Origin: Rubripirellula amarantea
GTDB taxonomy: Bacteria > Planctomycetota > Planctomycetia > Pirellulales > Pirellulaceae
NCBI RefSeq assembly: GCF_007859865.1
Contig: NZ_SJPI01000003.1
Location: 248,001 to 312,000, forward strand
Direction of reading: 5' to 3'
Length of the DNA stretch: 64,000 bases
Shown here: positions 1 to 64,000 of the stretch, one piece after another
How the letters are laid out: each line of letters begins with the position of its first letter
Numbering within the stretch: the first letter of the stretch is position 1
Program-made: the position numbers and the translations under genes
Notes under the pieces: generated by a model
Told to the model about the DNA's origin: nothing
What the model saw: only the letters and a program-made list of their open reading frames with translations
The model's database searches: none

Positions 1-3000
1 TCCTGCCCCGCTGAAATCCAATAACGTCGTTGAAGGGCTTTGACATTTGCATCCCCGTTGGTACGACCATCAATTCGATAATCAACGATCAATTCGCCCG
101 TCGGCCCAATCGGTTGCGACCAACGTCGAAGATCCGACTCGGTCATGATACGCCCTTGATCTCCACCGACTCGAACAACGCTCAAATTGATTTCTGAATC
201 GACGCTCAAATTGGCCATGAAGACCACGGGGATCTTCATGCGATATCGAGTCCAGCCTTCGATGGACTCTTTCGCCGGTCGCAGCGTTACTCGCAAACGG
301 AACGATTGGCCAGTTGGCAGCGTGATCAACGTGTGCCCCGTCGCCGAGGCTTCGTAACGGACAATTCGATTGCTGTCTCCTCGGCTCAATTCTCCGATCA
401 ACTCTATTCGCGAAACGTTGGCAACCTCGATAGGCAACTCAACTTGATTCAAACCGACGGGTGTCGTCGGAAGGCGAATGGCATAGTCGGCCTCAATCAC
501 AGTCTCGCGAATGGGGCTTTCAACAAGTTTGGGATCGCCAATGCTAAGGGTGTATTGCGCCGAAACGAGATCAGCTTTTTGAACCGGAAGCCGTTGCTGA
601 CTCGGAAACAATTGGTCTTTCAAATACTGCGGAACATAGACCATGTCTCCTGAACGCTTTCCTTCTTCATCGACGGGCACTAACACCGTCACCGGGCGGG
701 CGGCCTTCGCGGCATTGGTCTCTGAAGTCAACTGGCACCAAGCGGAATCTGTGCAGAGTGCCGAAAAAATGATTGCGCCCATGACGCGAAAGATTGAAGC
801 CCACGACAAGTCGGTGGAAGCGTCGTCGGAATTGGGCGTATTCGAAGCCGGGTATCCATCGGAAGCATCAGTAGTCATGCCTCCATCTAGCAGCGTACCT
901 CGCTGAGTCCACGAACGAGCCGAAACGAGTAACGAAGCGGCGACAGTCGGCACAAGCAACCAACCGATCAATGGAAACCGCCATGCCCACCATAGAACCA
1001 AGATCGCGACCAAAGTGGTAAACCACATCGCAACAATCCAAATTGAACGTTGCATCATGAACCAAGTCGCAGTAAACGTGGCAATAGCAAGCAGCCATCC
1101 AAACGCGAGCGAGGTGTCGCGTCGGATCAGTGTAATTTTCATTCCTGGTTCAACTTCGACACCACTGACCAACTGATTGGTGCGAAACGCCCGGACTTGG
1201 CTGCTTTTGAGAATCGACAACGGGGCAAATGAATCAGTCGATGAGATCAATTGGTAGTCGCGTCTTAAGACGGCTGCTTTCACATCGACCAAGGGAATAC
1301 GAACTCTGCGTAGCCAACTGGAACTGAACTGGCTGCGTTCCCAAGTCACGCGGACGACTTCAGGCGATGGCGAGGTTACATCTTCACGCGGCGGAAGCAC
1401 GATGGGAAGCTGCGATATCGACAACAAATCGACGCCGACTCCATCTCGGGTGATCGACGTCAATTGCAAACTTGGTTCATAGTCGATCACCAAAGGTTTT
1501 GAAACGGTGACTTGGTAGGTAGCTTCAACACGATCGCTACCGCGGCTCGATGCCACCATGCGAATCTGTTCATGCGCAACTAAGTTCGGTGCGGTATCAG
1601 TGTCCATGTGAGCGACGGTCAACAGCATCTTCTCAGTCGACTCATACCTTAGTCGTGTCCCGGTAAATGCCTCGACTCGCTTGCTCGCATCATCGGTCGC
1701 TGGCCCCGGTGAAGGGGGAACCTGATACGGCGACGGGATCATCTGAATCAAGGGATTCTTGGAAAGCACATCAATGCCTGGTCCAATCCAAACCTCGCTT
1801 TGTATGCTTGTTGCTTCAGGCGCAATCGGCAACTCAAGCGTGGTACGAGCTGCCGAGTAACGCCGGCGTGCGATCAACGATGCCGTTCGCAAATCAAGGT
1901 CCAAGACGTTGATTCTGTAAGTGTCAGCATCATCCTCGGTTGTGACCTCGACCTGCGATGTTGGCAAACTAGTGCTCGGTTCACCGTCTTCGTTGGTAAT
2001 CGACCATTGATACTCGGGCAATGATCTGGAGCTTCCCGTACGAACCAGCAAACGTTCTAGTGAACGTCCAGACGTGGTCACCTTCAGCGTCAGTTCTTCG
2101 TAGAATTCACCGTTGCGGTATTCCAGTCGAGTCGCCAATGCAGCACCGTAATCAACGCTGGGGGTTGCCAATCGCACCGCGGGCGTCTGTCGATCGTTGG
2201 GACGAAAAAACAAAGTGTTACGATTTAAGCCACCAAAGAACGCCGACTCTCGCTCACTGAGTGTCGACTTATTGACTCGACTGCGATCCAAGATTGCTTC
2301 GCCACTCCAATTCATATCGCTCGGTGGCTGAATCGCTGCAACCACCGGATTAGATACTGCGTCGATTCGGGCTAACCAGAGCGAGGGCAAGTCAATCGAA
2401 CTTCCCTTCATGTTGACGCCGCGCGAGGCACTGAGCTCGACAATCAGAAACCATTTTTTCTCACGAACGGTGGGATTTGGATTAAGAGGTTGAATGGCAT
2501 CGGCATCCGGCACCGTGATTGGCTCATCAGGCGATTCAGGCTTATCGCCACCGGCATCCACTTCACGTTGGATCAAGTCAGCAAATTCAGGCCAAACCCA
2601 AAAGCCACGGACCGCTTCATTGACTGAGGGAAGTTCGATGGTCCGTCCCGATGTAGGTAAAGAGATACTCTGTAGGTCCCAACCAGGCTGCACTTTCATC
2701 TGTACCGGCGTGATTCGCTCTGGATCAACTTGTATTTCGACCCTTGCGATTCCATTGAGCGAGGTATCGCGTGCTTCAAAACGCAACCACGTTGCCGACG
2801 AGCGAAAAACGGGCTCCTCAGCCAATTGCAATCGCGACCATGCGTACGGGTTCTTAGCCGCACGCCTGCCACGTCGAAGAGGTTCTTTTCGTGTAAACTC
2901 GCTATCGTCTTGCTTGACCGCGGGTAAGGCTGCTCGTTCCAAAGCCTCTGGATCCAGTACGTAAGATGGCCCCGATGCACTATGAGTTTCAAAACGTCCC

Positions 3001-4451
3001 GAGACGGCCTGCGTGACCTGTGTCCACCCGGGAGGCATCGCCCACTCGATCAAACTCAAGGGCCGTGCAATCATCAAACGCACTTCATCCAACACTGAAG
3101 CATTGACCACCTTTCCTTGATCCCACTGTGGCATCGGAAGGTCACAAAATTCGTTCCAAGATGACTGGCCGATGACTGCAACACTGACAAGGGGCCGTCG
3201 TGGGTCTATGACCCCTGGCGGAGGAATGATTGTCAAATCTTGAACTTTCAGAACACCCGAGTCTGTAACCAGTTCATCAACGACGGTGGTTTCAAACGCG
3301 GCATCTGATGCGTTAACTTTGATCGAGGTGATGTTCGACCCGGCAATCCGCAGCGACGGCAATTTCAAATCGACTGGCAAGCTCAATTCCATCCGCTGAA
3401 CCCAAAAGAGTCCGGACGGTTCGACGTTGTATTCCATCTTCGTACGACGAATTACCATCGAACGCTCGACTTGATCCAGGTCCGACCGGTGGGTTTCAAA
3501 GCGTACCGTAGACAGACCGCCTGCATCGACCTCATACCAACGTCGTTTGCCCTCCAACGATTGCGAAATATCGCCAGCGTCGCTGGGTGGTCCCGGACGC
3601 GAACGCAACACTCCATCAAGTGCAATCAACTCCATCGTTTCGGGAACCGAGAGCACGAAACGAGTTTGACCGGTGCGAGGAATGCGAAGTTCGAATTGAT
3701 GCCCTCGCGCGGTGGGCTTGCCGTGAAGTTGCCAATCAAAGTCCACGCGTGTTCTGGACGCTTCCGCAGATTCAAATTCGGCATACAGCTCGCCATCTGG
3801 TCGCGCAATCAAACGAGGAATCGTCGACGGGTCACCACTTCGCTTGACATCAGAAAGTTGAATTGCAAAGTTGACACGTCCTAGCGATCTTCGAATCAAA
3901 CCTTCGCGGAGCGATTCGATGTCAATCGAGCTTCGGCGACTGACCATGGTGTCACGATCAATGTCGATCCAATACTCAGCCGATCGCAAATGACTTGAAT
4001 TTTCGTCGGCCGTTGCCTCCCGCCACCGATCAATCGCCTTCTTCAGACTGTCGATAGAGATCGGCCAGTAGCTTTCGGGAATGACTTCAATCATTTGACC
4101 AGGAAATATCCCCATCGGCTCGATGGTCCTACCGTCTGGCAATCGCGTTGGAAATTCTTCCAGTGGCTCTGGTATGTTAGCTTCGTCGATCGCTTCTGAA
4201 TCACGGGCACTTTCGACCGTGTCATCCGACTGAGCTTCTTTCTCATCAATAGAAGGTTCGGGTTCCGGATCGACAGGTTCGACCGAATCGTCGTTGGTCA
4301 TCGACGATTGTTCGCCCTGCGGCTCGCCGTCTTGCGCATGCGATGCGACTGGCGACATCGTAAGCAACATCACTGCACTTAGACCACCAATCCACACGAC
4401 ACTTCGCATGAGAGATTGGACTAGCGATATTGAATGACTGACAAATTTCAT
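1..4451 (-). CDS. Giant exported protein, partial (C-terminus beyond the window)
   Basis: The frame is open on the minus strand from an ATG at 4451 to the left edge, giving about 1,480 residues with no stop in the window. The N-terminus MKFVSHSISLVQSLMRSV is followed by a hydrophobic stretch ending near SPVASHAQDG, which looks like a signal peptide. An acidic linker follows (EPVDPEPEPSIDEKEAQ). The rest is mostly beta-prone sequence without catalytic motifs that I recognise. Hydrophobic segments encoded around 900-1130 could be membrane spans, and a second region follows them. The start lies 4 nt after the stop of the upstream 1,211-residue exported protein, so the two are probably translationally coupled. 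I do not recognise the family. Similar very large envelope proteins are common in Planctomycetes; the role is unknown. Confidence 0.8.
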   Translation of the reverse strand, partial: MKFVSHSISLVQSLMRSVVWIGGLSAVMLLTMSPVASHAQDGEPQGEQSSMTNDDSVEPVDPEPEPSIDEKEAQSDDTVESARDSEAIDEANIPEPLEEFPTRLPDGRTIEPMGIFPGQMIEVIPESYWPISIDSLKKAIDRWREATADENSSHLRSAEYWIDIDRDTMVSRRSSIDIESLREGLIRRSLGRVNFAIQLSDVKRSGDPSTIPRLIARPDGELYAEFESAEASRTRVDFDWQLHGKPTARGHQFELRIPRTGQTRFVLSVPETMELIALDGVLRSRPGPPSDAGDISQSLEGKRRWYEVDAGGLSTVRFETHRSDLDQVERSMVIRRTKMEYNVEPSGLFWVQRMELSLPVDLKLPSLRIAGSNITSIKVNASDAAFETTVVDELVTDSGVLKVQDLTIIPPPGVIDPRRPLVSVAVIGQSSWNEFCDLPMPQWDQGKVVNASVLDEVRLMIARPLSLIEWAMPPGWTQVTQAVSGRFETHSASGPSYVLDPEALERAALPAVKQDDSEFTRKEPLRRGRRAAKNPYAWSRLQLAEEPVFRSSATWLRFEARDTSLNGIARVEIQVDPERITPVQMKVQPGWDLQSISLPTSGRTIELPSVNEAVRGFWVWPEFADLIQREVDAGGDKPESPDEPITVPDADAIQPLNPNPTVREKKWFLIVELSASRGVNMKGSSIDLPSLWLARIDAVSNPVVAAIQPPSDMNWSGEAILDRSRVNKSTLSERESAFFGGLNRNTLFFRPNDRQTPAVRLATPSVDYGAALATRLEYRNGEFYEELTLKVTTSGRSLERLLVRTGSSRSLPEYQWSITNEDGEPSTSLPTSQVEVTTEDDADTYRINVLDLDLRTASLIARRRYSAARTTLELPIAPEATSIQSEVWIGPGIDVLSKNPLIQMIPSPYQVPPSPGPATDDASKRVEAFTGTRLRYESTEKMLLTVAHMDTDTAPNLVAHEQIRMVASSRGSDRVEATYQVTVSKPLVIDYEPSLQLTSITRDGVGVDLLSISQLPIVLPPREDVTSPSPEVVRVTWERSQFSSSWLRRVRIPLVDVKAAVLRRDYQLISSTDSFAPLSILKSSQVRAFRTNQLVSGVEVEPGMKITLIRRDTSLAFGWLLAIATFTATWFMMQRSIWIVAMWFTTLVAILVLWWAWRFPLIGWLLVPTVAASLLVSARSWTQRGTLLDGGMTTDASDGYPASNTPNSDDASTDLSWASIFRVMGAIIFSALCTDSAWCQLTSETNAAKAARPVTVLVPVDEEGKRSGDMVYVPQYLKDQLFPSQQRLPVQKADLVSAQYTLSIGDPKLVESPIRETVIEADYAIRLPTTPVGLNQVELPIEVANVSRIELIGELSRGDSNRIVRYEASATGHTLITLPTGQSFRLRVTLRPAKESIEGWTRYRMKIPVVFMANLSVDSEINLSVVRVGGDQGRIMTESDLRRWSQPIGPTGELIVDYRIDGRTNGDANVKALQRRYWISAGQ

Positions 4452-4455
4452 CGGG

Positions 4456-7400
4456 TCACCTCGTCCCCGAACCGCTCTGCCGCGCCGAACCACCCTGTGA
4501 GCCTGATGATTCTCCTAAGTCCGATGGTCTGTTGGGAATCCTATCGCCTGAATGGCTACCTCGATCGGCCACCGGTTCTCGATGACGAGGCTGTCCTTCA
4601 AGGCTTGGAACCGTATGTCGATGTGACGATGGATTCAGCGAATGAGTTTCAGCCAAACCAGCAAGTTCTGCGTTTGCTTCTACGACGGGCCGAGTGTCAA
4701 ACTCACGTGAACGCGAGCTCGATCGGCCTTGGAAAATCCGACCTCCTTCTGCCGGTGACACGAGAGCTCGAATGGCGATCATCACGATCACCAACACCAG
4801 CGAAATGGTAGCGAACTGCCCTACTAAGACAGCAGCATCCGTTGCGACAATTAACAAACCCGCGAACGCAATCGCCGCTACAACACCAGCGAGTGGATGT
4901 CTTGAGGCGGGCCAATACGTTAGCACCACCGAAACCAATAAAATAACACTGCCGACGATCAACCACAGCAAAGTCCGCGAGATAAGCACGACTTCGAAGG
5001 AGGGGAGGTCAGATCCCACATACAAGTAGCGCGTTCCTGGTAACGCAGCATTGGGAACCGCGGTCGGGCTTGCCGTTAACGCTTGATCATTCAATACGGG
5101 CTCGCGAAAAAGCTCCCACTTATCAAAACGCCATTCCATCGCTCGGCCCACCGTGGGTGATGCCCAGATCACATGGCTGTCCGATGGTGCGATTAGTTGC
5201 CAATACACTCGGCCGATTCCAACCGGCAACTTCATCAAGGGAGTTATCGTTGCCGTCCACGCTGAGGTGTCGCGAGCGACCCAAATTCGCAAATCCAAGT
5301 GATGCACCGATGCGTCGCCGGGAAGTGAGATGGTTAACGTCTTGTCGCGACCGTTTACGTTTACGTTCTGACCGTCTAGAAATGCTTCGACCGTGATGTC
5401 TTCCAAGCTGTCACTGACTGCCGCAAGGGATGGCAACGAAATTTGAATCTCGTCACCGCCTTGAATGGACGCTAATAGTTGCTCATACCGAGTGCGAGTG
5501 GTTACGGCCGAACGCAAGACTGCTCGCTGAACGTACCGTTCATCCTTTCGTGACAATCTCGGCTGCAGACGCAATCGAACGGGATCCCGCGGAATCGAAT
5601 CAAGAGTCAGACGAGTCAAATTGCGATCGTCTGACTTGCTTCCATTGGGAAAATCTAGTGGCACCCATTGGGAAGTTTGATTGCCTTGCAACCGCAATTC
5701 AATTGTGCCGCGGAGTGTCACGTCGGCAATTGCGGGCCTCGGCAACATCAACGTGTAAGGCAGAATCATTCTTGACGAGGTCCCCAGACTTCCTTCATGT
5801 CGCCATCGAATGCGAGTAGTGCCACGGCCCAACCGGTCGCTGATCAAGTCGTACATGTCGTCGGATCGCTGTTGCAACTTGCCCGGCACCCCATCGATCG
5901 TGACCGTCCAACCTTGATCAGTGGCCGCGTTCGTTGAATCAAATGGTAACAGCGAATCATCGGCAAGCTCGGTTATCGCATTTAGCGTCGAGCTTTCCGG
6001 TTGAGATGAATCAAGTTCGGGCGATGTCGCATTCCGCTCGGCATCTTCCGAACGCGTCGCGCCGGGAATTCGAATCGGTAGGCTGCCACCCAAGTCCAAT
6101 GGCGAAGTGACTTCCCAATCGACGGTTGTGACAGCTTGGCTACCATCTACTTCAATATTCATCCCCGCCGATAGCGTGATGCGAGGCGGCTGATCGATCA
6201 GGTTCCCCGCTACAATCGCCGTGCTTTCAGTGTTCGGCAGACGAAATCGACTGACCATAGCGTCACTAGATTGTGCGGGGTCCTCAGGCGTAATCCGAGT
6301 CAAGCCTTCCGACGCTTCTAGATCAACGACCAACAACGAACGTCCGGCCCCAACGATCGTCAGATTGGCATCTCGGATCAGGACATCGTTGCCCGTTGCT
6401 ACAACTCTTGGTACGGGAAATTGGATCGCCCCGAGGTCTTGCCCCATCGGTAATTTGGCGAGCACTTTTATCGAAAAACTACTTTCGGTACCGGTCATCC
6501 CCAGCTCGATGATTCGCAACGTTTCAGATGTGAAGTACTCGAGTTGCTCTCCCGTTCCGACTCGCTCGACGGAAAGGATTTGCCACGAAGCGTCATCGAG
6601 CCTCAGGCGTCCATCGTTCGCTGGACCACTGACATCGATGATCATTTCAAGTAACGCTTGCGATTGCTCGATGGTGACTGTCGACTGACTGGTCAAACGC
6701 AAGCGACGTTCGTTGGCAGATAACCAAATCGGCAATTCAAAGGAACCACGATCAAACCGAAACTGATACTGACGCTGCGATACGCTTTCTTCTGGGTTCT
6801 CGATCGCTGCACTGCGAATCCATGGCCGGGCTTTCCAACGTAAGCGATAGTCGTCTGCGATCTGAACGGTTAGTTCTCCCCTGTGTCGAATCGCGTCCAT
6901 CACTTCGGGAACACGTAGGAGCAAAGGATCCTTCGAGGTCGCGTTTTCGCCCGCAAGCTGTAAATCGAAGTTAAGGTCAATCCGCGGCTGGCGTTCTTCG
7001 ATAGGAATTTCGACCTCGTAGATTTCGCCGATTCCGGATTCCGCTGCGTCTGATTCTTCCGACAGAGGAATGAACTCTACGGTTTGCCCACCCGTTCCCA
7101 ACGTCGGCAGGTCGAGCACGACTGATCCCTTGGGCAACCTGACTCGCATACGTTCAACAGACCCTTTGACGTTGCGAACCGTCAAGCGTACTTCTACGAT
7201 CGGTGAATCCTGGGGCGAATCCCATTGCATCACGACGCGACTTTCCACCTCTAAGGAATCAACCTCGCCATCCACTCGCCGAGGCTTACCCCACATTAAT
7301 GTGAAGCTACCACCACTACTGTCGACGGATAACTTGGTCGACTTCTTGTCGACGGTGGTCGACTGAATCGTTTCATCTCCATGTCCCACCACTTCGCCAA

Positions 7401-8091
7401 CGCTGTCGCCATCGTCGGTCAGGATATCGACGCGAGAGGACACTTCGGGTAAACGAAAATCAATTGATCGAGCTGAACTCGATTGAACTCTGGTGGAAAC
7501 CTTCATCTTGATCGTTGCGTCACATCGGGAGTCACAACGAACCAAGATTTGATGACCTGAACCATCCTCGGCCACCGTCATGTAGTATTCTGCGATCCCG
7601 CTTACATCCGGTGGGGCGATGCGGTGAAAGTTGTTCATCCTTAATGGGATCGTGACAAAGCGACCGCCGGTCGCATCGATCGTCAACTTGATTGTGACTT
7701 CCATTTCCGCGCGAAGTCCGAAGACAGTACCGCTTACTTGCAGCGACTCGAATGCGTATCGACCGCTAGTCGATTCGACCCCGTTGTCGAGGTTCTGGAG
7801 TCGTTCGAATTCCTCCCAGCTCAATCCCGGCATAATGACGCGGTTCTTGGCTTCGTTTAAAAACAAGAAACCTTTGATCGGAATTTCGCCGCCCTGATCG
7901 TCGAACACTTCGGTGGACGGTGTCGTCCCTGGCGGCTGAGCCAAAGCCGTACCGACAGGTTGCCCCACTAGAATCACAACCAAGAGCGGCAACAACCAAA
8001 ACCGATTCATGAACACTCGCAGACGTAGAGCCATTTCGGTTCGCATTCGTTGCGAGCTTTCAATTGGATCGAATGAGTGGATGGATCGCAT
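4456..8091 (-). CDS. Large exported or envelope protein of unknown function
   Basis: A 1,211-residue protein. A signal peptide is clear if translation starts at the internal Met20 (about 8034) or Met28 (about 8010): the stretch FWLLPLLVVILVGQ ends at an A-L-A-Q site. The body is long and beta-rich. Near the C-terminus (about residues 1070-1140) there are two or three strong hydrophobic segments (for example LLWLIVGSVILLVSVVL), followed by a polar Ser/Arg/Gly-rich tail. This predicts an exported domain anchored near its C-terminus. I see no enzymatic motif. The stop lies 4 nt before the ATG of the next, even larger exported protein, which suggests a shared envelope complex. The most 5' start was kept because no ribosome-binding site decides between the candidates. 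Confidence 0.8.
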   Translation of the reverse strand: MRSIHSFDPIESSQRMRTEMALRLRVFMNRFWLLPLLVVILVGQPVGTALAQPPGTTPSTEVFDDQGGEIPIKGFLFLNEAKNRVIMPGLSWEEFERLQNLDNGVESTSGRYAFESLQVSGTVFGLRAEMEVTIKLTIDATGGRFVTIPLRMNNFHRIAPPDVSGIAEYYMTVAEDGSGHQILVRCDSRCDATIKMKVSTRVQSSSARSIDFRLPEVSSRVDILTDDGDSVGEVVGHGDETIQSTTVDKKSTKLSVDSSGGSFTLMWGKPRRVDGEVDSLEVESRVVMQWDSPQDSPIVEVRLTVRNVKGSVERMRVRLPKGSVVLDLPTLGTGGQTVEFIPLSEESDAAESGIGEIYEVEIPIEERQPRIDLNFDLQLAGENATSKDPLLLRVPEVMDAIRHRGELTVQIADDYRLRWKARPWIRSAAIENPEESVSQRQYQFRFDRGSFELPIWLSANERRLRLTSQSTVTIEQSQALLEMIIDVSGPANDGRLRLDDASWQILSVERVGTGEQLEYFTSETLRIIELGMTGTESSFSIKVLAKLPMGQDLGAIQFPVPRVVATGNDVLIRDANLTIVGAGRSLLVVDLEASEGLTRITPEDPAQSSDAMVSRFRLPNTESTAIVAGNLIDQPPRITLSAGMNIEVDGSQAVTTVDWEVTSPLDLGGSLPIRIPGATRSEDAERNATSPELDSSQPESSTLNAITELADDSLLPFDSTNAATDQGWTVTIDGVPGKLQQRSDDMYDLISDRLGRGTTRIRWRHEGSLGTSSRMILPYTLMLPRPAIADVTLRGTIELRLQGNQTSQWVPLDFPNGSKSDDRNLTRLTLDSIPRDPVRLRLQPRLSRKDERYVQRAVLRSAVTTRTRYEQLLASIQGGDEIQISLPSLAAVSDSLEDITVEAFLDGQNVNVNGRDKTLTISLPGDASVHHLDLRIWVARDTSAWTATITPLMKLPVGIGRVYWQLIAPSDSHVIWASPTVGRAMEWRFDKWELFREPVLNDQALTASPTAVPNAALPGTRYLYVGSDLPSFEVVLISRTLLWLIVGSVILLVSVVLTYWPASRHPLAGVVAAIAFAGLLIVATDAAVLVGQFATISLVLVIVMIAIRALVSPAEGGRIFQGRSSSRSREFDTRPVVEANAELAGLAETHSLNPSSHRHTVPSLEGQPRHREPVADRGSHSGDRIPNRPSDLGESSGSQGGSARQSGSGTR

Positions 8092-8343
8092 AACGACAGA
8101 GTATCTGCGTGAGGCGGCTCAGTGGAAATGCGAAAACCACCCGTCGGTAGACGAGGCAACGTTGCAAATGAGCGAGCCAGATGAGATGAAGGAGAAAAGA
8201 ATAGCAGTTGACCATCCTGCCATCCCACTTAGTCTACGCAAAGTCCGTAATCCGCAAAGCCAAAACACGAGTGGATAGCCCGTAATTGGTGCTGATATAA
8301 CCGTCAGAATGCAAATTTCGGATGCAATCGGACGTCAAGGGGA

Positions 8344-10362
8344 TCAGTGCGCTTCCGCAGCCAGCGCATCGTGCCGTTTTTGAATGGAAACCAATCTCGT
8401 CGCCACTTGGTCGTGAGTCTGTTTGGCTGCCCCCGCCGCAGCAATCGCAGCGTCAAGTTGCTGCTTCAAAGGCGGCAACCCTTCCGCCAACTTTGTTGCC
8501 TCGGACTTCAGCGATTCACTTCGAGCTTGGGCAGCAGCAATTTTCTGAGTCGTCGCGTTGCGGGCACGTCTCTTCGCCGCGAGAGCCAAAAGGTGATCAC
8601 CCAACGCTTGCTCGGCAACGGCCAATGCTTCAATGTTCTCAGGCTTCAATTGCCCTTCGACATCCGACTTCGACTTCACACGTGCGGCGATCAAGGAATC
8701 CTGCAGGTCACGCGACTGAGACGTAAGTTGAGGCAACAGACCATCGATCGCCTGCAGCTCTGCCGTAGCAGTCGTGACCTCATCGCTAGCGGCCTTAGCC
8801 AGGTTGTTCTTGTCAGCAATCTGCTTTTCCAATGTCGCGATTGGAACCTTGGCTGCCTCTACCGCTGCTTGAGCTGCTTGCATCGCGGACTGTAACGGAT
8901 TGAGTTCCGATTGAACCGACGCTAGTACTTTCTTGACCTCTTCCAATCGTTCCTGCGTGGTGGGCGGATTTGCGGCCAATGGAGTACGTTTGGCCGGATC
9001 ATCCGTGTCGGCGATAAATATCTGGCCCGTCCAGTCGCCATAGACTACCGCTTTTCCATCATGCGTGATCTCGACTTCCAAAACGTCTTCCGCCATGGGT
9101 TGAAAATCTTTAGCGTGGCCGCCATCGGCGTTCCACAACTTGGCTTTATTGTCGGCACTGCCTGTAACGAGTCGACCTTGATGGTCGAACGACACATCCA
9201 TCACCGCGCCACCATTGACGTTGATAGACTTGATCGCCTTGCCTTGGTTCATTTCCCAAAGCTTGACGGTGCCGTCGGCACTGCAACTGGCCAATACGTT
9301 CGAATCGTCACGCCAAGACAATCCATGAATCGCACCCTTGTGATCGGTCAGGTCCAGATACAAACGCCCAGTTTCGGACTCCCATACACATAGTCCACCA
9401 CTACGATCGCCCGACGCTACCAGCACGCCGTCGGGACTGTACGCAACCGCATAGATCCAATCGGTATGTTTCTTGAGATCGAAAAGCTTCGATCCATCGG
9501 TTGCGTCGTAGATGCGAAGCATCTTTTTGGGACCACCCAAAGCAATGCGATTCATCGCATCGTTCGCATCACCATCGAAAACCGTATCAAGCTCGTCGCC
9601 GACCACCGCCACTCGCTCGCCGGACTTTACATTGTAGACCGCCACGATGCCGTTAACGCTATGCTCGCCACCGCCAGCAATCAAGAACGATCCGTCACGG
9701 CTGAAACGAAGCGATTGAGCAACACCTTCGTCAAACGGAAGAATGCCGAGCAACTGATGGTTGTCGGTGTGGTAAAGAAGAATCTGTTTCTGACCAGCGA
9801 TTGCAACAAGCGGCGCCCAAGGACTGGTCGCGATCGCGGACGTCGCCGCTGGACGCGACGTAACTACTAACGTTTTTTGGGGGACGGAATCCGGCATAGC
9901 TCCACCACCTTCTGGCCTACCGCCACCGGTAGCAACAAAGGCGAGCGCATTCTTTTTCTTTTCTTTAGCCTTGGAACCATTGTTCTCCAACGCACCATTT
10001 TCAATCCACTTGCGAACCAGTTCTAACTGTTCAGCTGGAATCTTGTCCTGGTTCGGCGGCATCACAGGCGTGTCGTCGTGGTTAATCAACTGCCATAACC
10101 GACTGCCTTCGTAATCGCCGTCATCAAACACGACCTCGCCGCTGGCACCACCTTCAATCACCGAATTGAAACTATCAAGCGCAAGTCCACCTTTCTTTTC
10201 ACCTTGATGGTGACATGACGAACAGTGCTGCCGAAAAATCGGTTGCACGTGTTCTTCAAACGTGATCTTCGGCTGAGTGGATTCTTCGGCAGTGACGAGC
10301 GTCGGGAACGCCGCCATCAACGCACCAACGAAGACGCGATGCCAAAAAGTTGAATTATTCAT
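8344..10362 (-). CDS. Exported cytochrome c-domain protein with WD40 repeats and coiled coil
   Basis: A 672-residue protein with an N-terminal signal peptide (to about residue 25, TLVTAEE). A haem-binding CxxCH follows (C47-S-S-C50-H51), embedded in the planctomycete-type cytochrome c context PIFRQHCSSCHH and GGLALDSF. Residues about 180-460 hold WD40 repeats, visible as GHSVNGIVAVYN, DGVLVASGDRSGGLCVWE and DGTVKLWEM. The C-terminal third (about 465-665) is Ala/Gln/Lys/Glu-rich with heptad character and should form a long coiled coil. It follows the DUF1549/DUF1553 gene by 11 nt on the same strand, so the two are very likely co-transcribed. The haem site suggests periplasmic redox or assembly work; the substrate is unknown. 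Confidence 0.88.
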   Translation of the reverse strand: MNNSTFWHRVFVGALMAAFPTLVTAEESTQPKITFEEHVQPIFRQHCSSCHHQGEKKGGLALDSFNSVIEGGASGEVVFDDGDYEGSRLWQLINHDDTPVMPPNQDKIPAEQLELVRKWIENGALENNGSKAKEKKKNALAFVATGGGRPEGGGAMPDSVPQKTLVVTSRPAATSAIATSPWAPLVAIAGQKQILLYHTDNHQLLGILPFDEGVAQSLRFSRDGSFLIAGGGEHSVNGIVAVYNVKSGERVAVVGDELDTVFDGDANDAMNRIALGGPKKMLRIYDATDGSKLFDLKKHTDWIYAVAYSPDGVLVASGDRSGGLCVWESETGRLYLDLTDHKGAIHGLSWRDDSNVLASCSADGTVKLWEMNQGKAIKSINVNGGAVMDVSFDHQGRLVTGSADNKAKLWNADGGHAKDFQPMAEDVLEVEITHDGKAVVYGDWTGQIFIADTDDPAKRTPLAANPPTTQERLEEVKKVLASVQSELNPLQSAMQAAQAAVEAAKVPIATLEKQIADKNNLAKAASDEVTTATAELQAIDGLLPQLTSQSRDLQDSLIAARVKSKSDVEGQLKPENIEALAVAEQALGDHLLALAAKRRARNATTQKIAAAQARSESLKSEATKLAEGLPPLKQQLDAAIAAAGAAKQTHDQVATRLVSIQKRHDALAAEAH

Positions 10363-10373
10363 GGTGCAAGTGA

Positions 10374-12925
<2,552 letters not shown>

Positions 12926-12926
<1 letters not shown>

Positions 12927-15397
12927 TACTTGCCCGTCATTTGACGAAGTTGTTCCAAGCGACTTAAAGGCTTGGGCTCGGCGGGCTTAGCGGGTGCTTT
13001 GACTTCAGGTTTTGGTTCAGGTGCCGGAGCATCTTTCTTCGGCGGCAACGGTGCATCGATGCGAATTTCGCCAGTGCCAGTTGTCTGCACGATTGTTTCT
13101 TCCCCGACCTTCACTCTCGCGATGCAAACGAGGGTTTTGTGAGTGCCCACTTTTGCGTCAGCGGCAACTTTGATGGGAAAGTTGATGACGGTAGATTCAG
13201 GTGTAATCTTTTGAATCGGTTCAGGGCTCGTCACTCCGTTAGGCAAGCCAACCAACTGAACTTCGGCGTCACCTTCATAAGGTCGTGCAACCGTCAGCTT
13301 TACTGAAACAATCGCATCGGTTCCCAGTTCAGCCGCGACTCGCGGGAACTCGTACTTGAAGTAAAGGTCTTGCACGTCCAGATTGATAACCGGCGTCGCG
13401 ATATCGGCACTGCCATGAGCGGCGGGATAATTCGCCATCAAGATGATCGGCCAACTCCCTATCGCGGCGCCTCCATTGGCGGTGATCGGAATGTCCACCT
13501 CATTCTTATCCGCTGCGATCTTCAAACTGTTGTTGACGCCAATGCCGGGTGGGTTGTACAGCGTCCGGATACGGACCTCTTTATCGAACCCTTCGTCACG
13601 TGTAATCGTCACTCGCAAATTCTTGCTGCCTTCTCGCACGATCGGGGTTTGCGGCTGAGTCAGTTCAATTTTGAAGGGGGCCTTCTCGGTAATCGCAACC
13701 GCGGCTTTTTCCGTCTCGTACTCGAACAATGCACGACGGTTTTGGCCGAGTACCAATTTGTGATTCTGACCGAACGTCCCAACCACATCTGGGTGCTTTT
13801 CGCTACCTTTGCCCACTAGTCGGAAAAGCGAGGCTGTCGGTTGAGCATCAGCGGCAGCAGACAAGAAAACCGGAATCTCCGCACGGCCTTGGGGAATCGC
13901 GAATGTTTTCGCTTCGACTCCCGCTGGCAGTCCTTCGATCTCGATGTTGATCTCGTCGTTGTATCCCTTACGAGCAACCTGAGCCATGATCGCGGTTTGA
14001 CCGCCGACAGGCACGCACGCCATCCCAGCTTCGTCTCGTCGCAGTTCCTTCAGAGTTAAGTGAAACGTAGGAGTCGCTTTTTCGACTTCGATGCGATAGT
14101 GATGCAGAGGACTTCCGCCTCGCAAGTGATCGTAGATGCGCAACGTGTGCCGACCGTCCACCGCTGCGGTAAATTCCACGAACGGATCCCGCGCGACACC
14201 AACATCGTCTGAGGAAACCAGATGCTTGTTGTCCGGGGCAAAGAGATTCATCACCGCGTCGACAGGCGATCGCAGCAATCCTCGGGCATAAACCTGAATG
14301 CGATACTTTTCGCCTTTCTTGCACTGCCAAGCGAAATTGTCGAAGTCGCCTGGTTCTTGCAGCACACCGCAAAATGCAGCCGGCACTTCAAATTCCGGCG
14401 CCTTGGTGTGGTCGTTGTTAGGTTCCGTTTCCATCACGACCGGAAGCGGATTCACTCGAATCCAATTCGGTGATGGGCTGATCCCAGATTCTGTCTCGGT
14501 GATTACTGGAAACCGGTCACTTGAAGCGCTCGGTAACGTCACGGAGGTTTCGGATTCTGATCCGTCAAGCGAATGCAACTTCGTCACCAGCACTTCCCCT
14601 GGGACTCCGCCTCCTGGGAAGGTGGCGATCGGGCGAGGAAAGTTCCCAACGTGCAACCGATAGCCGTTGGTTGGATCGCCACCAAATGAACTTTCGCGAA
14701 CAAGCACCGTGTACCGTCCATCTTTTTCCGCAGTGAACGTGCAAACGCCGTCTTGCCCAAGCAAAGACGAATCGTCACTGGTTGCGACTTCGAATCGTCC
14801 CTCGTCCAGGATCGCAATGAAAGGGTCAAGAATCCTTTGATTGTTAAGCGAATAGGTTAAACGAATCCCTTCAATCTCGACGTTAAGCTGATCACCTGCT
14901 TTCAGATCGACGCTGTAGTGATCAAGATCCTCGCGATTAACCACGCCTTCAACCGTAGTATTCATCTCGATGGCTTGCGGGGAATCGAACGAATCATTGG
15001 GCTCAACCTCTTGCACCACTGGCATCGCACCAATTCCCACCAAACGAATGTTGGAAATGCCAGATTGAGTCACCAAACGAATGGGATACAGCCCTGGTGC
15101 AAGATTGGGATCAGACTTGATCTTGACCGTGGCCTTCTTTCCATCGACCGCTTTGACTTCCAGAATCTCGATCCCCGGAAGATCGGCGATGGCTGAATGA
15201 GCGTCGCCCAACCGAGTCCCATGAAATGTAAACGTGGCCTCCTCGCCGCGGACGGCGCCCAACGGTTCCGATCGGGACACGACCGGAAACGATGCAAAGG
15301 CCGACGTGGTGCAGACCACGCTTAACGCAGCAAGTAAATAACGGTGAACGATCAACATGATTGGATTTCGCATAACAAGGAAGAACCGACAAGCCAA
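12926..15397 (-). CDS. Exported protein with PPC (pre-peptidase C-terminal) domains
   Basis: An 823-residue protein. The likely signal peptide begins at an internal Met (Met14, about 15358: MLIVHRYLLAALSVV). Two PPC-type beta-sandwich domains are visible from their signature VxExEPND: VVQEVEPNDSFDSPQ with DLDHYSVDLKAGD, and VVMETEPNNDHTKAPEF with DFDNFAWQCKKGE. The later half has repeated Ig-like beta-sandwich sequence without motifs I can name. The C-terminus is Pro/Ala/Lys-rich (PKPEVKAPAKPAEPKP). PPC domains are non-catalytic and often linked to secretion or binding. It sits between the DUF1501 and DUF1549/DUF1553 genes and overlaps the latter by one base, so it likely works in the same envelope assembly. 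Confidence 0.87.
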
Positions 15398-15403
15398 AGG
15401 GAA

Positions 15404-16726
15404 CTAGACCATCAGCGGTTCAATCAGTTTTCCTCCATCGACAATTTCGATCGGACGATCCCCAGGTGCCATCAGTTCTTTGTCCGAAACAATCCCCATC
15501 AAGCGATACATCGTGGCTGCGAGATCAGCAGGTGAAACTGGGCTGTCTTCCGGTTCAGCAGCGGTGGAGTCCGACGCTCCGTGGATCATCCCTCCCTTAA
15601 TACCGCCTCCGGCCAGCATCACACTGAACACCTTTGGCCAGTGATCGCGTCCGGCATCCGCGTTGATCTTCGGCGTGCGTCCAAACTCGCTGCTGACCAT
15701 CACCAAGGTTTCATCCAGCAGACCTCGTTCGGACAAGTCATCAATAAGGGCCGCGAGAGCTTGATCAAGCGCGGGCATTTGATTCTTGATGCTGCCGGTG
15801 ATGCCCTGGTGCATGTCCCAACTTCCATAAGTCAGGGTGACCAAACGAGTGCCGGCCTCGACCAAGCGGCGAGCCATCAACATGCGCTGTCCCGCTTGGT
15901 TGCGGCCATAACGATCACGAACGGCCGCGTCCTCTTTGCTCATGTCGAAGGCTTCTTTGGCGGCCGGAGTGTCAAGCAAATCGTAAGCCCGTTGATAGAA
16001 CGTGTTCATCGCGTTGACGTTGTCAGCCTGAGTGTTCCCGACGAACGATTGGTTCACCAATTCCAGCGCGGACTTGCGTCGCGCGAACCTCGCTTCGTCA
16101 ACACCACCCGCCAAGTTCAAATCTCGAACTTGGAAGTTATCCTGAGCCGGATCGCTGCCAAGGGCGAAGCCACCATAACTACTTGGCAAATAGCCCGTTC
16201 CAGCAAATTCATTCGGTACGTTCGGAATACAAACGTAAGGAGGCAAGTTGTTTCGCGGACCATATTCATGACTGACCACCGCGCCAAAACTTGGATACTG
16301 AAGCGCCGGGCTGGGCTTGTACCCCGTAAACATGTTGTGCACACCGCGTTCGTGGGCTGCTTCGCCGTGAGTCATCGAACGAATGATGCTGAACTTGTCG
16401 GCGCGTTGGGCCAATTGTGGAACGGTTTCGCAAAATTGCTCTCCCGTGTTCGTCTTGATCGTCTTGAGCTCACCGCGATATTCCAAAGGACTGTATGGCT
16501 TTGGATCAAACGATTCTTGCTGAGCCAATCCACCCGGCAAGAAAATGTGAATGACACTCTTGGCCTTTGCCTCAACAAAGTCGTAGTTCTTTTGCTCGGC
16601 CATCGCCTGACGCATCAGCAACTCAGGCAACGACAATCCCAAGCCACCCATCGTACCGGCGGCCAGAAATCCACGACGGCTAAGCGGATTGCCAAAACAA
16701 CGCATGAATGAGTTTCTTCGAGGCAT
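15404..16726 (-). CDS. DUF1501 protein, Tat-exported
   Basis: A 440-residue protein beginning with a twin-arginine-like leader: SRRGFLAAGTMGGLGLSL at about residues 16-33, which predicts folded export through Tat. Family features include the sulfatase/alkaline-phosphatase-like patterns IHIFLPGGLAQQESFDPKP near residue 60, HERGVHNMFTGY near 130, SWDMHQG near 300 and SSEFGRTPKINADAGRDHW near 345. DUF1501 belongs to the alkaline phosphatase-like superfamily, but its substrate is not known. This is the promoter-proximal gene of a minus-strand row with a PPC protein, a DUF1549/DUF1553 protein and a cytochrome-WD40 protein downstream, an arrangement typical of Planctomycetes. Confidence 0.92.
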   Translation of the reverse strand: MPRRNSFMRCFGNPLSRRGFLAAGTMGGLGLSLPELLMRQAMAEQKNYDFVEAKAKSVIHIFLPGGLAQQESFDPKPYSPLEYRGELKTIKTNTGEQFCETVPQLAQRADKFSIIRSMTHGEAAHERGVHNMFTGYKPSPALQYPSFGAVVSHEYGPRNNLPPYVCIPNVPNEFAGTGYLPSSYGGFALGSDPAQDNFQVRDLNLAGGVDEARFARRKSALELVNQSFVGNTQADNVNAMNTFYQRAYDLLDTPAAKEAFDMSKEDAAVRDRYGRNQAGQRMLMARRLVEAGTRLVTLTYGSWDMHQGITGSIKNQMPALDQALAALIDDLSERGLLDETLVMVSSEFGRTPKINADAGRDHWPKVFSVMLAGGGIKGGMIHGASDSTAAEPEDSPVSPADLAATMYRLMGIVSDKELMAPGDRPIEIVDGGKLIEPLMV

Positions 16727-17597
16727 GAATGTCTCCCGGGCATCGGAGGGAACCTATCACGCTAACGGTCCAATGGATTGAACGTCTGCGCGACGGCGAG
16801 ATGCGAACGCTTGATTGAGGGGTGAAAGAAGTCTGGAAAATCAAAAATTCGTTCAGCAACAAAGCGAAACGAATGAATCAGTTTGAATTTTTTGCCCGAC
16901 GAAAGGTCGAGCTTAGTTACCAGTAGCGATATCAACGTGACGGTTGGAACATTGGGGTCCAAAGCAGAGTTGATCTGAAGGTGGGACTCGGAACTTTGAC
17001 GGTTAAGGCAAATGTAACGAGTGTTGAGGGGTGGGAATGACGTCAAAATCGAACGGAACGACCTGCGTCACGATTTCCACGGTAACGGCCTTGGCCAGAC
17101 TCGTCAATCAAATCCTGGCTTACGGGAACACAATTCACCGCACCGAGGCCAGTATACGCACGAACACACCCTTGCGATAGGTGCCAAACGGTATCACGGG
17201 GCTTCCCCCAATCGCCGAAAACAGGCCCGATCTACGAGATTCCGACCTGATTTGCATCGTTATTCAATACAACGATTGAACAACGATTGATTTGGGCTCG
17301 TTCAGCTCGGCATCACCCACGTCATTGGTGGCAACACCCGAAGACATGGTGGCGACAACCAACGGTAACCGGTTTCGCCGGTCTGATCTCGGTCGCGACG
17401 CCCGTTTACTGGTCTCCACCCCACAACCACTGGTCTTCCGAACACGGTTACTAGAGTCGGAACATACGGCCTCACGACGAACCGACTGGCAATTCATAGC
17501 ATTTCAAGTTCACTCGGAATCGGACGTTTTGCTACTCTTAGAGAGAGCTGTTAATTAATGGCCTGCATGCTTCTCTCTTGTTCGTATATACGCGGCG
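16727..17597. other. Divergent intergenic region, no gene seen
   Basis: This 871-nt stretch separates the DUF1501 operon (leftward) from the kinase gene (rightward), so it should carry both promoters. The short frames in it show no protein-like composition. Notable small structures are a tandem repeat of ACAACGATTGA around 17268-17290, an AGAGAGA/TCTCTCT inverted repeat around 17540-17577, and a palindrome CGTATATACG at 17583-17592 just before the kinase start. I cannot pick out a convincing -35/-10 pair. Confidence 0.6.
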
Positions 17598-19862
17598 ATG
17601 CCTGAGACCTCCTCTAGCCACTCTTTTCTTAAACCAACAAACCGCGAAGGCGAGTTGGGTACCCTGGCGCACTATCGCGTCATCCGCGAACTTGGCCGCG
17701 GGGGAATGGGGTTCGTCTTCGAGGCAGAAGACACCAAGCTCAAACGCCCAGTGGCGTTGAAAGTGATGAACCAAAAGATCTCGGCAGTGCCCGGATCTCG
17801 CAAACGATTCATCAGCGAAGCTCGGGCGATGGCAGCCGTCCACCACGACAACGTCGCCACCATCTTTGAAGTGGGGGAAAGCAACGGCACGCCGTTCATG
17901 GCCATGGAGATGCTTAAGGGCGAAACCATGGAATCCTTCAATAAGCGAGAGCAGCGACTTAGCTACGAAGAGATCATTCAGTTTGCGACCGAGATCGCCA
18001 GGGGACTCGGCGCCGCGCATGCCCGCGGGATCGTTCACCGGGATATTAAGCCCGCTAACATTTGGATCGAATCCGAAACCAATCGCATCAAGATTCTCGA
18101 TTTTGGGCTAGCTCTGGCAAGCACGCCTGTTGATCAAATCGCAGGTCGCGGTGCCGTCATCGGTACCCCGGGTTACCTATCGCCCGAGCAAGCTCGATCA
18201 GACCCGTTAGATGATCGAAGCGATTTATACAGCTTCGGCGTCGTTCTTTACGAACTCTGTACGGGCCAGCTTCCCATTCAATCGAAGTCGATCCACGAGC
18301 AATTGATTTCGATCCTGGCACACCGCCCCAAACCGATTTCGGAACTCAACCCCGAGATGCCGCAACCGCTCTGCGACACAGTTCATCGCTTGATTCGCAA
18401 AGAACCTCGCGCGCGGTTTCAATCGGCTCGTGAACTTGAAAAGAAGCTTGCCGAAGTCAAAGTTGAGTGCGAGCAAAAGAGCGAAGTCGCGTTGGCCATC
18501 AATCGTCTCAAGCAAGGCCTCGATCAGGTTGTCAGTCAAAAAACACCCGACGCTTCGCTGCTCAATTCCACTTCGAACTCTGAACCGAGCTTTACCGGGA
18601 TCGATGAGCTCCCCGCACCCATCAACAATCCATTGACGGTGGATCCGTTTGCGAGCATCCCGTCAGCGACCGCAACGTTAGCGAAACCAGTTGCCACAGT
18701 ACCAAACGCGTCCCAAACCAAGAGTGCTTCAAAACAACCGGCAACCCAGCAGAACTATGTTCCCATCATCGCCATCGTGGTGTTCGCCCTGATCGCTCTG
18801 CCGATCCTAACTTACGCGTTTACTGGATTCGGTCGCCAACAGGACACCTACGTCATTCGACCTCAACAATCGACCAACAATTCTTCACCAACATCCGTAC
18901 CACCTCAGTCTAAGTCTCAACCCAAACCAAAGCCTCAGCCCCAAGCCAACTCCCAAGCAAACACCCAGGCCAATTCAAAACCGAAACCGAGACCCAACAC
19001 TCAATCGGCGGCGAGCGGTTCATCGAAGTCCGGCCTCAAAGAGTCGGACTTCAAAGTCGACTCCGCAAAGAAAAACGCGAACCCAGTCTCGCCGCCCAAC
19101 TCTTCGTCTGCGTCCAGCTCACCACCTAGTTCGACAGCACAGACTAGTTCGACAGCACCGAGTCCGACGAAATCGCAAATGGTTCAACCCAGCGGGAATG
19201 CCACAGGCGACACGGGTTCGTCAACCGACACAGCAACGGAACCGGTTATCGAGCCCGATCCAACGCCATCACAACCCCCGCCCGCACCAGCAAAAACCCG
19301 TCCTGTTTCCGTTAGCACCAGAGACGGCGAAGGAGCCGATGCTTTGGTCAGAGCAGGAGCCGTGGACAAACGAGGCACCAAGCCATCGCTCGGCATTCAA
19401 ATGCGAGGGGACTTGGAAGTGATGCATTCTTACTTGCGTTTCGATTTGTCGTCAGTCAAGAAAGACCTCGAGAACATCCAGGACGCCAAACTCCACCTGA
19501 TCATTAAGGGAAACCGAAGCGTGGAAGGGGTGAGCATGCGAATCCATGGCATTCCGGATGCTCCCGATTGGCCCGAAAATGGCATCCAGTGGAACAATTC
19601 ATTCTCCGCAAACGAATCGCCTCGGCCCATCCTAAGCTTGCCGGTACTTGGCGAGTTTTTTGGCGAAGACGCGTCTGATCCCGAATCAAAGGAGGTCGTC
19701 CTTGGCGGACCCGCGCTTGCTGAATTCCTACGTTCGTCAGACGGCACCGTAAGCCTCGTCGTGGCTGGACGACAAGATGACGATCCGTTGCTGTTCTTCT
19801 CTAAAGAGTCGCAGGGTAATCAAGGACCGCGGCTGGAATTGCAAATTCGCGAAGCTCAGTAA
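17598..19862 (+). CDS. Membrane-anchored Ser/Thr protein kinase with secreted beta-sandwich domain
   Basis: A 754-residue protein. Residues about 25-295 are a Hanks-type kinase with all key motifs: glycine loop ELGRGGMGFVFEAED (31-45), VAIK-type lysine in PVALKV (K55), HRDIKPAN (147-154) and DFG (168-170), plus a GTPGYLSPEQ activation segment. A single membrane span follows at about 385-408 (IIAIVVFALIALPILTYAF). Next comes a Pro/Ser/Lys/Gln-rich linker of about 150 residues. The C-terminal part (about 575-754) resembles a DNRLRE/CBM96-like beta-sandwich, seen in YLRFDLSSVKKD and AKLHLIIKG. The topology is a cytoplasmic kinase linked to an outside sensor or binding domain. The stop overlaps, tail to tail, the stop of the M50-like gene on the other strand by 7 nt. 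Targets are unknown. Confidence 0.92.
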   Translation: MPETSSSHSFLKPTNREGELGTLAHYRVIRELGRGGMGFVFEAEDTKLKRPVALKVMNQKISAVPGSRKRFISEARAMAAVHHDNVATIFEVGESNGTPFMAMEMLKGETMESFNKREQRLSYEEIIQFATEIARGLGAAHARGIVHRDIKPANIWIESETNRIKILDFGLALASTPVDQIAGRGAVIGTPGYLSPEQARSDPLDDRSDLYSFGVVLYELCTGQLPIQSKSIHEQLISILAHRPKPISELNPEMPQPLCDTVHRLIRKEPRARFQSARELEKKLAEVKVECEQKSEVALAINRLKQGLDQVVSQKTPDASLLNSTSNSEPSFTGIDELPAPINNPLTVDPFASIPSATATLAKPVATVPNASQTKSASKQPATQQNYVPIIAIVVFALIALPILTYAFTGFGRQQDTYVIRPQQSTNNSSPTSVPPQSKSQPKPKPQPQANSQANTQANSKPKPRPNTQSAASGSSKSGLKESDFKVDSAKKNANPVSPPNSSSASSSPPSSTAQTSSTAPSPTKSQMVQPSGNATGDTGSSTDTATEPVIEPDPTPSQPPPAPAKTRPVSVSTRDGEGADALVRAGAVDKRGTKPSLGIQMRGDLEVMHSYLRFDLSSVKKDLENIQDAKLHLIIKGNRSVEGVSMRIHGIPDAPDWPENGIQWNNSFSANESPRPILSLPVLGEFFGEDASDPESKEVVLGGPALAEFLRSSDGTVSLVVAGRQDDDPLLFFSKESQGNQGPRLELQIREAQ

Positions 19863-20437
19863 ATTGATGAACCCTCGGAACTGTTAGACGATTCACGACG
19901 ACTAAAAAATACAACACAGTCGTTGCGAAATCGAACGTATCCAACTGAGACGGTAACGACACAGTAGGCTGCAATAAAAATTGGCGATACACCCGCAGCT
20001 AACATACGCGGTGTGTCGAGAAAACGGTCACAGGCAACCCATGCGATCGCCAGGTAAGTTCCGTTGGCAAGCAAGCAAAAGTCTGCAACTAGCCAAGCCC
20101 ATTTTCGCCATGCTTGCCTTCGCGTTGGTTGTTGTGTTTGCTGCTTTGTTTGTCGTCGCGTCTTATGCCCCTGAACCAGGATCGCGGTTCCCACCGGAAC
20201 TATCACGCCTAGCAAAGGTCCGGCCCACAGCGTCAAACGAGGATGCGGGTCAGGATGATGAATTGAATAGGGCATCCGCCACGGGGCAAGGTCGACGTCG
20301 ACCAGGGTGGCACCACCGCACCATCCGCCAACAAGATGGCCAATTTCATGAGTGAGTAACATCACCACCCACGACAAAACCAAGAGCGACAAAAAGCCAG
20401 CGATTCGAAAACTTAAAATGGGTTCACCTGTGGGCAA
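19856..20437 (-). CDS. M50-like membrane metalloprotease
   Basis: A 193-residue multi-pass membrane protein. The zinc-binding motif HEIGH lies at residues 30-34 inside the first hydrophobic segment (VVMLLTHEIGHLVGG), as in site-2-protease-like M50 peptidases. A later LTLWAGPLLGVIVPV resembles the NxxPG region, although a canonical Asn/Asp-Pro-Gly is not evident. The protein is shorter than typical RseP or SpoIVFB. It may be a minimal M50 relative, and its activity is uncertain because the third zinc ligand cannot be assigned. It lies 49 nt downstream of flgK on the same strand and overlaps the 3' end of the kinase gene on the opposite strand. Confidence 0.7.
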   Translation of the reverse strand: MPTGEPILSFRIAGFLSLLVLSWVVMLLTHEIGHLVGGWCGGATLVDVDLAPWRMPYSIHHPDPHPRLTLWAGPLLGVIVPVGTAILVQGHKTRRQTKQQTQQPTRRQAWRKWAWLVADFCLLANGTYLAIAWVACDRFLDTPRMLAAGVSPIFIAAYCVVTVSVGYVRFRNDCVVFFSRRESSNSSEGSSIY

Positions 20438-20486
20438 CTCGAATCGCTATTCTCGATCAATGCTCCCTCATCGAACACACGAACGC

Positions 20487-22175
20487 TTAGAGGTTCACCA
20501 ACAAGTCTAACATCTCGCTGGCAGTCGAGATCACACGAGACGAAGCCTGGAAGGCACGTTGATACGTGATCATCTTGATCGACTCTTCGTCGATGTTCAC
20601 TCCCGTGATGGCAAGGTGTTGGCTTTGCAGAGTGTTGTAAAAGTCACGCAAGCCATCGGTGGAGCTACTTTGCAGATTGATCTTTTGACCGAGCGTGCCG
20701 ATCGAGTGCTCATAAATTCCTCGAATCGAATCGCCGCCAAAGTTGACATTCGGTTCGTCGACTAAGTCCACCAAATCCGTCAACACATCGGTGTCCTCAC
20801 CAATCCCACCTCGACTGATCGAAAGAAAATCAGAACTTTCGAGCAGTTTTGGATTCACTGCGATGTCGAATGCGTCGGTGCCGGTAAAGAACGTGTTGAT
20901 GCCGGCGGCAGCTAGAAAGCCGCTGGTGTCTTCGCCAAACACGAAGCTGGAAGTTCCCGACTGCGACGTGATTTCGATTTGACCTCCGCTGGTCACCTTG
21001 GCGCTGATTCCATCGATGGCATTGATATCGGCCACAATCGATTGAATGGTCGAATCGTCGACCTGTCCAAGTTTCTTGACGTTGATCCGCTCGTTGCTAA
21101 TCGTCGCGCCACTTTCGTCGAGGACCGTAATATCGAAGGATCCGTTCTTCGGCTCAAAATCAAGGTTCGCGTTCGCCAGCGGAACACCCGTGTCGGCCAC
21201 CACCGAGGACAGCAGTTCGTAGTGTCCACTTTTACCTTGACCTTGCGAATGGACCTCGTTGACACTTCGAATCAGTGCCGACGCCATCTCGTTAAGCGAC
21301 TCAATGTAATCGCCAAAGACTTGGTCTCGCGCAACCAACGTCGATGCGAGCTTTCCCCCAGACGCTTGCAAAGCCGAATCGGTTTCAACAATACGGATTT
21401 CGCTGCCGCCGGACTTGTTGTTGTAAGCCGTTTTGACTTCGCGATAGATTCCATTGCTGACCAAGTAGTCGCCACCGACAAAGACGGCGATGGCTCCGCT
21501 TTCTTGTTCTTGAATGTTCAAATTCAAGTACTCCGACAGTTCTTCAAGATCGCGGTACCGTTGATCGCGCAATCCAGTCGCATCGCTGTGAATGAGACCG
21601 CCTCCTTCGATGGTTGCGATTTCAAGGTTCAGCTTCGCAATTCGCTGAGTCAGCTTATTGATTTCACCGGACATTGAATCAAGGTCGCTGTTCCACAAGT
21701 CGCTTCGATCGATTGCGTCTTCACGGGCTGATCGAATATTGTTGGTCAGCGTTTCCGCTTGCAGAATCACGAACTCTCGCAGCGATGAATCCCCGGGCTG
21801 CGTTGACAACTCGTGCAATGAATTGTTGAACAGGGTGAGCTGTTGATTCAAGCCGTTGTTGTTCAGGTCGCCAGTGAGCTCTTCGAGTTGCGCGTAGGCC
21901 TTGTCTAAAGCTTCACCGCCGGCCAACGCCGTTTTAGCGTTGAACATTCGTTCGGCGAGCTGTTGATCCACCACCTGCACGATGCCGGTCGCGCGAACAC
22001 CGTGACCTTTGATCAACGATCCATCGCGAACCGCTACCGCCGAAGTTTGCTCGAGCTCCTGCCGTAAGTATCCCGGGGTATTGGCATTGGCAACGTTGTT
22101 GCCGACGACCTGCAAACCGATCTGCGCTACCTGAAGAGCGCCAGCGGATTGCTGAATGGTGCCGAACAAACTCAT
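20487..22175 (-). CDS. flgK: Flagellar hook-associated protein 1 (FlgK)
   Basis: FlgK joins the flagellar hook to the filament as a junction protein. The start MSLFGTIQQSAGALQVAQ at 22175 fits the family better than the GTG/ATG-type extension eight codons upstream. The conserved N-terminal rod/hook signature follows (GLQVVGNNVANANTPGYLRQ). The C-terminus carries the matching helical signature, GVNIDEESIKMITYQRAFQASSRVISTASEMLDLLVNL in part. The centre is variable, as usual. At about 562 residues the length is normal. No other flagellar gene is visible in the window, so flgK appears to stand apart from the main flagellar clusters. This indicates a motile stage. Confidence 0.95.
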   Translation of the reverse strand: MSLFGTIQQSAGALQVAQIGLQVVGNNVANANTPGYLRQELEQTSAVAVRDGSLIKGHGVRATGIVQVVDQQLAERMFNAKTALAGGEALDKAYAQLEELTGDLNNNGLNQQLTLFNNSLHELSTQPGDSSLREFVILQAETLTNNIRSAREDAIDRSDLWNSDLDSMSGEINKLTQRIAKLNLEIATIEGGGLIHSDATGLRDQRYRDLEELSEYLNLNIQEQESGAIAVFVGGDYLVSNGIYREVKTAYNNKSGGSEIRIVETDSALQASGGKLASTLVARDQVFGDYIESLNEMASALIRSVNEVHSQGQGKSGHYELLSSVVADTGVPLANANLDFEPKNGSFDITVLDESGATISNERINVKKLGQVDDSTIQSIVADINAIDGISAKVTSGGQIEITSQSGTSSFVFGEDTSGFLAAAGINTFFTGTDAFDIAVNPKLLESSDFLSISRGGIGEDTDVLTDLVDLVDEPNVNFGGDSIRGIYEHSIGTLGQKINLQSSSTDGLRDFYNTLQSQHLAITGVNIDEESIKMITYQRAFQASSRVISTASEMLDLLVNL

Positions 22176-22380
22176 CGTGCAACAAGGCCTCAATGACACG
22201 GTGAACGAAAAACGTGACGCCGAGATGCGTCATCTTCTTCATCGACCTGCATAACCCTCATAATCCAACAATTTTAACGCGATGACATTTGGCTCTCATT
22301 CCCTGCTGCCGTTCACGCGATAAACTGTCGGTCGCTAGACCTCCGTGAAACTCATTCCTCCTTTGACCTGTAATTTTGCC

Positions 22381-23298
22381 ATGCTGACACTCGGCTTCGT
22401 ATCCGCCATTTTGCCAGAACTATCCCTCGAGGAAGTCTTCGCCACCGCATCGGAAACCGGTCATGATTGCGTGGAAGTGATGTGCTGGCCACTTGGGAAA
22501 TCCACCCGTCGATATGCCGGCATCACCCACATCAATGTTGATGAACTCGGGGAATCGCAAATTGACGAAATCCACCGCCTGCAAGACAAGTACGGCGTCA
22601 CGATTAGCGGACTTGGCTATTACCCCAACGCACTTGCACCGGATCGAGAAGAAGCAGACGCTGCGGCGGCGCACATCAAGAAGGTCATTTCCGCGACCGC
22701 GGCGCTTGGTCTTGATCGAATGAACACCTTCATCGGGCGGGATTGGAATAAGAGCGTCGACGACAATTGGCCGAAATTCATCGAAACGTGGTTGCCGATT
22801 ATCCAGCACGCCGAAGCCGAAGGTGTGCGTGTGGGCATCGAGAACTGCCCGATGTCCTTCACTGCCGACGAATGGCCCGGAGGAAAAAACCTAGCGCGCA
22901 GCCCTGCGATCTGGCGACGTATGTTTACCGACATTCCCAGCGAATACTTTGGACTCAATTACGATCCATCGCACTTGGTGTTTCAGCAGATGGACTACCT
23001 CAAACCGATGCGTGACTTTTCAGACAAGCTCTTTCACATTCACGCCAAAGACGTTCGCATCGATCGCGATCGACTTGATGAGGTCGGTATTTTGGCACAC
23101 CCAAACGAGTACCACAGTCCAAAGCTTCCCGGTCTTGGTGAAGTCGATTGGGGCAAGTTCTTTTCAACGCTGACAGACACGGGATACCGCGGGCCCGTAT
23201 GCGTCGAGGTCGAGGACCGAGCCTATGAAGGCTCATTAGACGATCGCAAGTCTGCACTCCGCCAAAGCGCAGCCTTCCTGAGGCAGTTCATCGCGTGA
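22381..23298 (+). CDS. Sugar phosphate isomerase/epimerase family protein
   Basis: A TIM-barrel protein of the xylose isomerase-like (AP endonuclease 2) family, about 305 residues. Supporting motifs are [15 protein letters not shown] and [10 protein letters not shown] at the N-terminus, GIENCPM in the middle (a metal-ligand Glu), [24 protein letters not shown] and the closing [12 protein letters not shown]. Such enzymes isomerise or epimerise sugars or inositols using a divalent metal; the substrate cannot be read from sequence. A GTG 36 nt upstream would add 12 residues that do not look like family sequence, so ATG 22381 is preferred. The stop overlaps the GTG start of the next gene (GTGA), so it is likely co-transcribed with it. 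Confidence 0.85.
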
Positions 23299-24149
23299 AC
23301 CCTGGTTATGTCCAACGAATAGCGAACTCGCTCAATGCGTTTTCGATTGACGCTGCCCTTGTCGGGGTCGTGTGGCAAGTTTTGTTCTCGCTTGGATTTC
23401 AACATCAGATGCCAGACCCGTCTTTGCTGTTCGGCATCTTCGCGACCGTTTGGCTTGTTTACGTTGCTGATCGCTTGCTCGATGCAACCAGGCTGAACCT
23501 GGAACGCCCCACAACCTATCGCCATCGCTTTCACTACCGATATCGCAAACCCCTGACGGCGGCTTGGATCGCTGTGTTATTTGCTGATGCTGCGGTTATC
23601 GCGTTGACGATCGACGATTCGGTGCGTCGACCAGGGTTCTTCGTGGCCATCGCAGTACTTGCCTATGCAGCCAGCGTTCACATCGCGGGGTTTCGCATGA
23701 AGTTTTTCCCCAAGGAAGTCCAGGTGGGTGTGCTCTTCGCGTTGGGAACAAGTTTAGTGGCGTGGCCCGATGGAGATTCCATCAAGTGGCTTCCGTTTGG
23801 GCTATCGGTGTTCATGTCAGCAACCTTGTTCACGGTGAATTGCCTTGTGGTTGCTTGTCATGAATACGAATCCGATCGAGCTCAATCGTTCGCTTCCTGG
23901 TCCACTGAACACGGTAGCGCCGGCCTATGGGCAAAGGGACTCGCCACAATGCTTTGCATTGTTTCAATCGTTGTCTTATCGATCGGATTGGTACCCAGCT
24001 TGATTGCTTTAAGCACGCTTGGAACAAGCGCCGTCATGCTAGGACTACTAATGCGACCACAAATACCAACGGCGCACTGGCCTGCTGGATTTCTAGCCGA
24101 CTTTGGACTGGTTCTGCCGCCTCTGTTTTGTTGCTGGGTCCTTGCGTAA
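23295..24149 (+). CDS. Multi-pass membrane protein, possible UbiA-like prenyltransferase
   Basis: A 284-residue protein with about seven to nine hydrophobic segments. Two Asp-rich sites lie where UbiA enzymes have theirs: [12 protein letters not shown] near residue 55 (compare NDxxDxxxD) and [15 protein letters not shown] near residue 195 (compare DxExD with a following Ser/Thr). UbiA-family proteins transfer prenyl chains to aromatic or other acceptors in the membrane. The first motif here lacks the usual Asn, so the assignment is a suggestion only. It is translationally coupled to the sugar isomerase/epimerase gene upstream and overlaps or abuts the methyltransferase downstream. The trio suggests a small biosynthetic operon for a lipid or quinone-like product. 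Confidence 0.6.
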
Positions 24150-24798
24150 TTTGATTGGCTACGACCGACTCGCTAGTGTCTATGCGATTCTTGAATGGTT
24201 GATGTTTGGGCGTGATCTGCAATGCGCACGCGTCGCGCTCTTGGACAAGATTCCCAGTGCTAATCAAGTTCTTATTTTAGGGGACGGTGATGGGCGATTA
24301 CTAACGGAACTGCTCATCCACTTTCCCCGCGCGAAGGTGCTTTCAGTTGACCAATCGTCCGCAATGCTGAAACGACAAGATCACAGCGTGAGTTTGGTCA
24401 AAGCAATTGACCGTATTGAGTTTTGCTGCGTCGACGCCACCACTTTCAAGCCTGAACGAGGCAAGTACGACTTGTTGGTGTTGCCATTCTTCTTGGATTG
24501 CTTTGACGCACCAACGCTGACGACGTGTTTGCCGAATTGGCTGTCCGGTCTAAACGATGATGGGGCCGTCTATCTTGTCGACTTCGTGCAACCTGAATCA
24601 GGGTATGCGCGCTGGCGAGGCAAGCTGTTGCTTTGGATCATGCATGCGTTCTTTCAAATCGCGACAGATCTGCAACATCGAGAGCTTGCTGACCTTCCCG
24701 ACTTGCTGGCGACTTTGGGATGGCAACAGACCGAGCGAATCGACCGAAACAACGGACTGGTCACATCTCGACTCTACGTGCGTTCAAGCTCGACATAG
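24142..24798 (+). CDS. Class I SAM-dependent methyltransferase
   Basis: About 218 residues. Motif I is VLILGDGDGRLLTELL (GxGxG with Asp substitutions) followed by an acidic strand end, VLSVDQSSAML. A later FCCVDATTF and YDLLVLPFFLDCF match motifs II and III of class I methyltransferases. The N-terminus reads [21 protein letters not shown], typical of small-molecule methyltransferases. The start is uncertain: TTG codons at 24103, 24142 and 24151 are all possible. TTG 24142, overlapping the preceding stop by 8 nt, is chosen because the family sequence begins there. Co-directional with the isomerase/epimerase and UbiA-like genes, it may methylate their product. Confidence 0.75.
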   Translation: MRNLIGYDRLASVYAILEWLMFGRDLQCARVALLDKIPSANQVLILGDGDGRLLTELLIHFPRAKVLSVDQSSAMLKRQDHSVSLVKAIDRIEFCCVDATTFKPERGKYDLLVLPFFLDCFDAPTLTTCLPNWLSGLNDDGAVYLVDFVQPESGYARWRGKLLLWIMHAFFQIATDLQHRELADLPDLLATLGWQQTERIDRNNGLVTSRLYVRSSST

Positions 24799-25237
24799 AC
24801 GTATCCTTGAACCACGGGGGAGCGCCGTAAAAAAGAATCGCAAGCGTCGACCGCGCTAACTTGGCGTTACCAGGCTATGTCGGTCGTGATGTAAATGCGC
24901 TGCCGCCTGGCTGGACCTGCACAAATGATCATAGAGTCGGATTTGCCGGACATGTGCCAAGTGTTGCGAAGCGACGGGTCGGGGCATGCTCAAAGTGGCG
25001 AAAAGAACCTGCGTTAACAGGTCAAAACGTCCTCGGAAAACAGTTTTTAGCGGCGTTCTTTTAGGAAAATTTTGGAACCAAAATGCTTGGTTTTTCCTTG
25101 CATTTGTGAATAACCTGTGCGTTTAGAGCGGGGAAGACAGATTGCCCTCGCTTGACGCAGGCAACCTGACCCCTAAACTCCGCCCGGTTTACCTGCATTG
25201 GGCAGGTTGACTTCCCTATCCTATTGGAGAGATATCC
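24799..25237. other. Intergenic region upstream of the Cys-rich gene, no gene seen
   Basis: No convincing gene is present; a 67-codon frame at 24861-25064 has no protein-like features. The region holds a perfect palindrome, ATTTTGGAACCAAAAT, at 25069-25084, about 155 nt upstream of the Cys-rich gene. A purine-rich GGAGAGA lies just before that gene's ATG and should be its ribosome-binding site. Confidence 0.55.
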
Positions 25238-25630
25238 ATGGTTCGAACGATTCTGGCTTTGACATTGTTGGCTTCGGCTAGCATCGCATTCGCCCCTCAA
25301 GCAGACGCTGGCCTTTTCGGTTGCTGCAAGTCCAAGAAAGCATGCTGTGCACCAGAGCCTTGCTGTGCTCCTGCACCTGAGCCTTGCTGTGCACCTGCAC
25401 CAGAGCCTTGCTGCGCTCCTGCACCTGAGCCTTGCTGTGCACCTGCACCAGAGCCAGTATGTTGCCCAGCTCCTGAACCAGCACCTGTATGCTGCCCAGC
25501 TCCAGCACCTGTTTGCTGTGAACCAGCTCCTCAGTGCTGCCCAGCACCGAAGAAGAAGTGTGGCCTTTTCGCCAAGCTTCGTGCTCGCAAAGCAGCCAAG
25601 AATTGCTGCCCAGATCCTTGCTGCAACTAA
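25238..25630 (+). CDS. Secreted Cys-Pro repeat protein (CCAPAPEP repeats)
   Basis: A 130-residue protein with a clear signal peptide (MVRTILALTLLASASIAFA, cleavage near ADAG). The mature protein is dominated by Cys-Cys pairs: after LFGCCKSKKACC come four copies of the octapeptide CCAPAPEP, then variants VCCPAPEP, VCCPAPAP and VCCEPAP, and a basic C-terminal block (KKKCGLFAKLRARKAAK) closing with NCCPDPCCN. I count about 13 CC pairs. Such a protein should be exported and may be heavily disulfide-linked or metal-binding, for example as a cell-wall or matrix component; this is inference. The gene has a GGAGAGA ribosome-binding site and its own strong rho-independent terminator, so it is monocistronic. 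Planctomycete envelopes are known to be Cys/Pro-rich. Confidence 0.85.
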   Translation: MVRTILALTLLASASIAFAPQADAGLFGCCKSKKACCAPEPCCAPAPEPCCAPAPEPCCAPAPEPCCAPAPEPVCCPAPEPAPVCCPAPAPVCCEPAPQCCPAPKKKCGLFAKLRARKAAKNCCPDPCCN

Positions 25631-25734
25631 TCCTTGGTCTCACGACCAGGATTGCCTTGCTGCACTAATGAATGGCTGCACGGAGGGCACCAAGAGCCTG
25701 CAGGACGCTAGCTCGCCCAAACCACGAAAATTTC

Positions 25735-25771
25735 AAAAACGGCCCCTGCAATCGCAGGGTCCGTTTTTTTT
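25735..25771 (+). terminator. Rho-independent terminator of the Cys-rich gene
   Basis: Stem ACGGCCCCTGC (25739-25749), loop AATC, return stem GCAGGGTCCGT (25754-25764) with one mismatch, followed by an eight-T run and preceded by A residues. Confidence 0.93.
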
Positions 25772-25783
25772 GTGGATATAGAT

Positions 25784-25816
25784 CACCTCACCTCACCTCA
25801 CCTCACCTCACCTCAC
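25784..25816. repeat. CACCT pentanucleotide microsatellite (6.6 units)
   Basis: CACCT is repeated in perfect tandem for 33 nt just after the terminator of the Cys-rich gene. It lies outside any credible gene. Confidence 0.95.
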
Positions 25817-26403
25817 AAACTCGCATCCAGAAACGCGTGAGGACGATAGGTACCACTCGACGCGGCGTGGCTTCACCGTCTGCGTTACAGCGTCAAACGC
25901 GGGAGTATTGGGCGGACACCAGTTGTTAGCAGCAAAGCGGTTCGGCGTCAGCGATACGAATGACCGACACGTGGATGCGATCGACCCAGCCCGGCTAACC
26001 TTCCAAACCTCACGACGCCTCAACGAGCCAAATCAGATTGTGGTTCGAACCCGTGGGAACCCGCGAGAAGCCTTTGCTGCAATTAGCAACGTAAGCTTTC
26101 TTCTTCTGCAACCAACGCAGACGGCTAGCTAAGCTGCAGGGTTGTGTCCCAAGGGCAAACAACCTCGCACCAAACAACCTCGCACCAAAGAACCAAGCGT
26201 CAAAGAACATCGTTCTAAACCAGAGACCTGGGACGTTCATTTTGCAAGACGACATCGCCAAACGAGCGTTTGACATGATCGGCGGTGCTAATCCTGTTCA
26301 TGCACCATTCCTAGCAACCGCCAGTCACCAACAACGATCAAGACACGAAAAAAACCTCTGAAACCATAGTTCCAGAGGCCTTGTGCGTTTTCGAGTCATT
26401 GGA
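25817..26403. other. Non-coding chromosomal flank of the integrated element
   Basis: No gene seen. A 15-bp tandem duplication, AAACAACCTCGCACC, lies at 26157-26186. A minus-strand terminator hairpin (listed separately) sits close to the element end. Before integration this stretch lay directly downstream of tRNA-Gln. Confidence 0.6.
26348..26378 (-). terminator. Ancestral terminator downstream of tRNA-Gln (displaced)
   Basis: On the minus strand, CCTCTGGAACTATGG and the arm TTTCAGAGG form a hairpin with a 6-bp outer stem and partly paired inner bases, followed by a seven-T run. It lies 25 nt beyond the distal core repeat, exactly where the terminator of the tRNA-Gln transcript would be before integration. 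The element carries a look-alike at 46707-46738. Confidence 0.7.
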
Positions 26404-26426
26404 CTTAGCTACCCCGCTAGGACTTG
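26404..26426. repeat. Distal attachment-site core (23-bp direct repeat)
   Basis: Begins CTTAGCTACCCCGCTAGG and ends ACTTG; identical over 23 nt to 46763-46785. It corresponds to the 3' acceptor and T-arm part of tRNA-Gln plus five downstream bases. By the usual mechanism this copy is the original chromosomal tRNA 3' end, pushed away by integration. Confidence 0.95.
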
Positions 26427-26467
26427 CAAAACGTTCGGAAACCCAGGGAAATACAACACAACTGTCT

Positions 26468-26491
26468 CTGGCGGTGTCGCGGGCGGTGTCA
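26468..26491 (+). promoter_or_regulatory. Candidate integrase arm-binding site (distal arm)
   Basis: CTGGCGGTGT, four variable bases, then GGCGGTGTCA: two GGCGGTGT boxes 12 nt apart, starting 41 nt from the core. The same pattern, with 20 of 24 bases identical, occurs at 46642-46665 on the other side of the core in the same orientation. Confidence 0.65.
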
Positions 26492-26866
26492 CTGCTGCAT
26501 AGAACCGATGCTAATCTCGCCAAACTGTTTGAGGCTTATCAACAGTTGTCGCCAGCGGGCAGGTTGGAACTGATGGGCTTCTGCGATTCCATCTGCGACC
26601 AAGAACGTGACAGCCGAGCTCAGAGCTCAGAGCCACCAAGCGAGACTGTTCGACCGATCTAAAGTGAGGATCTATGACAGATAGGTATCTGGTCAGAACC
26701 ACCGTTGCGAGACGGTGGGGGTGGGGCCCATCGGAACCTACATAAATGCTTAACGTTCCCGCCTAACACTTTTTACGATCTTGAACACCGTTAATTTGGG
26801 CAAGGTTGGCTAGTACATTCCGAGTGGAGGTGCGAGCAATCGAAACGTCAAAATAAACTCGTCGAA

Positions 26867-27727
26867 CTATGTTCCTCTGATACCAAGATCGGGCTGTCCA
26901 GGTATCTGACGGCTACCTTGGCACGTTTTTACCAAGTCCAGGATTCGGAAGAACGGAAGGATGTTGCTTGCGGAGCCAGCGGCTAGCACCTGCTTGTCCT
27001 TGTCCCATCCACTCTGAAGTCCGACCAGAGCCAGACTCGGCAAACCGCTTGGATCGTCAGTCATACCGAATACCGGACCCCCGCTAAAGCCATCAATGTC
27101 TGTCAGATCACCCAGGTCGACGATGCGACCATAGAACCGATCAACCTGTTTGATTAGCGTCGCTGGCGGATCAAAGGTTCGTTCTAAGGCAAGCACGCCA
27201 TGACGGAAAGACAGGCCATTGTTTTCCGGTGTCGGCTGAGCTTTCTCAGAAGGAACACCAACGACAAAATATGTATCGAATTCCTGATCCAAGCTTGCGC
27301 ACTGTGTTTCCATTAGCGGCGTGATTCGATTGGCCTCCAGATTGTTCCTTACAAGTTCGGGGATCACGAGATATCCGTAGTCCAAGCCTTCCTCTTTAAA
27401 GTAGACGTGATGCCGGAATTCAAAGTCGGTATAGCTCATCGGAATCGAGGCCGATGCATCATCAAGAAAAATTGCGTCGGAACCGAGGCAGTCGACCAGC
27501 CGCCCACCGATGATTTCAATTTTGTTGTTCTTTAAGTGACGCTCGGTGTCCGCAAGTTTGTGTCCTGAGGTTGCGATCACCCAATCGTTTCCGCTCTCAA
27601 TGACAAAACCTGTTATCAGTGTGTAGTCGGCACCTCCATTAGCCTTGCTGTACTCCACGCAAAGCAGAACCATGTGATTCCCAAACAGGCTTGCCACGTA
27701 GTCAAGTTGTCTTCTTACCATTGCCAT
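26867..27727 (-). CDS. Trypsin-like serine protease of the defence operon
   Basis: About 286 residues (numbering below from a GTG at 27769 that overlaps the hsdR stop by 8 nt; ATG 27727 is preferred for its upstream TTGGAAAT). A chymotrypsin-fold triad can be read: His70 in WVIATSGHKLAD, Asp130 in GLDYGYLVIPE and Ser229 in DGFSGGPVFG. The GFSGGP motif is the classic nucleophile context and VGLQSGW follows as expected. There is no signal peptide or membrane span, so it should be cytoplasmic, unlike most HtrA-type proteases. It is the last gene of the RM operon, only 34 nt (or overlapping) after hsdR. Trypsin-like proteases occur as effectors or regulators in several defence systems; here it may act on an RM subunit or a host protein. 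This is inference. Confidence 0.78.
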   Translation of the reverse strand: MAMVRRQLDYVASLFGNHMVLLCVEYSKANGGADYTLITGFVIESGNDWVIATSGHKLADTERHLKNNKIEIIGGRLVDCLGSDAIFLDDASASIPMSYTDFEFRHHVYFKEEGLDYGYLVIPELVRNNLEANRITPLMETQCASLDQEFDTYFVVGVPSEKAQPTPENNGLSFRHGVLALERTFDPPATLIKQVDRFYGRIVDLGDLTDIDGFSGGPVFGMTDDPSGLPSLALVGLQSGWDKDKQVLAAGSASNILPFFRILDLVKTCQGSRQIPGQPDLGIRGT

Positions 27728-27761
27728 ATTTCCAATAAAACCGAATAATGTCAGACCTAGA

Positions 27762-30700
27762 TTAGGCACCCTTGGCGAGTAGCAAATCGAAGATGATGCG
27801 TTGGAACTTGGCTTGAAGTTCAGGGTTGTTGAGGTACTGGGTCATCTGGTTTTGATGGACTTCGCTGCTGTCCATGACTGCGTTATCGAGGGCTTCGGCG
27901 AAGTCTCCCAACATGGCTTGTTCGGGCGAGTTGTTTTCGATCTGGTGCATCACACGTTCGTTCTCGCGGACCTTGTCGCGGATCGTGTACGCATAGTTGA
28001 TCAAGTCCTGATCGGTAAGTCCGTCGGTGATGAAAAGTTCGTTCAGGCGCGCGATGATTTGCGAGAGCCATTCTTCCTGCTTCGATTTCGCTTTGCCAGT
28101 TCCCAGGTCCGATGAAACTCGAAGCCCCTCACCGCCTTCTTTGACCAAGATCAAATCTTGTTGCTTGATCTTGGACAAGCGGTAATGACTGAGGCCGACG
28201 GACGAAAGATCGATGGGATCGTCTTGCGGTGCTTCCTCACGTAGGAGCGGTGCCAAGTGCCGAGCGAAGAGGCTCAGCTTTTCCAGATCGGTGCTGTCGT
28301 AGTCAACGATCTGGGACATGAATTCATAGTAACGCGTGAATGAGACGAGGTCGGCTTTGAACATGCCGAGTGCGTCGAGTTCCTTCTTTGCCTCGTTCAT
28401 CTCGCCTTCCGCGTTGGCGATGAAGGTGGGGTCGCCCAGTTTCTTGGCGTGATTGTATAGCTTCTTGTGTTTCTCGTATTCGCCTCGGGCAACTTGGTAA
28501 CGGTGTTGCCAGCGATCCACGGCCGGGCGACAAACGTTGCTGATCACGGCGTTGCTCTTGCTTTTTAGAAAGAACACTTCACTGAACTGAGTCACTTCGG
28601 ACCATAAGAAAATGCCCGCTGAGCGTAACTTTTCATACAGGTCCCAAATCAGGTTCGGGTCCGACACGTCCAGCAGCTTGGCGGTTTCGTAGTACTCTTG
28701 GAACGCCTCCAGAATCTCGGCAGGTTCATTGACGAAGTCCAGCACGTACGTGTCCGTCTTAGCCGGAAACGTCCGGTTCAACCGCGACAGAGTTTGAACG
28801 CACTCCAACCCGCCAAGCTTTTTGTCAACGTACATCGCACACAGCTTGGGTTGATCGAACCCTGTTTGAAACTTCTTGGCGACGATCATCACGTTGAATT
28901 CGCCTGTGTCAAACGCCTTTCGCATGTCTCGACCTTTGAGGCCAGGATTCATTCCCAATTCAGTGAACTTGTCACCGATTAAGGCTTCGGCGTTAGGATC
29001 ATCGCTTCCGAACGCGACTTCCCCAGAGAATGCGACCATGGCCGCCAGTTGGCTGTACTTCTTTTTTGCAATGTACTTGTCGAACTCCAACTTGTATCGC
29101 ACCGCTTCCTTCCGCGAGCCAGTGACGACCATCGCCTTGGCGTGACCGCCCAGCAGCCCCATTACCGTCGTGCGATAGTGCTCGACGATCACCATCACTT
29201 TTTGCGAGATGTTGTAGTCGTGCAGCCGAACCCATTGGCTCAGTCGTACTTTGGCTTTCTTGGCGTCGACTTCACAATCGGGCTTGGCGACTTGTTGTGC
29301 CAAGTTGTAAGCGACCTTGTAACTGGTGTAATTTTGAAGCACATCCAGGATGTAGCCTTCCTCGATCGCCTGCCGCATGCTGTAAACGTGGAAGGCTTCC
29401 GGCTTGTTCTGCTTCGACACCGGTTCATCCGGCTTCGGACGACGCCCAAACAGTTCGAGCGTTTTGCTTTTCGGCGTCGCCGTGAATGCGTAGTAGCTCA
29501 GGTTCGCTGATGACTTACGAGCTTCGACGCTGGCGGTGAGAGCATCTTCGGCAGTCAATTCAACGTCGTCATCCGTCGCTTCACTGGACAACACTTCTTT
29601 TAGCTGCCCAGCGGTGCGTCCCGATTGTGACGAATGGGCTTCGTCGGCAATGATCGCGTAGCAGCGTTCTTTCAGGCTGACGCTATTCTCGATCGCTTTC
29701 AGTACGTGTGGGAACGTTTGGATTGTCACGATCACAATGGGCTGACTGCTCTCCAATGCCGCTGCTAGTTTTTCCGACTTCGATCCCTGGCCTTCGTCGC
29801 GGTTGATACGTCCCACGACACCGTCGGCATGTTCGAATTGGTAAATCGTGTCCTGCAGTTGGTCGTCCAACACCGTGCGGTCGGTGACAACGATCACACT
29901 GTGAAAAACCTTCTCGCCAGCGGCGTTATAGAGCGACGAAAGTTGGTGAGCTGTCCAAGCGATACTGTTCGACTTGCCGCTACCGGCGCTGTGTTGAGCC
30001 AGATACTTGTGGCCGGGGCCTACTTCGCGACTGGATTGAACGAGGCTGCGGACCAAGTCCCATTGGTGATAGCGGGGAAAGATCAGTGCTTCTTTCTTTG
30101 TCTTACGTCCGTCCCAATCCTCTTCGGTTTTGATTTCTAAGTGGATATAGCGGCCGATGATCTGCAGCAAATTCGCTGGCGCCAGCACTTCGTTCCATAG
30201 ATAGCTTGTCGCGTATTCGTGAACGTCGTCAGGCGTGTCATTGCCTGCACCGCCTTCCTTGGTCCCTTTGTTGAATGGCAGGAACTTTGTCTCGGCGCCA
30301 ACCAGTCGCGTTGCCATTGCGGCGCGATACTGGCTGACGGCAAAGTGAACCAGGGCACCGCGTTTGAAGGTCAGCAGCGGTTCGGGCTTGTTCGTTTCAG
30401 GGTCTTTGGGCAGCCGAGTTTTCTGGTACTGGCGAATCGCATTCTCGACCGCCTGTTTGAACTCGCTTTTCAGTTCCATCGTTACGATGGGGATGCCGTT
30501 GACGAACAACACCAAGTCGATCCGCCACCTCTTAGCCTGCTTACCGGTTTCCGTCAGTTGAGCGGCGGTGGCATAGGGACTGTAGACCAGCTCGGGCACC
30601 ACTCGCAGGATGTTACCCTCGTACATCGCCAGCGTATCGGGATTTAACCCGTGCTCAGGTTTGAACTGGCACATTTTGAACGACACCGACTTGTCCCGCA

Positions 30701-31004
30701 GTTCGTGTCGTAACACGCCGAGCGTACCGAACGTGCGAAGTGATTTGTCGCTTGCCTGTGGATCGGCTTTGGATAGCTGCGATGCAAGCTTGTCGATGAA
30801 CGCTTGCTCTGGGTTCGCCGGGTAAAGTTTCTCGTACTTCTCCCACGTCTTCGGCTGAGTCGTTTTGACGTAGGCCAAGCAGTCTTCGGTGTAGAGAGCC
30901 AGCTTTCGATCGTACTCGGCCGGATCGCCGAGTTTCCAGCCGCCAGCGACCATCTGGTTGATGATGTCAGCCTGGAAGCCGGCTTCTTTGGAGTCAGCGG
31001 TCAT
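27762..31004 (-). CDS. hsdR: Type I restriction enzyme, R subunit (HsdR)
   Basis: The motor and nuclease subunit of a type I restriction-modification enzyme: it translocates DNA with ATP and cuts unmodified DNA. At 1,080 residues the length is typical. The PD-(D/E)xK nuclease site is RIDLVLFVNGIPIVTMELKS (D163, E177, K179). The helicase core has Walker A AGSGKSNS (341-345) and a DEAH box, IIADEAHSSQSG (454-457), followed by TATPKSKT, then GFDQPKLCAMYVDK and a QTLSRLNR motif VI. The C-terminal helical part (about 780-1080) should bind the MTase core. The ATG overlaps the helicase stop by 4 nt (ATGA at 31001-31004), so it is translationally coupled to a gene not normally found in type I operons. 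Confidence 0.96.
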   Translation of the reverse strand: MTADSKEAGFQADIINQMVAGGWKLGDPAEYDRKLALYTEDCLAYVKTTQPKTWEKYEKLYPANPEQAFIDKLASQLSKADPQASDKSLRTFGTLGVLRHELRDKSVSFKMCQFKPEHGLNPDTLAMYEGNILRVVPELVYSPYATAAQLTETGKQAKRWRIDLVLFVNGIPIVTMELKSEFKQAVENAIRQYQKTRLPKDPETNKPEPLLTFKRGALVHFAVSQYRAAMATRLVGAETKFLPFNKGTKEGGAGNDTPDDVHEYATSYLWNEVLAPANLLQIIGRYIHLEIKTEEDWDGRKTKKEALIFPRYHQWDLVRSLVQSSREVGPGHKYLAQHSAGSGKSNSIAWTAHQLSSLYNAAGEKVFHSVIVVTDRTVLDDQLQDTIYQFEHADGVVGRINRDEGQGSKSEKLAAALESSQPIVIVTIQTFPHVLKAIENSVSLKERCYAIIADEAHSSQSGRTAGQLKEVLSSEATDDDVELTAEDALTASVEARKSSANLSYYAFTATPKSKTLELFGRRPKPDEPVSKQNKPEAFHVYSMRQAIEEGYILDVLQNYTSYKVAYNLAQQVAKPDCEVDAKKAKVRLSQWVRLHDYNISQKVMVIVEHYRTTVMGLLGGHAKAMVVTGSRKEAVRYKLEFDKYIAKKKYSQLAAMVAFSGEVAFGSDDPNAEALIGDKFTELGMNPGLKGRDMRKAFDTGEFNVMIVAKKFQTGFDQPKLCAMYVDKKLGGLECVQTLSRLNRTFPAKTDTYVLDFVNEPAEILEAFQEYYETAKLLDVSDPNLIWDLYEKLRSAGIFLWSEVTQFSEVFFLKSKSNAVISNVCRPAVDRWQHRYQVARGEYEKHKKLYNHAKKLGDPTFIANAEGEMNEAKKELDALGMFKADLVSFTRYYEFMSQIVDYDSTDLEKLSLFARHLAPLLREEAPQDDPIDLSSVGLSHYRLSKIKQQDLILVKEGGEGLRVSSDLGTGKAKSKQEEWLSQIIARLNELFITDGLTDQDLINYAYTIRDKVRENERVMHQIENNSPEQAMLGDFAEALDNAVMDSSEVHQNQMTQYLNNPELQAKFQRIIFDLLLAKGA

Positions 31005-34000
31005 GCATTCTCCGATTGACTACTCAAGTCGTAGTGGCAACTGGAAAACTCGGTTGTCGAATTACCCTTCAATTCACCGCTGATCATATCGTTGATAACA
31101 CTTTGAATCTTTTGTTTGCTTGCTCCAAATAGATCGTCAGAAGTAACAAGGCAATCCAATAATCCTTCGTTCTTGTAGGCCGCTAGACGATCTCGCCAGT
31201 TTGCGGAATAGTCCTGCCGATCGAGCATCCCAAGATGTTCCCAACGATAGGTTCGACCATCCACTCTAATGGTGAAGTCAGGCTTCACTTCTACCCGTTT
31301 GCCGTCAAAGGTAAGTTCCATTTTCTCTTCATACATGAAAGTCAACCTGCTTGCTTCTCGTTCAGCACGAAGAGCGTCGTAAATCATGTATTCAATCTTC
31401 GACTTAACATGGATACCCTTTTCTGGTTCATAGATCTTGCGAGCATCTCGCGGATTAGAAAACAGCGAACTGTTGCGACGGAGCAGATTGGATCTTTGTC
31501 TTGCAATTGTCAGAGGATTTTCACGCGCTGTTTTTTGCACGAGCAAGGTCAAAGCGCCTGTCGATCTTGTCATCGCCGTGTAAACCAATTCCCGGCAAAG
31601 GAGCGCCCTTCGTTCCGGGATGATTACGAAAACTTCGTCGAACTCGCTTCCCTGCGACTTGTGCACACTGATTGAGTAACCTGGCTCGAAATCTTCTTCA
31701 TCGAAATTGCTCCATTTCAAAGGGAAGTCGGATTCGCTGAACCACCCATTTCGTCCCGTTTTGTTGCTGCAGAGGACGCCTATTGAGCCGTTCGATAATA
31801 CAAGCACTCGCTTTTTCTCCTCCTTACTCCAAACATAGTGGTTGCGATTGCGAATAATTTTCTCAGAATGCCCGAATGCCGAACCGACCATGTACTCAGG
31901 ATCGTAACGCGACTTGGGATAACTATTTGCTTTGTAAAGTTCGCGAACAAGTTGGTTCGACATGATTGTTCCGCCAACACCGCCTCGGTACGGCGTAAGC
32001 AATTGTAGCGCCTCAACGTTCAGTTTGTTGTCTGGGTCACGTTGATCTTTAACAAAACCAGTTTCGTACTGATTGAAGAGTTCGTTGAACGCCTTTTCAC
32101 GGGTTTCTGCATCCGCTTCTTGGTCTATGCCGAGTCTGTCATTGACTCGACGCTTCAAAATCGCAGCTAGTTCTTCATGGGTAGTCCAATACTCAACGTT
32201 CAAGTGCTCGCTGATTGGTTCTTTTGAATCAGCGTTCAACAACTTTTTGTAGAGCTCTGTGTGATAACGGTTCTTCCCTGCAAACAAGAAAGCTGCATCG
32301 ACAACAGTGCTGTCCTGTTTTTGTCGGCAGTTCGAGCTCAATCGAACGACATGTTTCTCGGCTCGTCTAGCATCTCGGTTCATGTGCTCGAGGAGATCAA
32401 ACAGCACACGACCCATTCCAATCGGCGGAAGCTGGTTCTCATCGCCAACCAGAATCACTCGCTTGATGTTCGGTTCGTGTACCTCGATAGCGCGAAGCAA
32501 AACCGCAAACTTGGGTAGATCAACCATCGAAGTCTCGTCAATGATCAGATTCTCAATCGTCTCGTAATAACCTGACGACTGCATTGATGAGAGCTTGGAG
32601 ATGTCGTTCAAATAGAATCGAAGGGACGACCGATTGACCCAACGGTCGATTGTCTCAACGATCGCTCCGGTGTCTTCGCTGCGAACTCGCAACGCTGCTT
32701 TCCCAGTCGGTGCAAGTACCGTAACCGCCTCTCCAGCCTCGGTCAGCTTACCAATGATCTCTCGCAGCGCTCGAGTCTTGCCTGAACCTGGGCGACCTGT
32801 GACAAGAAAGAAACGCTGAGAAAGCACCCCGGATATTAGTCTTGTCCGCTCTTCGATAAACCGTTCCCTATCGAAACTGGGCAATTTGCACAACGCATCT
32901 GACTCAGCTTCAAGATGCGGCTTAATCCAAGCGTCATCAAACTTCAGGGCAGGAAGGTTCATCAGATGCTGAACAGCTCGTTCTACGTGTTCCTCAGCTT
33001 GCTTAGTTTCCTTGAGATAGTAAAAGCTGTTACCTTCAAAGTCGGCGAGGTGCAAACGCTCGGAAAAATGTTGAACGCACTTTTCCATTCCAAACTGCTC
33101 TTTGCTGACTGCAAATTGATTACGATAAAAAAGTGGATGCCTAGTCGTCTCGTCAACAATCTCGTCGAGCGCAGAATAGGTGTGGCCGTTATCCTGCTGC
33201 CTTCTAAGAAACATCACGGTAAAGGCGCGCAACCGTTCTGGGCCGACTGCGTTTAAGTCGAGAAGCGCGTCATTCCAGCAATCGTATCGATCATCGTCGG
33301 GAAACATTCCAATATCAATTTGGAAATAGTCAATTTTTGCGTCAGACGGCAGTTCTCGATCCTTGTCTATTTCTCGCTCAGCATCGTTATCTGTTGCTGC
33401 GACATAGTCCTCGCACAGGATGTACGGATTCGCCGTCAATTGTTCGTGCGTTACTTCGCGATCACCAAATGGATGATTCTCCTTCCTTCCGACCGCCAAT
33501 TTTGGAAACAAAATCCGTGAAAGCTGTCGTGGAGTTAGATCAAAAAGGGAAAGTCTTTTCAAAACCTTCTCCAAATTCCCGTACTGTCCGAACGCTTTTC
33601 TGCCGCGTCTCAATACCTTGGTTTGCCGTCGGGAGAGATACGTCGGGATATACGTGCTGGCAAGAAGCTCAAAGAACGTCTCGAGCGTCTCTTCATCCTC
33701 ATCAATGTTCTCTCGAATTGCTTCGATCAACCCATGGTCATTCGCTTCCTCCCAATTTGGGTCCCCGTCGCGTAATTCTGCCAAAAGGCCTGCGATTGAG
33801 GGAAGCCCCGGATATAGCCCACGGTGCTTCCAGCACTGCTCAATGAAACCGTCGATCCTTTCGATTTCATTTGTTACCTCCACAATACCATGATCTGAAA
33901 TCGCTTCGAAGGAACGCCGCATCTTGTAGAGAAGATAAAGACATTCATCGTCGCCAAATTGCTCACAAACGTATTTGAAGCCGCTTTGAATCGCCGGTTC

Positions 34001-34750
34001 TTCGACAAGCACTTTGATTTCGTCAAATTTCTTTTCATCGCTCGGATTATCTTCGACGTGATCCAGGTACTCATGGTATGGAAGAATGACGCCGGTGTCT
34101 TTAATGGAATAAGACAATCTCATCGACCAGTTGCGAGTCGGAAAATTTCGCATACTCTTCTTTTTCTTGAGGTTCTTCAGTTCCTCGTCAGTGAACTCAT
34201 ATTCCCCTGATCTCTCAACGTCTTTCAACAACGCGCACCCAACAACGGCATATCTGACTTCATCTGCCGACACAGGGTTGTCATAATTCAGATAGAAAAA
34301 AACCAACGAATTGCCCGGTGTGACGCGATCAACATATCTGTCAACTCTTTCATCCAAGTCGGCGGGGTATTGGCCATGCTTCTTTTTCGCGTTGTCACTA
34401 TGAGTCAAGGATAATCTGAACGGCCATGAAAAAACTGAGTTCGCCGGAAGCGTCTCTGCTATCTGCTTGTCGTCACGGTAGTTTTGAAATGGGTGTGCGT
34501 GAATGACGTTGGTTTCGTTCTCCGCAAAGGCCGACGATGACCAATAGCAAGGTGGCATGTATTGAGGCAAATTGGAGTCAATAGGCTGACCCGCCATCGA
34601 AACTTCCAGGGCAGTTTGTTTGTCGCGTGCAATACGCTCAGAAAGCAAAGAGCGGCTGCCGGTACAGTAGCTGTTTGCACTTGGTTTCTTGCAAACGCAT
34701 CCGTTCCATTTGTTGTCGTGCCATGCAAGGCGAACAGATATATGGCGCAT
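31001..34750 (-). CDS. RecD-like helicase with C-terminal nuclease-like domain
   Basis: A 1,249-residue superfamily 1B (RecD-type) helicase. Walker A is TGRPGSGKTRA (652-659), motif II NLIIDETSMVD (about 735-744), motif III VGDENQLPPIG (768-778), and motifs V/VI are ISVHKSQGSEFDEV and ELVYTAMTRS. Residues 1-640 are a long extension starting with LAWHDNKWNGCVC (9-20) and Cys29, a possible metal- or nucleotide-handling motif. The C-terminal 130 residues hold KPDF (D1158) and RWEHLG (E1171-H1172), which resembles the PD-(D/E)xK variant ending in EHxG. ATG 34750 is supported by an upstream CTGGAAAA and because WHDNKWNG lies just after it; ATG 34597 is the fallback. Expected to unwind and perhaps cut DNA. 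The gene follows the methylase-HEPN gene by 102 nt and overlaps hsdR. Confidence 0.88.
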   Translation of the reverse strand: MRHISVRLAWHDNKWNGCVCKKPSANSYCTGSRSLLSERIARDKQTALEVSMAGQPIDSNLPQYMPPCYWSSSAFAENETNVIHAHPFQNYRDDKQIAETLPANSVFSWPFRLSLTHSDNAKKKHGQYPADLDERVDRYVDRVTPGNSLVFFYLNYDNPVSADEVRYAVVGCALLKDVERSGEYEFTDEELKNLKKKKSMRNFPTRNWSMRLSYSIKDTGVILPYHEYLDHVEDNPSDEKKFDEIKVLVEEPAIQSGFKYVCEQFGDDECLYLLYKMRRSFEAISDHGIVEVTNEIERIDGFIEQCWKHRGLYPGLPSIAGLLAELRDGDPNWEEANDHGLIEAIRENIDEDEETLETFFELLASTYIPTYLSRRQTKVLRRGRKAFGQYGNLEKVLKRLSLFDLTPRQLSRILFPKLAVGRKENHPFGDREVTHEQLTANPYILCEDYVAATDNDAEREIDKDRELPSDAKIDYFQIDIGMFPDDDRYDCWNDALLDLNAVGPERLRAFTVMFLRRQQDNGHTYSALDEIVDETTRHPLFYRNQFAVSKEQFGMEKCVQHFSERLHLADFEGNSFYYLKETKQAEEHVERAVQHLMNLPALKFDDAWIKPHLEAESDALCKLPSFDRERFIEERTRLISGVLSQRFFLVTGRPGSGKTRALREIIGKLTEAGEAVTVLAPTGKAALRVRSEDTGAIVETIDRWVNRSSLRFYLNDISKLSSMQSSGYYETIENLIIDETSMVDLPKFAVLLRAIEVHEPNIKRVILVGDENQLPPIGMGRVLFDLLEHMNRDARRAEKHVVRLSSNCRQKQDSTVVDAAFLFAGKNRYHTELYKKLLNADSKEPISEHLNVEYWTTHEELAAILKRRVNDRLGIDQEADAETREKAFNELFNQYETGFVKDQRDPDNKLNVEALQLLTPYRGGVGGTIMSNQLVRELYKANSYPKSRYDPEYMVGSAFGHSEKIIRNRNHYVWSKEEKKRVLVLSNGSIGVLCSNKTGRNGWFSESDFPLKWSNFDEEDFEPGYSISVHKSQGSEFDEVFVIIPERRALLCRELVYTAMTRSTGALTLLVQKTARENPLTIARQRSNLLRRNSSLFSNPRDARKIYEPEKGIHVKSKIEYMIYDALRAEREASRLTFMYEEKMELTFDGKRVEVKPDFTIRVDGRTYRWEHLGMLDRQDYSANWRDRLAAYKNEGLLDCLVTSDDLFGASKQKIQSVINDMISGELKGNSTTEFSSCHYDLSSQSENA

Positions 34751-34852
34751 CAGGGTTTTCCAGTTACAGGGTGAGTCGTTTTGATGTTCCGCAGGAAACC
34801 TCCCGCGATCGTTTGGTCGATGAGGTCCTGCTAAAAAGCGGCTATTTTCAAG

Positions 34853-37240
34853 TCAGCGTTCATGCGAATCCGCGTTCAACGGTTCCAGAAGGTCGATCGC
34901 TATTTGCACATCGCCAAAGTTTCCTACAACTTCCGAGTCTGGCTCGAAGTAATACGACAGGAATCGGACCTTTGAATTCACAAATCGATTGAAGAAATAA
35001 CAGGCTAGGTCGCCTGTCTTTGGCGATGGGATTACTTTGATGAACGGAAGCAGCTTCAAACCTCGTCGCTCGTTCGGTGTCTTTAGGTAAAGCCTTTCGT
35101 CTTCCATCGCTTCAACTACTGGAACAGTACGTGTTGAAAACGGCGTTCGTGTGCCCATTATTCTTTGTGCCCTATATTCAAAAACTTCTTGTTTCATTCT
35201 GCAGTCGCCCGGAAGTAGCAAGTCGACGCCTTCCCAGGACTGTCCGAAAATGTCACGCACTACCTGGAGTTGACGATTCAGTCGGTCGTTAACTTCCTGC
35301 GCACTTTGCTTTGAAACAGCGCCACTATGACCGCGTGCGTCGTTGCGTATCTTGTTTGTTTCCTGGAGCAACGTAACAAGCTTCCTGGACGAAATCACGT
35401 CAAGTAAGTCTCGATTCCGAGTCCGAAAGGCCGCAAACACAACTTCCTCGTTGTCGTTCCTTTGCCTGCGAAGTTCCTTCGCAAGCGACCCGACAACAGC
35501 TGCCCACGTCCCAAATGTCGCTCTCCGTATCGAGAGGTTTCCGTTCTTAAATGCTGACCCCAATGCAGGCTGAAGTTGGGGATAGAGTTGTTCCGAACTT
35601 GAAAATCCACTTAACAGAATGACAGCAATGAATTCTCCTAGAGCCTCGAAAAAGTGAAGCAGCTGCTCGTTCTGTTCTTTCACCTGGTCTTTTTTTGTGT
35701 GGATCGACCAAAGTATCGACGCTAACGGAAAGGGAAGCGTATCTAGCCAATCCTCAAACGAGTTGCTCCGATTTACGTTTTGGATCGTCTTTTGTGTTTG
35801 GTCAACTTCCAGTATCCGATCCCAGAGTCGCAACTCAATCTCCTGAAGCTCATTCTTGAGTCTATTCAGCTCATTTTGGCACCCAACAACCTTGGTTTGA
35901 TCTTCGCGTTTATCGCTGGGCGGCAAGTAGAGTTTTGATGATTGCAAAGTCTGCTTGCCGATGGTTGGGATCTGCGAACCAGTTCTAAGAGAGTCTCGCC
36001 AAAGCTGACCAAATGGAGTATTCAGAAGGCCAGCAAGAAATTTCGGATCGACAATATCTGGATTCACAATCAGTTGAAAATAGCTCTTCAGTTTTGGTGG
36101 AAGATGGTTTTGATTGGTAGTTGCAACAGTAGCTGCCATCTTCGGCAAATAGACAGCGTTCGGGTGCTCGGTTAATCTCTTGAAATCAGCCTTGTTTGTA
36201 CTGAAGATGTCAGACACTGCGTCCTTGAGCGGGATTTCAACAAGGCCACTTCTTGCTGCCAACTCGACAATATTCAAGTTTGTCTCAAGGGCAAGAAACC
36301 CGTTGAAACTCTCAAGATCCACAAACCTGCCTAACTCCGGGATCGAGCCCTCGGCGCGATGCGCGATATTGCGAAGTAAGGCCGTGCGATGACTTAGGTC
36401 GTCCGAAAAGCGGCCTGTGAAAAGCGTTTCGTCATCCGTTTTTTGCATCACAACGATATGTGTCGTGATGGACGTGTGAGGGGCAAACGTACCAGCGGGT
36501 AACTCGATTGCAGACGTTATCCGAATTCCCATTTGATCAAGTTCGTACTGCACTCGTTCTGAGCAAACGAAAGTATCAAAAAAACTGCTGGGGACGACAA
36601 ATATCCCGACTCCGTCTTCAGATAAATGGCGACATGATTCGAGTATCACCAAGTGTTCGAAGTACTTAATGCCTTCGACATCTAGCCTGTCGAACCGTTC
36701 CCTTGGCAAACTCTGGTTCCACGGCGGACAACTCACTACGGCATCGACCCGCCGCCCCTTGGCTCTTGTCAAGCCGTCGATGGGACCTTCTGGGTAGAAG
36801 ACCATTCCTTCCGTACCTGACAATTGCTCAAAGATTTCGAGGTGTGATCGGTTCCGCGAATACAACTCGTAGACGGCGGGTTGCAAGGCTTGGTGGATTG
36901 GTATGGCGAGGAAGCCAACTCCAGCAGACGGATCGAGAATCGATGACGGAGAAAACGGCCTTAGGAGCTCAGCGATGAACTCGGCGACTTTCAGCGGGCA
37001 AGTGTTGTCGAAGCCACGATCAAACTTGTTAATGATGTTCGACAACTCTTCAAGCGACAGGGTCAACCCGAGTTCCCGGCAAGCATTGAGAACAGACTCG
37101 ACGTTTGATCGTTCGCCGCTGCTTCGCAGAAGATCGACAATGTAATCGGCAGCCGCTTGATTTCCATCGCGCGCGGCGATGCGCCCGACGATCTGTTGTT
37201 GATGTTCGCGAAAGCGCGGGTCAAGGAAGTCAACGTTCAT
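34853..37240 (-). CDS. DNA methylase - HsdS-like segment - HEPN domain fusion
   Basis: 795 residues. The N-terminal half is a type I-like N6-adenine methylase: motif I ILDPSAGVGF (101-110) and motif IV VVSCPPWNQ (168-176). Motif IV has Cys-Pro-Pro-Trp where active enzymes usually have N/D/S-P-P-Y/F/W, so target base or activity is uncertain. Residues about 375-475 resemble an HsdS target-recognition and helical spacer unit (VNPDIVDPKFLAGLLNT, GSQIPTIGKQTL, then a coiled coil). Residues about 495-670 are helical and contain RNDARGH (632-638), a good match to the RX4-6H RNase motif of HEPN domains, in a Swt1-like context. A further conserved-looking C-terminal module follows (LLPFIKVIPSPKTGDLACYFFNR). 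The ATG overlaps the hsdS stop (ATGA, 37237-37240). Confidence 0.82.
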   Translation of the reverse strand: MNVDFLDPRFREHQQQIVGRIAARDGNQAAADYIVDLLRSSGERSNVESVLNACRELGLTLSLEELSNIINKFDRGFDNTCPLKVAEFIAELLRPFSPSSILDPSAGVGFLAIPIHQALQPAVYELYSRNRSHLEIFEQLSGTEGMVFYPEGPIDGLTRAKGRRVDAVVSCPPWNQSLPRERFDRLDVEGIKYFEHLVILESCRHLSEDGVGIFVVPSSFFDTFVCSERVQYELDQMGIRITSAIELPAGTFAPHTSITTHIVVMQKTDDETLFTGRFSDDLSHRTALLRNIAHRAEGSIPELGRFVDLESFNGFLALETNLNIVELAARSGLVEIPLKDAVSDIFSTNKADFKRLTEHPNAVYLPKMAATVATTNQNHLPPKLKSYFQLIVNPDIVDPKFLAGLLNTPFGQLWRDSLRTGSQIPTIGKQTLQSSKLYLPPSDKREDQTKVVGCQNELNRLKNELQEIELRLWDRILEVDQTQKTIQNVNRSNSFEDWLDTLPFPLASILWSIHTKKDQVKEQNEQLLHFFEALGEFIAVILLSGFSSSEQLYPQLQPALGSAFKNGNLSIRRATFGTWAAVVGSLAKELRRQRNDNEEVVFAAFRTRNRDLLDVISSRKLVTLLQETNKIRNDARGHSGAVSKQSAQEVNDRLNRQLQVVRDIFGQSWEGVDLLLPGDCRMKQEVFEYRAQRIMGTRTPFSTRTVPVVEAMEDERLYLKTPNERRGLKLLPFIKVIPSPKTGDLACYFFNRFVNSKVRFLSYYFEPDSEVVGNFGDVQIAIDLLEPLNADSHER

Positions 37241-38618
37241 GCGAGCTCCATTTCCGCTTCGAGTGGGCGATCGGCGGAAGAACGCTTCCAGCCACGCACG
37301 TCGATCTTGCCGGTGACGGCGGCGGAGATGAGTGCGGTGCGGCGTTCTTGGAGAAGTTCAATTGCGTCTTCGGACCTTAGAATGAGTCCGTTGAACTTTT
37401 CGCGTTGGTGATCCAAGTAGTCTGCTATATGAGATTGTTCTTCTGGCCTAGGAAGTGGAATGTTATACTTCTTGACGTTTTGAACATTCAGGTTGCCGAC
37501 ACCACCACCAGTTACAGTTCCTTGGAAATTGAGGAACTTGCAGTAGTCCGAGCTGAAGAAGTATTTGATGAACCTGTTCACGGCAATGGAGGGATCAACT
37601 CTGATGTGCGTCAGACTAACATAGATTGAGAACTCCATATCAATATCAACGACGCATGCGTCTCCAATTCCGGCACCGACTCGTGTTACCAAGATGTCGC
37701 CAGCTAAAGGTCTTCTGTGCCGTGTGAGCTGCTCATGTAATTCGTGCGGGATATAGTTGTACTTGTGAAGCGAGAGCCGATTTTGACGGATGTTCTGCGC
37801 AGACAAAAACGGCATTCCTTCATCTTCATCAACGTATGTTGGCGTTGAAGCTACGCCGCAGGTAATGATGGGCGCGAAGTGACCGAACTTCCAGATCTTC
37901 CAATGCTCGGGCACTTCGCCCAACCACTCGACGCCGGAATCTCGCATGGGGGCGTCGGGGTTCAAGCCTTTGGTGACCGCATGACTGATGAAGGCCTGAC
38001 GTTTCTCCCCGAGCAAGGCGATCAGCTGCTGCTGCTTCTCAATCAACGCATCAATCTTCGCCGTCTCGTAGTCCAGGAACCGCGCGATTTGCTTTTGTTC
38101 GTCAGGCGTTGGAATCGGGCACTCGATGTTTCCAAGCAATTCAAGATTTAGTCCGTCACGCAAATCGCCGCCTGCCATGTTGCGGATGTTCTGGTAGTTC
38201 GTTGTTAGCCACCAGAACAAGTATCGCGGCTTCAACAAAATGGTCGGAACGATGGCGGCCATCGACTGGTTGCAGGTAGTTGAGATTCCGAGTTGCGCTA
38301 CCATGCCCTTGGTTTTGCCTTGACCGGCCAACGCAAGCACTAATCCGCCATTCGGAATCCACTTTGCGCTACTGTTTGCGAAAGCGGCTTTTGAAATCAA
38401 GGCAGAGTGTTCGCGAACTATTCCTTGGTTTACGGCACCCGAATTGATCCAAGGAATAGTCCCATTCTCCCAGAATTCAGTAACTTTCTTCGACGGTGTT
38501 CCACCTGCATAGATATGTGCCGCCCATCGAAGGCGAACTCTTCTCCATGAGGCAGGAAGAACATCGCACCACTCAACTCCTGATGCCAAGTATTGTGGAT
38601 ATGGAGCGTAATGCGACT

Positions 38619-38622
<4 letters not shown>
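37237..38622 (-). CDS. hsdS: Type I RM specificity subunit (HsdS)
   Basis: 461 residues that set the DNA recognition sequence of the HsdM/HsdR complex. Two target-recognition domains alternate with conserved helices: TRD1 begins [14 protein letters not shown] and ends in [19 protein letters not shown], with helix [23 protein letters not shown]2 begins [16 protein letters not shown] and ends [19 protein letters not shown]. The TRD stretches look poorer in G+C than the conserved helices (row 37561-37620 has 28 of 60 G+C by hand count, row 37981-38040 has 34 of 60), as expected for swapped specificity cassettes. The GTG start at 38622 has a strong GGAGG in front and overlaps the hsdM stop (GTGA). 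The stop overlaps the methylase-HEPN start. Confidence 0.95.
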
Positions 38623-41066
<2,444 letters not shown>

Positions 41067-42025
41067 GAAACGTCTTGTTCCAAAGGTGTCAATTCAAGGA
41101 TGCCGCAGCAGCTTGATTTAACGCCGGAACGAAAACTTCGCCCCCAGTGCCCGCAAGACTGCCTACCAATCGGGCTGAGTCAGACGCGTGACGCCTTGGT
41201 AGGCATGGCATCACACATCTGCCTCATTTGCTGGACAAGCAGTGGCCGCCGCCTGTCCTCCCGAAGGGACCAAGTTTAGGGGAAACCAGCGACGCAAGCA
41301 GCAGGGTGGAGAATTGGTTGTTTTCATTCATTTTTGGCCGGTCGCCGCTCTCGAGCGATACCGATTTGCTCAAAAGTCGACTCAGGTAGTTCTCGAGATC
41401 GATTCGGGCCGTATGCCCCTACGATTTCTTCTCCATTGAGAATGAAGAAAAGGCTCGGTTCACCGGCAAATCAGAACCACTAAGGACAAGCCACGCTGGA
41501 TTGGCGTTCCATAGCATACATCTGGCGGATCACCGGCTGAGATCTAGTTGGAGGCGTTCGCTCGTGTACGAAGACGATCTACTTTCGAGTACTCATCGCA
41601 TAAACGTTCGTCGTCAAAGACACGGCAGATTGGACAAACATGCATGTCGAGGTTAGCGCCCGCCAAATCAGCTCGAAATCCCCGCGTTTTGCATGGTTAG
41701 AGCACCAACAGAAAGTGGAGGGTGACGCCCGAACTATTGCCCCCAGAACTTGAACACTCCCCCCACCCGTTTTCCGGCAAAACCAAGCCTTTACAGTGAG
41801 CGGTAAAGCATCACTACTTCCGCGATTTAACGTTCTCCAAACAGAAAACGCGATCTGCTACATTGCGGTTTCAGCGGGTTTGGTCGCCCGCGTTTTTCGT
41901 CATCGCCTGACCCGTGATGGCTTTCAAAGGTAAGCATCCGACGGGATGCCTTGCGATCCACTGAACGAACGGCTCTTCCTTTTTGTACGGGAGGTGGATC
42001 GGCCTGCGCGCGTGGGAGAGCAAGA
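41067..42025. other. Divergent intergenic region of the element, no gene seen
   Basis: A 959-nt stretch between the leftward defence operon and the rightward mobility genes, so it should hold promoters for both and possibly a replication origin or transfer site. No frame looks like a protein. A perfect 9-bp inverted repeat, GCCTACCAA ... TTGGTAGGC, spans 41161-41204 with a 26-nt spacer, about 100 nt upstream of hsdM. I see no iterons or A+T-rich block that would make an origin convincing. Confidence 0.55.
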
Positions 42026-42826
42026 ATGAGTTGCGAAGAGTCGATTGATTCCTTCAGGGAACGTGTTGCGAAGGCGGAACAAAAGGACGCGGAACTGACA
42101 ATTCTGCGTGCGTGGATTGGAGAGATGAACGAGGCGATCGACTCCCTTCCGTATTATCCTGACGAACCGGAAGAGATGGTTGGAAGCGTTGTCCAGCTAG
42201 CCAAAGCAATGAGTTCACCGATCGGCGATCGGTTCTTGACCAACTACTTACGACTCCAATCCGAAGTGATTGACAACGTTCAAACGCTTAATCACGACGA
42301 ATTTCTGACAAGAACTCGTGAGGAAGGCGCTGAGCTCAAACAAGCTATGCAAAGGGAGGCGCGACGGCGATTTGAGCATGCTGATCTCGTACACGACGCT
42401 CAGTCTCTCAATGAAACGGAGATTGTTGATCGGCTTCGGGAGATGAGCAGCAAACGGTTGGCCGACTGGGAAGATTTTTTCTGGGACATCCAGCGATCGG
42501 TACTGATCGAGGAACGTTCCGACGAGGTGCAAAACGCAGCAGCGAAAAGTGATCATCCAAAATCTGTCCAGGAACGTAAGAACGAACTTTTTGAATGGTC
42601 GGTTCGCGAATTCACGTTGGGTGAAACTGGCAATGCTAAGGACTTGCAAGAGGTCGTTAACAAGGAAGCTGTCAAACGTGGACTGACGCCGTATGACTCA
42701 GGAACCGGCAATGGTGTCGCGGATGCTTACAAACGAGCTTACAAGCGAATCCACGGACGCAGGTACGACAAAGACAATCGAGGGCGAGGTCGGAAACGCA
42801 AATCAAATAGCGAAATAGCGGAATAG
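42026..42826 (+). CDS. Element protein of unknown function
   Basis: A 266-residue soluble protein from ATG 42026, which has GGGAGAG at a good distance. A longer frame from 41951 adds a poor-quality N-terminus and is not used. The sequence is highly charged and mostly helical (for example EEMVGSVVQLAKAM, AELKQAMQREARRRFEHAD), with a basic, Gly/Arg-rich C-terminus (KRIHGRRYDKDNRGRGRKRKSN) that could bind nucleic acid. I do not recognise a family. It is the first of the plus-strand mobility genes and may be a regulator or accessory replication factor; that is context only. Confidence 0.7.
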   Translation: MSCEESIDSFRERVAKAEQKDAELTILRAWIGEMNEAIDSLPYYPDEPEEMVGSVVQLAKAMSSPIGDRFLTNYLRLQSEVIDNVQTLNHDEFLTRTREEGAELKQAMQREARRRFEHADLVHDAQSLNETEIVDRLREMSSKRLADWEDFFWDIQRSVLIEERSDEVQNAAAKSDHPKSVQERKNELFEWSVREFTLGETGNAKDLQEVVNKEAVKRGLTPYDSGTGNGVADAYKRAYKRIHGRRYDKDNRGRGRKRKSNSEIAE

Positions 42827-42904
42827 TATTCCGTCATCTGTCGGTATCGCTAATTCGGTGACGTTGGCAATCTGTTGGAACCTGCATTCCACGGAGCAAA
42901 TGCC

Positions 42905-43096
42905 ATGAAAAGTTTCGAGACACTTCCAACGCCGGAGTTGGTGGCGAACCAAATTGATCGCGCCCGCCGAGAACGGTCCTTACTTCGCAAGCTTTACCGC
43001 CTTTGCGTTGAGGCGACAGAGTTTCGACGTGATACTGAATCCTCGACAGCCAGTCACAGCGATGACCCCAAAAATGAAGGGGGCGAACGTGAGTGA
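42905..43096 (+). CDS. Small element protein of unknown function
   Basis: A 63-residue charged protein from ATG 42905 with GGAGCAAA in front (MKSFETLPTPELVANQID ...). It is helical, with the pattern RARRERSLLRKLYRL, and has an acidic C-terminus. Its end overlaps the start of the HTH gene (GTGAGTGA), so the two are translationally coupled. Function unknown; small proteins at this place in planctomycete islands often lie next to an excisionase-like gene. Confidence 0.6.
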   Translation: MKSFETLPTPELVANQIDRARRERSLLRKLYRLCVEATEFRRDTESSTASHSDDPKNEGGERE

Positions 43097-43385
43097 CATG
43101 CTACTAAGGGACACCGATCCCGATGAACTCGTAGCGGCAATTGCCAAGGCAGTAGCGATAGCACTTGCTTCGACGTTAGAGGCTTCCCGCGAACCGCTGA
43201 TAGTCGACGGCAATGAGATGGCGAGACTCGCGAGCGTATCGAGTGCTACTCTCGATCGGTTGCGCCGGTCTGGATCAATACCGAGCTTCTTGGTTGGATC
43301 GTCGCGACGATACCAACCAGATGAAGTGATCGCGGCGTTGATCGAAGCTTCCGCGTCAAATATTGGCGGTGACTCCCGTGGCTGA
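43089..43385 (+). CDS. Excisionase-like helix-turn-helix protein
   Basis: About 98 residues from GTG 43089 (ATG 43098 is the alternative). The C-terminal half is a MerR/excisionase-type HTH: LIVDGNEMARLASVSSATLD, then RLRRSGSIPSFLVGSSRRY with the wing-like arginines and a following helix DEVIAALIEA. Proteins of this kind bind attachment sites to promote excision, or regulate the integrase. The N-terminal half is Ala-rich and helical (DELVAAIAKAVAIALAS). It is coupled to the small gene upstream and overlaps the start region of the RepA-like ATPase downstream. Confidence 0.78.
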   Translation: MSDMLLRDTDPDELVAAIAKAVAIALASTLEASREPLIVDGNEMARLASVSSATLDRLRRSGSIPSFLVGSSRRYQPDEVIAALIEASASNIGGDSRG

Positions 43386-44568
43386 ACGGGAGATTCCAAA
43401 TCCAAACGACACACGTGGTTCTTTGGAGACGAGAGAACAAACGCCAAACGGGCAGTACGTAACTTTGGAAACGCCTGAACAAATAAAGGAGGCATTGATA
43501 AAGGCTGCTGCATTCTGCCACACGATTCGCGTCTCGAACGATCGCATTGAGTTCGAGGGAGGTAGAGCGACTGAATTCCACCGTCTGTTTGATCCAATTC
43601 AAAGCGAGAGGTTGGTCGAGTATGCGGTAAAGGCAATCCCAGAAATCTACAGAACAGAAAAGATGATCGAAACCGATTTGCTTCGGCACAAGTTTGGAAT
43701 ACCTAGGTCAATCACGTCAGCTCAACTTGACAGAGATCAGTGCGTGAATCGTTACCTAGTTGATGGCATCTTGGCGGAATCTCAATCGGCTGTCATCGCG
43801 GGAGCACCCAAAACGATGAAGACATCAATTGCGGTAGATCTTGCGATCTCACTTGCAAACGGCACTCCCTTTCTCAGTCGATTCAAAGTCAATGAGCCTC
43901 AGCGAGTTCTTTTTCTTTCTGCTGAATCGGGCAAAGCAAGTCTCAAAGAAACGGCCAAACGGGTTGCAACTTCGAAAGGCCTCTGCTTGTCGGCAATGGA
44001 GGCAATTTACTGGAATTTCTGGGTTCCACGTGTTCGTGAGGAACAGCACCTGACCGTACTCGATCACCAGATTGATGAATCGAAGGCGAAAGTAGTGATC
44101 TTGGATCCGCTTTACTTAATGCTTGAGGGAACCCATCAAGCAAGCGTCAGTGACAACGGTCAACAGTTGCAAACGCTCTGTGGTCGTTTTCTCGCAGGCG
44201 GTGTAACTCCTGTGCTTGTTGATCACGTAAAGCGATCAAGTCTGAACTCTTCAACATTCAAGCCACTTGAGCTTCTCGACATTACCGGCGCGGGTAAGGC
44301 CGAGTACTTTCGGCAATGGATGCTGATAGGTCGGCGTGAGAAGTTCAATCCCGAAAAGCGAGTACATCGCCTGTGGCTGACGGTTGGTGGTAGCGCAGGC
44401 CACTGCGGATTGCATGAGTTGGCAATTGATGAATCACGAAGCGAGGACAACCAACGCAGTTGGCTTGTTAACTTCAAATGCGAGCCGGATTCAGTTGTTC
44501 GAAAGATGAACGAATACTCAAGAAAACTCTCCAACCCGTTTGATCATCGGAACGGAGTCGGTACGTGA
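43378..44568 (+). CDS. RepA/RecA-like ATPase of the element
   Basis: About 396 residues. Walker A is AGAPKTMKTSIAVDLA (G147-T154 counted from TTG 43363) and Walker B is KVVILDPLYLML. Other motifs fit hexameric RepA-type helicases/ATPases: NEPQRVLFLSAESGK and a C-terminal PVLVDHVKRSS. The family, found in plasmids and integrative islands, unwinds DNA at replication origins or serves as an accessory ATPase. The start is ambiguous between TTG 43363, GTG 43369 and GTG 43378; the last, preceded by GGCGG, is used. Its stop overlaps the GTG of the winged-helix gene. Presence of this gene suggests the excised circle can replicate. Confidence 0.85.
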   Translation: MAEREIPNPNDTRGSLETREQTPNGQYVTLETPEQIKEALIKAAAFCHTIRVSNDRIEFEGGRATEFHRLFDPIQSERLVEYAVKAIPEIYRTEKMIETDLLRHKFGIPRSITSAQLDRDQCVNRYLVDGILAESQSAVIAGAPKTMKTSIAVDLAISLANGTPFLSRFKVNEPQRVLFLSAESGKASLKETAKRVATSKGLCLSAMEAIYWNFWVPRVREEQHLTVLDHQIDESKAKVVILDPLYLMLEGTHQASVSDNGQQLQTLCGRFLAGGVTPVLVDHVKRSSLNSSTFKPLELLDITGAGKAEYFRQWMLIGRREKFNPEKRVHRLWLTVGGSAGHCGLHELAIDESRSEDNQRSWLVNFKCEPDSVVRKMNEYSRKLSNPFDHRNGVGT

Positions 44569-44915
44569 TCACGTCGAAAAAGAAGTCAACGACTCGGTTC
44601 GAACAGATGAATCATCTTGTCGACGAGGTGATTCAGGGTCTTTCGCCTCTCCAGGCGGCAGCACTGTTCGTTTGTTTTCGACATGCCAATATTCAGGGCG
44701 AGTTCAAACTTTCGGCGACACGCCTGGCCAATACTTTGGGAATTGGAAAACGGACTGCCCAGCGAGTTTTCGACGGCTTGCAGCGGGAAGGTGCGTTAGA
44801 AGTAATCAAGCCTCAGAAGGGCACGATACCAAGAACGTTCTGGATAACCGGCAGGCCGATTAGAGGTGACACTGCGACCGACCCTAGCGAACGCAAAATA
44901 CCTTGCCGAGATTAG
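44565..44915 (+). CDS. Winged-helix DNA-binding protein of the element
   Basis: A 116-residue protein from a GTG overlapping the ATPase stop (GTGA at 44565-44568). Residues about 25-90 form a winged helix: GLSPLQAAALFVCFRHANI, then KLSATRLANTLGIGKRTAQRV as HTH and GALEVIKPQKGTIPRTFWI as wing. It likely assists replication initiation with the RepA-like ATPase or regulates it. The end (RGDTATDPSERK) is echoed by RGDSQTDPYRN in a short frame 30 nt downstream, so the C-terminus may have been shortened by a frameshift; see findings. Confidence 0.75.
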   Translation: MITSKKKSTTRFEQMNHLVDEVIQGLSPLQAAALFVCFRHANIQGEFKLSATRLANTLGIGKRTAQRVFDGLQREGALEVIKPQKGTIPRTFWITGRPIRGDTATDPSERKIPCRD

Positions 44916-44942
44916 TTTGATTGCAGCCTAGGAGTGTCACAG

Positions 44943-45032
44943 ATGTCGCCTAGGGGTGACTCCCAGACCGACCCATACAGAAACAAACAACTTGTTGCCG
45001 CCTATTTGAAGCAGGCGGCTCTCAAACTTTGA
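44943..45032 (+). CDS. Short frame, possible lost C-terminus of the winged-helix protein
   Basis: 29 codons from ATG 44943: MSPRGDSQTDPYRN, then KQLVAAYLKQAALKL. The RGD-x-x-TDP core repeats the end of the preceding protein, and the tail looks like a real amphipathic helix. It has no clear ribosome-binding site. Either a separated tail of the upstream gene or a tiny independent gene. Confidence 0.3.
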   Translation: MSPRGDSQTDPYRNKQLVAAYLKQAALKL

Positions 45033-45041
45033 AAGAGACCG

Positions 45042-45275
45042 ATGAACCAAGAACGACGTGCACAAGGAAAGATCAGTCAACCTAAGCAGTCTAAGAAACA
45101 AAAGTTGCGAGCGAGAAAACGACGCGAATTGAAACTACCGAACACTCGTGACTTTAAACTGCTTTGCTCCGACTGCCGTCAATTTGCAACGATTAAGCAA
45201 CATCAGTTGATGAACCGGTTTAGGTTAAGGTGTCCAGCCTGCGGAGGACCGTTGAACAGGCCTAGCCAGGCTTGA
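45042..45275 (+). CDS. Small zinc-ribbon protein
   Basis: A 77-residue protein with a very basic N-terminal half (KQSKKQKLRARKRRELKL) and two CxxC pairs, LLCSDCRQF and RCPACGGPL, that should bind one zinc ion. The basic part suggests nucleic-acid binding. It lies between the replication genes and the integrase of the element. Function unknown; similar small ribbon proteins occur next to island integrases. Confidence 0.65.
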   Translation: MNQERRAQGKISQPKQSKKQKLRARKRRELKLPNTRDFKLLCSDCRQFATIKQHQLMNRFRLRCPACGGPLNRPSQA

Positions 45276-45410
45276 TTTTCGTTGACGGACCATCAGAGAA
45301 ACCTTAGCCTGTCGTTTGTCACGGCTAGGCTTAGCGGCTGAACGGCAGTTTCCTGACCGCCCCGCCGTGGCATTCAAATTATCTTCAGGACCAATGCAGG
45401 AGTTGGAACG

Positions 45411-46847
45411 ATGGCTTCACTACGAAAAGAGAACGACCGCGGCCGTACAGGATGGCGGCTTCAGTTTCGGTTTAATAACAAACGTCGATCGCTTTGGCTT
45501 GGCGGAATGAGCAAGCGCGCAGCCGAGACTGTGATGCGCCATGTCGATGAGTTGGTTCGATCAAGACAGGCGGCGTCGCACCCTGATCCTGCAACGTTGA
45601 AATGGGCATCCGATCTTGAAGGCAGGCTGCGCGAATCGCTTGTGCGTCTTGGGTTGGTCGATCCTCTTCGCGATCGCTCAGTAGGAGATGAGGGGCGATT
45701 GCTCGGACCGTACTGCGATGCGTACATCAAGGGGCGATCCGATTTGGCTCCTGGTACTTTGGACAACTACGGTCACGCAAGACGTTTGCTGGTTACAAAG
45801 TTCGGCGAGCGACAACCCTTGGGTTCCATCACTGCTGAGGACGCCGAGCGGTGGCGACGTTGGTTGTTGGCAAAGCCGGTTCAATACGACAAAGAAGGAA
45901 ACGCCACCAAGACAATGGCCCCAGCAACCGTGTCCAAGCACATCAAGCGGGCCAAAACGATGTTTGCATCAGCGGTCAAGGACCGTTTCATTCCAGAAAA
46001 TCCGTTTGCGAATGTACGAGCAGGGAGCGAATCGAACCGCGACCGTGACCACTTCATTGATAGGGCTATGACAGCGAAGGTGCTTCACGCTTGTCCCAAT
46101 CCGGAATGGAGGCTGATCTTCGCTCTAGCGAGATTTGGCGGACTGCGTCGATGCGAAATCCTCGCGATCACCTGGAGAGACATCCTATGGGACGTTGAGA
46201 GACTGCGAATCGACTCACCAAAGACAGGAGTTCGCTTTTGTCCAATCTTTCCAGAGTTGATGCCGTTCCTTCGAGAAGCCTTTGACGCCGCTCCCGAGGG
46301 TTCGATTCGGTGCATTTCGTCCTATTTCACGGGAACGAACCTAGGCACCCTTCTCAATGGAATCGTTGAACGCGCCGGCTTGGAGTCCTGGCCCAAGACA
46401 ATGCAGAACCTGCGGGCAACCCGGCGAACGGAACTTCAAGAAACAGTTCTGGATCACGTCGTAAACGCCTGGATGGGTCATTCTTCCAAGACGGCAGCCA
46501 AACACTACCTCCAAGTGACCGACGACCACTGGGCCGCTGGCGCGAATGAACTAACCGGCGAGCCGATCGTTTTGGAAACAAAGGGCGATGAGACCTGCGA
46601 CCAAGATGACACGAGCAACCAAGATGACATCGCAAACGATTCTGGCGGTGTTCCCGGCGGTGTCATCCCTGCCGATGCAGCAACCATCAGCGACACTCAC
46701 GACATGAAAAAAGCCTTAGAAACCGTTGTTTCTGAGGCTTTTAGATGTTTGCCGATTGGCGGCTTAGCTACCCCGCTAGGACTTGAACCTAGAATAACTG
46801 AACCAAAATCAGTAGTGTTGCCAATTACACCACGGGGTAAGGAGTGA
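45411..46847 (+). CDS. Tyrosine integrase, C-terminus swapped by integration
   Basis: 478 residues as integrated; ATG 45411 is preceded by GGAGTTGG. Core-binding region about 95-200, catalytic domain about 215-385 with Arg246 (FGGLRRCEIL), Arg335 (MQNLRATRRTEL, Gln/Asn where His is common), His357 (WMGHSSKTAA) and nucleophile Tyr366 (KHYLQV). From about residue 430 the frame runs through a terminator hairpin, the attachment core (residues 452-458) and antisense tRNA-Gln, so the last 20 residues (EPRITEPKSVV ... PRGKE) come from chromosomal DNA. The original tail of 78 codons lies at 26427-26662. It should recombine the element into and out of the tRNA-Gln 3' end. Confidence 0.95.
   Translation: MASLRKENDRGRTGWRLQFRFNNKRRSLWLGGMSKRAAETVMRHVDELVRSRQAASHPDPATLKWASDLEGRLRESLVRLGLVDPLRDRSVGDEGRLLGPYCDAYIKGRSDLAPGTLDNYGHARRLLVTKFGERQPLGSITAEDAERWRRWLLAKPVQYDKEGNATKTMAPATVSKHIKRAKTMFASAVKDRFIPENPFANVRAGSESNRDRDHFIDRAMTAKVLHACPNPEWRLIFALARFGGLRRCEILAITWRDILWDVERLRIDSPKTGVRFCPIFPELMPFLREAFDAAPEGSIRCISSYFTGTNLGTLLNGIVERAGLESWPKTMQNLRATRRTELQETVLDHVVNAWMGHSSKTAAKHYLQVTDDHWAAGANELTGEPIVLETKGDETCDQDDTSNQDDIANDSGGVPGGVIPADAATISDTHDMKKALETVVSEAFRCLPIGGLATPLGLEPRITEPKSVVLPITPRGKE
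46642..46665 (+). promoter_or_regulatory. Candidate integrase arm-binding site (integrase arm)
   Basis: CTGGCGGTGT, four variable bases, then GGCGGTGTCA, 97 nt before the core and inside the integrase gene. It matches 26468-26491 at 20 of 24 positions. The two copies are read in different frames, so protein-level selection does not explain the likeness. Confidence 0.65.
46707..46738 (-). terminator. Element-borne terminator for tRNA-Gln, inside the integrase gene
   Basis: On the minus strand: GCCTCAGAAAC, loop AACG, GTTTCTAAGGC, then six T. It lies 25 nt past the core, directly downstream of tRNA-Gln, replacing the displaced chromosomal terminator at 26348-26378. The integrase codes through it (HDMKKALETVVSEAF). 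Confidence 0.8.
46763..46785. repeat. Proximal attachment-site core within tRNA-Gln
   Basis: Identical to 26404-26426 over 23 nt. On the minus strand it covers the 3' half of the T-arm, the acceptor stem, the discriminator base and five bases beyond, so integration leaves the tRNA intact. Confidence 0.95.
46768..46839 (-). tRNA. tRNA-Gln (anticodon TTG)
   Basis: 72 nt on the minus strand. Acceptor TACCCCG pairs perfectly with CGGGGTA and is followed by discriminator G. The anticodon stem ACTGA/TCAGT encloses TTTTGGT, giving anticodon TTG. T-arm CTAGG-TTCAAGT-CCTAG. No CCA is encoded. It follows rex on the same strand and is the integration target of the element. Confidence 0.97.
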
Positions 46848-46948
46848 GCATTGCTCACCAGCAAGACGGGATTTTAGCAGGAGATGTTCACTCCCTAAAG
46901 AGGACATTCGCTCGAAGATTCCAGTTCCTGGCGGATTTTGCTGGAATC

Positions 46949-47650
46949 TTATTTCGGCATCTGAACCCGGAATGCCAATCGTTGCAATTCGCTTGCCAAA
47001 TCGACGTTGACTACCGCTACCTGGGGTGGAAGCTTGAGTGTTGTTGGGGCGAAATTAAGGATGCCGCTGACACTTCCCTGGACCAGCTTTGCGGCAATGC
47101 CCACGGCATGCTCGGCTGGCACGGCGACAATCGCCAATTCCGGACGGTGCTGCTGAAGTACCTGATCAAGCTCGGCGACATCAAGGATCGGGACGCCCGC
47201 AATGGTTTCACCTATCCTCTTGGGGTCGCTGTCGAAGGCCGCCGTCACTTGAAATCCTAAACGCTCGAAACCTCGGTAGCGAAGCAGGGCGTCGCCGAGC
47301 GATCCGACGCCGATTAAGACGACCTTCCATTGCACCCCGCTGCCCAAGACGGCTCCGATTCGATCGATCAGCGTTTGAACGTCATATCCGACACCCCTTC
47401 GGCCAATCGTGCCTAAGCTACTGAGGTCGCGTCGAACGACAGCAGGCGAAACATTGACCATTTTGCCGAGCGACTTTGAATTGACGCTGCCTATCTCTGA
47501 CTCCAACAAACGTTGCAACTCGCGATAGTACAGACTCAGACGCCCCACGGCGGGCTGAGACAGTTCGGGTTTCGATGGCGCTCCGTCCCCCTCCGTCGCT
47601 GACTCGCCAGACGACGCTCGTTCACCGGAAAGCTCCCCAGGGTTTGTCAT
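46949..47650 (-). CDS. rex: Redox-sensing transcriptional repressor Rex
   Basis: Rex senses the NADH/NAD+ ratio and represses fermentation and respiration genes when NADH is low. 233 residues, including an extended Ser/Glu/Gly-rich N-terminus of about 33 residues before the conserved VGRLSLYYRELQRL. The winged helix is visible in GKMVNVSPAVVRRDLSSLG and GRRGVGYDVQTL. The Rossmann nucleotide site is LIGVGSLGDALL, followed by FDSDPKRIG. The C-terminal GILNFAPTTLKLP is diagnostic. It lies 109 nt upstream of tRNA-Gln, same strand. I see no palindromic TTGTGA-type Rex operator in its own upstream region. Confidence 0.95.
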   Translation of the reverse strand: MTNPGELSGERASSGESATEGDGAPSKPELSQPAVGRLSLYYRELQRLLESEIGSVNSKSLGKMVNVSPAVVRRDLSSLGTIGRRGVGYDVQTLIDRIGAVLGSGVQWKVVLIGVGSLGDALLRYRGFERLGFQVTAAFDSDPKRIGETIAGVPILDVAELDQVLQQHRPELAIVAVPAEHAVGIAAKLVQGSVSGILNFAPTTLKLPPQVAVVNVDLASELQRLAFRVQMPK

Positions 47651-47882
47651 GCCATTATCTTAACTTGACACTCGGCTTCACGTGTGATGGGTGGATCGAA
47701 CCTGTCACTGGACGACACCCGGGTTCTTTCTGCGATAGCAATCGAACGCAGTGTTGGGGGGCAACGCGAAAGTAATGCGGTACCGAGACCGCGTTCTGGT
47801 CAGAGCAATTCGAGGGCCAGAGCTAGCCAATCACCAGTGTCCTCATCGAACATCTAGCGGACCATCGTCATCACAAGGTGAG

Positions 47883-47921
47883 GCAGCAACATGAAGCAGC
47901 AACGTGATGCAGCAACACCGT
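47883..47921. repeat. 13-bp tandem repeat, three copies
   Basis: GCAGCAAC recurs at 47883, 47896 and 47909 with a 13-nt period and variable 5-nt fill, just past the stop of the SpoVG-family gene. Confidence 0.85.
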
Positions 47922-47925
47922 CCGC

Positions 47926-48579
47926 TTAGAAAATCCCCGCCCCAAAGCTATCGCCATGATCATCGCTATCGCCCGAGCGTTTATCGTTTGATCGCTGGCC
48001 GCCCCGTGACCCACTTGTTGCAGTTGAACCTTGATCTTTCGATGGATCCAGAAAATGAGGACGCGGCGGTCCCGGCTTCTCGCCCGATGGCGATTTGGCG
48101 CTGCTAGCTGAACCCGCTGATGCGTCATCGGCTTGTGATGGTAAGTCAAGCGTATCGTCATCAACATCCACAAAGTCGTCGTCATAACGAGAGCGATAAC
48201 CAGGCTGCGAGGCTCGCTGAAGTTCGGCTTGGAACTCGTTGATCACAACACTCTGGATCTCTTCGCGACACTCGCTGTTGATCGGATGAGCGACGTCGGC
48301 GTACAGCTTTTGCGGCGCGTCGTAGTTGCTATCGGAACTGCTTTTTAGCTTTGTCCCACAGTGGTTGCAGTACGTCGCTCGCAAGTGATTCTTGTGGTTA
48401 CACTTCCCACAATGACCGGTCAACTTGCGGCTGGGCATCGCCACAAATGGTCCGTTGGTACCGTCGATGATCTTCAGATCTCGAACGACAAAGCTGTCAT
48501 CAATCGTGATCGAGCAGAACGCTCGAAGACGATCCTCCGAGCCTTCCATCAACTTGATTCGAATCTCTGTAATCTTCAC
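47926..48579 (-). CDS. spoVG: SpoVG-family protein with inserted zinc ribbon
   Basis: 217 residues from GTG 48579, which has an excellent GGGAGGG 7 nt upstream; a longer frame to 48753 is not supported. The SpoVG core is clear: [41 protein letters not shown], then [17 protein letters not shown]. Between MPSRK and the ADVAHPIN motif is an insert of about 45 residues with a four-Cys zinc ribbon ([20 protein letters not shown]). After the core comes a disordered acidic/Ser/Gly-rich tail of about 90 residues. SpoVG proteins bind nucleic acids and regulate development and virulence in other phyla. The insert may add metal-dependent RNA/DNA binding. Single-gene transcription seems likely. Confidence 0.88.
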
Positions 48580-48747
48580 GGTGTAACCCTCCCTAACCGT
48601 CAAACCCTCGACCGCCACTGCTCGCTTGCGAGCCGAACTGACTGTGGATCTGGAACACGATATTGTTGTTATAGTTTCATTGTTGCCGTACTCTTGCCCA
48701 ACGCTCGCGCGGATTTGACAAAGCGGTTCGACGTAATGTCTACAAGC

Positions 48748-48769
48748 GGTCACATGTGAACATGTGACC
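48748..48769. promoter_or_regulatory. 22-bp perfect inverted repeat upstream of spoVG
   Basis: GGTCACATG, spacer TGAA, CATGTGACC. It lies about 170 nt before the SpoVG-family start and 90 nt beyond the ispE stop. The form suits an operator for a dimeric regulator; no long T-run follows, so a terminator is less likely. Confidence 0.6.
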
Positions 48770-48859
48770 CACTAAGTTTACAGATATCCGACGGCACATT
48801 CGCCGACATCTCTCAAGATAGCGTTGCTTTGCAACACATTCTTTGAGCTAGTAAACCCT

Positions 48860-49870
48860 TCAATCTATCTCTGGTATCGTCTGGATGCTTACTCGTGGTG
48901 GTAATTGAGCGGCGGCAACTGTTCTGACGATCGCATTTTCTAACCATGCGTTCTCAGAAGACCGAATCGTTGACTCAAGTGCTTCCGCATCCCCTTTGGT
49001 TTGACAAAGGGCAAAACAAGCTGAACCGCTCCCCGTCAATTGACACGTTATCGCCCCATTCCGCCACATCGATTCGAGAATTTCATCAATTTGCGGAGCA
49101 AGTTTTCTGGCCGGATCACTTAGCCGATTCATCAATTGCTTTGACAACTCTTGGAAGTCAAGCGAAGTCCACGCATCAACGATCGCACCGGATGACAGTG
49201 GAATTGGCGGTACGCTGCTTTGAGCATACACCTTTGCTGTCGACAAATTGATTCCAGGAAAGACGACAACTGCATGGAAAGGAAAGCGGTTTCGCAAGAA
49301 CTCTAGATCCGTTCCCGTCCCCGTTGCCTTTGCCGCAGTGGCAGAACGGTTGCTCGGCTGATCAGACGAACAGCCGAGGAAAAATGGCACGTCACTACCG
49401 ATGGCTGAAGCGATCGAAACGAGAGCCTGGTGATTCTCCGGGACGTCGCACAACCGAGCTGCAGCCAACAGCGCCGACGCTGCATCGCTGCTAGCTCCGC
49501 CCATTCCCGCTCCCGCGGGCACATACTTATCAAGCGTGCACGCAAATCCGCCTTCGATGTCAAAATGATCGGCGAAAGCGTTCAAAGCTTTGCAAACCAA
49601 GTTGGAATCATCCGTTGGGATGTCCAGCAAAGGGTCGCTCGAAGAAATTCCCAACGAAGCCGCATATTCAGCTCGGGAAGGAGCCCAATCGCACTTCAAC
49701 AAGACGCCTGGATCTCGGGTGCGTCGGACAGTCAAGTGATCACACCAATCAATCGCCACCATGACGGTATCGATGTCGTGGTACCCATCTTTGCGACGTG
49801 CAACCAATTCCAAAAATAGGTTTAGCTTCGCGGGCGGGTTAACGGTCGCGATACGTTGGACGTCAATCAC
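48860..49870 (-). CDS. ispE: 4-diphosphocytidyl-2-C-methyl-D-erythritol kinase
   Basis: IspE phosphorylates CDP-methylerythritol in the non-mevalonate isoprenoid pathway, using ATP in the cytoplasm. 336 residues, slightly longer than usual. GHMP-kinase motifs: substrate region PAKLNLFLELVARRKDGYHD, ATP loop VPAGAGMGGASSDAASAL, and the C-terminal ITCQLTGSGSACFAL. The ATG overlaps the stop of lpxI by 4 nt, so it is the last gene of an lpxD-lpxI-ispE row. Confidence 0.95.
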   Translation of the reverse strand: MIDVQRIATVNPPAKLNLFLELVARRKDGYHDIDTVMVAIDWCDHLTVRRTRDPGVLLKCDWAPSRAEYAASLGISSSDPLLDIPTDDSNLVCKALNAFADHFDIEGGFACTLDKYVPAGAGMGGASSDAASALLAAARLCDVPENHQALVSIASAIGSDVPFFLGCSSDQPSNRSATAAKATGTGTDLEFLRNRFPFHAVVVFPGINLSTAKVYAQSSVPPIPLSSGAIVDAWTSLDFQELSKQLMNRLSDPARKLAPQIDEILESMWRNGAITCQLTGSGSACFALCQTKGDAEALESTIRSSENAWLENAIVRTVAAAQLPPRVSIQTIPEID

Positions 49871-50937
49871 GCAGCCTTGGGTTGCTTAAAAATGTTCGCT
49901 TGGCCATCAATCGAACCGCAGTTCGTTTCGGAGCTTGAAACTTCTGGGTTGGAACCATTGTTTGTCGACAAGCTCGCATCGTCAAATGCCACCAAAGTGA
50001 TGCCAGCATCCTTCGCCGCTTGCAATGTCACTTCGCGGTCCACGATGATCGTTTTCTCGGCTTCGACTACGATCGCCTTCCCGCCCGCTTGGCGAACCAT
50101 TTGGATCGTTTGGGGTCCGATCGTGGGCACATCGAACCGCATGTCTTGGTCGGGCTTACTAACCTTCACCAACGTCCAACCACCGCGTCGGCAAAGCTCT
50201 CCCGTGCGTTTGATGCACGCGTCGGTGCCTTCGATCGCTTCGACCGCTAGGACAGTGCCATCCTTGATCGTGATCGTTTGACCGATATCCATTCCACCCA
50301 TCTGTTTGGCAACATGCCATCCAGTTTCGATGTCTGATTGCAGACTCGTGGAAATCTTGCCACCTGAAAGTTGGCTTCGCTTCATCAGTAACTCCGGGGC
50401 GAGATCCGTGGCTGACCGAATGGTCATTCCCATTCGATCGTATGTGTTCACAACGGCAGTGAGCAAACTGTCATCACGAGCGTCACGTCGACGCCCAAAC
50501 AAGTGCGGCCCGAAAGTGCGTAAGCACGTTAAGTCGGGAAAGTGTCGTAGCCACAATGAACCACCGTACAAGACTTCCGCTTTGAAAATCTTCCCGGCCA
50601 TCGTGACATCCTGCACGCCGCTGCGACGAAAGTAAGCAATGTGACCGCCAAGCTTGCCGATACCGGACCACCATACGTGATCACAAATCGATTCCAGTTC
50701 GGAACTGGCGTGACCTCGAATGGCAACGCACGCGACACGTCGACCGTCTCGTACCAAAGCTTCGGCAACCTCAACAGGAAACCGTCCCCAACCAGCGATC
50801 AATCCGACTGGTGGCAACGGATCCTGGCTAGCCCTTTGGCTCAAGATTACATGGCCTCGACGTGGCCAGTAGCCCTTCGCATCGTTGCGCATGATTTTTG
50901 ATTTGCTTTGGCTCATCTGGGTTTGACTCTTTTCCAT
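49867..50937 (-). CDS. lpxI: UDP-2,3-diacylglucosamine pyrophosphatase LpxI
   Basis: LpxI hydrolyses UDP-2,3-diacylglucosamine to lipid X in lipid A synthesis, replacing LpxH. 356 residues, with an N-terminal extension before VGLIAGWGRFPVEVAEAL; Met8 or Met16 are alternative starts. Family (DUF1009) marks are GKLGGHIAYFRRSGVQDVTMAG, DDSLLTAVV, IGQTITIKDGTVLAVEAIEGTDA in part, and DMRFDVPTIGPQTI near the C-terminus. The last 40 residues are polar and not conserved. It lies between lpxD (11 nt upstream) and ispE (4-nt overlap). Presence supports a lipid A-containing outer membrane. Confidence 0.93.
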   Translation of the reverse strand: MEKSQTQMSQSKSKIMRNDAKGYWPRRGHVILSQRASQDPLPPVGLIAGWGRFPVEVAEALVRDGRRVACVAIRGHASSELESICDHVWWSGIGKLGGHIAYFRRSGVQDVTMAGKIFKAEVLYGGSLWLRHFPDLTCLRTFGPHLFGRRRDARDDSLLTAVVNTYDRMGMTIRSATDLAPELLMKRSQLSGGKISTSLQSDIETGWHVAKQMGGMDIGQTITIKDGTVLAVEAIEGTDACIKRTGELCRRGGWTLVKVSKPDQDMRFDVPTIGPQTIQMVRQAGGKAIVVEAEKTIIVDREVTLQAAKDAGITLVAFDDASLSTNNGSNPEVSSSETNCGSIDGQANIFKQPKAA

Positions 50938-50947
50938 GCCAATGAGC

Positions 50948-52015
50948 TCACGCGGCGCGGCGATCAGCGGTATCTACTTCTTGTTGCAGATCCGTGACCT
51001 CTTTTCGCAATCGCTTCAGTTCGCGACGCATCTCGGGCAACCTTCTTTCGACTGCCATGATCTGCATCTGCTCACGCTGAGTTGTCGCGGGCGAACCGAG
51101 GTAAACATTATCGCCCTCTAGGTTATCCATGACGCCCGCTTGTGCTCCCACAATTGCTCGGTCGCCCAAGGTAACGTGGTCCTTTAATCCGACCTGTCCC
51201 GCCAGAATCACGTAGTCCCCGGTTTTGCAACTTCCGGCGATTCCAACTTGGCTGCAAATCAAATTGTGTTTTCCGATTTGACAGTTGTGAGCGATCATCA
51301 CTTGATTGTCGATTTTCGTTCCTTGTCCGATTCGAGTCGAACCGTAAGTGCCACGATCAATCGTTACTGCGGCTCCGATTTCCACATCCGACTCAATTGC
51401 AACAAAACCCAATTGCGAAGTGGGAACGTGACGACCATTGTCAAAGCGATAGCCAAACCCGTTTGCTCCGATGACTGAGCCAGCGTGAATGATGACGCGA
51501 TCTTCGATGCGTGTGTGTTCGTAAATGGTGACCGATGCGTGCAGCACACAATCCTCGCCAATCGTAGCCCCGGGCATTACCACCGCCCCAGGCATGATGC
51601 ACGTTCGTTCGCCAATCGTGACATGTGGCCCGATGACCGCCGTTGGATGCACGAACGCGGTCGACGCGATGACGGCCGTTGCATCGACGCCCGAAGCTGG
51701 CATCGCCGTGCTTGAAAGCGGACGAAAGTGCTTGATGACGGTTGCAAACGCCTCGTGAACGTCACTCACCACGATCTGCGATCGAGCAATGTCCACTTTC
51801 TCGGGGGTGATCACGGCAGACGCGAGGCAATTCGAGATTGAATCTGCTCGCTTCGCGTGATCAATCATGGTGATTTCGCCAGCAGCGGCTTCGTCGGGAA
51901 CTCCGGCCCCCAGACACACCTGACCGGGGTCACCGATCAACTGCCCACCGACAAGCGTTGCGATTTCACCCAAGGTAATAGAGGTACCCTGAATTGCGAT
52001 TTCGCTTGTCGACAT
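50948..52015 (-). CDS. lpxD: UDP-3-O-acylglucosamine N-acyltransferase LpxD
   Basis: LpxD adds the second, amide-linked acyl chain of lipid A. 355 residues. The N-terminal uridine-binding part starts ITLGEIATLVGGQLIGD. From about residue 110 hexapeptide repeats build the left-handed beta-helix (VIGPHVTIGERTCIMPGAV, SVIGANGFGYRF). The catalytic His region is MIAHNCQIGKHNLI and the end GSPATTQREQ matches the family. A C-terminal coiled coil follows. First gene of the lpxD-lpxI-ispE row. Confidence 0.96.
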   Translation of the reverse strand: MSTSEIAIQGTSITLGEIATLVGGQLIGDPGQVCLGAGVPDEAAAGEITMIDHAKRADSISNCLASAVITPEKVDIARSQIVVSDVHEAFATVIKHFRPLSSTAMPASGVDATAVIASTAFVHPTAVIGPHVTIGERTCIMPGAVVMPGATIGEDCVLHASVTIYEHTRIEDRVIIHAGSVIGANGFGYRFDNGRHVPTSQLGFVAIESDVEIGAAVTIDRGTYGSTRIGQGTKIDNQVMIAHNCQIGKHNLICSQVGIAGSCKTGDYVILAGQVGLKDHVTLGDRAIVGAQAGVMDNLEGDNVYLGSPATTQREQMQIMAVERRLPEMRRELKRLRKEVTDLQQEVDTADRRAA

Positions 52016-52172
52016 AGTTCATTCCCGAAAGAGACTTAGTTGCCCGAGTGAGGGCAGGCACCGTTGGACTAACGGACCTTCAAGTTGTCTCTATACCGGG
52101 TCACCAAAACCAGTCGCAAGGTCAGCTTTGCAGAACCGTTCCGCTTGGGCTGAGCCTTCGTGTTTTCGCTGC

Positions 52173-54674
52173 CTATTCGTCGATAAATTCTTCGAATCCG
52201 GCTTGCTCATCAATCGAATCGTAATACCCACGAATGATTTCGTTGGTGTCGCCGGCCACCATTCGCGACATGATTCGATTGATCGGCTGCTTGAACTGAG
52301 CTTGCAGTTCTTCGGTGCTAGGTTCGAACTTCGTGGGTTGGACGACATACACCACACGTTCGGGCTGGTTAGTCGCTACACCAAGCTTGCCCAAGTCCGT
52401 TGTGAATGTTGCACGCATGAAATCGTTGCCGACCGAATCGAGTTCGGGAACGTTACCAATCGTGACTTGCCCAATCCCGATCATGTTGAGCCACGAAAAG
52501 GGTCCGAGGTCCTGATAAAAGTTGTCTTTTTTATCTTCCGGAACAAGATCGGCAAGCGAAGTTCCCTCGGCAGCTTTAGCCGCTAATTCTTCGGCGGCCG
52601 CTTTGGCTAGCTCGCGAGCTTCTTCGGTTCGGATCGCATCGACAACTTCGTCGCGAACTTCGTCAAGGGTCGGTGTGTAGGCTTCCGTTTCAGAGGTCTT
52701 CCACGAGACATAAATCTTGCCTCGCTCGTCGTCGGCGGTACGAACACTCGAGAACAACGGTTGAGGAGCCAATTGATTTTGCCCATTGTCAAAGCCAAAC
52801 ATCATGATCGCGAACGAGGGACCGCGGCGACCAAACTGAGTACCGACTTCGAACGACTCGGCAATTGGTTCATCGGTAATTGTGCTTTGGCTGTAAGGTC
52901 CAATCACTTCGTAATTCATGTTCAATTCGGCAGCCAAGGCTTTCAAATCGGGCCGAACAGGTTCTTCGCCAGCTTGGCCAATCGAAACATTGCTTTGATG
53001 AATCGCTTGGCGTCGGAAGTAATTCTTCATTTCCTTCGAGACCTTCGTGACCGCTTCGTCCATGGCTTGACGAGCCGCAGGGCCGGCTAGGTCTTCAGCG
53101 ATCTTTTCGCGAACCTCTTCTAGAGACTGAATCTTTGATTCTTCAGCGTTTTCTTCCTCGGCGGGAGCCTCTTCGTTTTCAGTAGGGGCCGCCTCTGGTT
53201 CGGTTTCTTCCATCGGCTCATCGGGCTTTGGCTCGTCGTCGGCCTTAGGCTCATCTTCAGGCGCGGCTTCTGCGTCAGCTTCTTGCTCCGAAGGTGTTTC
53301 CTGCTTCATTTCTTCCGCTGGTGCTTCTTCCTTAGCAGTATCATTACTGGCAGCATCAGTTTCTTCGTCGGCAACAGGTTCGTCACCAGAAGTTTCGCCA
53401 GCCGGTGCGTCGTCGTCTTGGAACATGACCAATCGAATGGCGCTGTTGGAGTTCGACCGCGACTGATCGTCACCCGCAGGCTCGGTACTTTCAGTCGTAG
53501 GCTCGGTGCTTTCTGCCGCTGGCTCGGTGTTTTCCGCCGCTGGCTCAGTACTTTCTGCCGCTGGCTCGGTGCTTTCCGCTGATGGAGTTTCAGCCTTGGG
53601 CTCAGCGTCCGTTTTGACTTCCCCGTTGTCGGGCTCGGTCACTTCGACCTCGGTCATTTCGGCTTCTTCGTCCGCTTCGTTTTCATCTGCTTCTAGGCTT
53701 AGTTCGCCATCATCCGAGGCAGGATCGTCGGGAAGCTTAAAGTCGCCTCCCTTTAGTCGTCGCTCGTATTCAGCCTTGATTTCTTCTTCGGTGACGTTGG
53801 CAATCGCAGCAGTCAAGAACTCTTGATAGTCCCCAACCACGTATTCGAAGGCCGCTTCGTATTGGCGATGAAACGCTGGTTCAGGTGACTGTTCATTTGG
53901 ATCACGATTCTTGCCTTCTTCATACACCTCACGAATACGAGTTTCGCTAGGTGAGGCGTTGGTCTTTTCGATGTAATCGTTGACCAGGATACCGTAAGCG
54001 TCGGCAGTAGCGTTTTGGTTCATCTTCAAGAAATTTCGCCACTGCTCGTCCGGAGTCAGCAATGCTCCCGTGCTGCTAACCAGTGCGACATTTCCACGGC
54101 GAAGGTACACGTCGGCGAGCAAGTGATTGCGAAGCTGCTCGTAAAGGTGAGGCCGTCCCATCTCGTTGCGGGTCGACTGCATCAGTTTGCTGGTGATTTC
54201 ACCATCACTGAACATTCCATCGGTGAATCGTTCCAGCCAACGACTCAGCGAGCTATCGTCCAATGCAAACCCTTCTTTGCTGGCTTGGCTGGCAAACATG
54301 AACGTTCGCACGGTGCCTTCGGTGCTTGGATTTTCGTTAATGCCAAGCGACTGGATTTGCTTTTGCTGTGCGTTGTATTGAAAGCCAGCGGTCCGCGGAA
54401 CTCCGCCCTTGGCGATTGTTTCCTCGGCGAGGTCGTTCAAGAAACGAACGGTTGATTGATGATTACGAGTGAAATAGTCCACGCGACTTCGCGTTAATTC
54501 CGCACCGTTGAACTTTGCCACGACGGAATTGCCACCTCCGCCCATTCCGCCACTCTGCTGCAGATAAGTCTGAACAACGGGCAAAACAACAAAGGACAAT
54601 AGCGCCAGCAACGTCAGGAACACCATCAAAGGCTTCAAGTTACGGCGAAAGATCTCGAAGGGACTGGTGTTCAT
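52173..54674 (-). CDS. Membrane-anchored SurA/PpiD-like chaperone
   Basis: 833 residues. One N-terminal membrane span (about 14-35, LMVFLTLLALLSFVVLPVV) anchors a periplasmic body. A SurA-like N-terminal domain begins VAKFNGAELTRSRVDYFTRN, and late segments (DEVRDEVVDAIRTEEARELAK) recall PpiD-type folding factors. The centre (about 320-520) is a very acidic, repetitive linker with five 7-residue ESTEPAA-type repeats and Glu/Ala/Pro runs. A parvulin catalytic domain is not clearly recognisable, so isomerase activity is doubtful. It would help fold outer-membrane or exported proteins. Divergent from topA. Confidence 0.75.
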   Translation of the reverse strand: MNTSPFEIFRRNLKPLMVFLTLLALLSFVVLPVVQTYLQQSGGMGGGGNSVVAKFNGAELTRSRVDYFTRNHQSTVRFLNDLAEETIAKGGVPRTAGFQYNAQQKQIQSLGINENPSTEGTVRTFMFASQASKEGFALDDSSLSRWLERFTDGMFSDGEITSKLMQSTRNEMGRPHLYEQLRNHLLADVYLRRGNVALVSSTGALLTPDEQWRNFLKMNQNATADAYGILVNDYIEKTNASPSETRIREVYEEGKNRDPNEQSPEPAFHRQYEAAFEYVVGDYQEFLTAAIANVTEEEIKAEYERRLKGGDFKLPDDPASDDGELSLEADENEADEEAEMTEVEVTEPDNGEVKTDAEPKAETPSAESTEPAAESTEPAAENTEPAAESTEPTTESTEPAGDDQSRSNSNSAIRLVMFQDDDAPAGETSGDEPVADEETDAASNDTAKEEAPAEEMKQETPSEQEADAEAAPEDEPKADDEPKPDEPMEETEPEAAPTENEEAPAEEENAEESKIQSLEEVREKIAEDLAGPAARQAMDEAVTKVSKEMKNYFRRQAIHQSNVSIGQAGEEPVRPDLKALAAELNMNYEVIGPYSQSTITDEPIAESFEVGTQFGRRGPSFAIMMFGFDNGQNQLAPQPLFSSVRTADDERGKIYVSWKTSETEAYTPTLDEVRDEVVDAIRTEEARELAKAAAEELAAKAAEGTSLADLVPEDKKDNFYQDLGPFSWLNMIGIGQVTIGNVPELDSVGNDFMRATFTTDLGKLGVATNQPERVVYVVQPTKFEPSTEELQAQFKQPINRIMSRMVAGDTNEIIRGYYDSIDEQAGFEEFIDE

Positions 54675-55114
54675 ACTACGACGCTAGCAGAGGCATAAAA
54701 GGACATGGGAACAGAGCGATGGCGCAGAAAATCAGCCAAAGAGCACTCCTGGTCAAGCCGAAAGCGTATCGCCGGTGGTTTTGAAGGGTCAAGCCGAGTT
54801 ACCGAATGTTTCTTGGTCGGCAATCTCGCATCCCTGGCGGGAACACTTCCCACTCTGCCTACTATGCCCCCTTGACGCGTCACCCCGGTTTGAGTCCACC
54901 ATGGAGGAAGACTGGTTGGGGCTTGCAGTTCTCCGGCGACCGAGGTTTCCTCGATTGAGTTTCCCCGGTGACCTGCGATGCTTCGGTGACCTGCGATGCT
55001 TCGGCGATCCACGATGCTTCGGCAGTCCGTGTGTTCGTCACTCCGCCGCCCCCCAATCGTCTCTGTTAAAATCCTTCCTAAATCACTTCTCAGTGCATCG
55101 TAAAGTTAGATTGA
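54675..55114. other. Divergent intergenic region with 18-bp tandem repeats, no gene seen
   Basis: A 440-nt stretch between the chaperone gene (leftward) and topA (rightward); it should hold both promoters. The only structure I see is the tandem repeat at 54966-55028. Confidence 0.6.
54966..55028. repeat. 18-bp tandem repeat, about 3.5 copies
   Basis: CGGTGACCTGCGATGCTT occurs twice in perfect tandem (54966-54983, 54984-55001), then as CGGCGATCCACGATGCTT and a partial CGGCAGTCC. It lies 90-150 nt upstream of topA. Confidence 0.95.
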
Positions 55115-57850
55115 ATGGCCAAAAGCAAAGGTAAGAGCTTGGTGATTGTCGAATCACCAGCCAAAGCTCGAACGATCGCCAAGTACCTCGGTACCGGCTA
55201 CCAAGTCGAAGCCAGTATTGGGCACGTCCGCGACCTGCCAGCCGGAAAAAAAGATGTTCCCGAGAAGTACAAGGCTGAGCCTTGGGCGTACCTGGGTGTC
55301 AACACAGACGACAATTTCGAACCGCTATACATCGTTCCGGATGAGAAAAAGAAGCAGGTCAAAAAGCTCAAAGATGCCCTGAAAGACGCCGACGAACTTT
55401 ATCTGGCGACGGACGAAGACCGCGAAGGAGAAGCGATCTCGTGGCATCTGCAGGAACTGCTCAAGCCGAAGGTCCCGGTCCATCGGTTAGTTTTCCACGA
55501 AATCACGAAGACCGCGATCGAAAATGCGTTGAAATCAACGCGTCGTATCGACGATAGCCTCGTCAGGGCCCAGGAAACGCGACGCATCTTGGACCGGCTC
55601 TACGGGTTCGACATGTCGAATCTGCTGTGGCGAAAAATCGGCAAGGGCACCAGTGCGGGACGAGTCCAAAGCGTTGCCGTTCGATTGATCGTCGATCGTG
55701 AGCGAGAGCGCATCGCGTTCGTGGATTCGACGTACTGGGACCTCGAAGCTGTTTTCGCAACGGGCAAAAAAGAAAATTTCTCGGCAACCCTGTCTTCGGT
55801 TGAAGGACGTCGGATTCCCCGAGGCAGCGACTTTGATTCGTCGACCGGAAAGCTCAAAAACACCGATTTGCTGCAACTCGGTGAATCGGAAGCCAATGAG
55901 CTTGCAACTAAGCTACGCACCGCTGAATTTCGCGTCACCAAAGTTGAGGTCAAACCTTTCTCGCAGAAGCCTCTGCCGCCGTTTACGACCAGTACGATGC
56001 AGCAGGAAGCCAACCGCAAACTCGGTTTCACCGCCAAACGCACCATGAGTGCCGCGCAACGGTTGTACGAAAACGGTTATATCACCTACATGCGGACCGA
56101 CTCGACGACGCTTAGCACCGAAGCGATCGGCGCTGCTCGCGACCTAGTTCGTAGCGAATACGGCGAAAACTTCCTGCACCCAAGCGTGCGAACGTACGCT
56201 GGAAAGGTCAAGAACGCTCAAGAGGCTCACGAGGCTGTTCGTCCCGCCGGAACTCCCTTTAAGGTTCCTGACACAGTTCGCGGCGAACTGGATTCGGATC
56301 AATTTCGCTTGTTCGATTTGATCTGGAAACGAACGGTAGCCTGTCAAATGGCAGACGCTCGCAAACAACGCATGAGCGTCACGATCGAGGGTGGCGGTGC
56401 CACGTTTACCGCAAGTGGAACGTCAATCTTGTTTGAAGGTTTCTTGCGAGCCTACGTCGAAGGCAGTGATAACCCAGAACTAGAACTGGCCAATAAAGAA
56501 TCGATCCTGCCAGCGGTCGAAGAATCGGAAAAACTAGATGCGGACAACATCGAACCCAAGAGCCACACCACGCAACCGCCCGCTCGATACACCGAAGCTT
56601 CCCTGACGCGAACGCTCGAAGAACGCGGTATCGGACGCCCCAGTACGTACGCGTCGATCATTGGCACGATCACTGACGAACGACGCAATTACATTTTCAA
56701 AAAGGGATCCGCACTGGTTCCCACATGGCGTGCTTTTAGCGTCACGCGGCTGATGGAACAGCACTTCGGAACCCTGGTCGACTACGAGTTCACCGCCCAA
56801 CTCGAAGACTTTCTCGATTCGATCAGTCGCGACGAAGCGGCGAGCCAAGAGTATTTGCGAAAGTTTTATTTCGGCGATGATTCCGATGACAAACACAATG
56901 TCGGACTGAAAGAACGACTAGTCGCAAAGCTTGAAGAAATCGATCCTAAGCAATCCGCCATGTTCTCGCTGGGCATTCCGGAATCGGGTGAGCACCGCGA
57001 AGAAGTTTACGTTCGAGTTGGAAAATTTGGACCGTACTTGGAACAGGGCGAACGGACCGCATCGATTCCCGACGGCATGCCTCCGGATGAAATGGATCTA
57101 GCTCGCGGACTTGAACTGCTTGAGGCTGGTCAAGTCGAAGAGGAGCCGATCGGCATCCACCCCGAAACCGGGAAGCCGATTTATGTGAAGGTTGGTCGTT
57201 TTGGCCCCTACATTCAACTGGGCGATCCGGACGATGAAGAGAAACGCAATCAAGGCCTGCTTAAGGATATGACCGTCGAGGACCTGACGCTCGAAATGGC
57301 GTGCAAGTTATTGACGTTACCAAGAACGCTCGGTGATAACCCCGAAAACGGTCAACCGATTCAAGCGTTCGATGGACGGTACGGACCTTACATCAAATGC
57401 GAAAAGGACACTCGATCATTGCCCGCCGGTGTGTCGCCATTGGAGGTGACTCTCGAAGAGGCGATTACCTTACTTAAGCAACCCAAGACTCGAGGCCGAG
57501 GCACACCCAAAGAACCGCTGCGTGTTTATGAAAAACCTTCGCCGATCACCGAAGGCGAAGTCAAAATTCTCGATGGCCGATTTGGTCCTTACGTCACTGA
57601 TGGCGAAACCAATGCGTCGCTTCGAAAAGGGATGGAACCCAAAGAAATGACGTTCGAAGCCGCGTTAGACCTGTTGGCCGAACGTGCGGCCAAGGGTCCT
57701 ACCAAGAAGAAGAAAAAGAAGGCAACCAAGAAGAAAGCCACCAAGAAAAAGGCGACGAAAAAAACGGCCACGAAGAAGAAAGCTGCCAAGAAGAAGGCTG
57801 CTAAGAAGGCAACGACCAAGAAAAAAGGCGTCGCCAAGAAAAAGTCCTAA
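55115..57850 (+). CDS. topA: DNA topoisomerase I with lysine-rich tail
   Basis: Type IA topoisomerase that relaxes negative supercoils. 911 residues. The TOPRIM domain starts SLVIVESPAKARTIAKYLG and includes LATDEDREGEAISWHL. The nucleophile Tyr325 lies in NGYITYMRTDSTTLS. Zinc fingers typical of E. coli TopA are absent; instead there are four C-terminal repeats of the form RFGPY (YVRVGKFGPYLEQG, YVKVGRFGPYIQLG, AFDGRYGPYIK, ILDGRFGPYVT). The last 50 residues are a histone H1-like tail of KKATKKKA units, as in several planctomycete, actinobacterial and chlamydial DNA-binding proteins. Such tails increase DNA binding and processivity. Confidence 0.97.
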   Translation: MAKSKGKSLVIVESPAKARTIAKYLGTGYQVEASIGHVRDLPAGKKDVPEKYKAEPWAYLGVNTDDNFEPLYIVPDEKKKQVKKLKDALKDADELYLATDEDREGEAISWHLQELLKPKVPVHRLVFHEITKTAIENALKSTRRIDDSLVRAQETRRILDRLYGFDMSNLLWRKIGKGTSAGRVQSVAVRLIVDRERERIAFVDSTYWDLEAVFATGKKENFSATLSSVEGRRIPRGSDFDSSTGKLKNTDLLQLGESEANELATKLRTAEFRVTKVEVKPFSQKPLPPFTTSTMQQEANRKLGFTAKRTMSAAQRLYENGYITYMRTDSTTLSTEAIGAARDLVRSEYGENFLHPSVRTYAGKVKNAQEAHEAVRPAGTPFKVPDTVRGELDSDQFRLFDLIWKRTVACQMADARKQRMSVTIEGGGATFTASGTSILFEGFLRAYVEGSDNPELELANKESILPAVEESEKLDADNIEPKSHTTQPPARYTEASLTRTLEERGIGRPSTYASIIGTITDERRNYIFKKGSALVPTWRAFSVTRLMEQHFGTLVDYEFTAQLEDFLDSISRDEAASQEYLRKFYFGDDSDDKHNVGLKERLVAKLEEIDPKQSAMFSLGIPESGEHREEVYVRVGKFGPYLEQGERTASIPDGMPPDEMDLARGLELLEAGQVEEEPIGIHPETGKPIYVKVGRFGPYIQLGDPDDEEKRNQGLLKDMTVEDLTLEMACKLLTLPRTLGDNPENGQPIQAFDGRYGPYIKCEKDTRSLPAGVSPLEVTLEEAITLLKQPKTRGRGTPKEPLRVYEKPSPITEGEVKILDGRFGPYVTDGETNASLRKGMEPKEMTFEAALDLLAERAAKGPTKKKKKKATKKKATKKKATKKTATKKKAAKKKAAKKATTKKKGVAKKKS

Positions 57851-57895
57851 CTCGATTGTGTTCCCCGCGAGACCTTCCTAAATCGCAGGTGTCAC

Positions 57896-57917
57896 GTAGG
57901 ACCCAAGCGGGTCCTAC
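57896..57917. repeat. Palindromic hairpin downstream of topA
   Basis: GTAGGACCC, loop AAGC, GGGTCCTAC: 9 bp perfect. Outer GCAGG/CCTGC bases extend the symmetry imperfectly. No T-run follows, so it is either a weak terminator or a REP-like dispersed repeat. Confidence 0.8.
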
Positions 57918-58066
57918 CTGCACCAAAGATTCAAGCAAAGGCCTAAGCAAGCTTGTCGAAAGAGGCCAAAATCGTGTCTCTGGACGCCTACGCCGCCCGT
58001 AGGTACACTTTCGCCACGATCTTTCTATTTAGAACCACTCAAACCACTCCAACTGACCGAAAACGA

Positions 58067-58249
58067 ATGCCTTCAGGAATCGAACGCCGTCGCGAAATTC
58101 GCCGCCGCCGCACCCGCCGCAAGAACGTTGCCAAAGTACTCGCCCGAGCAAAGGCAGGAACGATGGAAAAAGCGGAAGCCGTCCGCAAGCTTCGCCTGAT
58201 GACTCCCGGCGCCGACATCATCATCGAACGCGAAAAACTGGCTACCTAG
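58067..58249 (+). CDS. Small basic planctomycete protein (DUF6800-like)
   Basis: 60 residues from ATG 58067: MPSGIERRREIRRRRTRRKN, then VAKVLARAKAGTMEKAEAVRKL, ending GADIIIEREKL. The arginine-rich start and the MTPGA(D/E)IIIE end match a short protein family conserved in Planctomycetes (DUF6800, from memory). The longer frame from 57953 is not needed. Its composition suggests RNA or ribosome binding; function unknown. Tail to tail with the aminotransferase gene, 9 nt apart. Confidence 0.75.
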   Translation: MPSGIERRREIRRRRTRRKNVAKVLARAKAGTMEKAEAVRKLRLMTPGADIIIEREKLAT

Positions 58250-58258
58250 AACTGCGTT

Positions 58259-59359
58259 CTAGCTTTCCATGCATTCATGGTAGATGTGCATCAGCACATC
58301 GACATACTGCGAACGCACTTCTGGTTCGCAAAGCAGCAACCGCTGGTCGATCAGAAACAACCTATCGCCCAGCATTGCTGAAAACTTCAGTTCGACCGGC
58401 TTGCGACATCTTCGCTCACTCGCTCGATGCAGGGATCGAAAACCCGCTCCGAGCAGAAATCCGTGCTGGTCTGCCAAGGTGACAATGCGAGCACGCTGTT
58501 GAGCCGATGCAGCCAAGACCGCGAGTTTGTAGTAGGCAGAATCGGCCCCCAAAGGCGAGGGTAACCATTGCCAACTCGGCGTCCGGTCACGTAGTTCGCT
58601 TACCAAATAACTCGCGCAATCGTTGCGAATCGCGTGCATTTCTTGCAACCGGTCCAATTGCGGCTCAATCACCGCGCACTGCAACGGGCTCATCGGAAAC
58701 GTCTCGCTCGGCCGATCCAGGATGCTGGCCAACTTCGCGGCGTGGCGTGCACTCCTGGCCACAATCGCACCGCCGGCACCCGCGGTTATAACTTTGCTTC
58801 CGCCGAAACTGAACGTTGCAAAGTCTCCAAAACTACCAGCTCTTGCGCCGGCAATCTTCATTCCCTTCACTTGGCAAGCGTCTTCGATCAACACCCAGTT
58901 TCGTTCGCGGCATAATTTGCCAATCCGCGAAACATCAAATGCATGTCCGAAGAGATGAGACGCAATGACGGCTTTCACTCGGTCGCCGGCGGCTGCAGCC
59001 ACCGAGTCGATGTTCATGCAGGGATCGTCTGGATTGACGTCAACCAACACGGGTTTGGCACCCACCATTTCGATGCACCGCACGTTGCCGGGATAGTCGA
59101 AGGCGGCAACCACAACCTCGTCACCTGGGCCCACACCAGCGGCACGCAAAGAGCACTCGATTGCCGCTGTGCCGCTGCAGCACAATCGAAGGTGATCCGA
59201 CGACACGTCCACCAATTTCGCCAAGCGAGACGTCAAGCGAGCCTGCGTTTCGCTGCGATACTGCCCCCATCGGCCACTCTTCAAACAACGATCTGTTGCA
59301 TCAAAAATTTCCGTCCATTGGGGCGGCCACGTCGGAACGGCAAACTTCGGGAAACTCAT
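58259..59359 (-). CDS. DegT/DnrJ/EryC1-family aminotransferase
   Basis: A 366-residue PLP-dependent sugar aminotransferase-like protein. Fold type I marks: LRLCCSGTAAIECSLRAAGV, GDEVVVAAFDYPGN, VLIEDACQVKG and the PLP lysine in FSFGGSKVITAGAGGAIV. These enzymes transaminate keto-sugar nucleotides for surface polysaccharides or antibiotics. The product is unknown and there are no sugar-biosynthesis neighbours. ATG 59359 begins MSFPKFAVPTWPPQW. Confidence 0.9.
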   Translation of the reverse strand: MSFPKFAVPTWPPQWTEIFDATDRCLKSGRWGQYRSETQARLTSRLAKLVDVSSDHLRLCCSGTAAIECSLRAAGVGPGDEVVVAAFDYPGNVRCIEMVGAKPVLVDVNPDDPCMNIDSVAAAAGDRVKAVIASHLFGHAFDVSRIGKLCRERNWVLIEDACQVKGMKIAGARAGSFGDFATFSFGGSKVITAGAGGAIVARSARHAAKLASILDRPSETFPMSPLQCAVIEPQLDRLQEMHAIRNDCASYLVSELRDRTPSWQWLPSPLGADSAYYKLAVLAASAQQRARIVTLADQHGFLLGAGFRSLHRASERRCRKPVELKFSAMLGDRLFLIDQRLLLCEPEVRSQYVDVLMHIYHECMES

Positions 59360-60267
59360 AGCTAGAGCTTAATTGCAGGGAAATACACAGCAGAAATTCG
59401 TTTGCGAGGCCCCGAACACCCCCTCGCCACTGGGCTTGACACGATTGGGTACCAGTCTATATTGGGACCATAGTCATGACGGTAACGCCTTCGCGGCGGA
59501 TACGCTGACACGGAACTCTACCCGGACGAATGATCCCGTCCCTCTCAAGTGGTGACCACGCTTCCAGCGATCACCCTGGTTCATTGAAGACTTTGGATTC
59601 CGCCTTCACGAAAGGGCACGATCAAGGTTTGACTCTGAACAAATGTGAGAAAGCGATCAACCCCATTCATGTTGACTTGTTATCCCGGCAACTTCGTTTG
59701 TTTGCCCCTTATGGATGCGTCAACTACCCAACGGATGCCTTAATCATCGGTGATTTGGTAAGCGTGTTGTTGGCTTGGTGTTTTCAACTCCATTCCAACA
59801 CTTTCCATTCATCAAGCCATCAAGGAATTGGCTGCTTGCTTGAGACATTTGCACGAGAGAATGAAATTGCCTGCTCTTGAAGCTGTCCCCTCATTTCAAT
59901 CCCTTGACCAGACATGGCTATCGCGTCGGTGTTTAGCTGTTTGTGGGCTACATCAAGGCACTTTTAAGTCTGCGAAGTGAAACGGAACTGACACCCATCG
60001 CGTTGTCCCCATCTCGACATCATTCAACTTTGCCAGCGGGGCTTTCCCGCCCTCAAAACTGAACGCGGCTCATCAGCATCGTCCCCTCAGCCGCGACAAC
60101 TTCTTTCCCAATCTCACTCCTTTCGTAACAGTCGTCAGCAACAGAAACCTCCGCATTTCAACGCTGTCAGATTTCTCTTTCCAACTCCCCCTGCGGTATT
60201 TCTTCAACACGATGAGCAGTCGCTTGGCTTAGGCCATGGCTTCACTCGTTTACGTTCTGGATGACAA
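59360..60267. other. Long leader region of rho, no gene seen
   Basis: A 908-nt stretch between the divergent aminotransferase and rho genes. A 116-codon frame at 59530-59880 lacks family-like sequence and a ribosome-binding site. The last part probably contains the rho promoter and an untranslated leader. No riboswitch fold that I can defend. Confidence 0.5.
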
Positions 60268-61620
60268 ATGGCGAAAAAGAAACGCTCAAACCGAGGTCGC
60301 GGTCCTGATTCTTCTCAGGGCTCTGGCGGCTCTTCTGGTAACAACAACGGTAAACCACGCACCCGACGTCGACGCCGCGGAGGCGGCGGAGGAGGCGGAG
60401 GCGGACAAGGCGGTGGCCTAAACGGTGCTAGTGCCGGTTCCGGTGGCGGTGGAGTCGACCGCGAACCAGAGGTCAACAACGATGCCCCGCTTATCGAAGG
60501 CGAAGGCATCTTGGAATTGCATCCCAACGGATACGGTTTCCTTCGCGGCACGGCCAACAATTACGCTCGTGAACGCAGCGATCCATTTGTCCCCGGCACA
60601 ATGATCGAACGCTTTGGACTTCGCCAAGGTGTCTACCTGAAGACGATGGTTCAGGACGCTCGCCGCCAACAAGGCCCTCGCGTGCGTGAAATTCTGGACG
60701 TCGATGGCATGTCGCCCGAGGCCTATCCGGACGTGAAGTCATTCGACACTCTCACACCGATCAACCCAGAAGAATTCTTGCGGTTAGAAGTCGGGAAGAA
60801 ACCAATCACGAATCGTGTGATTGACCTGCTTACCCCGATGGGCAAAGGCCAACGTGCCCTGATCGTTGCTCCACCTCGCAGTGGTAAGACGATCATGATG
60901 CAAGACATCGCCGCCGGCATCGCCGAGAACCATCCGGAAGTCAAGTTGATGGTGCTTCTTATCGACGAACGTCCGGAAGAAGTCACCGACATGAAGCGAA
61001 ACATTCGCAATGGTGAAGTGATCGCGAGCAGCCTGGACATGGACGTGGAAAGTCACGTTCGCTTGAGTCAGTTGGTTATCGACCGGGCCAAGCGTTTATC
61101 AGAAATGGGTCAGGACGTTTTCTTGATGCTCGATTCAATCACACGTCTCGCTCGTGCGTTCAATAAATGGGTAGGCAAGTCCGGCCGAGGACGTGCAACT
61201 GGCACCGGCGGATTAGACGTCAGCGCGATGGACATTCCCAAGAAGCTGTTCGCGACTGCTCGTGCGTTCCAGGAGGGCGGGTCGCTCACTGTGGTGGGCA
61301 CCGCGCTGGTTGACACTAACAGCCGAATGGATGAAGCGATTTTCCAAGAGTTCAAAGGAACGGGTAATCTAGAAATCGTACTCGACCGGCGGCTTGCCGA
61401 TCGTCGCGTGTGGCCTTCGATCGACATCTCGCAAAGTGGTACTCGCCGCGAAGAATTGTTGCTTGACGAGGAAACCTACGAAGCTGTCACGATGCTGCGA
61501 AGAACACTTTCGAGCATGCATCCTTGCGACGCGATGGAACAGCTCAGTAAGCAACTCGGTCGCTTCGAAAGCAATGCTGAATTCATTAAGCTAATTAGCG
61601 GTGCTAGCGCATCGTTCTAG
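60268..61620 (+). CDS. rho: Transcription termination factor Rho
   Basis: Hexameric RNA helicase that ends transcription. 450 residues. The N-terminus is unusual: a basic, Gly-rich segment (about residues 1-65) with runs such as RRRRRGGGGGGGGGQGGG replaces the usual helical domain. The RNA-binding OB fold starts EGILELHPNGYGFLRG. Walker A is APPRSGKTIMMQ (about 205-215), Walker B VFLMLDSITRLARAFN, R-loop GTGGLDVSAM, and the C-terminal region ends MEQLSKQLGRF. The Gly/Arg segment likely adds RNA affinity or phase behaviour, as in other GC-rich or marine bacteria. Confidence 0.97.
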   Translation: MAKKKRSNRGRGPDSSQGSGGSSGNNNGKPRTRRRRRGGGGGGGGGQGGGLNGASAGSGGGGVDREPEVNNDAPLIEGEGILELHPNGYGFLRGTANNYARERSDPFVPGTMIERFGLRQGVYLKTMVQDARRQQGPRVREILDVDGMSPEAYPDVKSFDTLTPINPEEFLRLEVGKKPITNRVIDLLTPMGKGQRALIVAPPRSGKTIMMQDIAAGIAENHPEVKLMVLLIDERPEEVTDMKRNIRNGEVIASSLDMDVESHVRLSQLVIDRAKRLSEMGQDVFLMLDSITRLARAFNKWVGKSGRGRATGTGGLDVSAMDIPKKLFATARAFQEGGSLTVVGTALVDTNSRMDEAIFQEFKGTGNLEIVLDRRLADRRVWPSIDISQSGTRREELLLDEETYEAVTMLRRTLSSMHPCDAMEQLSKQLGRFESNAEFIKLISGASASF

Positions 61621-61642
61621 TTGATCGTGAAAATTCCCAAAG

Positions 61643-61662
61643 TCACACTCGCAAGAGTGTGA
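61643..61662 (+). terminator. Hairpin downstream of rho
   Basis: TCACACTC, loop GCAA, GAGTGTGA: 8 bp perfect, 22 nt after the rho stop, followed by a weak T-rich stretch. Likely transcript end or stabiliser. Confidence 0.6.
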
Positions 61663-61832
61663 TCTTGGACAGCGTTTTGTCACCGAATTTTGATACCGAG
61701 CCACGCCCACGGCAGGCCCGATTTCTATGGCAAAGAAGTTTGACTGAAATTCCCGCACCTCGTCTTGTCAGCGAACCCGGAAGCCTTCAAACTGCGTCTA
61801 GAAAAATGCTTCCCGCTATTAGCAATCCACCC

Positions 61833-61915
61833 GGAGGATAAGCGAATTGGTGAGCGGCCTCACTGGAACTGAGGTACCCCGCAAGGGGCTGCGAGTTCGA
61901 GTCTCGTGTCCTCCG
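61833..61915 (+). tRNA. tRNA-Ser (anticodon GGA)
   Basis: 83 nt with a long variable arm (class II). Acceptor GGAGGAT pairs with GTCCTCC (one G-T wobble), discriminator G. Anticodon stem CCTCA/TGAGG encloses CTGGAAC, anticodon GGA. Variable stem CCCC/GGGG; T-arm GCGAG-TTCGAGT-CTCGT. No encoded CCA. Confidence 0.96.
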
Positions 61916-61924
61916 CTGTGTCAA

Positions 61925-61965
61925 AAATCCCCTTCGAAACCATGTGTTTTGAAGGGGATTTTTTT
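61925..61965 (+). terminator. Terminator of tRNA-Ser
   Basis: AAATCCCCTTC (61925-61935) pairs with GAAGGGGATTT (61951-61961), and further A/T pairs around the loop extend the stem, followed by a T-run to 61965. It starts 9 nt after the tRNA. Confidence 0.93.
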
Positions 61966-62139
61966 GCGCCTTCGATGCAGCGATGGATCCACCAGTTGCA
62001 AAGCAACTCGCTCTCGCAATTGCTGAGAAGAATCCTTTGCGGTGGATTTTGTGGTGGAGCAATACCGGACAACTCGTTTTCGATGCGCCCATATCCGCGC
62101 ACCTCGACTACCGCCGAGTTTCGCCTGACGTAACCGTTT

Positions 62140-62502
62140 CTATCTGCCAGGACATGCTCGCGAGATAGCGGCTTGCAATTCTGGCCCACTGATAGGCTTT
62201 AATAGAAAATCCGTGACGAAGCCCAATTCTTGTTCATTTGGCCGTTCGTGGGCCGATACCACGATGACGGGAATCATCTGGCTCTGAGCAATTCGTTTTG
62301 CCGCCTCGAGCCCGGACAACTTAGGCATCTGAACGTCGGTGATTACCAGATCGGGTTGCGATGAAAGACACACAACGACAAGTTCCAGACCATCGGCTGC
62401 CTCGCCGACTACATCGCAGTTCAGTTTGCAAAGCAAACGCCGAAATCCGTGCCGTATGTCTGCTTCATCGTCAGCGATTACGATTCTTAGGCGGTTCGTC
62501 AT
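62140..62502 (-). CDS. Single-domain response regulator
   Basis: A 120-residue receiver domain without an output domain. Acidic pocket in IVIADDEADIRHGF, phosphoacceptor Asp56 in LVITDVQMPKLSG, the Ser/Thr site VVSAHE and the conserved Lys in DFLLKPISG. It lies 71 nt downstream of the histidine kinase on the same strand, so it is probably its partner. As a stand-alone receiver it would act by protein-protein contact or in a phosphorelay. Confidence 0.92.
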   Translation of the reverse strand: MTNRLRIVIADDEADIRHGFRRLLCKLNCDVVGEAADGLELVVVCLSSQPDLVITDVQMPKLSGLEAAKRIAQSQMIPVIVVSAHERPNEQELGFVTDFLLKPISGPELQAAISRACPGR

Positions 62503-62573
62503 GATCGAGTGTCGAGCATTTACTCAACGCGTTCCTACTTATCGCTCGATGTAAACCAGCTTCGCTTGCTGTG

Positions 62574-64000
62574 TTACGCTCGCGGCATTTTGATTACGAA
62601 TTCAGCACCATCATTAGAATCGCTTCCAATTTCAATCGTGCCATGGTGAGCTAACAGGAACCTCTTCGCAATTGCCATGCCCAAACCGGTTCCCTTGGCC
62701 TTACTCGTATGAAACGCCTCGAAAACGTAGGGACGCATTTCCGGCGGCAGGCCCGGACCATTGTCGCGAATTGAAATTTGCAAACCGGGCACCCCGTCGA
62801 TATCGATTTCCTGGCAGGTCACTGTGATACGGACCGGATCACTACACGCGGCAAGAGAATTTTCGAAGAGGTTTCGAAACACTTGCTCGAGACGGAACGC
62901 GTCGCAGCGACAATCTAAGTTCACGTTCGCGACTTGTTCAATGAGTTGAGCATCGCGTTCACCTCGCGAGACTTTCAGATTCGTCCAGGCCTGTCGCCAC
63001 ACTTCAGCAAAGTTGCCGTTTGCCGCGATCAATTGAATGGGGCCAGCGAAATTACGAAGCTCGTCGTGTAGTCGTTCCAGGTCTGCCTTCGCGCGACTGA
63101 TCCGGTCGAGGTCCTGCCTAGCTTCACTTCCCGGTTCAATGTCGTACTGAAGGACTTCGACGCTGACTTGAATTCGCTGCAGCGCGTTTCGGCTTTCATG
63201 AGCGATAGCCGAAACCATTTGCCCCATCGCGGCAAGTCGTTCGGCCTGCACAAGCTTGTCCTGACTGGCCGCAAGTTTGGCCTCTGCAAGTTTGCGGTCA
63301 GTGATATCGCGAATCATGCCAATGAAGCCCAGTGGCGAACCGTGCTCGTCTCGGATCGTGCCGCCAACAATTTCACCAGGAAAAGTATCTCCCGACTTCT
63401 TACGCCACTCAATTTCAATCACCTCAAGATCCTCGGCCGCTTGCGTGACGTCGGTATTGAATCGCTCTCTGGCAAGTCGCTTATGATCCTCGGCATTTGC
63501 GTAAAGGAACGCGGTATCTTTTCCTAATACCTCATGGGGCTCGTATCCGAACATCTTCGACGCGCTACGGCTAAAGTGTGTGATCTTGCGTTCGAGACTA
63601 CTCGATAAAAGGGCATCGGGGACTCCGTTGACAATCGTCTTTAGCAACGCACGCTCGCGTTCGACCTCATGCTGATACCGCACGCGTCCAATCGCCAACG
63701 CTGCGAGGTTTGCACAACTCGATACGAAGTCCAACTCGTTCTGCGTTGGTGCTCGAGGACTCTTGTAATACATTGCGAAGGTCCCCAACACTTCGCCGGT
63801 CGAAGCAATGATCGGCTCCGACCAACAAGCACGAAGTGACGCTCTCAATGCGACTTCACGACCGCCGTCCCAAAGTGGGTCCGAACTGATATCTTCCACC
63901 ACGACCCGTTTGCGCGTGAACGCGGCAGTCCCGCAAGAACCAACGTTTGGCCCCGGAATCGTCCCATCGATCGCGTCGCAATAGAAAGCAGGTAGTCGGC
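62574..64000 (-). CDS. GAF-PAS histidine kinase, partial (N-terminus beyond the window)
   Basis: The frame is open to the right edge, about 475 residues. It begins inside a GAF domain (GPNVGSCGTAAFTRKRVVV, then TGEVLGTFAMYY and LAALAIGR). A PAS/PAC domain follows (VPDALLSSSLERKITHFSRS, FIGMIRDITDRK). The dimerisation helix holds the phospho-acceptor His in MVSAIAHESRNALQRI. The ATPase part has FRNLFENSLAAC (N box), IRDNGPGLPPEM (G1), AFHTSKAKGTGLGMAI (F and G2). No membrane span is visible in this part, so it may be a soluble sensor. A GTG at 63902 is internal to the GAF domain and is not the start. Confidence 0.93.
   Translation of the reverse strand, partial: RLPAFYCDAIDGTIPGPNVGSCGTAAFTRKRVVVEDISSDPLWDGGREVALRASLRACWSEPIIASTGEVLGTFAMYYKSPRAPTQNELDFVSSCANLAALAIGRVRYQHEVERERALLKTIVNGVPDALLSSSLERKITHFSRSASKMFGYEPHEVLGKDTAFLYANAEDHKRLARERFNTDVTQAAEDLEVIEIEWRKKSGDTFPGEIVGGTIRDEHGSPLGFIGMIRDITDRKLAEAKLAASQDKLVQAERLAAMGQMVSAIAHESRNALQRIQVSVEVLQYDIEPGSEARQDLDRISRAKADLERLHDELRNFAGPIQLIAANGNFAEVWRQAWTNLKVSRGERDAQLIEQVANVNLDCRCDAFRLEQVFRNLFENSLAACSDPVRITVTCQEIDIDGVPGLQISIRDNGPGLPPEMRPYVFEAFHTSKAKGTGLGMAIAKRFLLAHHGTIEIGSDSNDGAEFVIKMPRA

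What the first reader, a model, noticed from the sequence alone, without database searches (positions are those of the whole stretch)
26404..46847. Integration splits the integrase gene: attP lies inside its reading frame and the C-terminus is swapped
The 23-bp core sits at integrase codons 452-458. As integrated, the frame runs on through antisense tRNA-Gln and ends after 20 more codons (478 residues). At the far end, the same core in the same frame is followed by 78 open codons. The excised circle would thus encode an integrase of about 536 residues with a different tail. Integration would act as a built-in switch on the recombinase, similar in logic to phages whose attP lies in a regulatory gene (known for some mycobacteriophage repressors). 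The frame match over the core is seen directly; the functional switch is inference.
Basis: partly seen in the sequence, partly recalled or inferred. Interest (0 to 1): 0.9.

Follow-up and report, generated by a model that had tools for sequence, protein, structure and literature searches.

The report
Integrase that trades tails on integration
A mobile DNA island in a planctomycete-like bacterium carries its insertion site inside its own integrase gene, so inserting into the chromosome cuts a conserved tail off the enzyme and replaces it with an unrelated stretch read from a tRNA gene; relatives in many bacterial genomes share the arrangement and viral genomes show the uncut gene, suggesting an enzyme whose form depends on whether the element is in or out.

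Summary
Alone, 78 open codons could be chance; comparison shows they are not. In 25 homologous elements delimited without regard to frame (eight tRNA types), the integrase frame stays open past the distal core in all 25, and a leave-one-out profile picks that frame of six in 24 (E<0.005 in 22). The tail is conserved as protein, and in a full-length homologue AlphaFold2 folds it as a two-helix hairpin on a disordered linker; the window's integrated form is disordered to its end. The joined gene exists: five distinct uninterrupted integrases in viral contigs (three with exact terminal repeats, as in circular assemblies) and joined frames at tandem-element junctions. One close pair (88% identical catalytic part) shows the tail in the free form and antisense-tRNA residues in the integrated form. 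The attP (arm repeats, core, arm repeats) and a terminator for the invaded tRNA lie inside the gene. So integration does swap isoforms. Conservation of the tail implies a job in the unintegrated state; that the long form integrates while the short one excises or rests is inference. Nearest known: archaeal SSV-type integrases and mycobacteriophage integration-dependent immunity; it is a member of neither.

The parts
26404..46785 (.). Integrated element, about 20.36 kb, between the two cores
   Evidence: Exact 23-bp direct repeat, tRNA intact at the right end
46763..46785 (+). Proximal core, inside int codons 451-459 and over the 3' end of tRNA-Gln (antisense)
26404..26426 (+). Distal core, same frame as in int
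45411..46847 (+). Integrase gene as integrated (478 aa); residues 1 to about 380 folded (N-terminal, SAM-like and catalytic domains); 381-478 predicted disordered, the end read from antisense tRNA-Gln
26427..26662 (+). Detached integrase tail, 78 codons and stop, continuous with int in the excised circle
   Evidence: no Pfam family up to E 1
26507..26602 (+). Conserved helical part of the tail (L..ll..W/Y..L....R..); limits approximate, set by eye
   Evidence: hairpin in the model of the homologue L227; this window's own tail was not folded
46644..46663 (+). Candidate arm-type repeat pair GGCGGTGT x2, 12-bp period, 5' of the core, inside int
26470..26489 (+). Candidate arm-type repeat pair GGCGGTGT x2, 12-bp period, 3' of the core, inside the tail frame
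46700..46745 (-). Terminator-like hairpin for tRNA-Gln supplied by the element, encoded antisense inside int
   Evidence: Fold -14.7 kcal/mol, z -5.1; the simple scan did not report it
46767..46839 (-). tRNA-Gln (TTG), integration target, intact
26351..26382 (-). Displaced terminator left of the distal core, host side
   Evidence: a tRNA-Gln without antisense ORF in a same-genus genome (L309) has a similar hairpin directly behind the tRNA (likeness judged by eye)
26294..26403 (+). Host-side flank that resembles the int 3' region: probable scar of an earlier element at the same tRNA
   Evidence: Alignment score 86, highest of 300 shuffles 50
42954..43385 (+). Small HTH protein, excisionase-like candidate recombination directionality factor
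   Evidence: PHROG 66 E 2.5e-5, weak
43363..44568 (+). ATPase of the primase-helicase/RepA kind

Best explanation
The element's attP lies inside the 3' part of its tyrosine-integrase gene. SHOWN by sequence and prediction: uninterrupted, the gene encodes N-terminal, SAM-like and catalytic domains, then a disordered linker whose DNA is the attP (arm repeats, core, arm repeats), then a conserved tail that folds in the model as a two-helix hairpin. Recombination at the core moves the tail-coding piece to the far end of the integrated element, and the gene ends instead after a few codons read antisense through the tRNA. The catalytic part is untouched, so the integrated gene can still encode an active enzyme. 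FOLLOWS: as part of Int the tail can be made only from a circle, a free viral genome or a tandem junction, so its protein-level conservation means that the long form does something useful there. INFERRED: the long Int is the integrating form (the hairpin aiding assembly or synapsis of the integrative complex, or its stability) and the short Int is the resident form, quiet or excision-biased together with an RDF. Integration thus resets its own enzyme without a regulator.
For: Coordinates and frame. 48 of 54 homologous int loci examined run into an antisense tRNA; the int ORF of 69 of 80 named loci ends in or near one. In the 25 elements with core inside int, the int frame is open >=40 codons from the distal core in 25 of 25, other forward frames in 15 of 50; the leave-one-out profile prefers that frame in 24 of 25, E<0.005 in 22. 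58 distinct tails: mean entropy at codon positions 1/2/3 is 1.47/1.27/1.71 bits, with synonymous codons mixed at conserved Leu, Arg and Pro. Tail profile hits 103 of 144 relative genomes at E<=0.01 and 58 of 294 across the phylum at E<=1e-4; 14 hits on 80 loci against 0 on the same DNA reversed. Joined ORFs: 8 of 74 viral loci (five distinct integrases) and three tandem arrays; exact terminal repeats in 3 of 7 such viral contigs. Close pair L240/L242. Arm repeats exceed 12 shuffles in 22 of 25 elements and 5 shuffles in 5 of 5 joined viral genes. Structure: hairpin block means 83, 96, 94, 70; integrated C-terminus under 50.
Against: No functional, expression or read data. The window's own joined form was not seen; it rests on homologues. 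In 27 of 54 loci no distal repeat was found within the stretch held (short contigs, no tRNA, at most 20-40 kb), so they say nothing. Three of 25 delimited elements (L064, L077, L090) lack a significant tail match although the frame is open. Six of 54 int loci were not seen to run into a tRNA. 55 of 74 viral relatives have neither a recognised tail nor an antisense-tRNA end; many end soon after the catalytic Tyr, so the hairpin is not needed for recombination in general. In two of the five distinct joined viral genes (L225/L226, L241) no tRNA-derived core longer than 11 bp was recognised, which is chance level. The closest pair in two states is only 88% identical. Rows of the codon test were picked by a protein profile, which favours protein conservation.
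Confidence: 0.8

Rival explanations
1. The isoform swap is real but the tail acts on protein level or turnover: the long form is short-lived or autoinhibited, as with the mycobacteriophage BPs repressor, and integration yields a stable enzyme.
For: BPs and relatives do this with their repressor (PMC4557955, PMC8092301, passages).
Against: Tail ends vary and none of the 20 full-length ones among the 22 rows ends in -AA (this tail ends VRPI); conservation lies in a predicted hairpin, not at the last residues. A stable active Int in the integrated state would favour loss of the element (inference).
Confidence: 0.15
2. The tail is kept mainly because the attP right arm must lie there; the reading frame is incidental.
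For: The first part of the tail does carry the arm repeats, with conservation more like DNA.
Against: The helical part lies beyond the arm repeats, is conserved at codon positions 1 and 2 with free synonymous change, is in frame in 24 of 25 and is predicted to fold.
Confidence: 0.04
3. The tail works as a separate small protein, made from its own start in the integrated state.
For: The distal frame is open upstream through the core to 26315, with a TTG at 26381.
Against: Free and tandem forms carry it as part of Int. Promoter and ribosome site at the distal end were not tested beyond one scan of 26250-26450, which found no promoter-like site.
Confidence: 0.03

Closest known systems
Archaeal SSV-type ('suicidal') integrases: SSV1, pTN3, pT26-2
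   Same: Recombination site inside the integrase gene, which integration splits (PMC8371274, passages)
   Different: [quoted passage not shown] here the catalytic part survives and only a C-terminal module is lost. No PF16795 here. [quoted passage not shown] these are bacterial.
Integration-dependent immunity of mycobacteriophage BPs and relatives
   Same: attP inside a lysogeny gene, integration changes the protein's C-terminus (PMC4557955, PMC8092301, passages)
   Different: There the gene is the repressor, the virus form typically carries a degradation tag and the short form is the active one; here the gene is the integrase and the lost part is a conserved, probably folded module.
Int gene fusions of helper-embedded satellites
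   Same: Integration creates a fusion between int and a host-side gene fragment, noted as an annotation problem in 14 calls (PMC10111431, passages)
   Different: The fusion is to an upstream late-gene fragment; no attP inside int and no severed tail is described in the passages I saw.
State-dependent int promoter switching in ICEKp1
   Same: Integration state changes int output (PMC13023037, abstract and outline)
   Different: Transcription is switched there; the protein itself here.
Lambda int and sib retroregulation (recalled, no call)
   Same: attP next to the int 3' end; integration separates int from a 3' control element
   Different: Acts on mRNA, does not alter the protein.

Membership tests
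Tyrosine recombinase / phage integrase | Catalytic-domain profile | tested here: met
   PF00589 E 1.1e-6, PF13102 E 5.6e-7; PHROG 1 E 5.6e-40; Tn1549 Int, XerA and lambda Int are the best structural matches to the homologue's model
Tyrosine recombinase / phage integrase | Catalytic Arg, Lys, Arg, Tyr | tested here: met
   R246, K271, R335, Y366 invariant in 25 aligned homologues; their assignment as catalytic is recalled
SSV-type suicidal integrase | attP inside the integrase gene | tested here: met
SSV-type suicidal integrase | Integration separates the N-terminal part from the catalytic domain | tested here: not met
   Catalytic Tyr 366, core from codon 451
SSV-type suicidal integrase | Phage_integr_3 domain (PF16795) | tested here: not met
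   Not among the Pfam hits listed up to E 1
Integration-dependent immunity system | attP inside the repressor gene | tested here: not met
   The gene is an integrase
Integration-dependent immunity system | C-terminus of the product changed by integration | tested here: met
Integration-dependent immunity system | Viral form unstable, short form active | not testable with these tools
   Needs protein experiments
Lambda-type attP with arm sites | Direct arm repeats on both sides of the core | tested here: met
   Repeats beyond 12 shuffles in 22 of 25 elements; not in G058a, G075a, L088
Lambda-type attP with arm sites | N-terminal arm-binding domain that binds them | tested here: inconclusive
   Three strands and a helix at the N-terminus in both models, likeness to arm-binding domains recalled; binding not tested

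The most novel reading that the evidence does not exclude
A bacterial class of self-editing integrases: the recombination product is the switch. Long Int with its C-terminal hairpin, made only from circles and free viral genomes, is dedicated to integration; the act of integration amputates the hairpin, leaving a catalytically complete short Int that is silent or excision-specific. Directionality is thus written into the protein by the DNA state.
Probability: 0.5. Interest if true: 0.92.

Novelty: new variant of a known kind. Interest (0 to 1): 0.85.

Why it matters
How an integrase knows which way to run is usually answered by partner proteins or promoters. Here the DNA reaction would edit the enzyme. 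[quoted passage not shown] It also warns annotators and tool builders: integrases read from integrated genomes of this family lack their other C-terminus, and an enzyme cloned from such a chromosome may not be the integrating form.

Tried and rejected
Chance: open length alone does not exclude it; the comparative frame test does. DNA-only constraint: rejected for the helical part, accepted for the arm repeats. A regular expression for the tail motif was too strict (1 of 25 in frame, 0 in the other two frames) and was replaced by the leave-one-out profile. Alignment A1 holds 22 of the 25 delimited tails; G058a, L064 and L077 were left out of it (two of these lack the motif), but all 25 are in the leave-one-out test. 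Single-sequence scans of genome contigs and viral contigs found no relative; alignment A2 did (best 80 kept in the first). Annotated plasmids gave 2 records and phages 13, at 22-26% identity and at most 47% coverage. I found no empty site with the window's own left neighbour genes next to the tRNA. tRNA-Gln copies followed directly by a terminator, without an antisense ORF, occur in L298 and L309. For 4 of the first 14 loci no distal core was found.

Literature: nine counted searches. In the listings and the passages I read I saw no report of a bacterial integrase whose conserved C-terminus is swapped by integration. Only listings were seen for most papers, most subscription papers are not held, and older reports of attP overlapping int 3' ends may exist. 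PMC12884075 and PMC5506516 (passages) held nothing of the kind.

Full report
OBSERVATION. The numbers in the finding hold. The 23-bp core is exact at 26404-26426 and 46763-46785 and occurs nowhere else in the window at up to three mismatches or, exactly, in the assembly. The integrase ORF is 45411-46847, 478 aa; whole codons 452-458 are in the core; the tRNA-Gln gene is antisense at 46767-46839. At the distal core the same frame is open for 78 codons; joined, 536 codons. The open length alone is not strong evidence: 18% of random positions and frames in the window and 2.2% of local shuffles reach it.

HOMOLOGUES. 88 of 147 genomes searched around this one hold a relative at E<=1e-30. I took 53 of those loci plus the window, 54 in all, oriented them, and looked, without regard to frame, for the longest exact repeat of the tRNA 3' region upstream of int. 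48 of the 54 int frames run into an antisense tRNA; in 4 no tRNA was found near and 2 end before it. A distal repeat was found in 27 of 54; in the other 27 none was found within the stretch held, which was often cut by a contig end. In 25 of the 27 the core lies inside int, with repeats of 14-26 bp, elements of 4.9-20.4 kb and tRNA-Val 5, Glu 4, Met 4, Gln 3, Lys 3, Arg 3, Asn 2 and Ser 1 as targets. In all 25 the int frame stays open at least 40 codons from the distal core start (median 69), against 15 of 50 for the other two forward frames, and it is the longest of three in 20. A profile built from the other 24 tails prefers the int frame among six in 24 of 25, with E<0.005 in 22; L064, L077 and L090 are the three without a significant match.

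SELECTION ON PROTEIN. 58 distinct tails share L..ll..W..L....R..il.i. Mean entropy is lowest at codon position 2 and highest at 3 (1.47, 1.27, 1.71 bits over 42 columns), and conserved Leu, Arg and Pro use many synonymous codons. The part next to the core is conserved more like DNA (GGA-AAA-ACG and the arm repeats). The rows came from a protein profile, which leans towards this result; its seeds were 22 of the 25 delimited elements. With that profile 103 of 144 relatives have a hit at E<=0.01, and most of those listed lie in frames of about 60-180 codons, that is detached; 58 of 294 genomes drawn evenly from the phylum hit at E<=1e-4. On the 80 named loci, some of which are the same places as seeds and most of which do not reach the distal end, the profile gave 14 hits; on the same DNA reversed, none. 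The tail has no Pfam family.

THE JOINED FORM EXISTS. Of 20 stretches fetched because a tail hit lay in a long frame or near an int, six hold body and tail in one ORF (L123, L128, L132, L134, L135, L136), some degenerate or cut by a contig end. Among 80 named genome loci and 74 viral loci, 11 ORFs hold both. Three are in genome contigs (L149 Roseimaritima sediminicola, L170, which is the same place as L135, and L208), where a second int and its tRNA lie downstream: tandem elements, the upstream int reading through the core into the next element's tail. In one other tandem (L124) the upstream int is out of frame with the next tail. The other eight are viral contigs without a tRNA in the stretch held; by their C-termini they are five distinct integrases. 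Of seven such contigs whose ends I read, three have exact direct terminal repeats of 44, 119 and 80 bp (L226, L227, L241), as expected of circular assemblies; four have none. The repeats are of ordinary complexity and occur once at each end read. L241 also has portal and terminase genes and L249 a terminase. A tRNA-derived core lies in frame between body and tail in L249/L294 (21 bp, tRNA-Val), L227 (14 bp, tRNA-Glu) and L239/L240 (13 bp); in L225/L226 and L241 only 11 bp match, which is chance level against the tRNAs I hold. All five do have a matching pair of 20-mers (19 or 20 of 20) 184-229 bp apart inside the gene, shuffles 13-15, as the arm repeats would give. The clearest pair is L240 (free, tail attached) and L242 (at tRNA-Ser): 88% identical over 226 residues of the catalytic part and alike up to the core, then tail in one and antisense tRNA in the other. 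Of all 74 viral loci 8 are joined, 3 end in an antisense tRNA, 8 at a contig end and 55 are other, many of them distant relatives that end soon after the catalytic Tyr. In a tree of 134 bodies the classes cluster but do not form single clades.

ATTP ANATOMY. In 22 of 25 elements the best direct 20-mer shared between the int side and the tail side beats all 12 shuffles; G058a, G075a and L088 do not. It starts 110-166 bases before and 37-55 bases after the core in those 22, mostly as a tandem with a 12-bp period whose letters differ between elements but agree between the arms of one element. In the window these are GGCGGTGT at 46644 and 46656, and at 26470 and 26482. Both models start with three strands and a helix, as expected of an arm-binding domain (recalled). 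Between the left arm and the core the int gene also encodes, antisense, a terminator-like hairpin for the tRNA it has entered. The displaced one lies left of the distal core and looks, by eye, like the hairpin directly behind an unoccupied tRNA-Gln in a same-genus genome (L309). In seven of the fourteen tRNA-Gln copies printed an antisense ORF covers the tRNA 3' end (three of the fourteen are cut short by the stretch); five of the seven contigs were integrase hits, so the site looks like a hotspot.

STRUCTURE. The uninterrupted integrase of L227 was folded with 53 other rows: body mostly above 90, linker 393-460 below 50, then two helices 458-475 and 478-495, with block means 83, 96, 94 and 70. 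The window's integrated form, folded with 24 homologues, is mostly confident up to about residue 380 and below 50 from 381 to the end but for one residue, the antisense-tRNA residues included. So integration exchanges a probably folded module for an unstructured end. The best solved-structure matches of the model are Tn1549 Int, XerA and lambda Int (by sequence).

MECHANISM. The catalytic domain is kept in both states. As part of Int the hairpin can be made only from circles, free viral genomes or tandem junctions; selection on it therefore points to a task there, most simply integration. The short form is what a single integrated copy makes, and excision must be done by it or by another integrase. 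A small HTH protein at 42954 is a weak match to excisionases. Which form does what is inference.

KNOWN SYSTEMS. [quoted passage not shown] In integration-dependent immunity attP lies in the repressor gene (PMC4557955 and PMC8092301, passages). ICEKp1 switches int promoters by state (PMC13023037, abstract and outline). Integration-made fusions of int with an upstream gene fragment are mentioned for satellites (PMC10111431, passages). None of these, as far as I read them, severs a conserved module of the integrase while sparing catalysis.

Noticed in passing
26294-26403: The host-side flank resembles the int 3' region, terminator included: probable scar of an earlier element at this tRNA.
   Followed up: partly
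   Followed up: partly
27762-41066: Cargo reads by eye as a type I restriction-modification system with a large helicase and a second methylase-like gene; no family search was run on it.
   Followed up: no
L223, L235, L243, L284 (viral contigs): Further viral integrases with long C-termini that look, by eye, like core plus a diverged tail; not matched by the profile and counted as 'other'.
   Followed up: no
L257-L283, L285-L288 (viral contigs): Many related viral integrases with short C-termini and no recognised tail; where their attP lies is unknown, and they would make natural controls.
   Followed up: no
L299, L300, L302, L303, L304, L307, L311: The same tRNA-Gln is overlapped by an antisense ORF in seven same-genus genomes.
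   Followed up: partly
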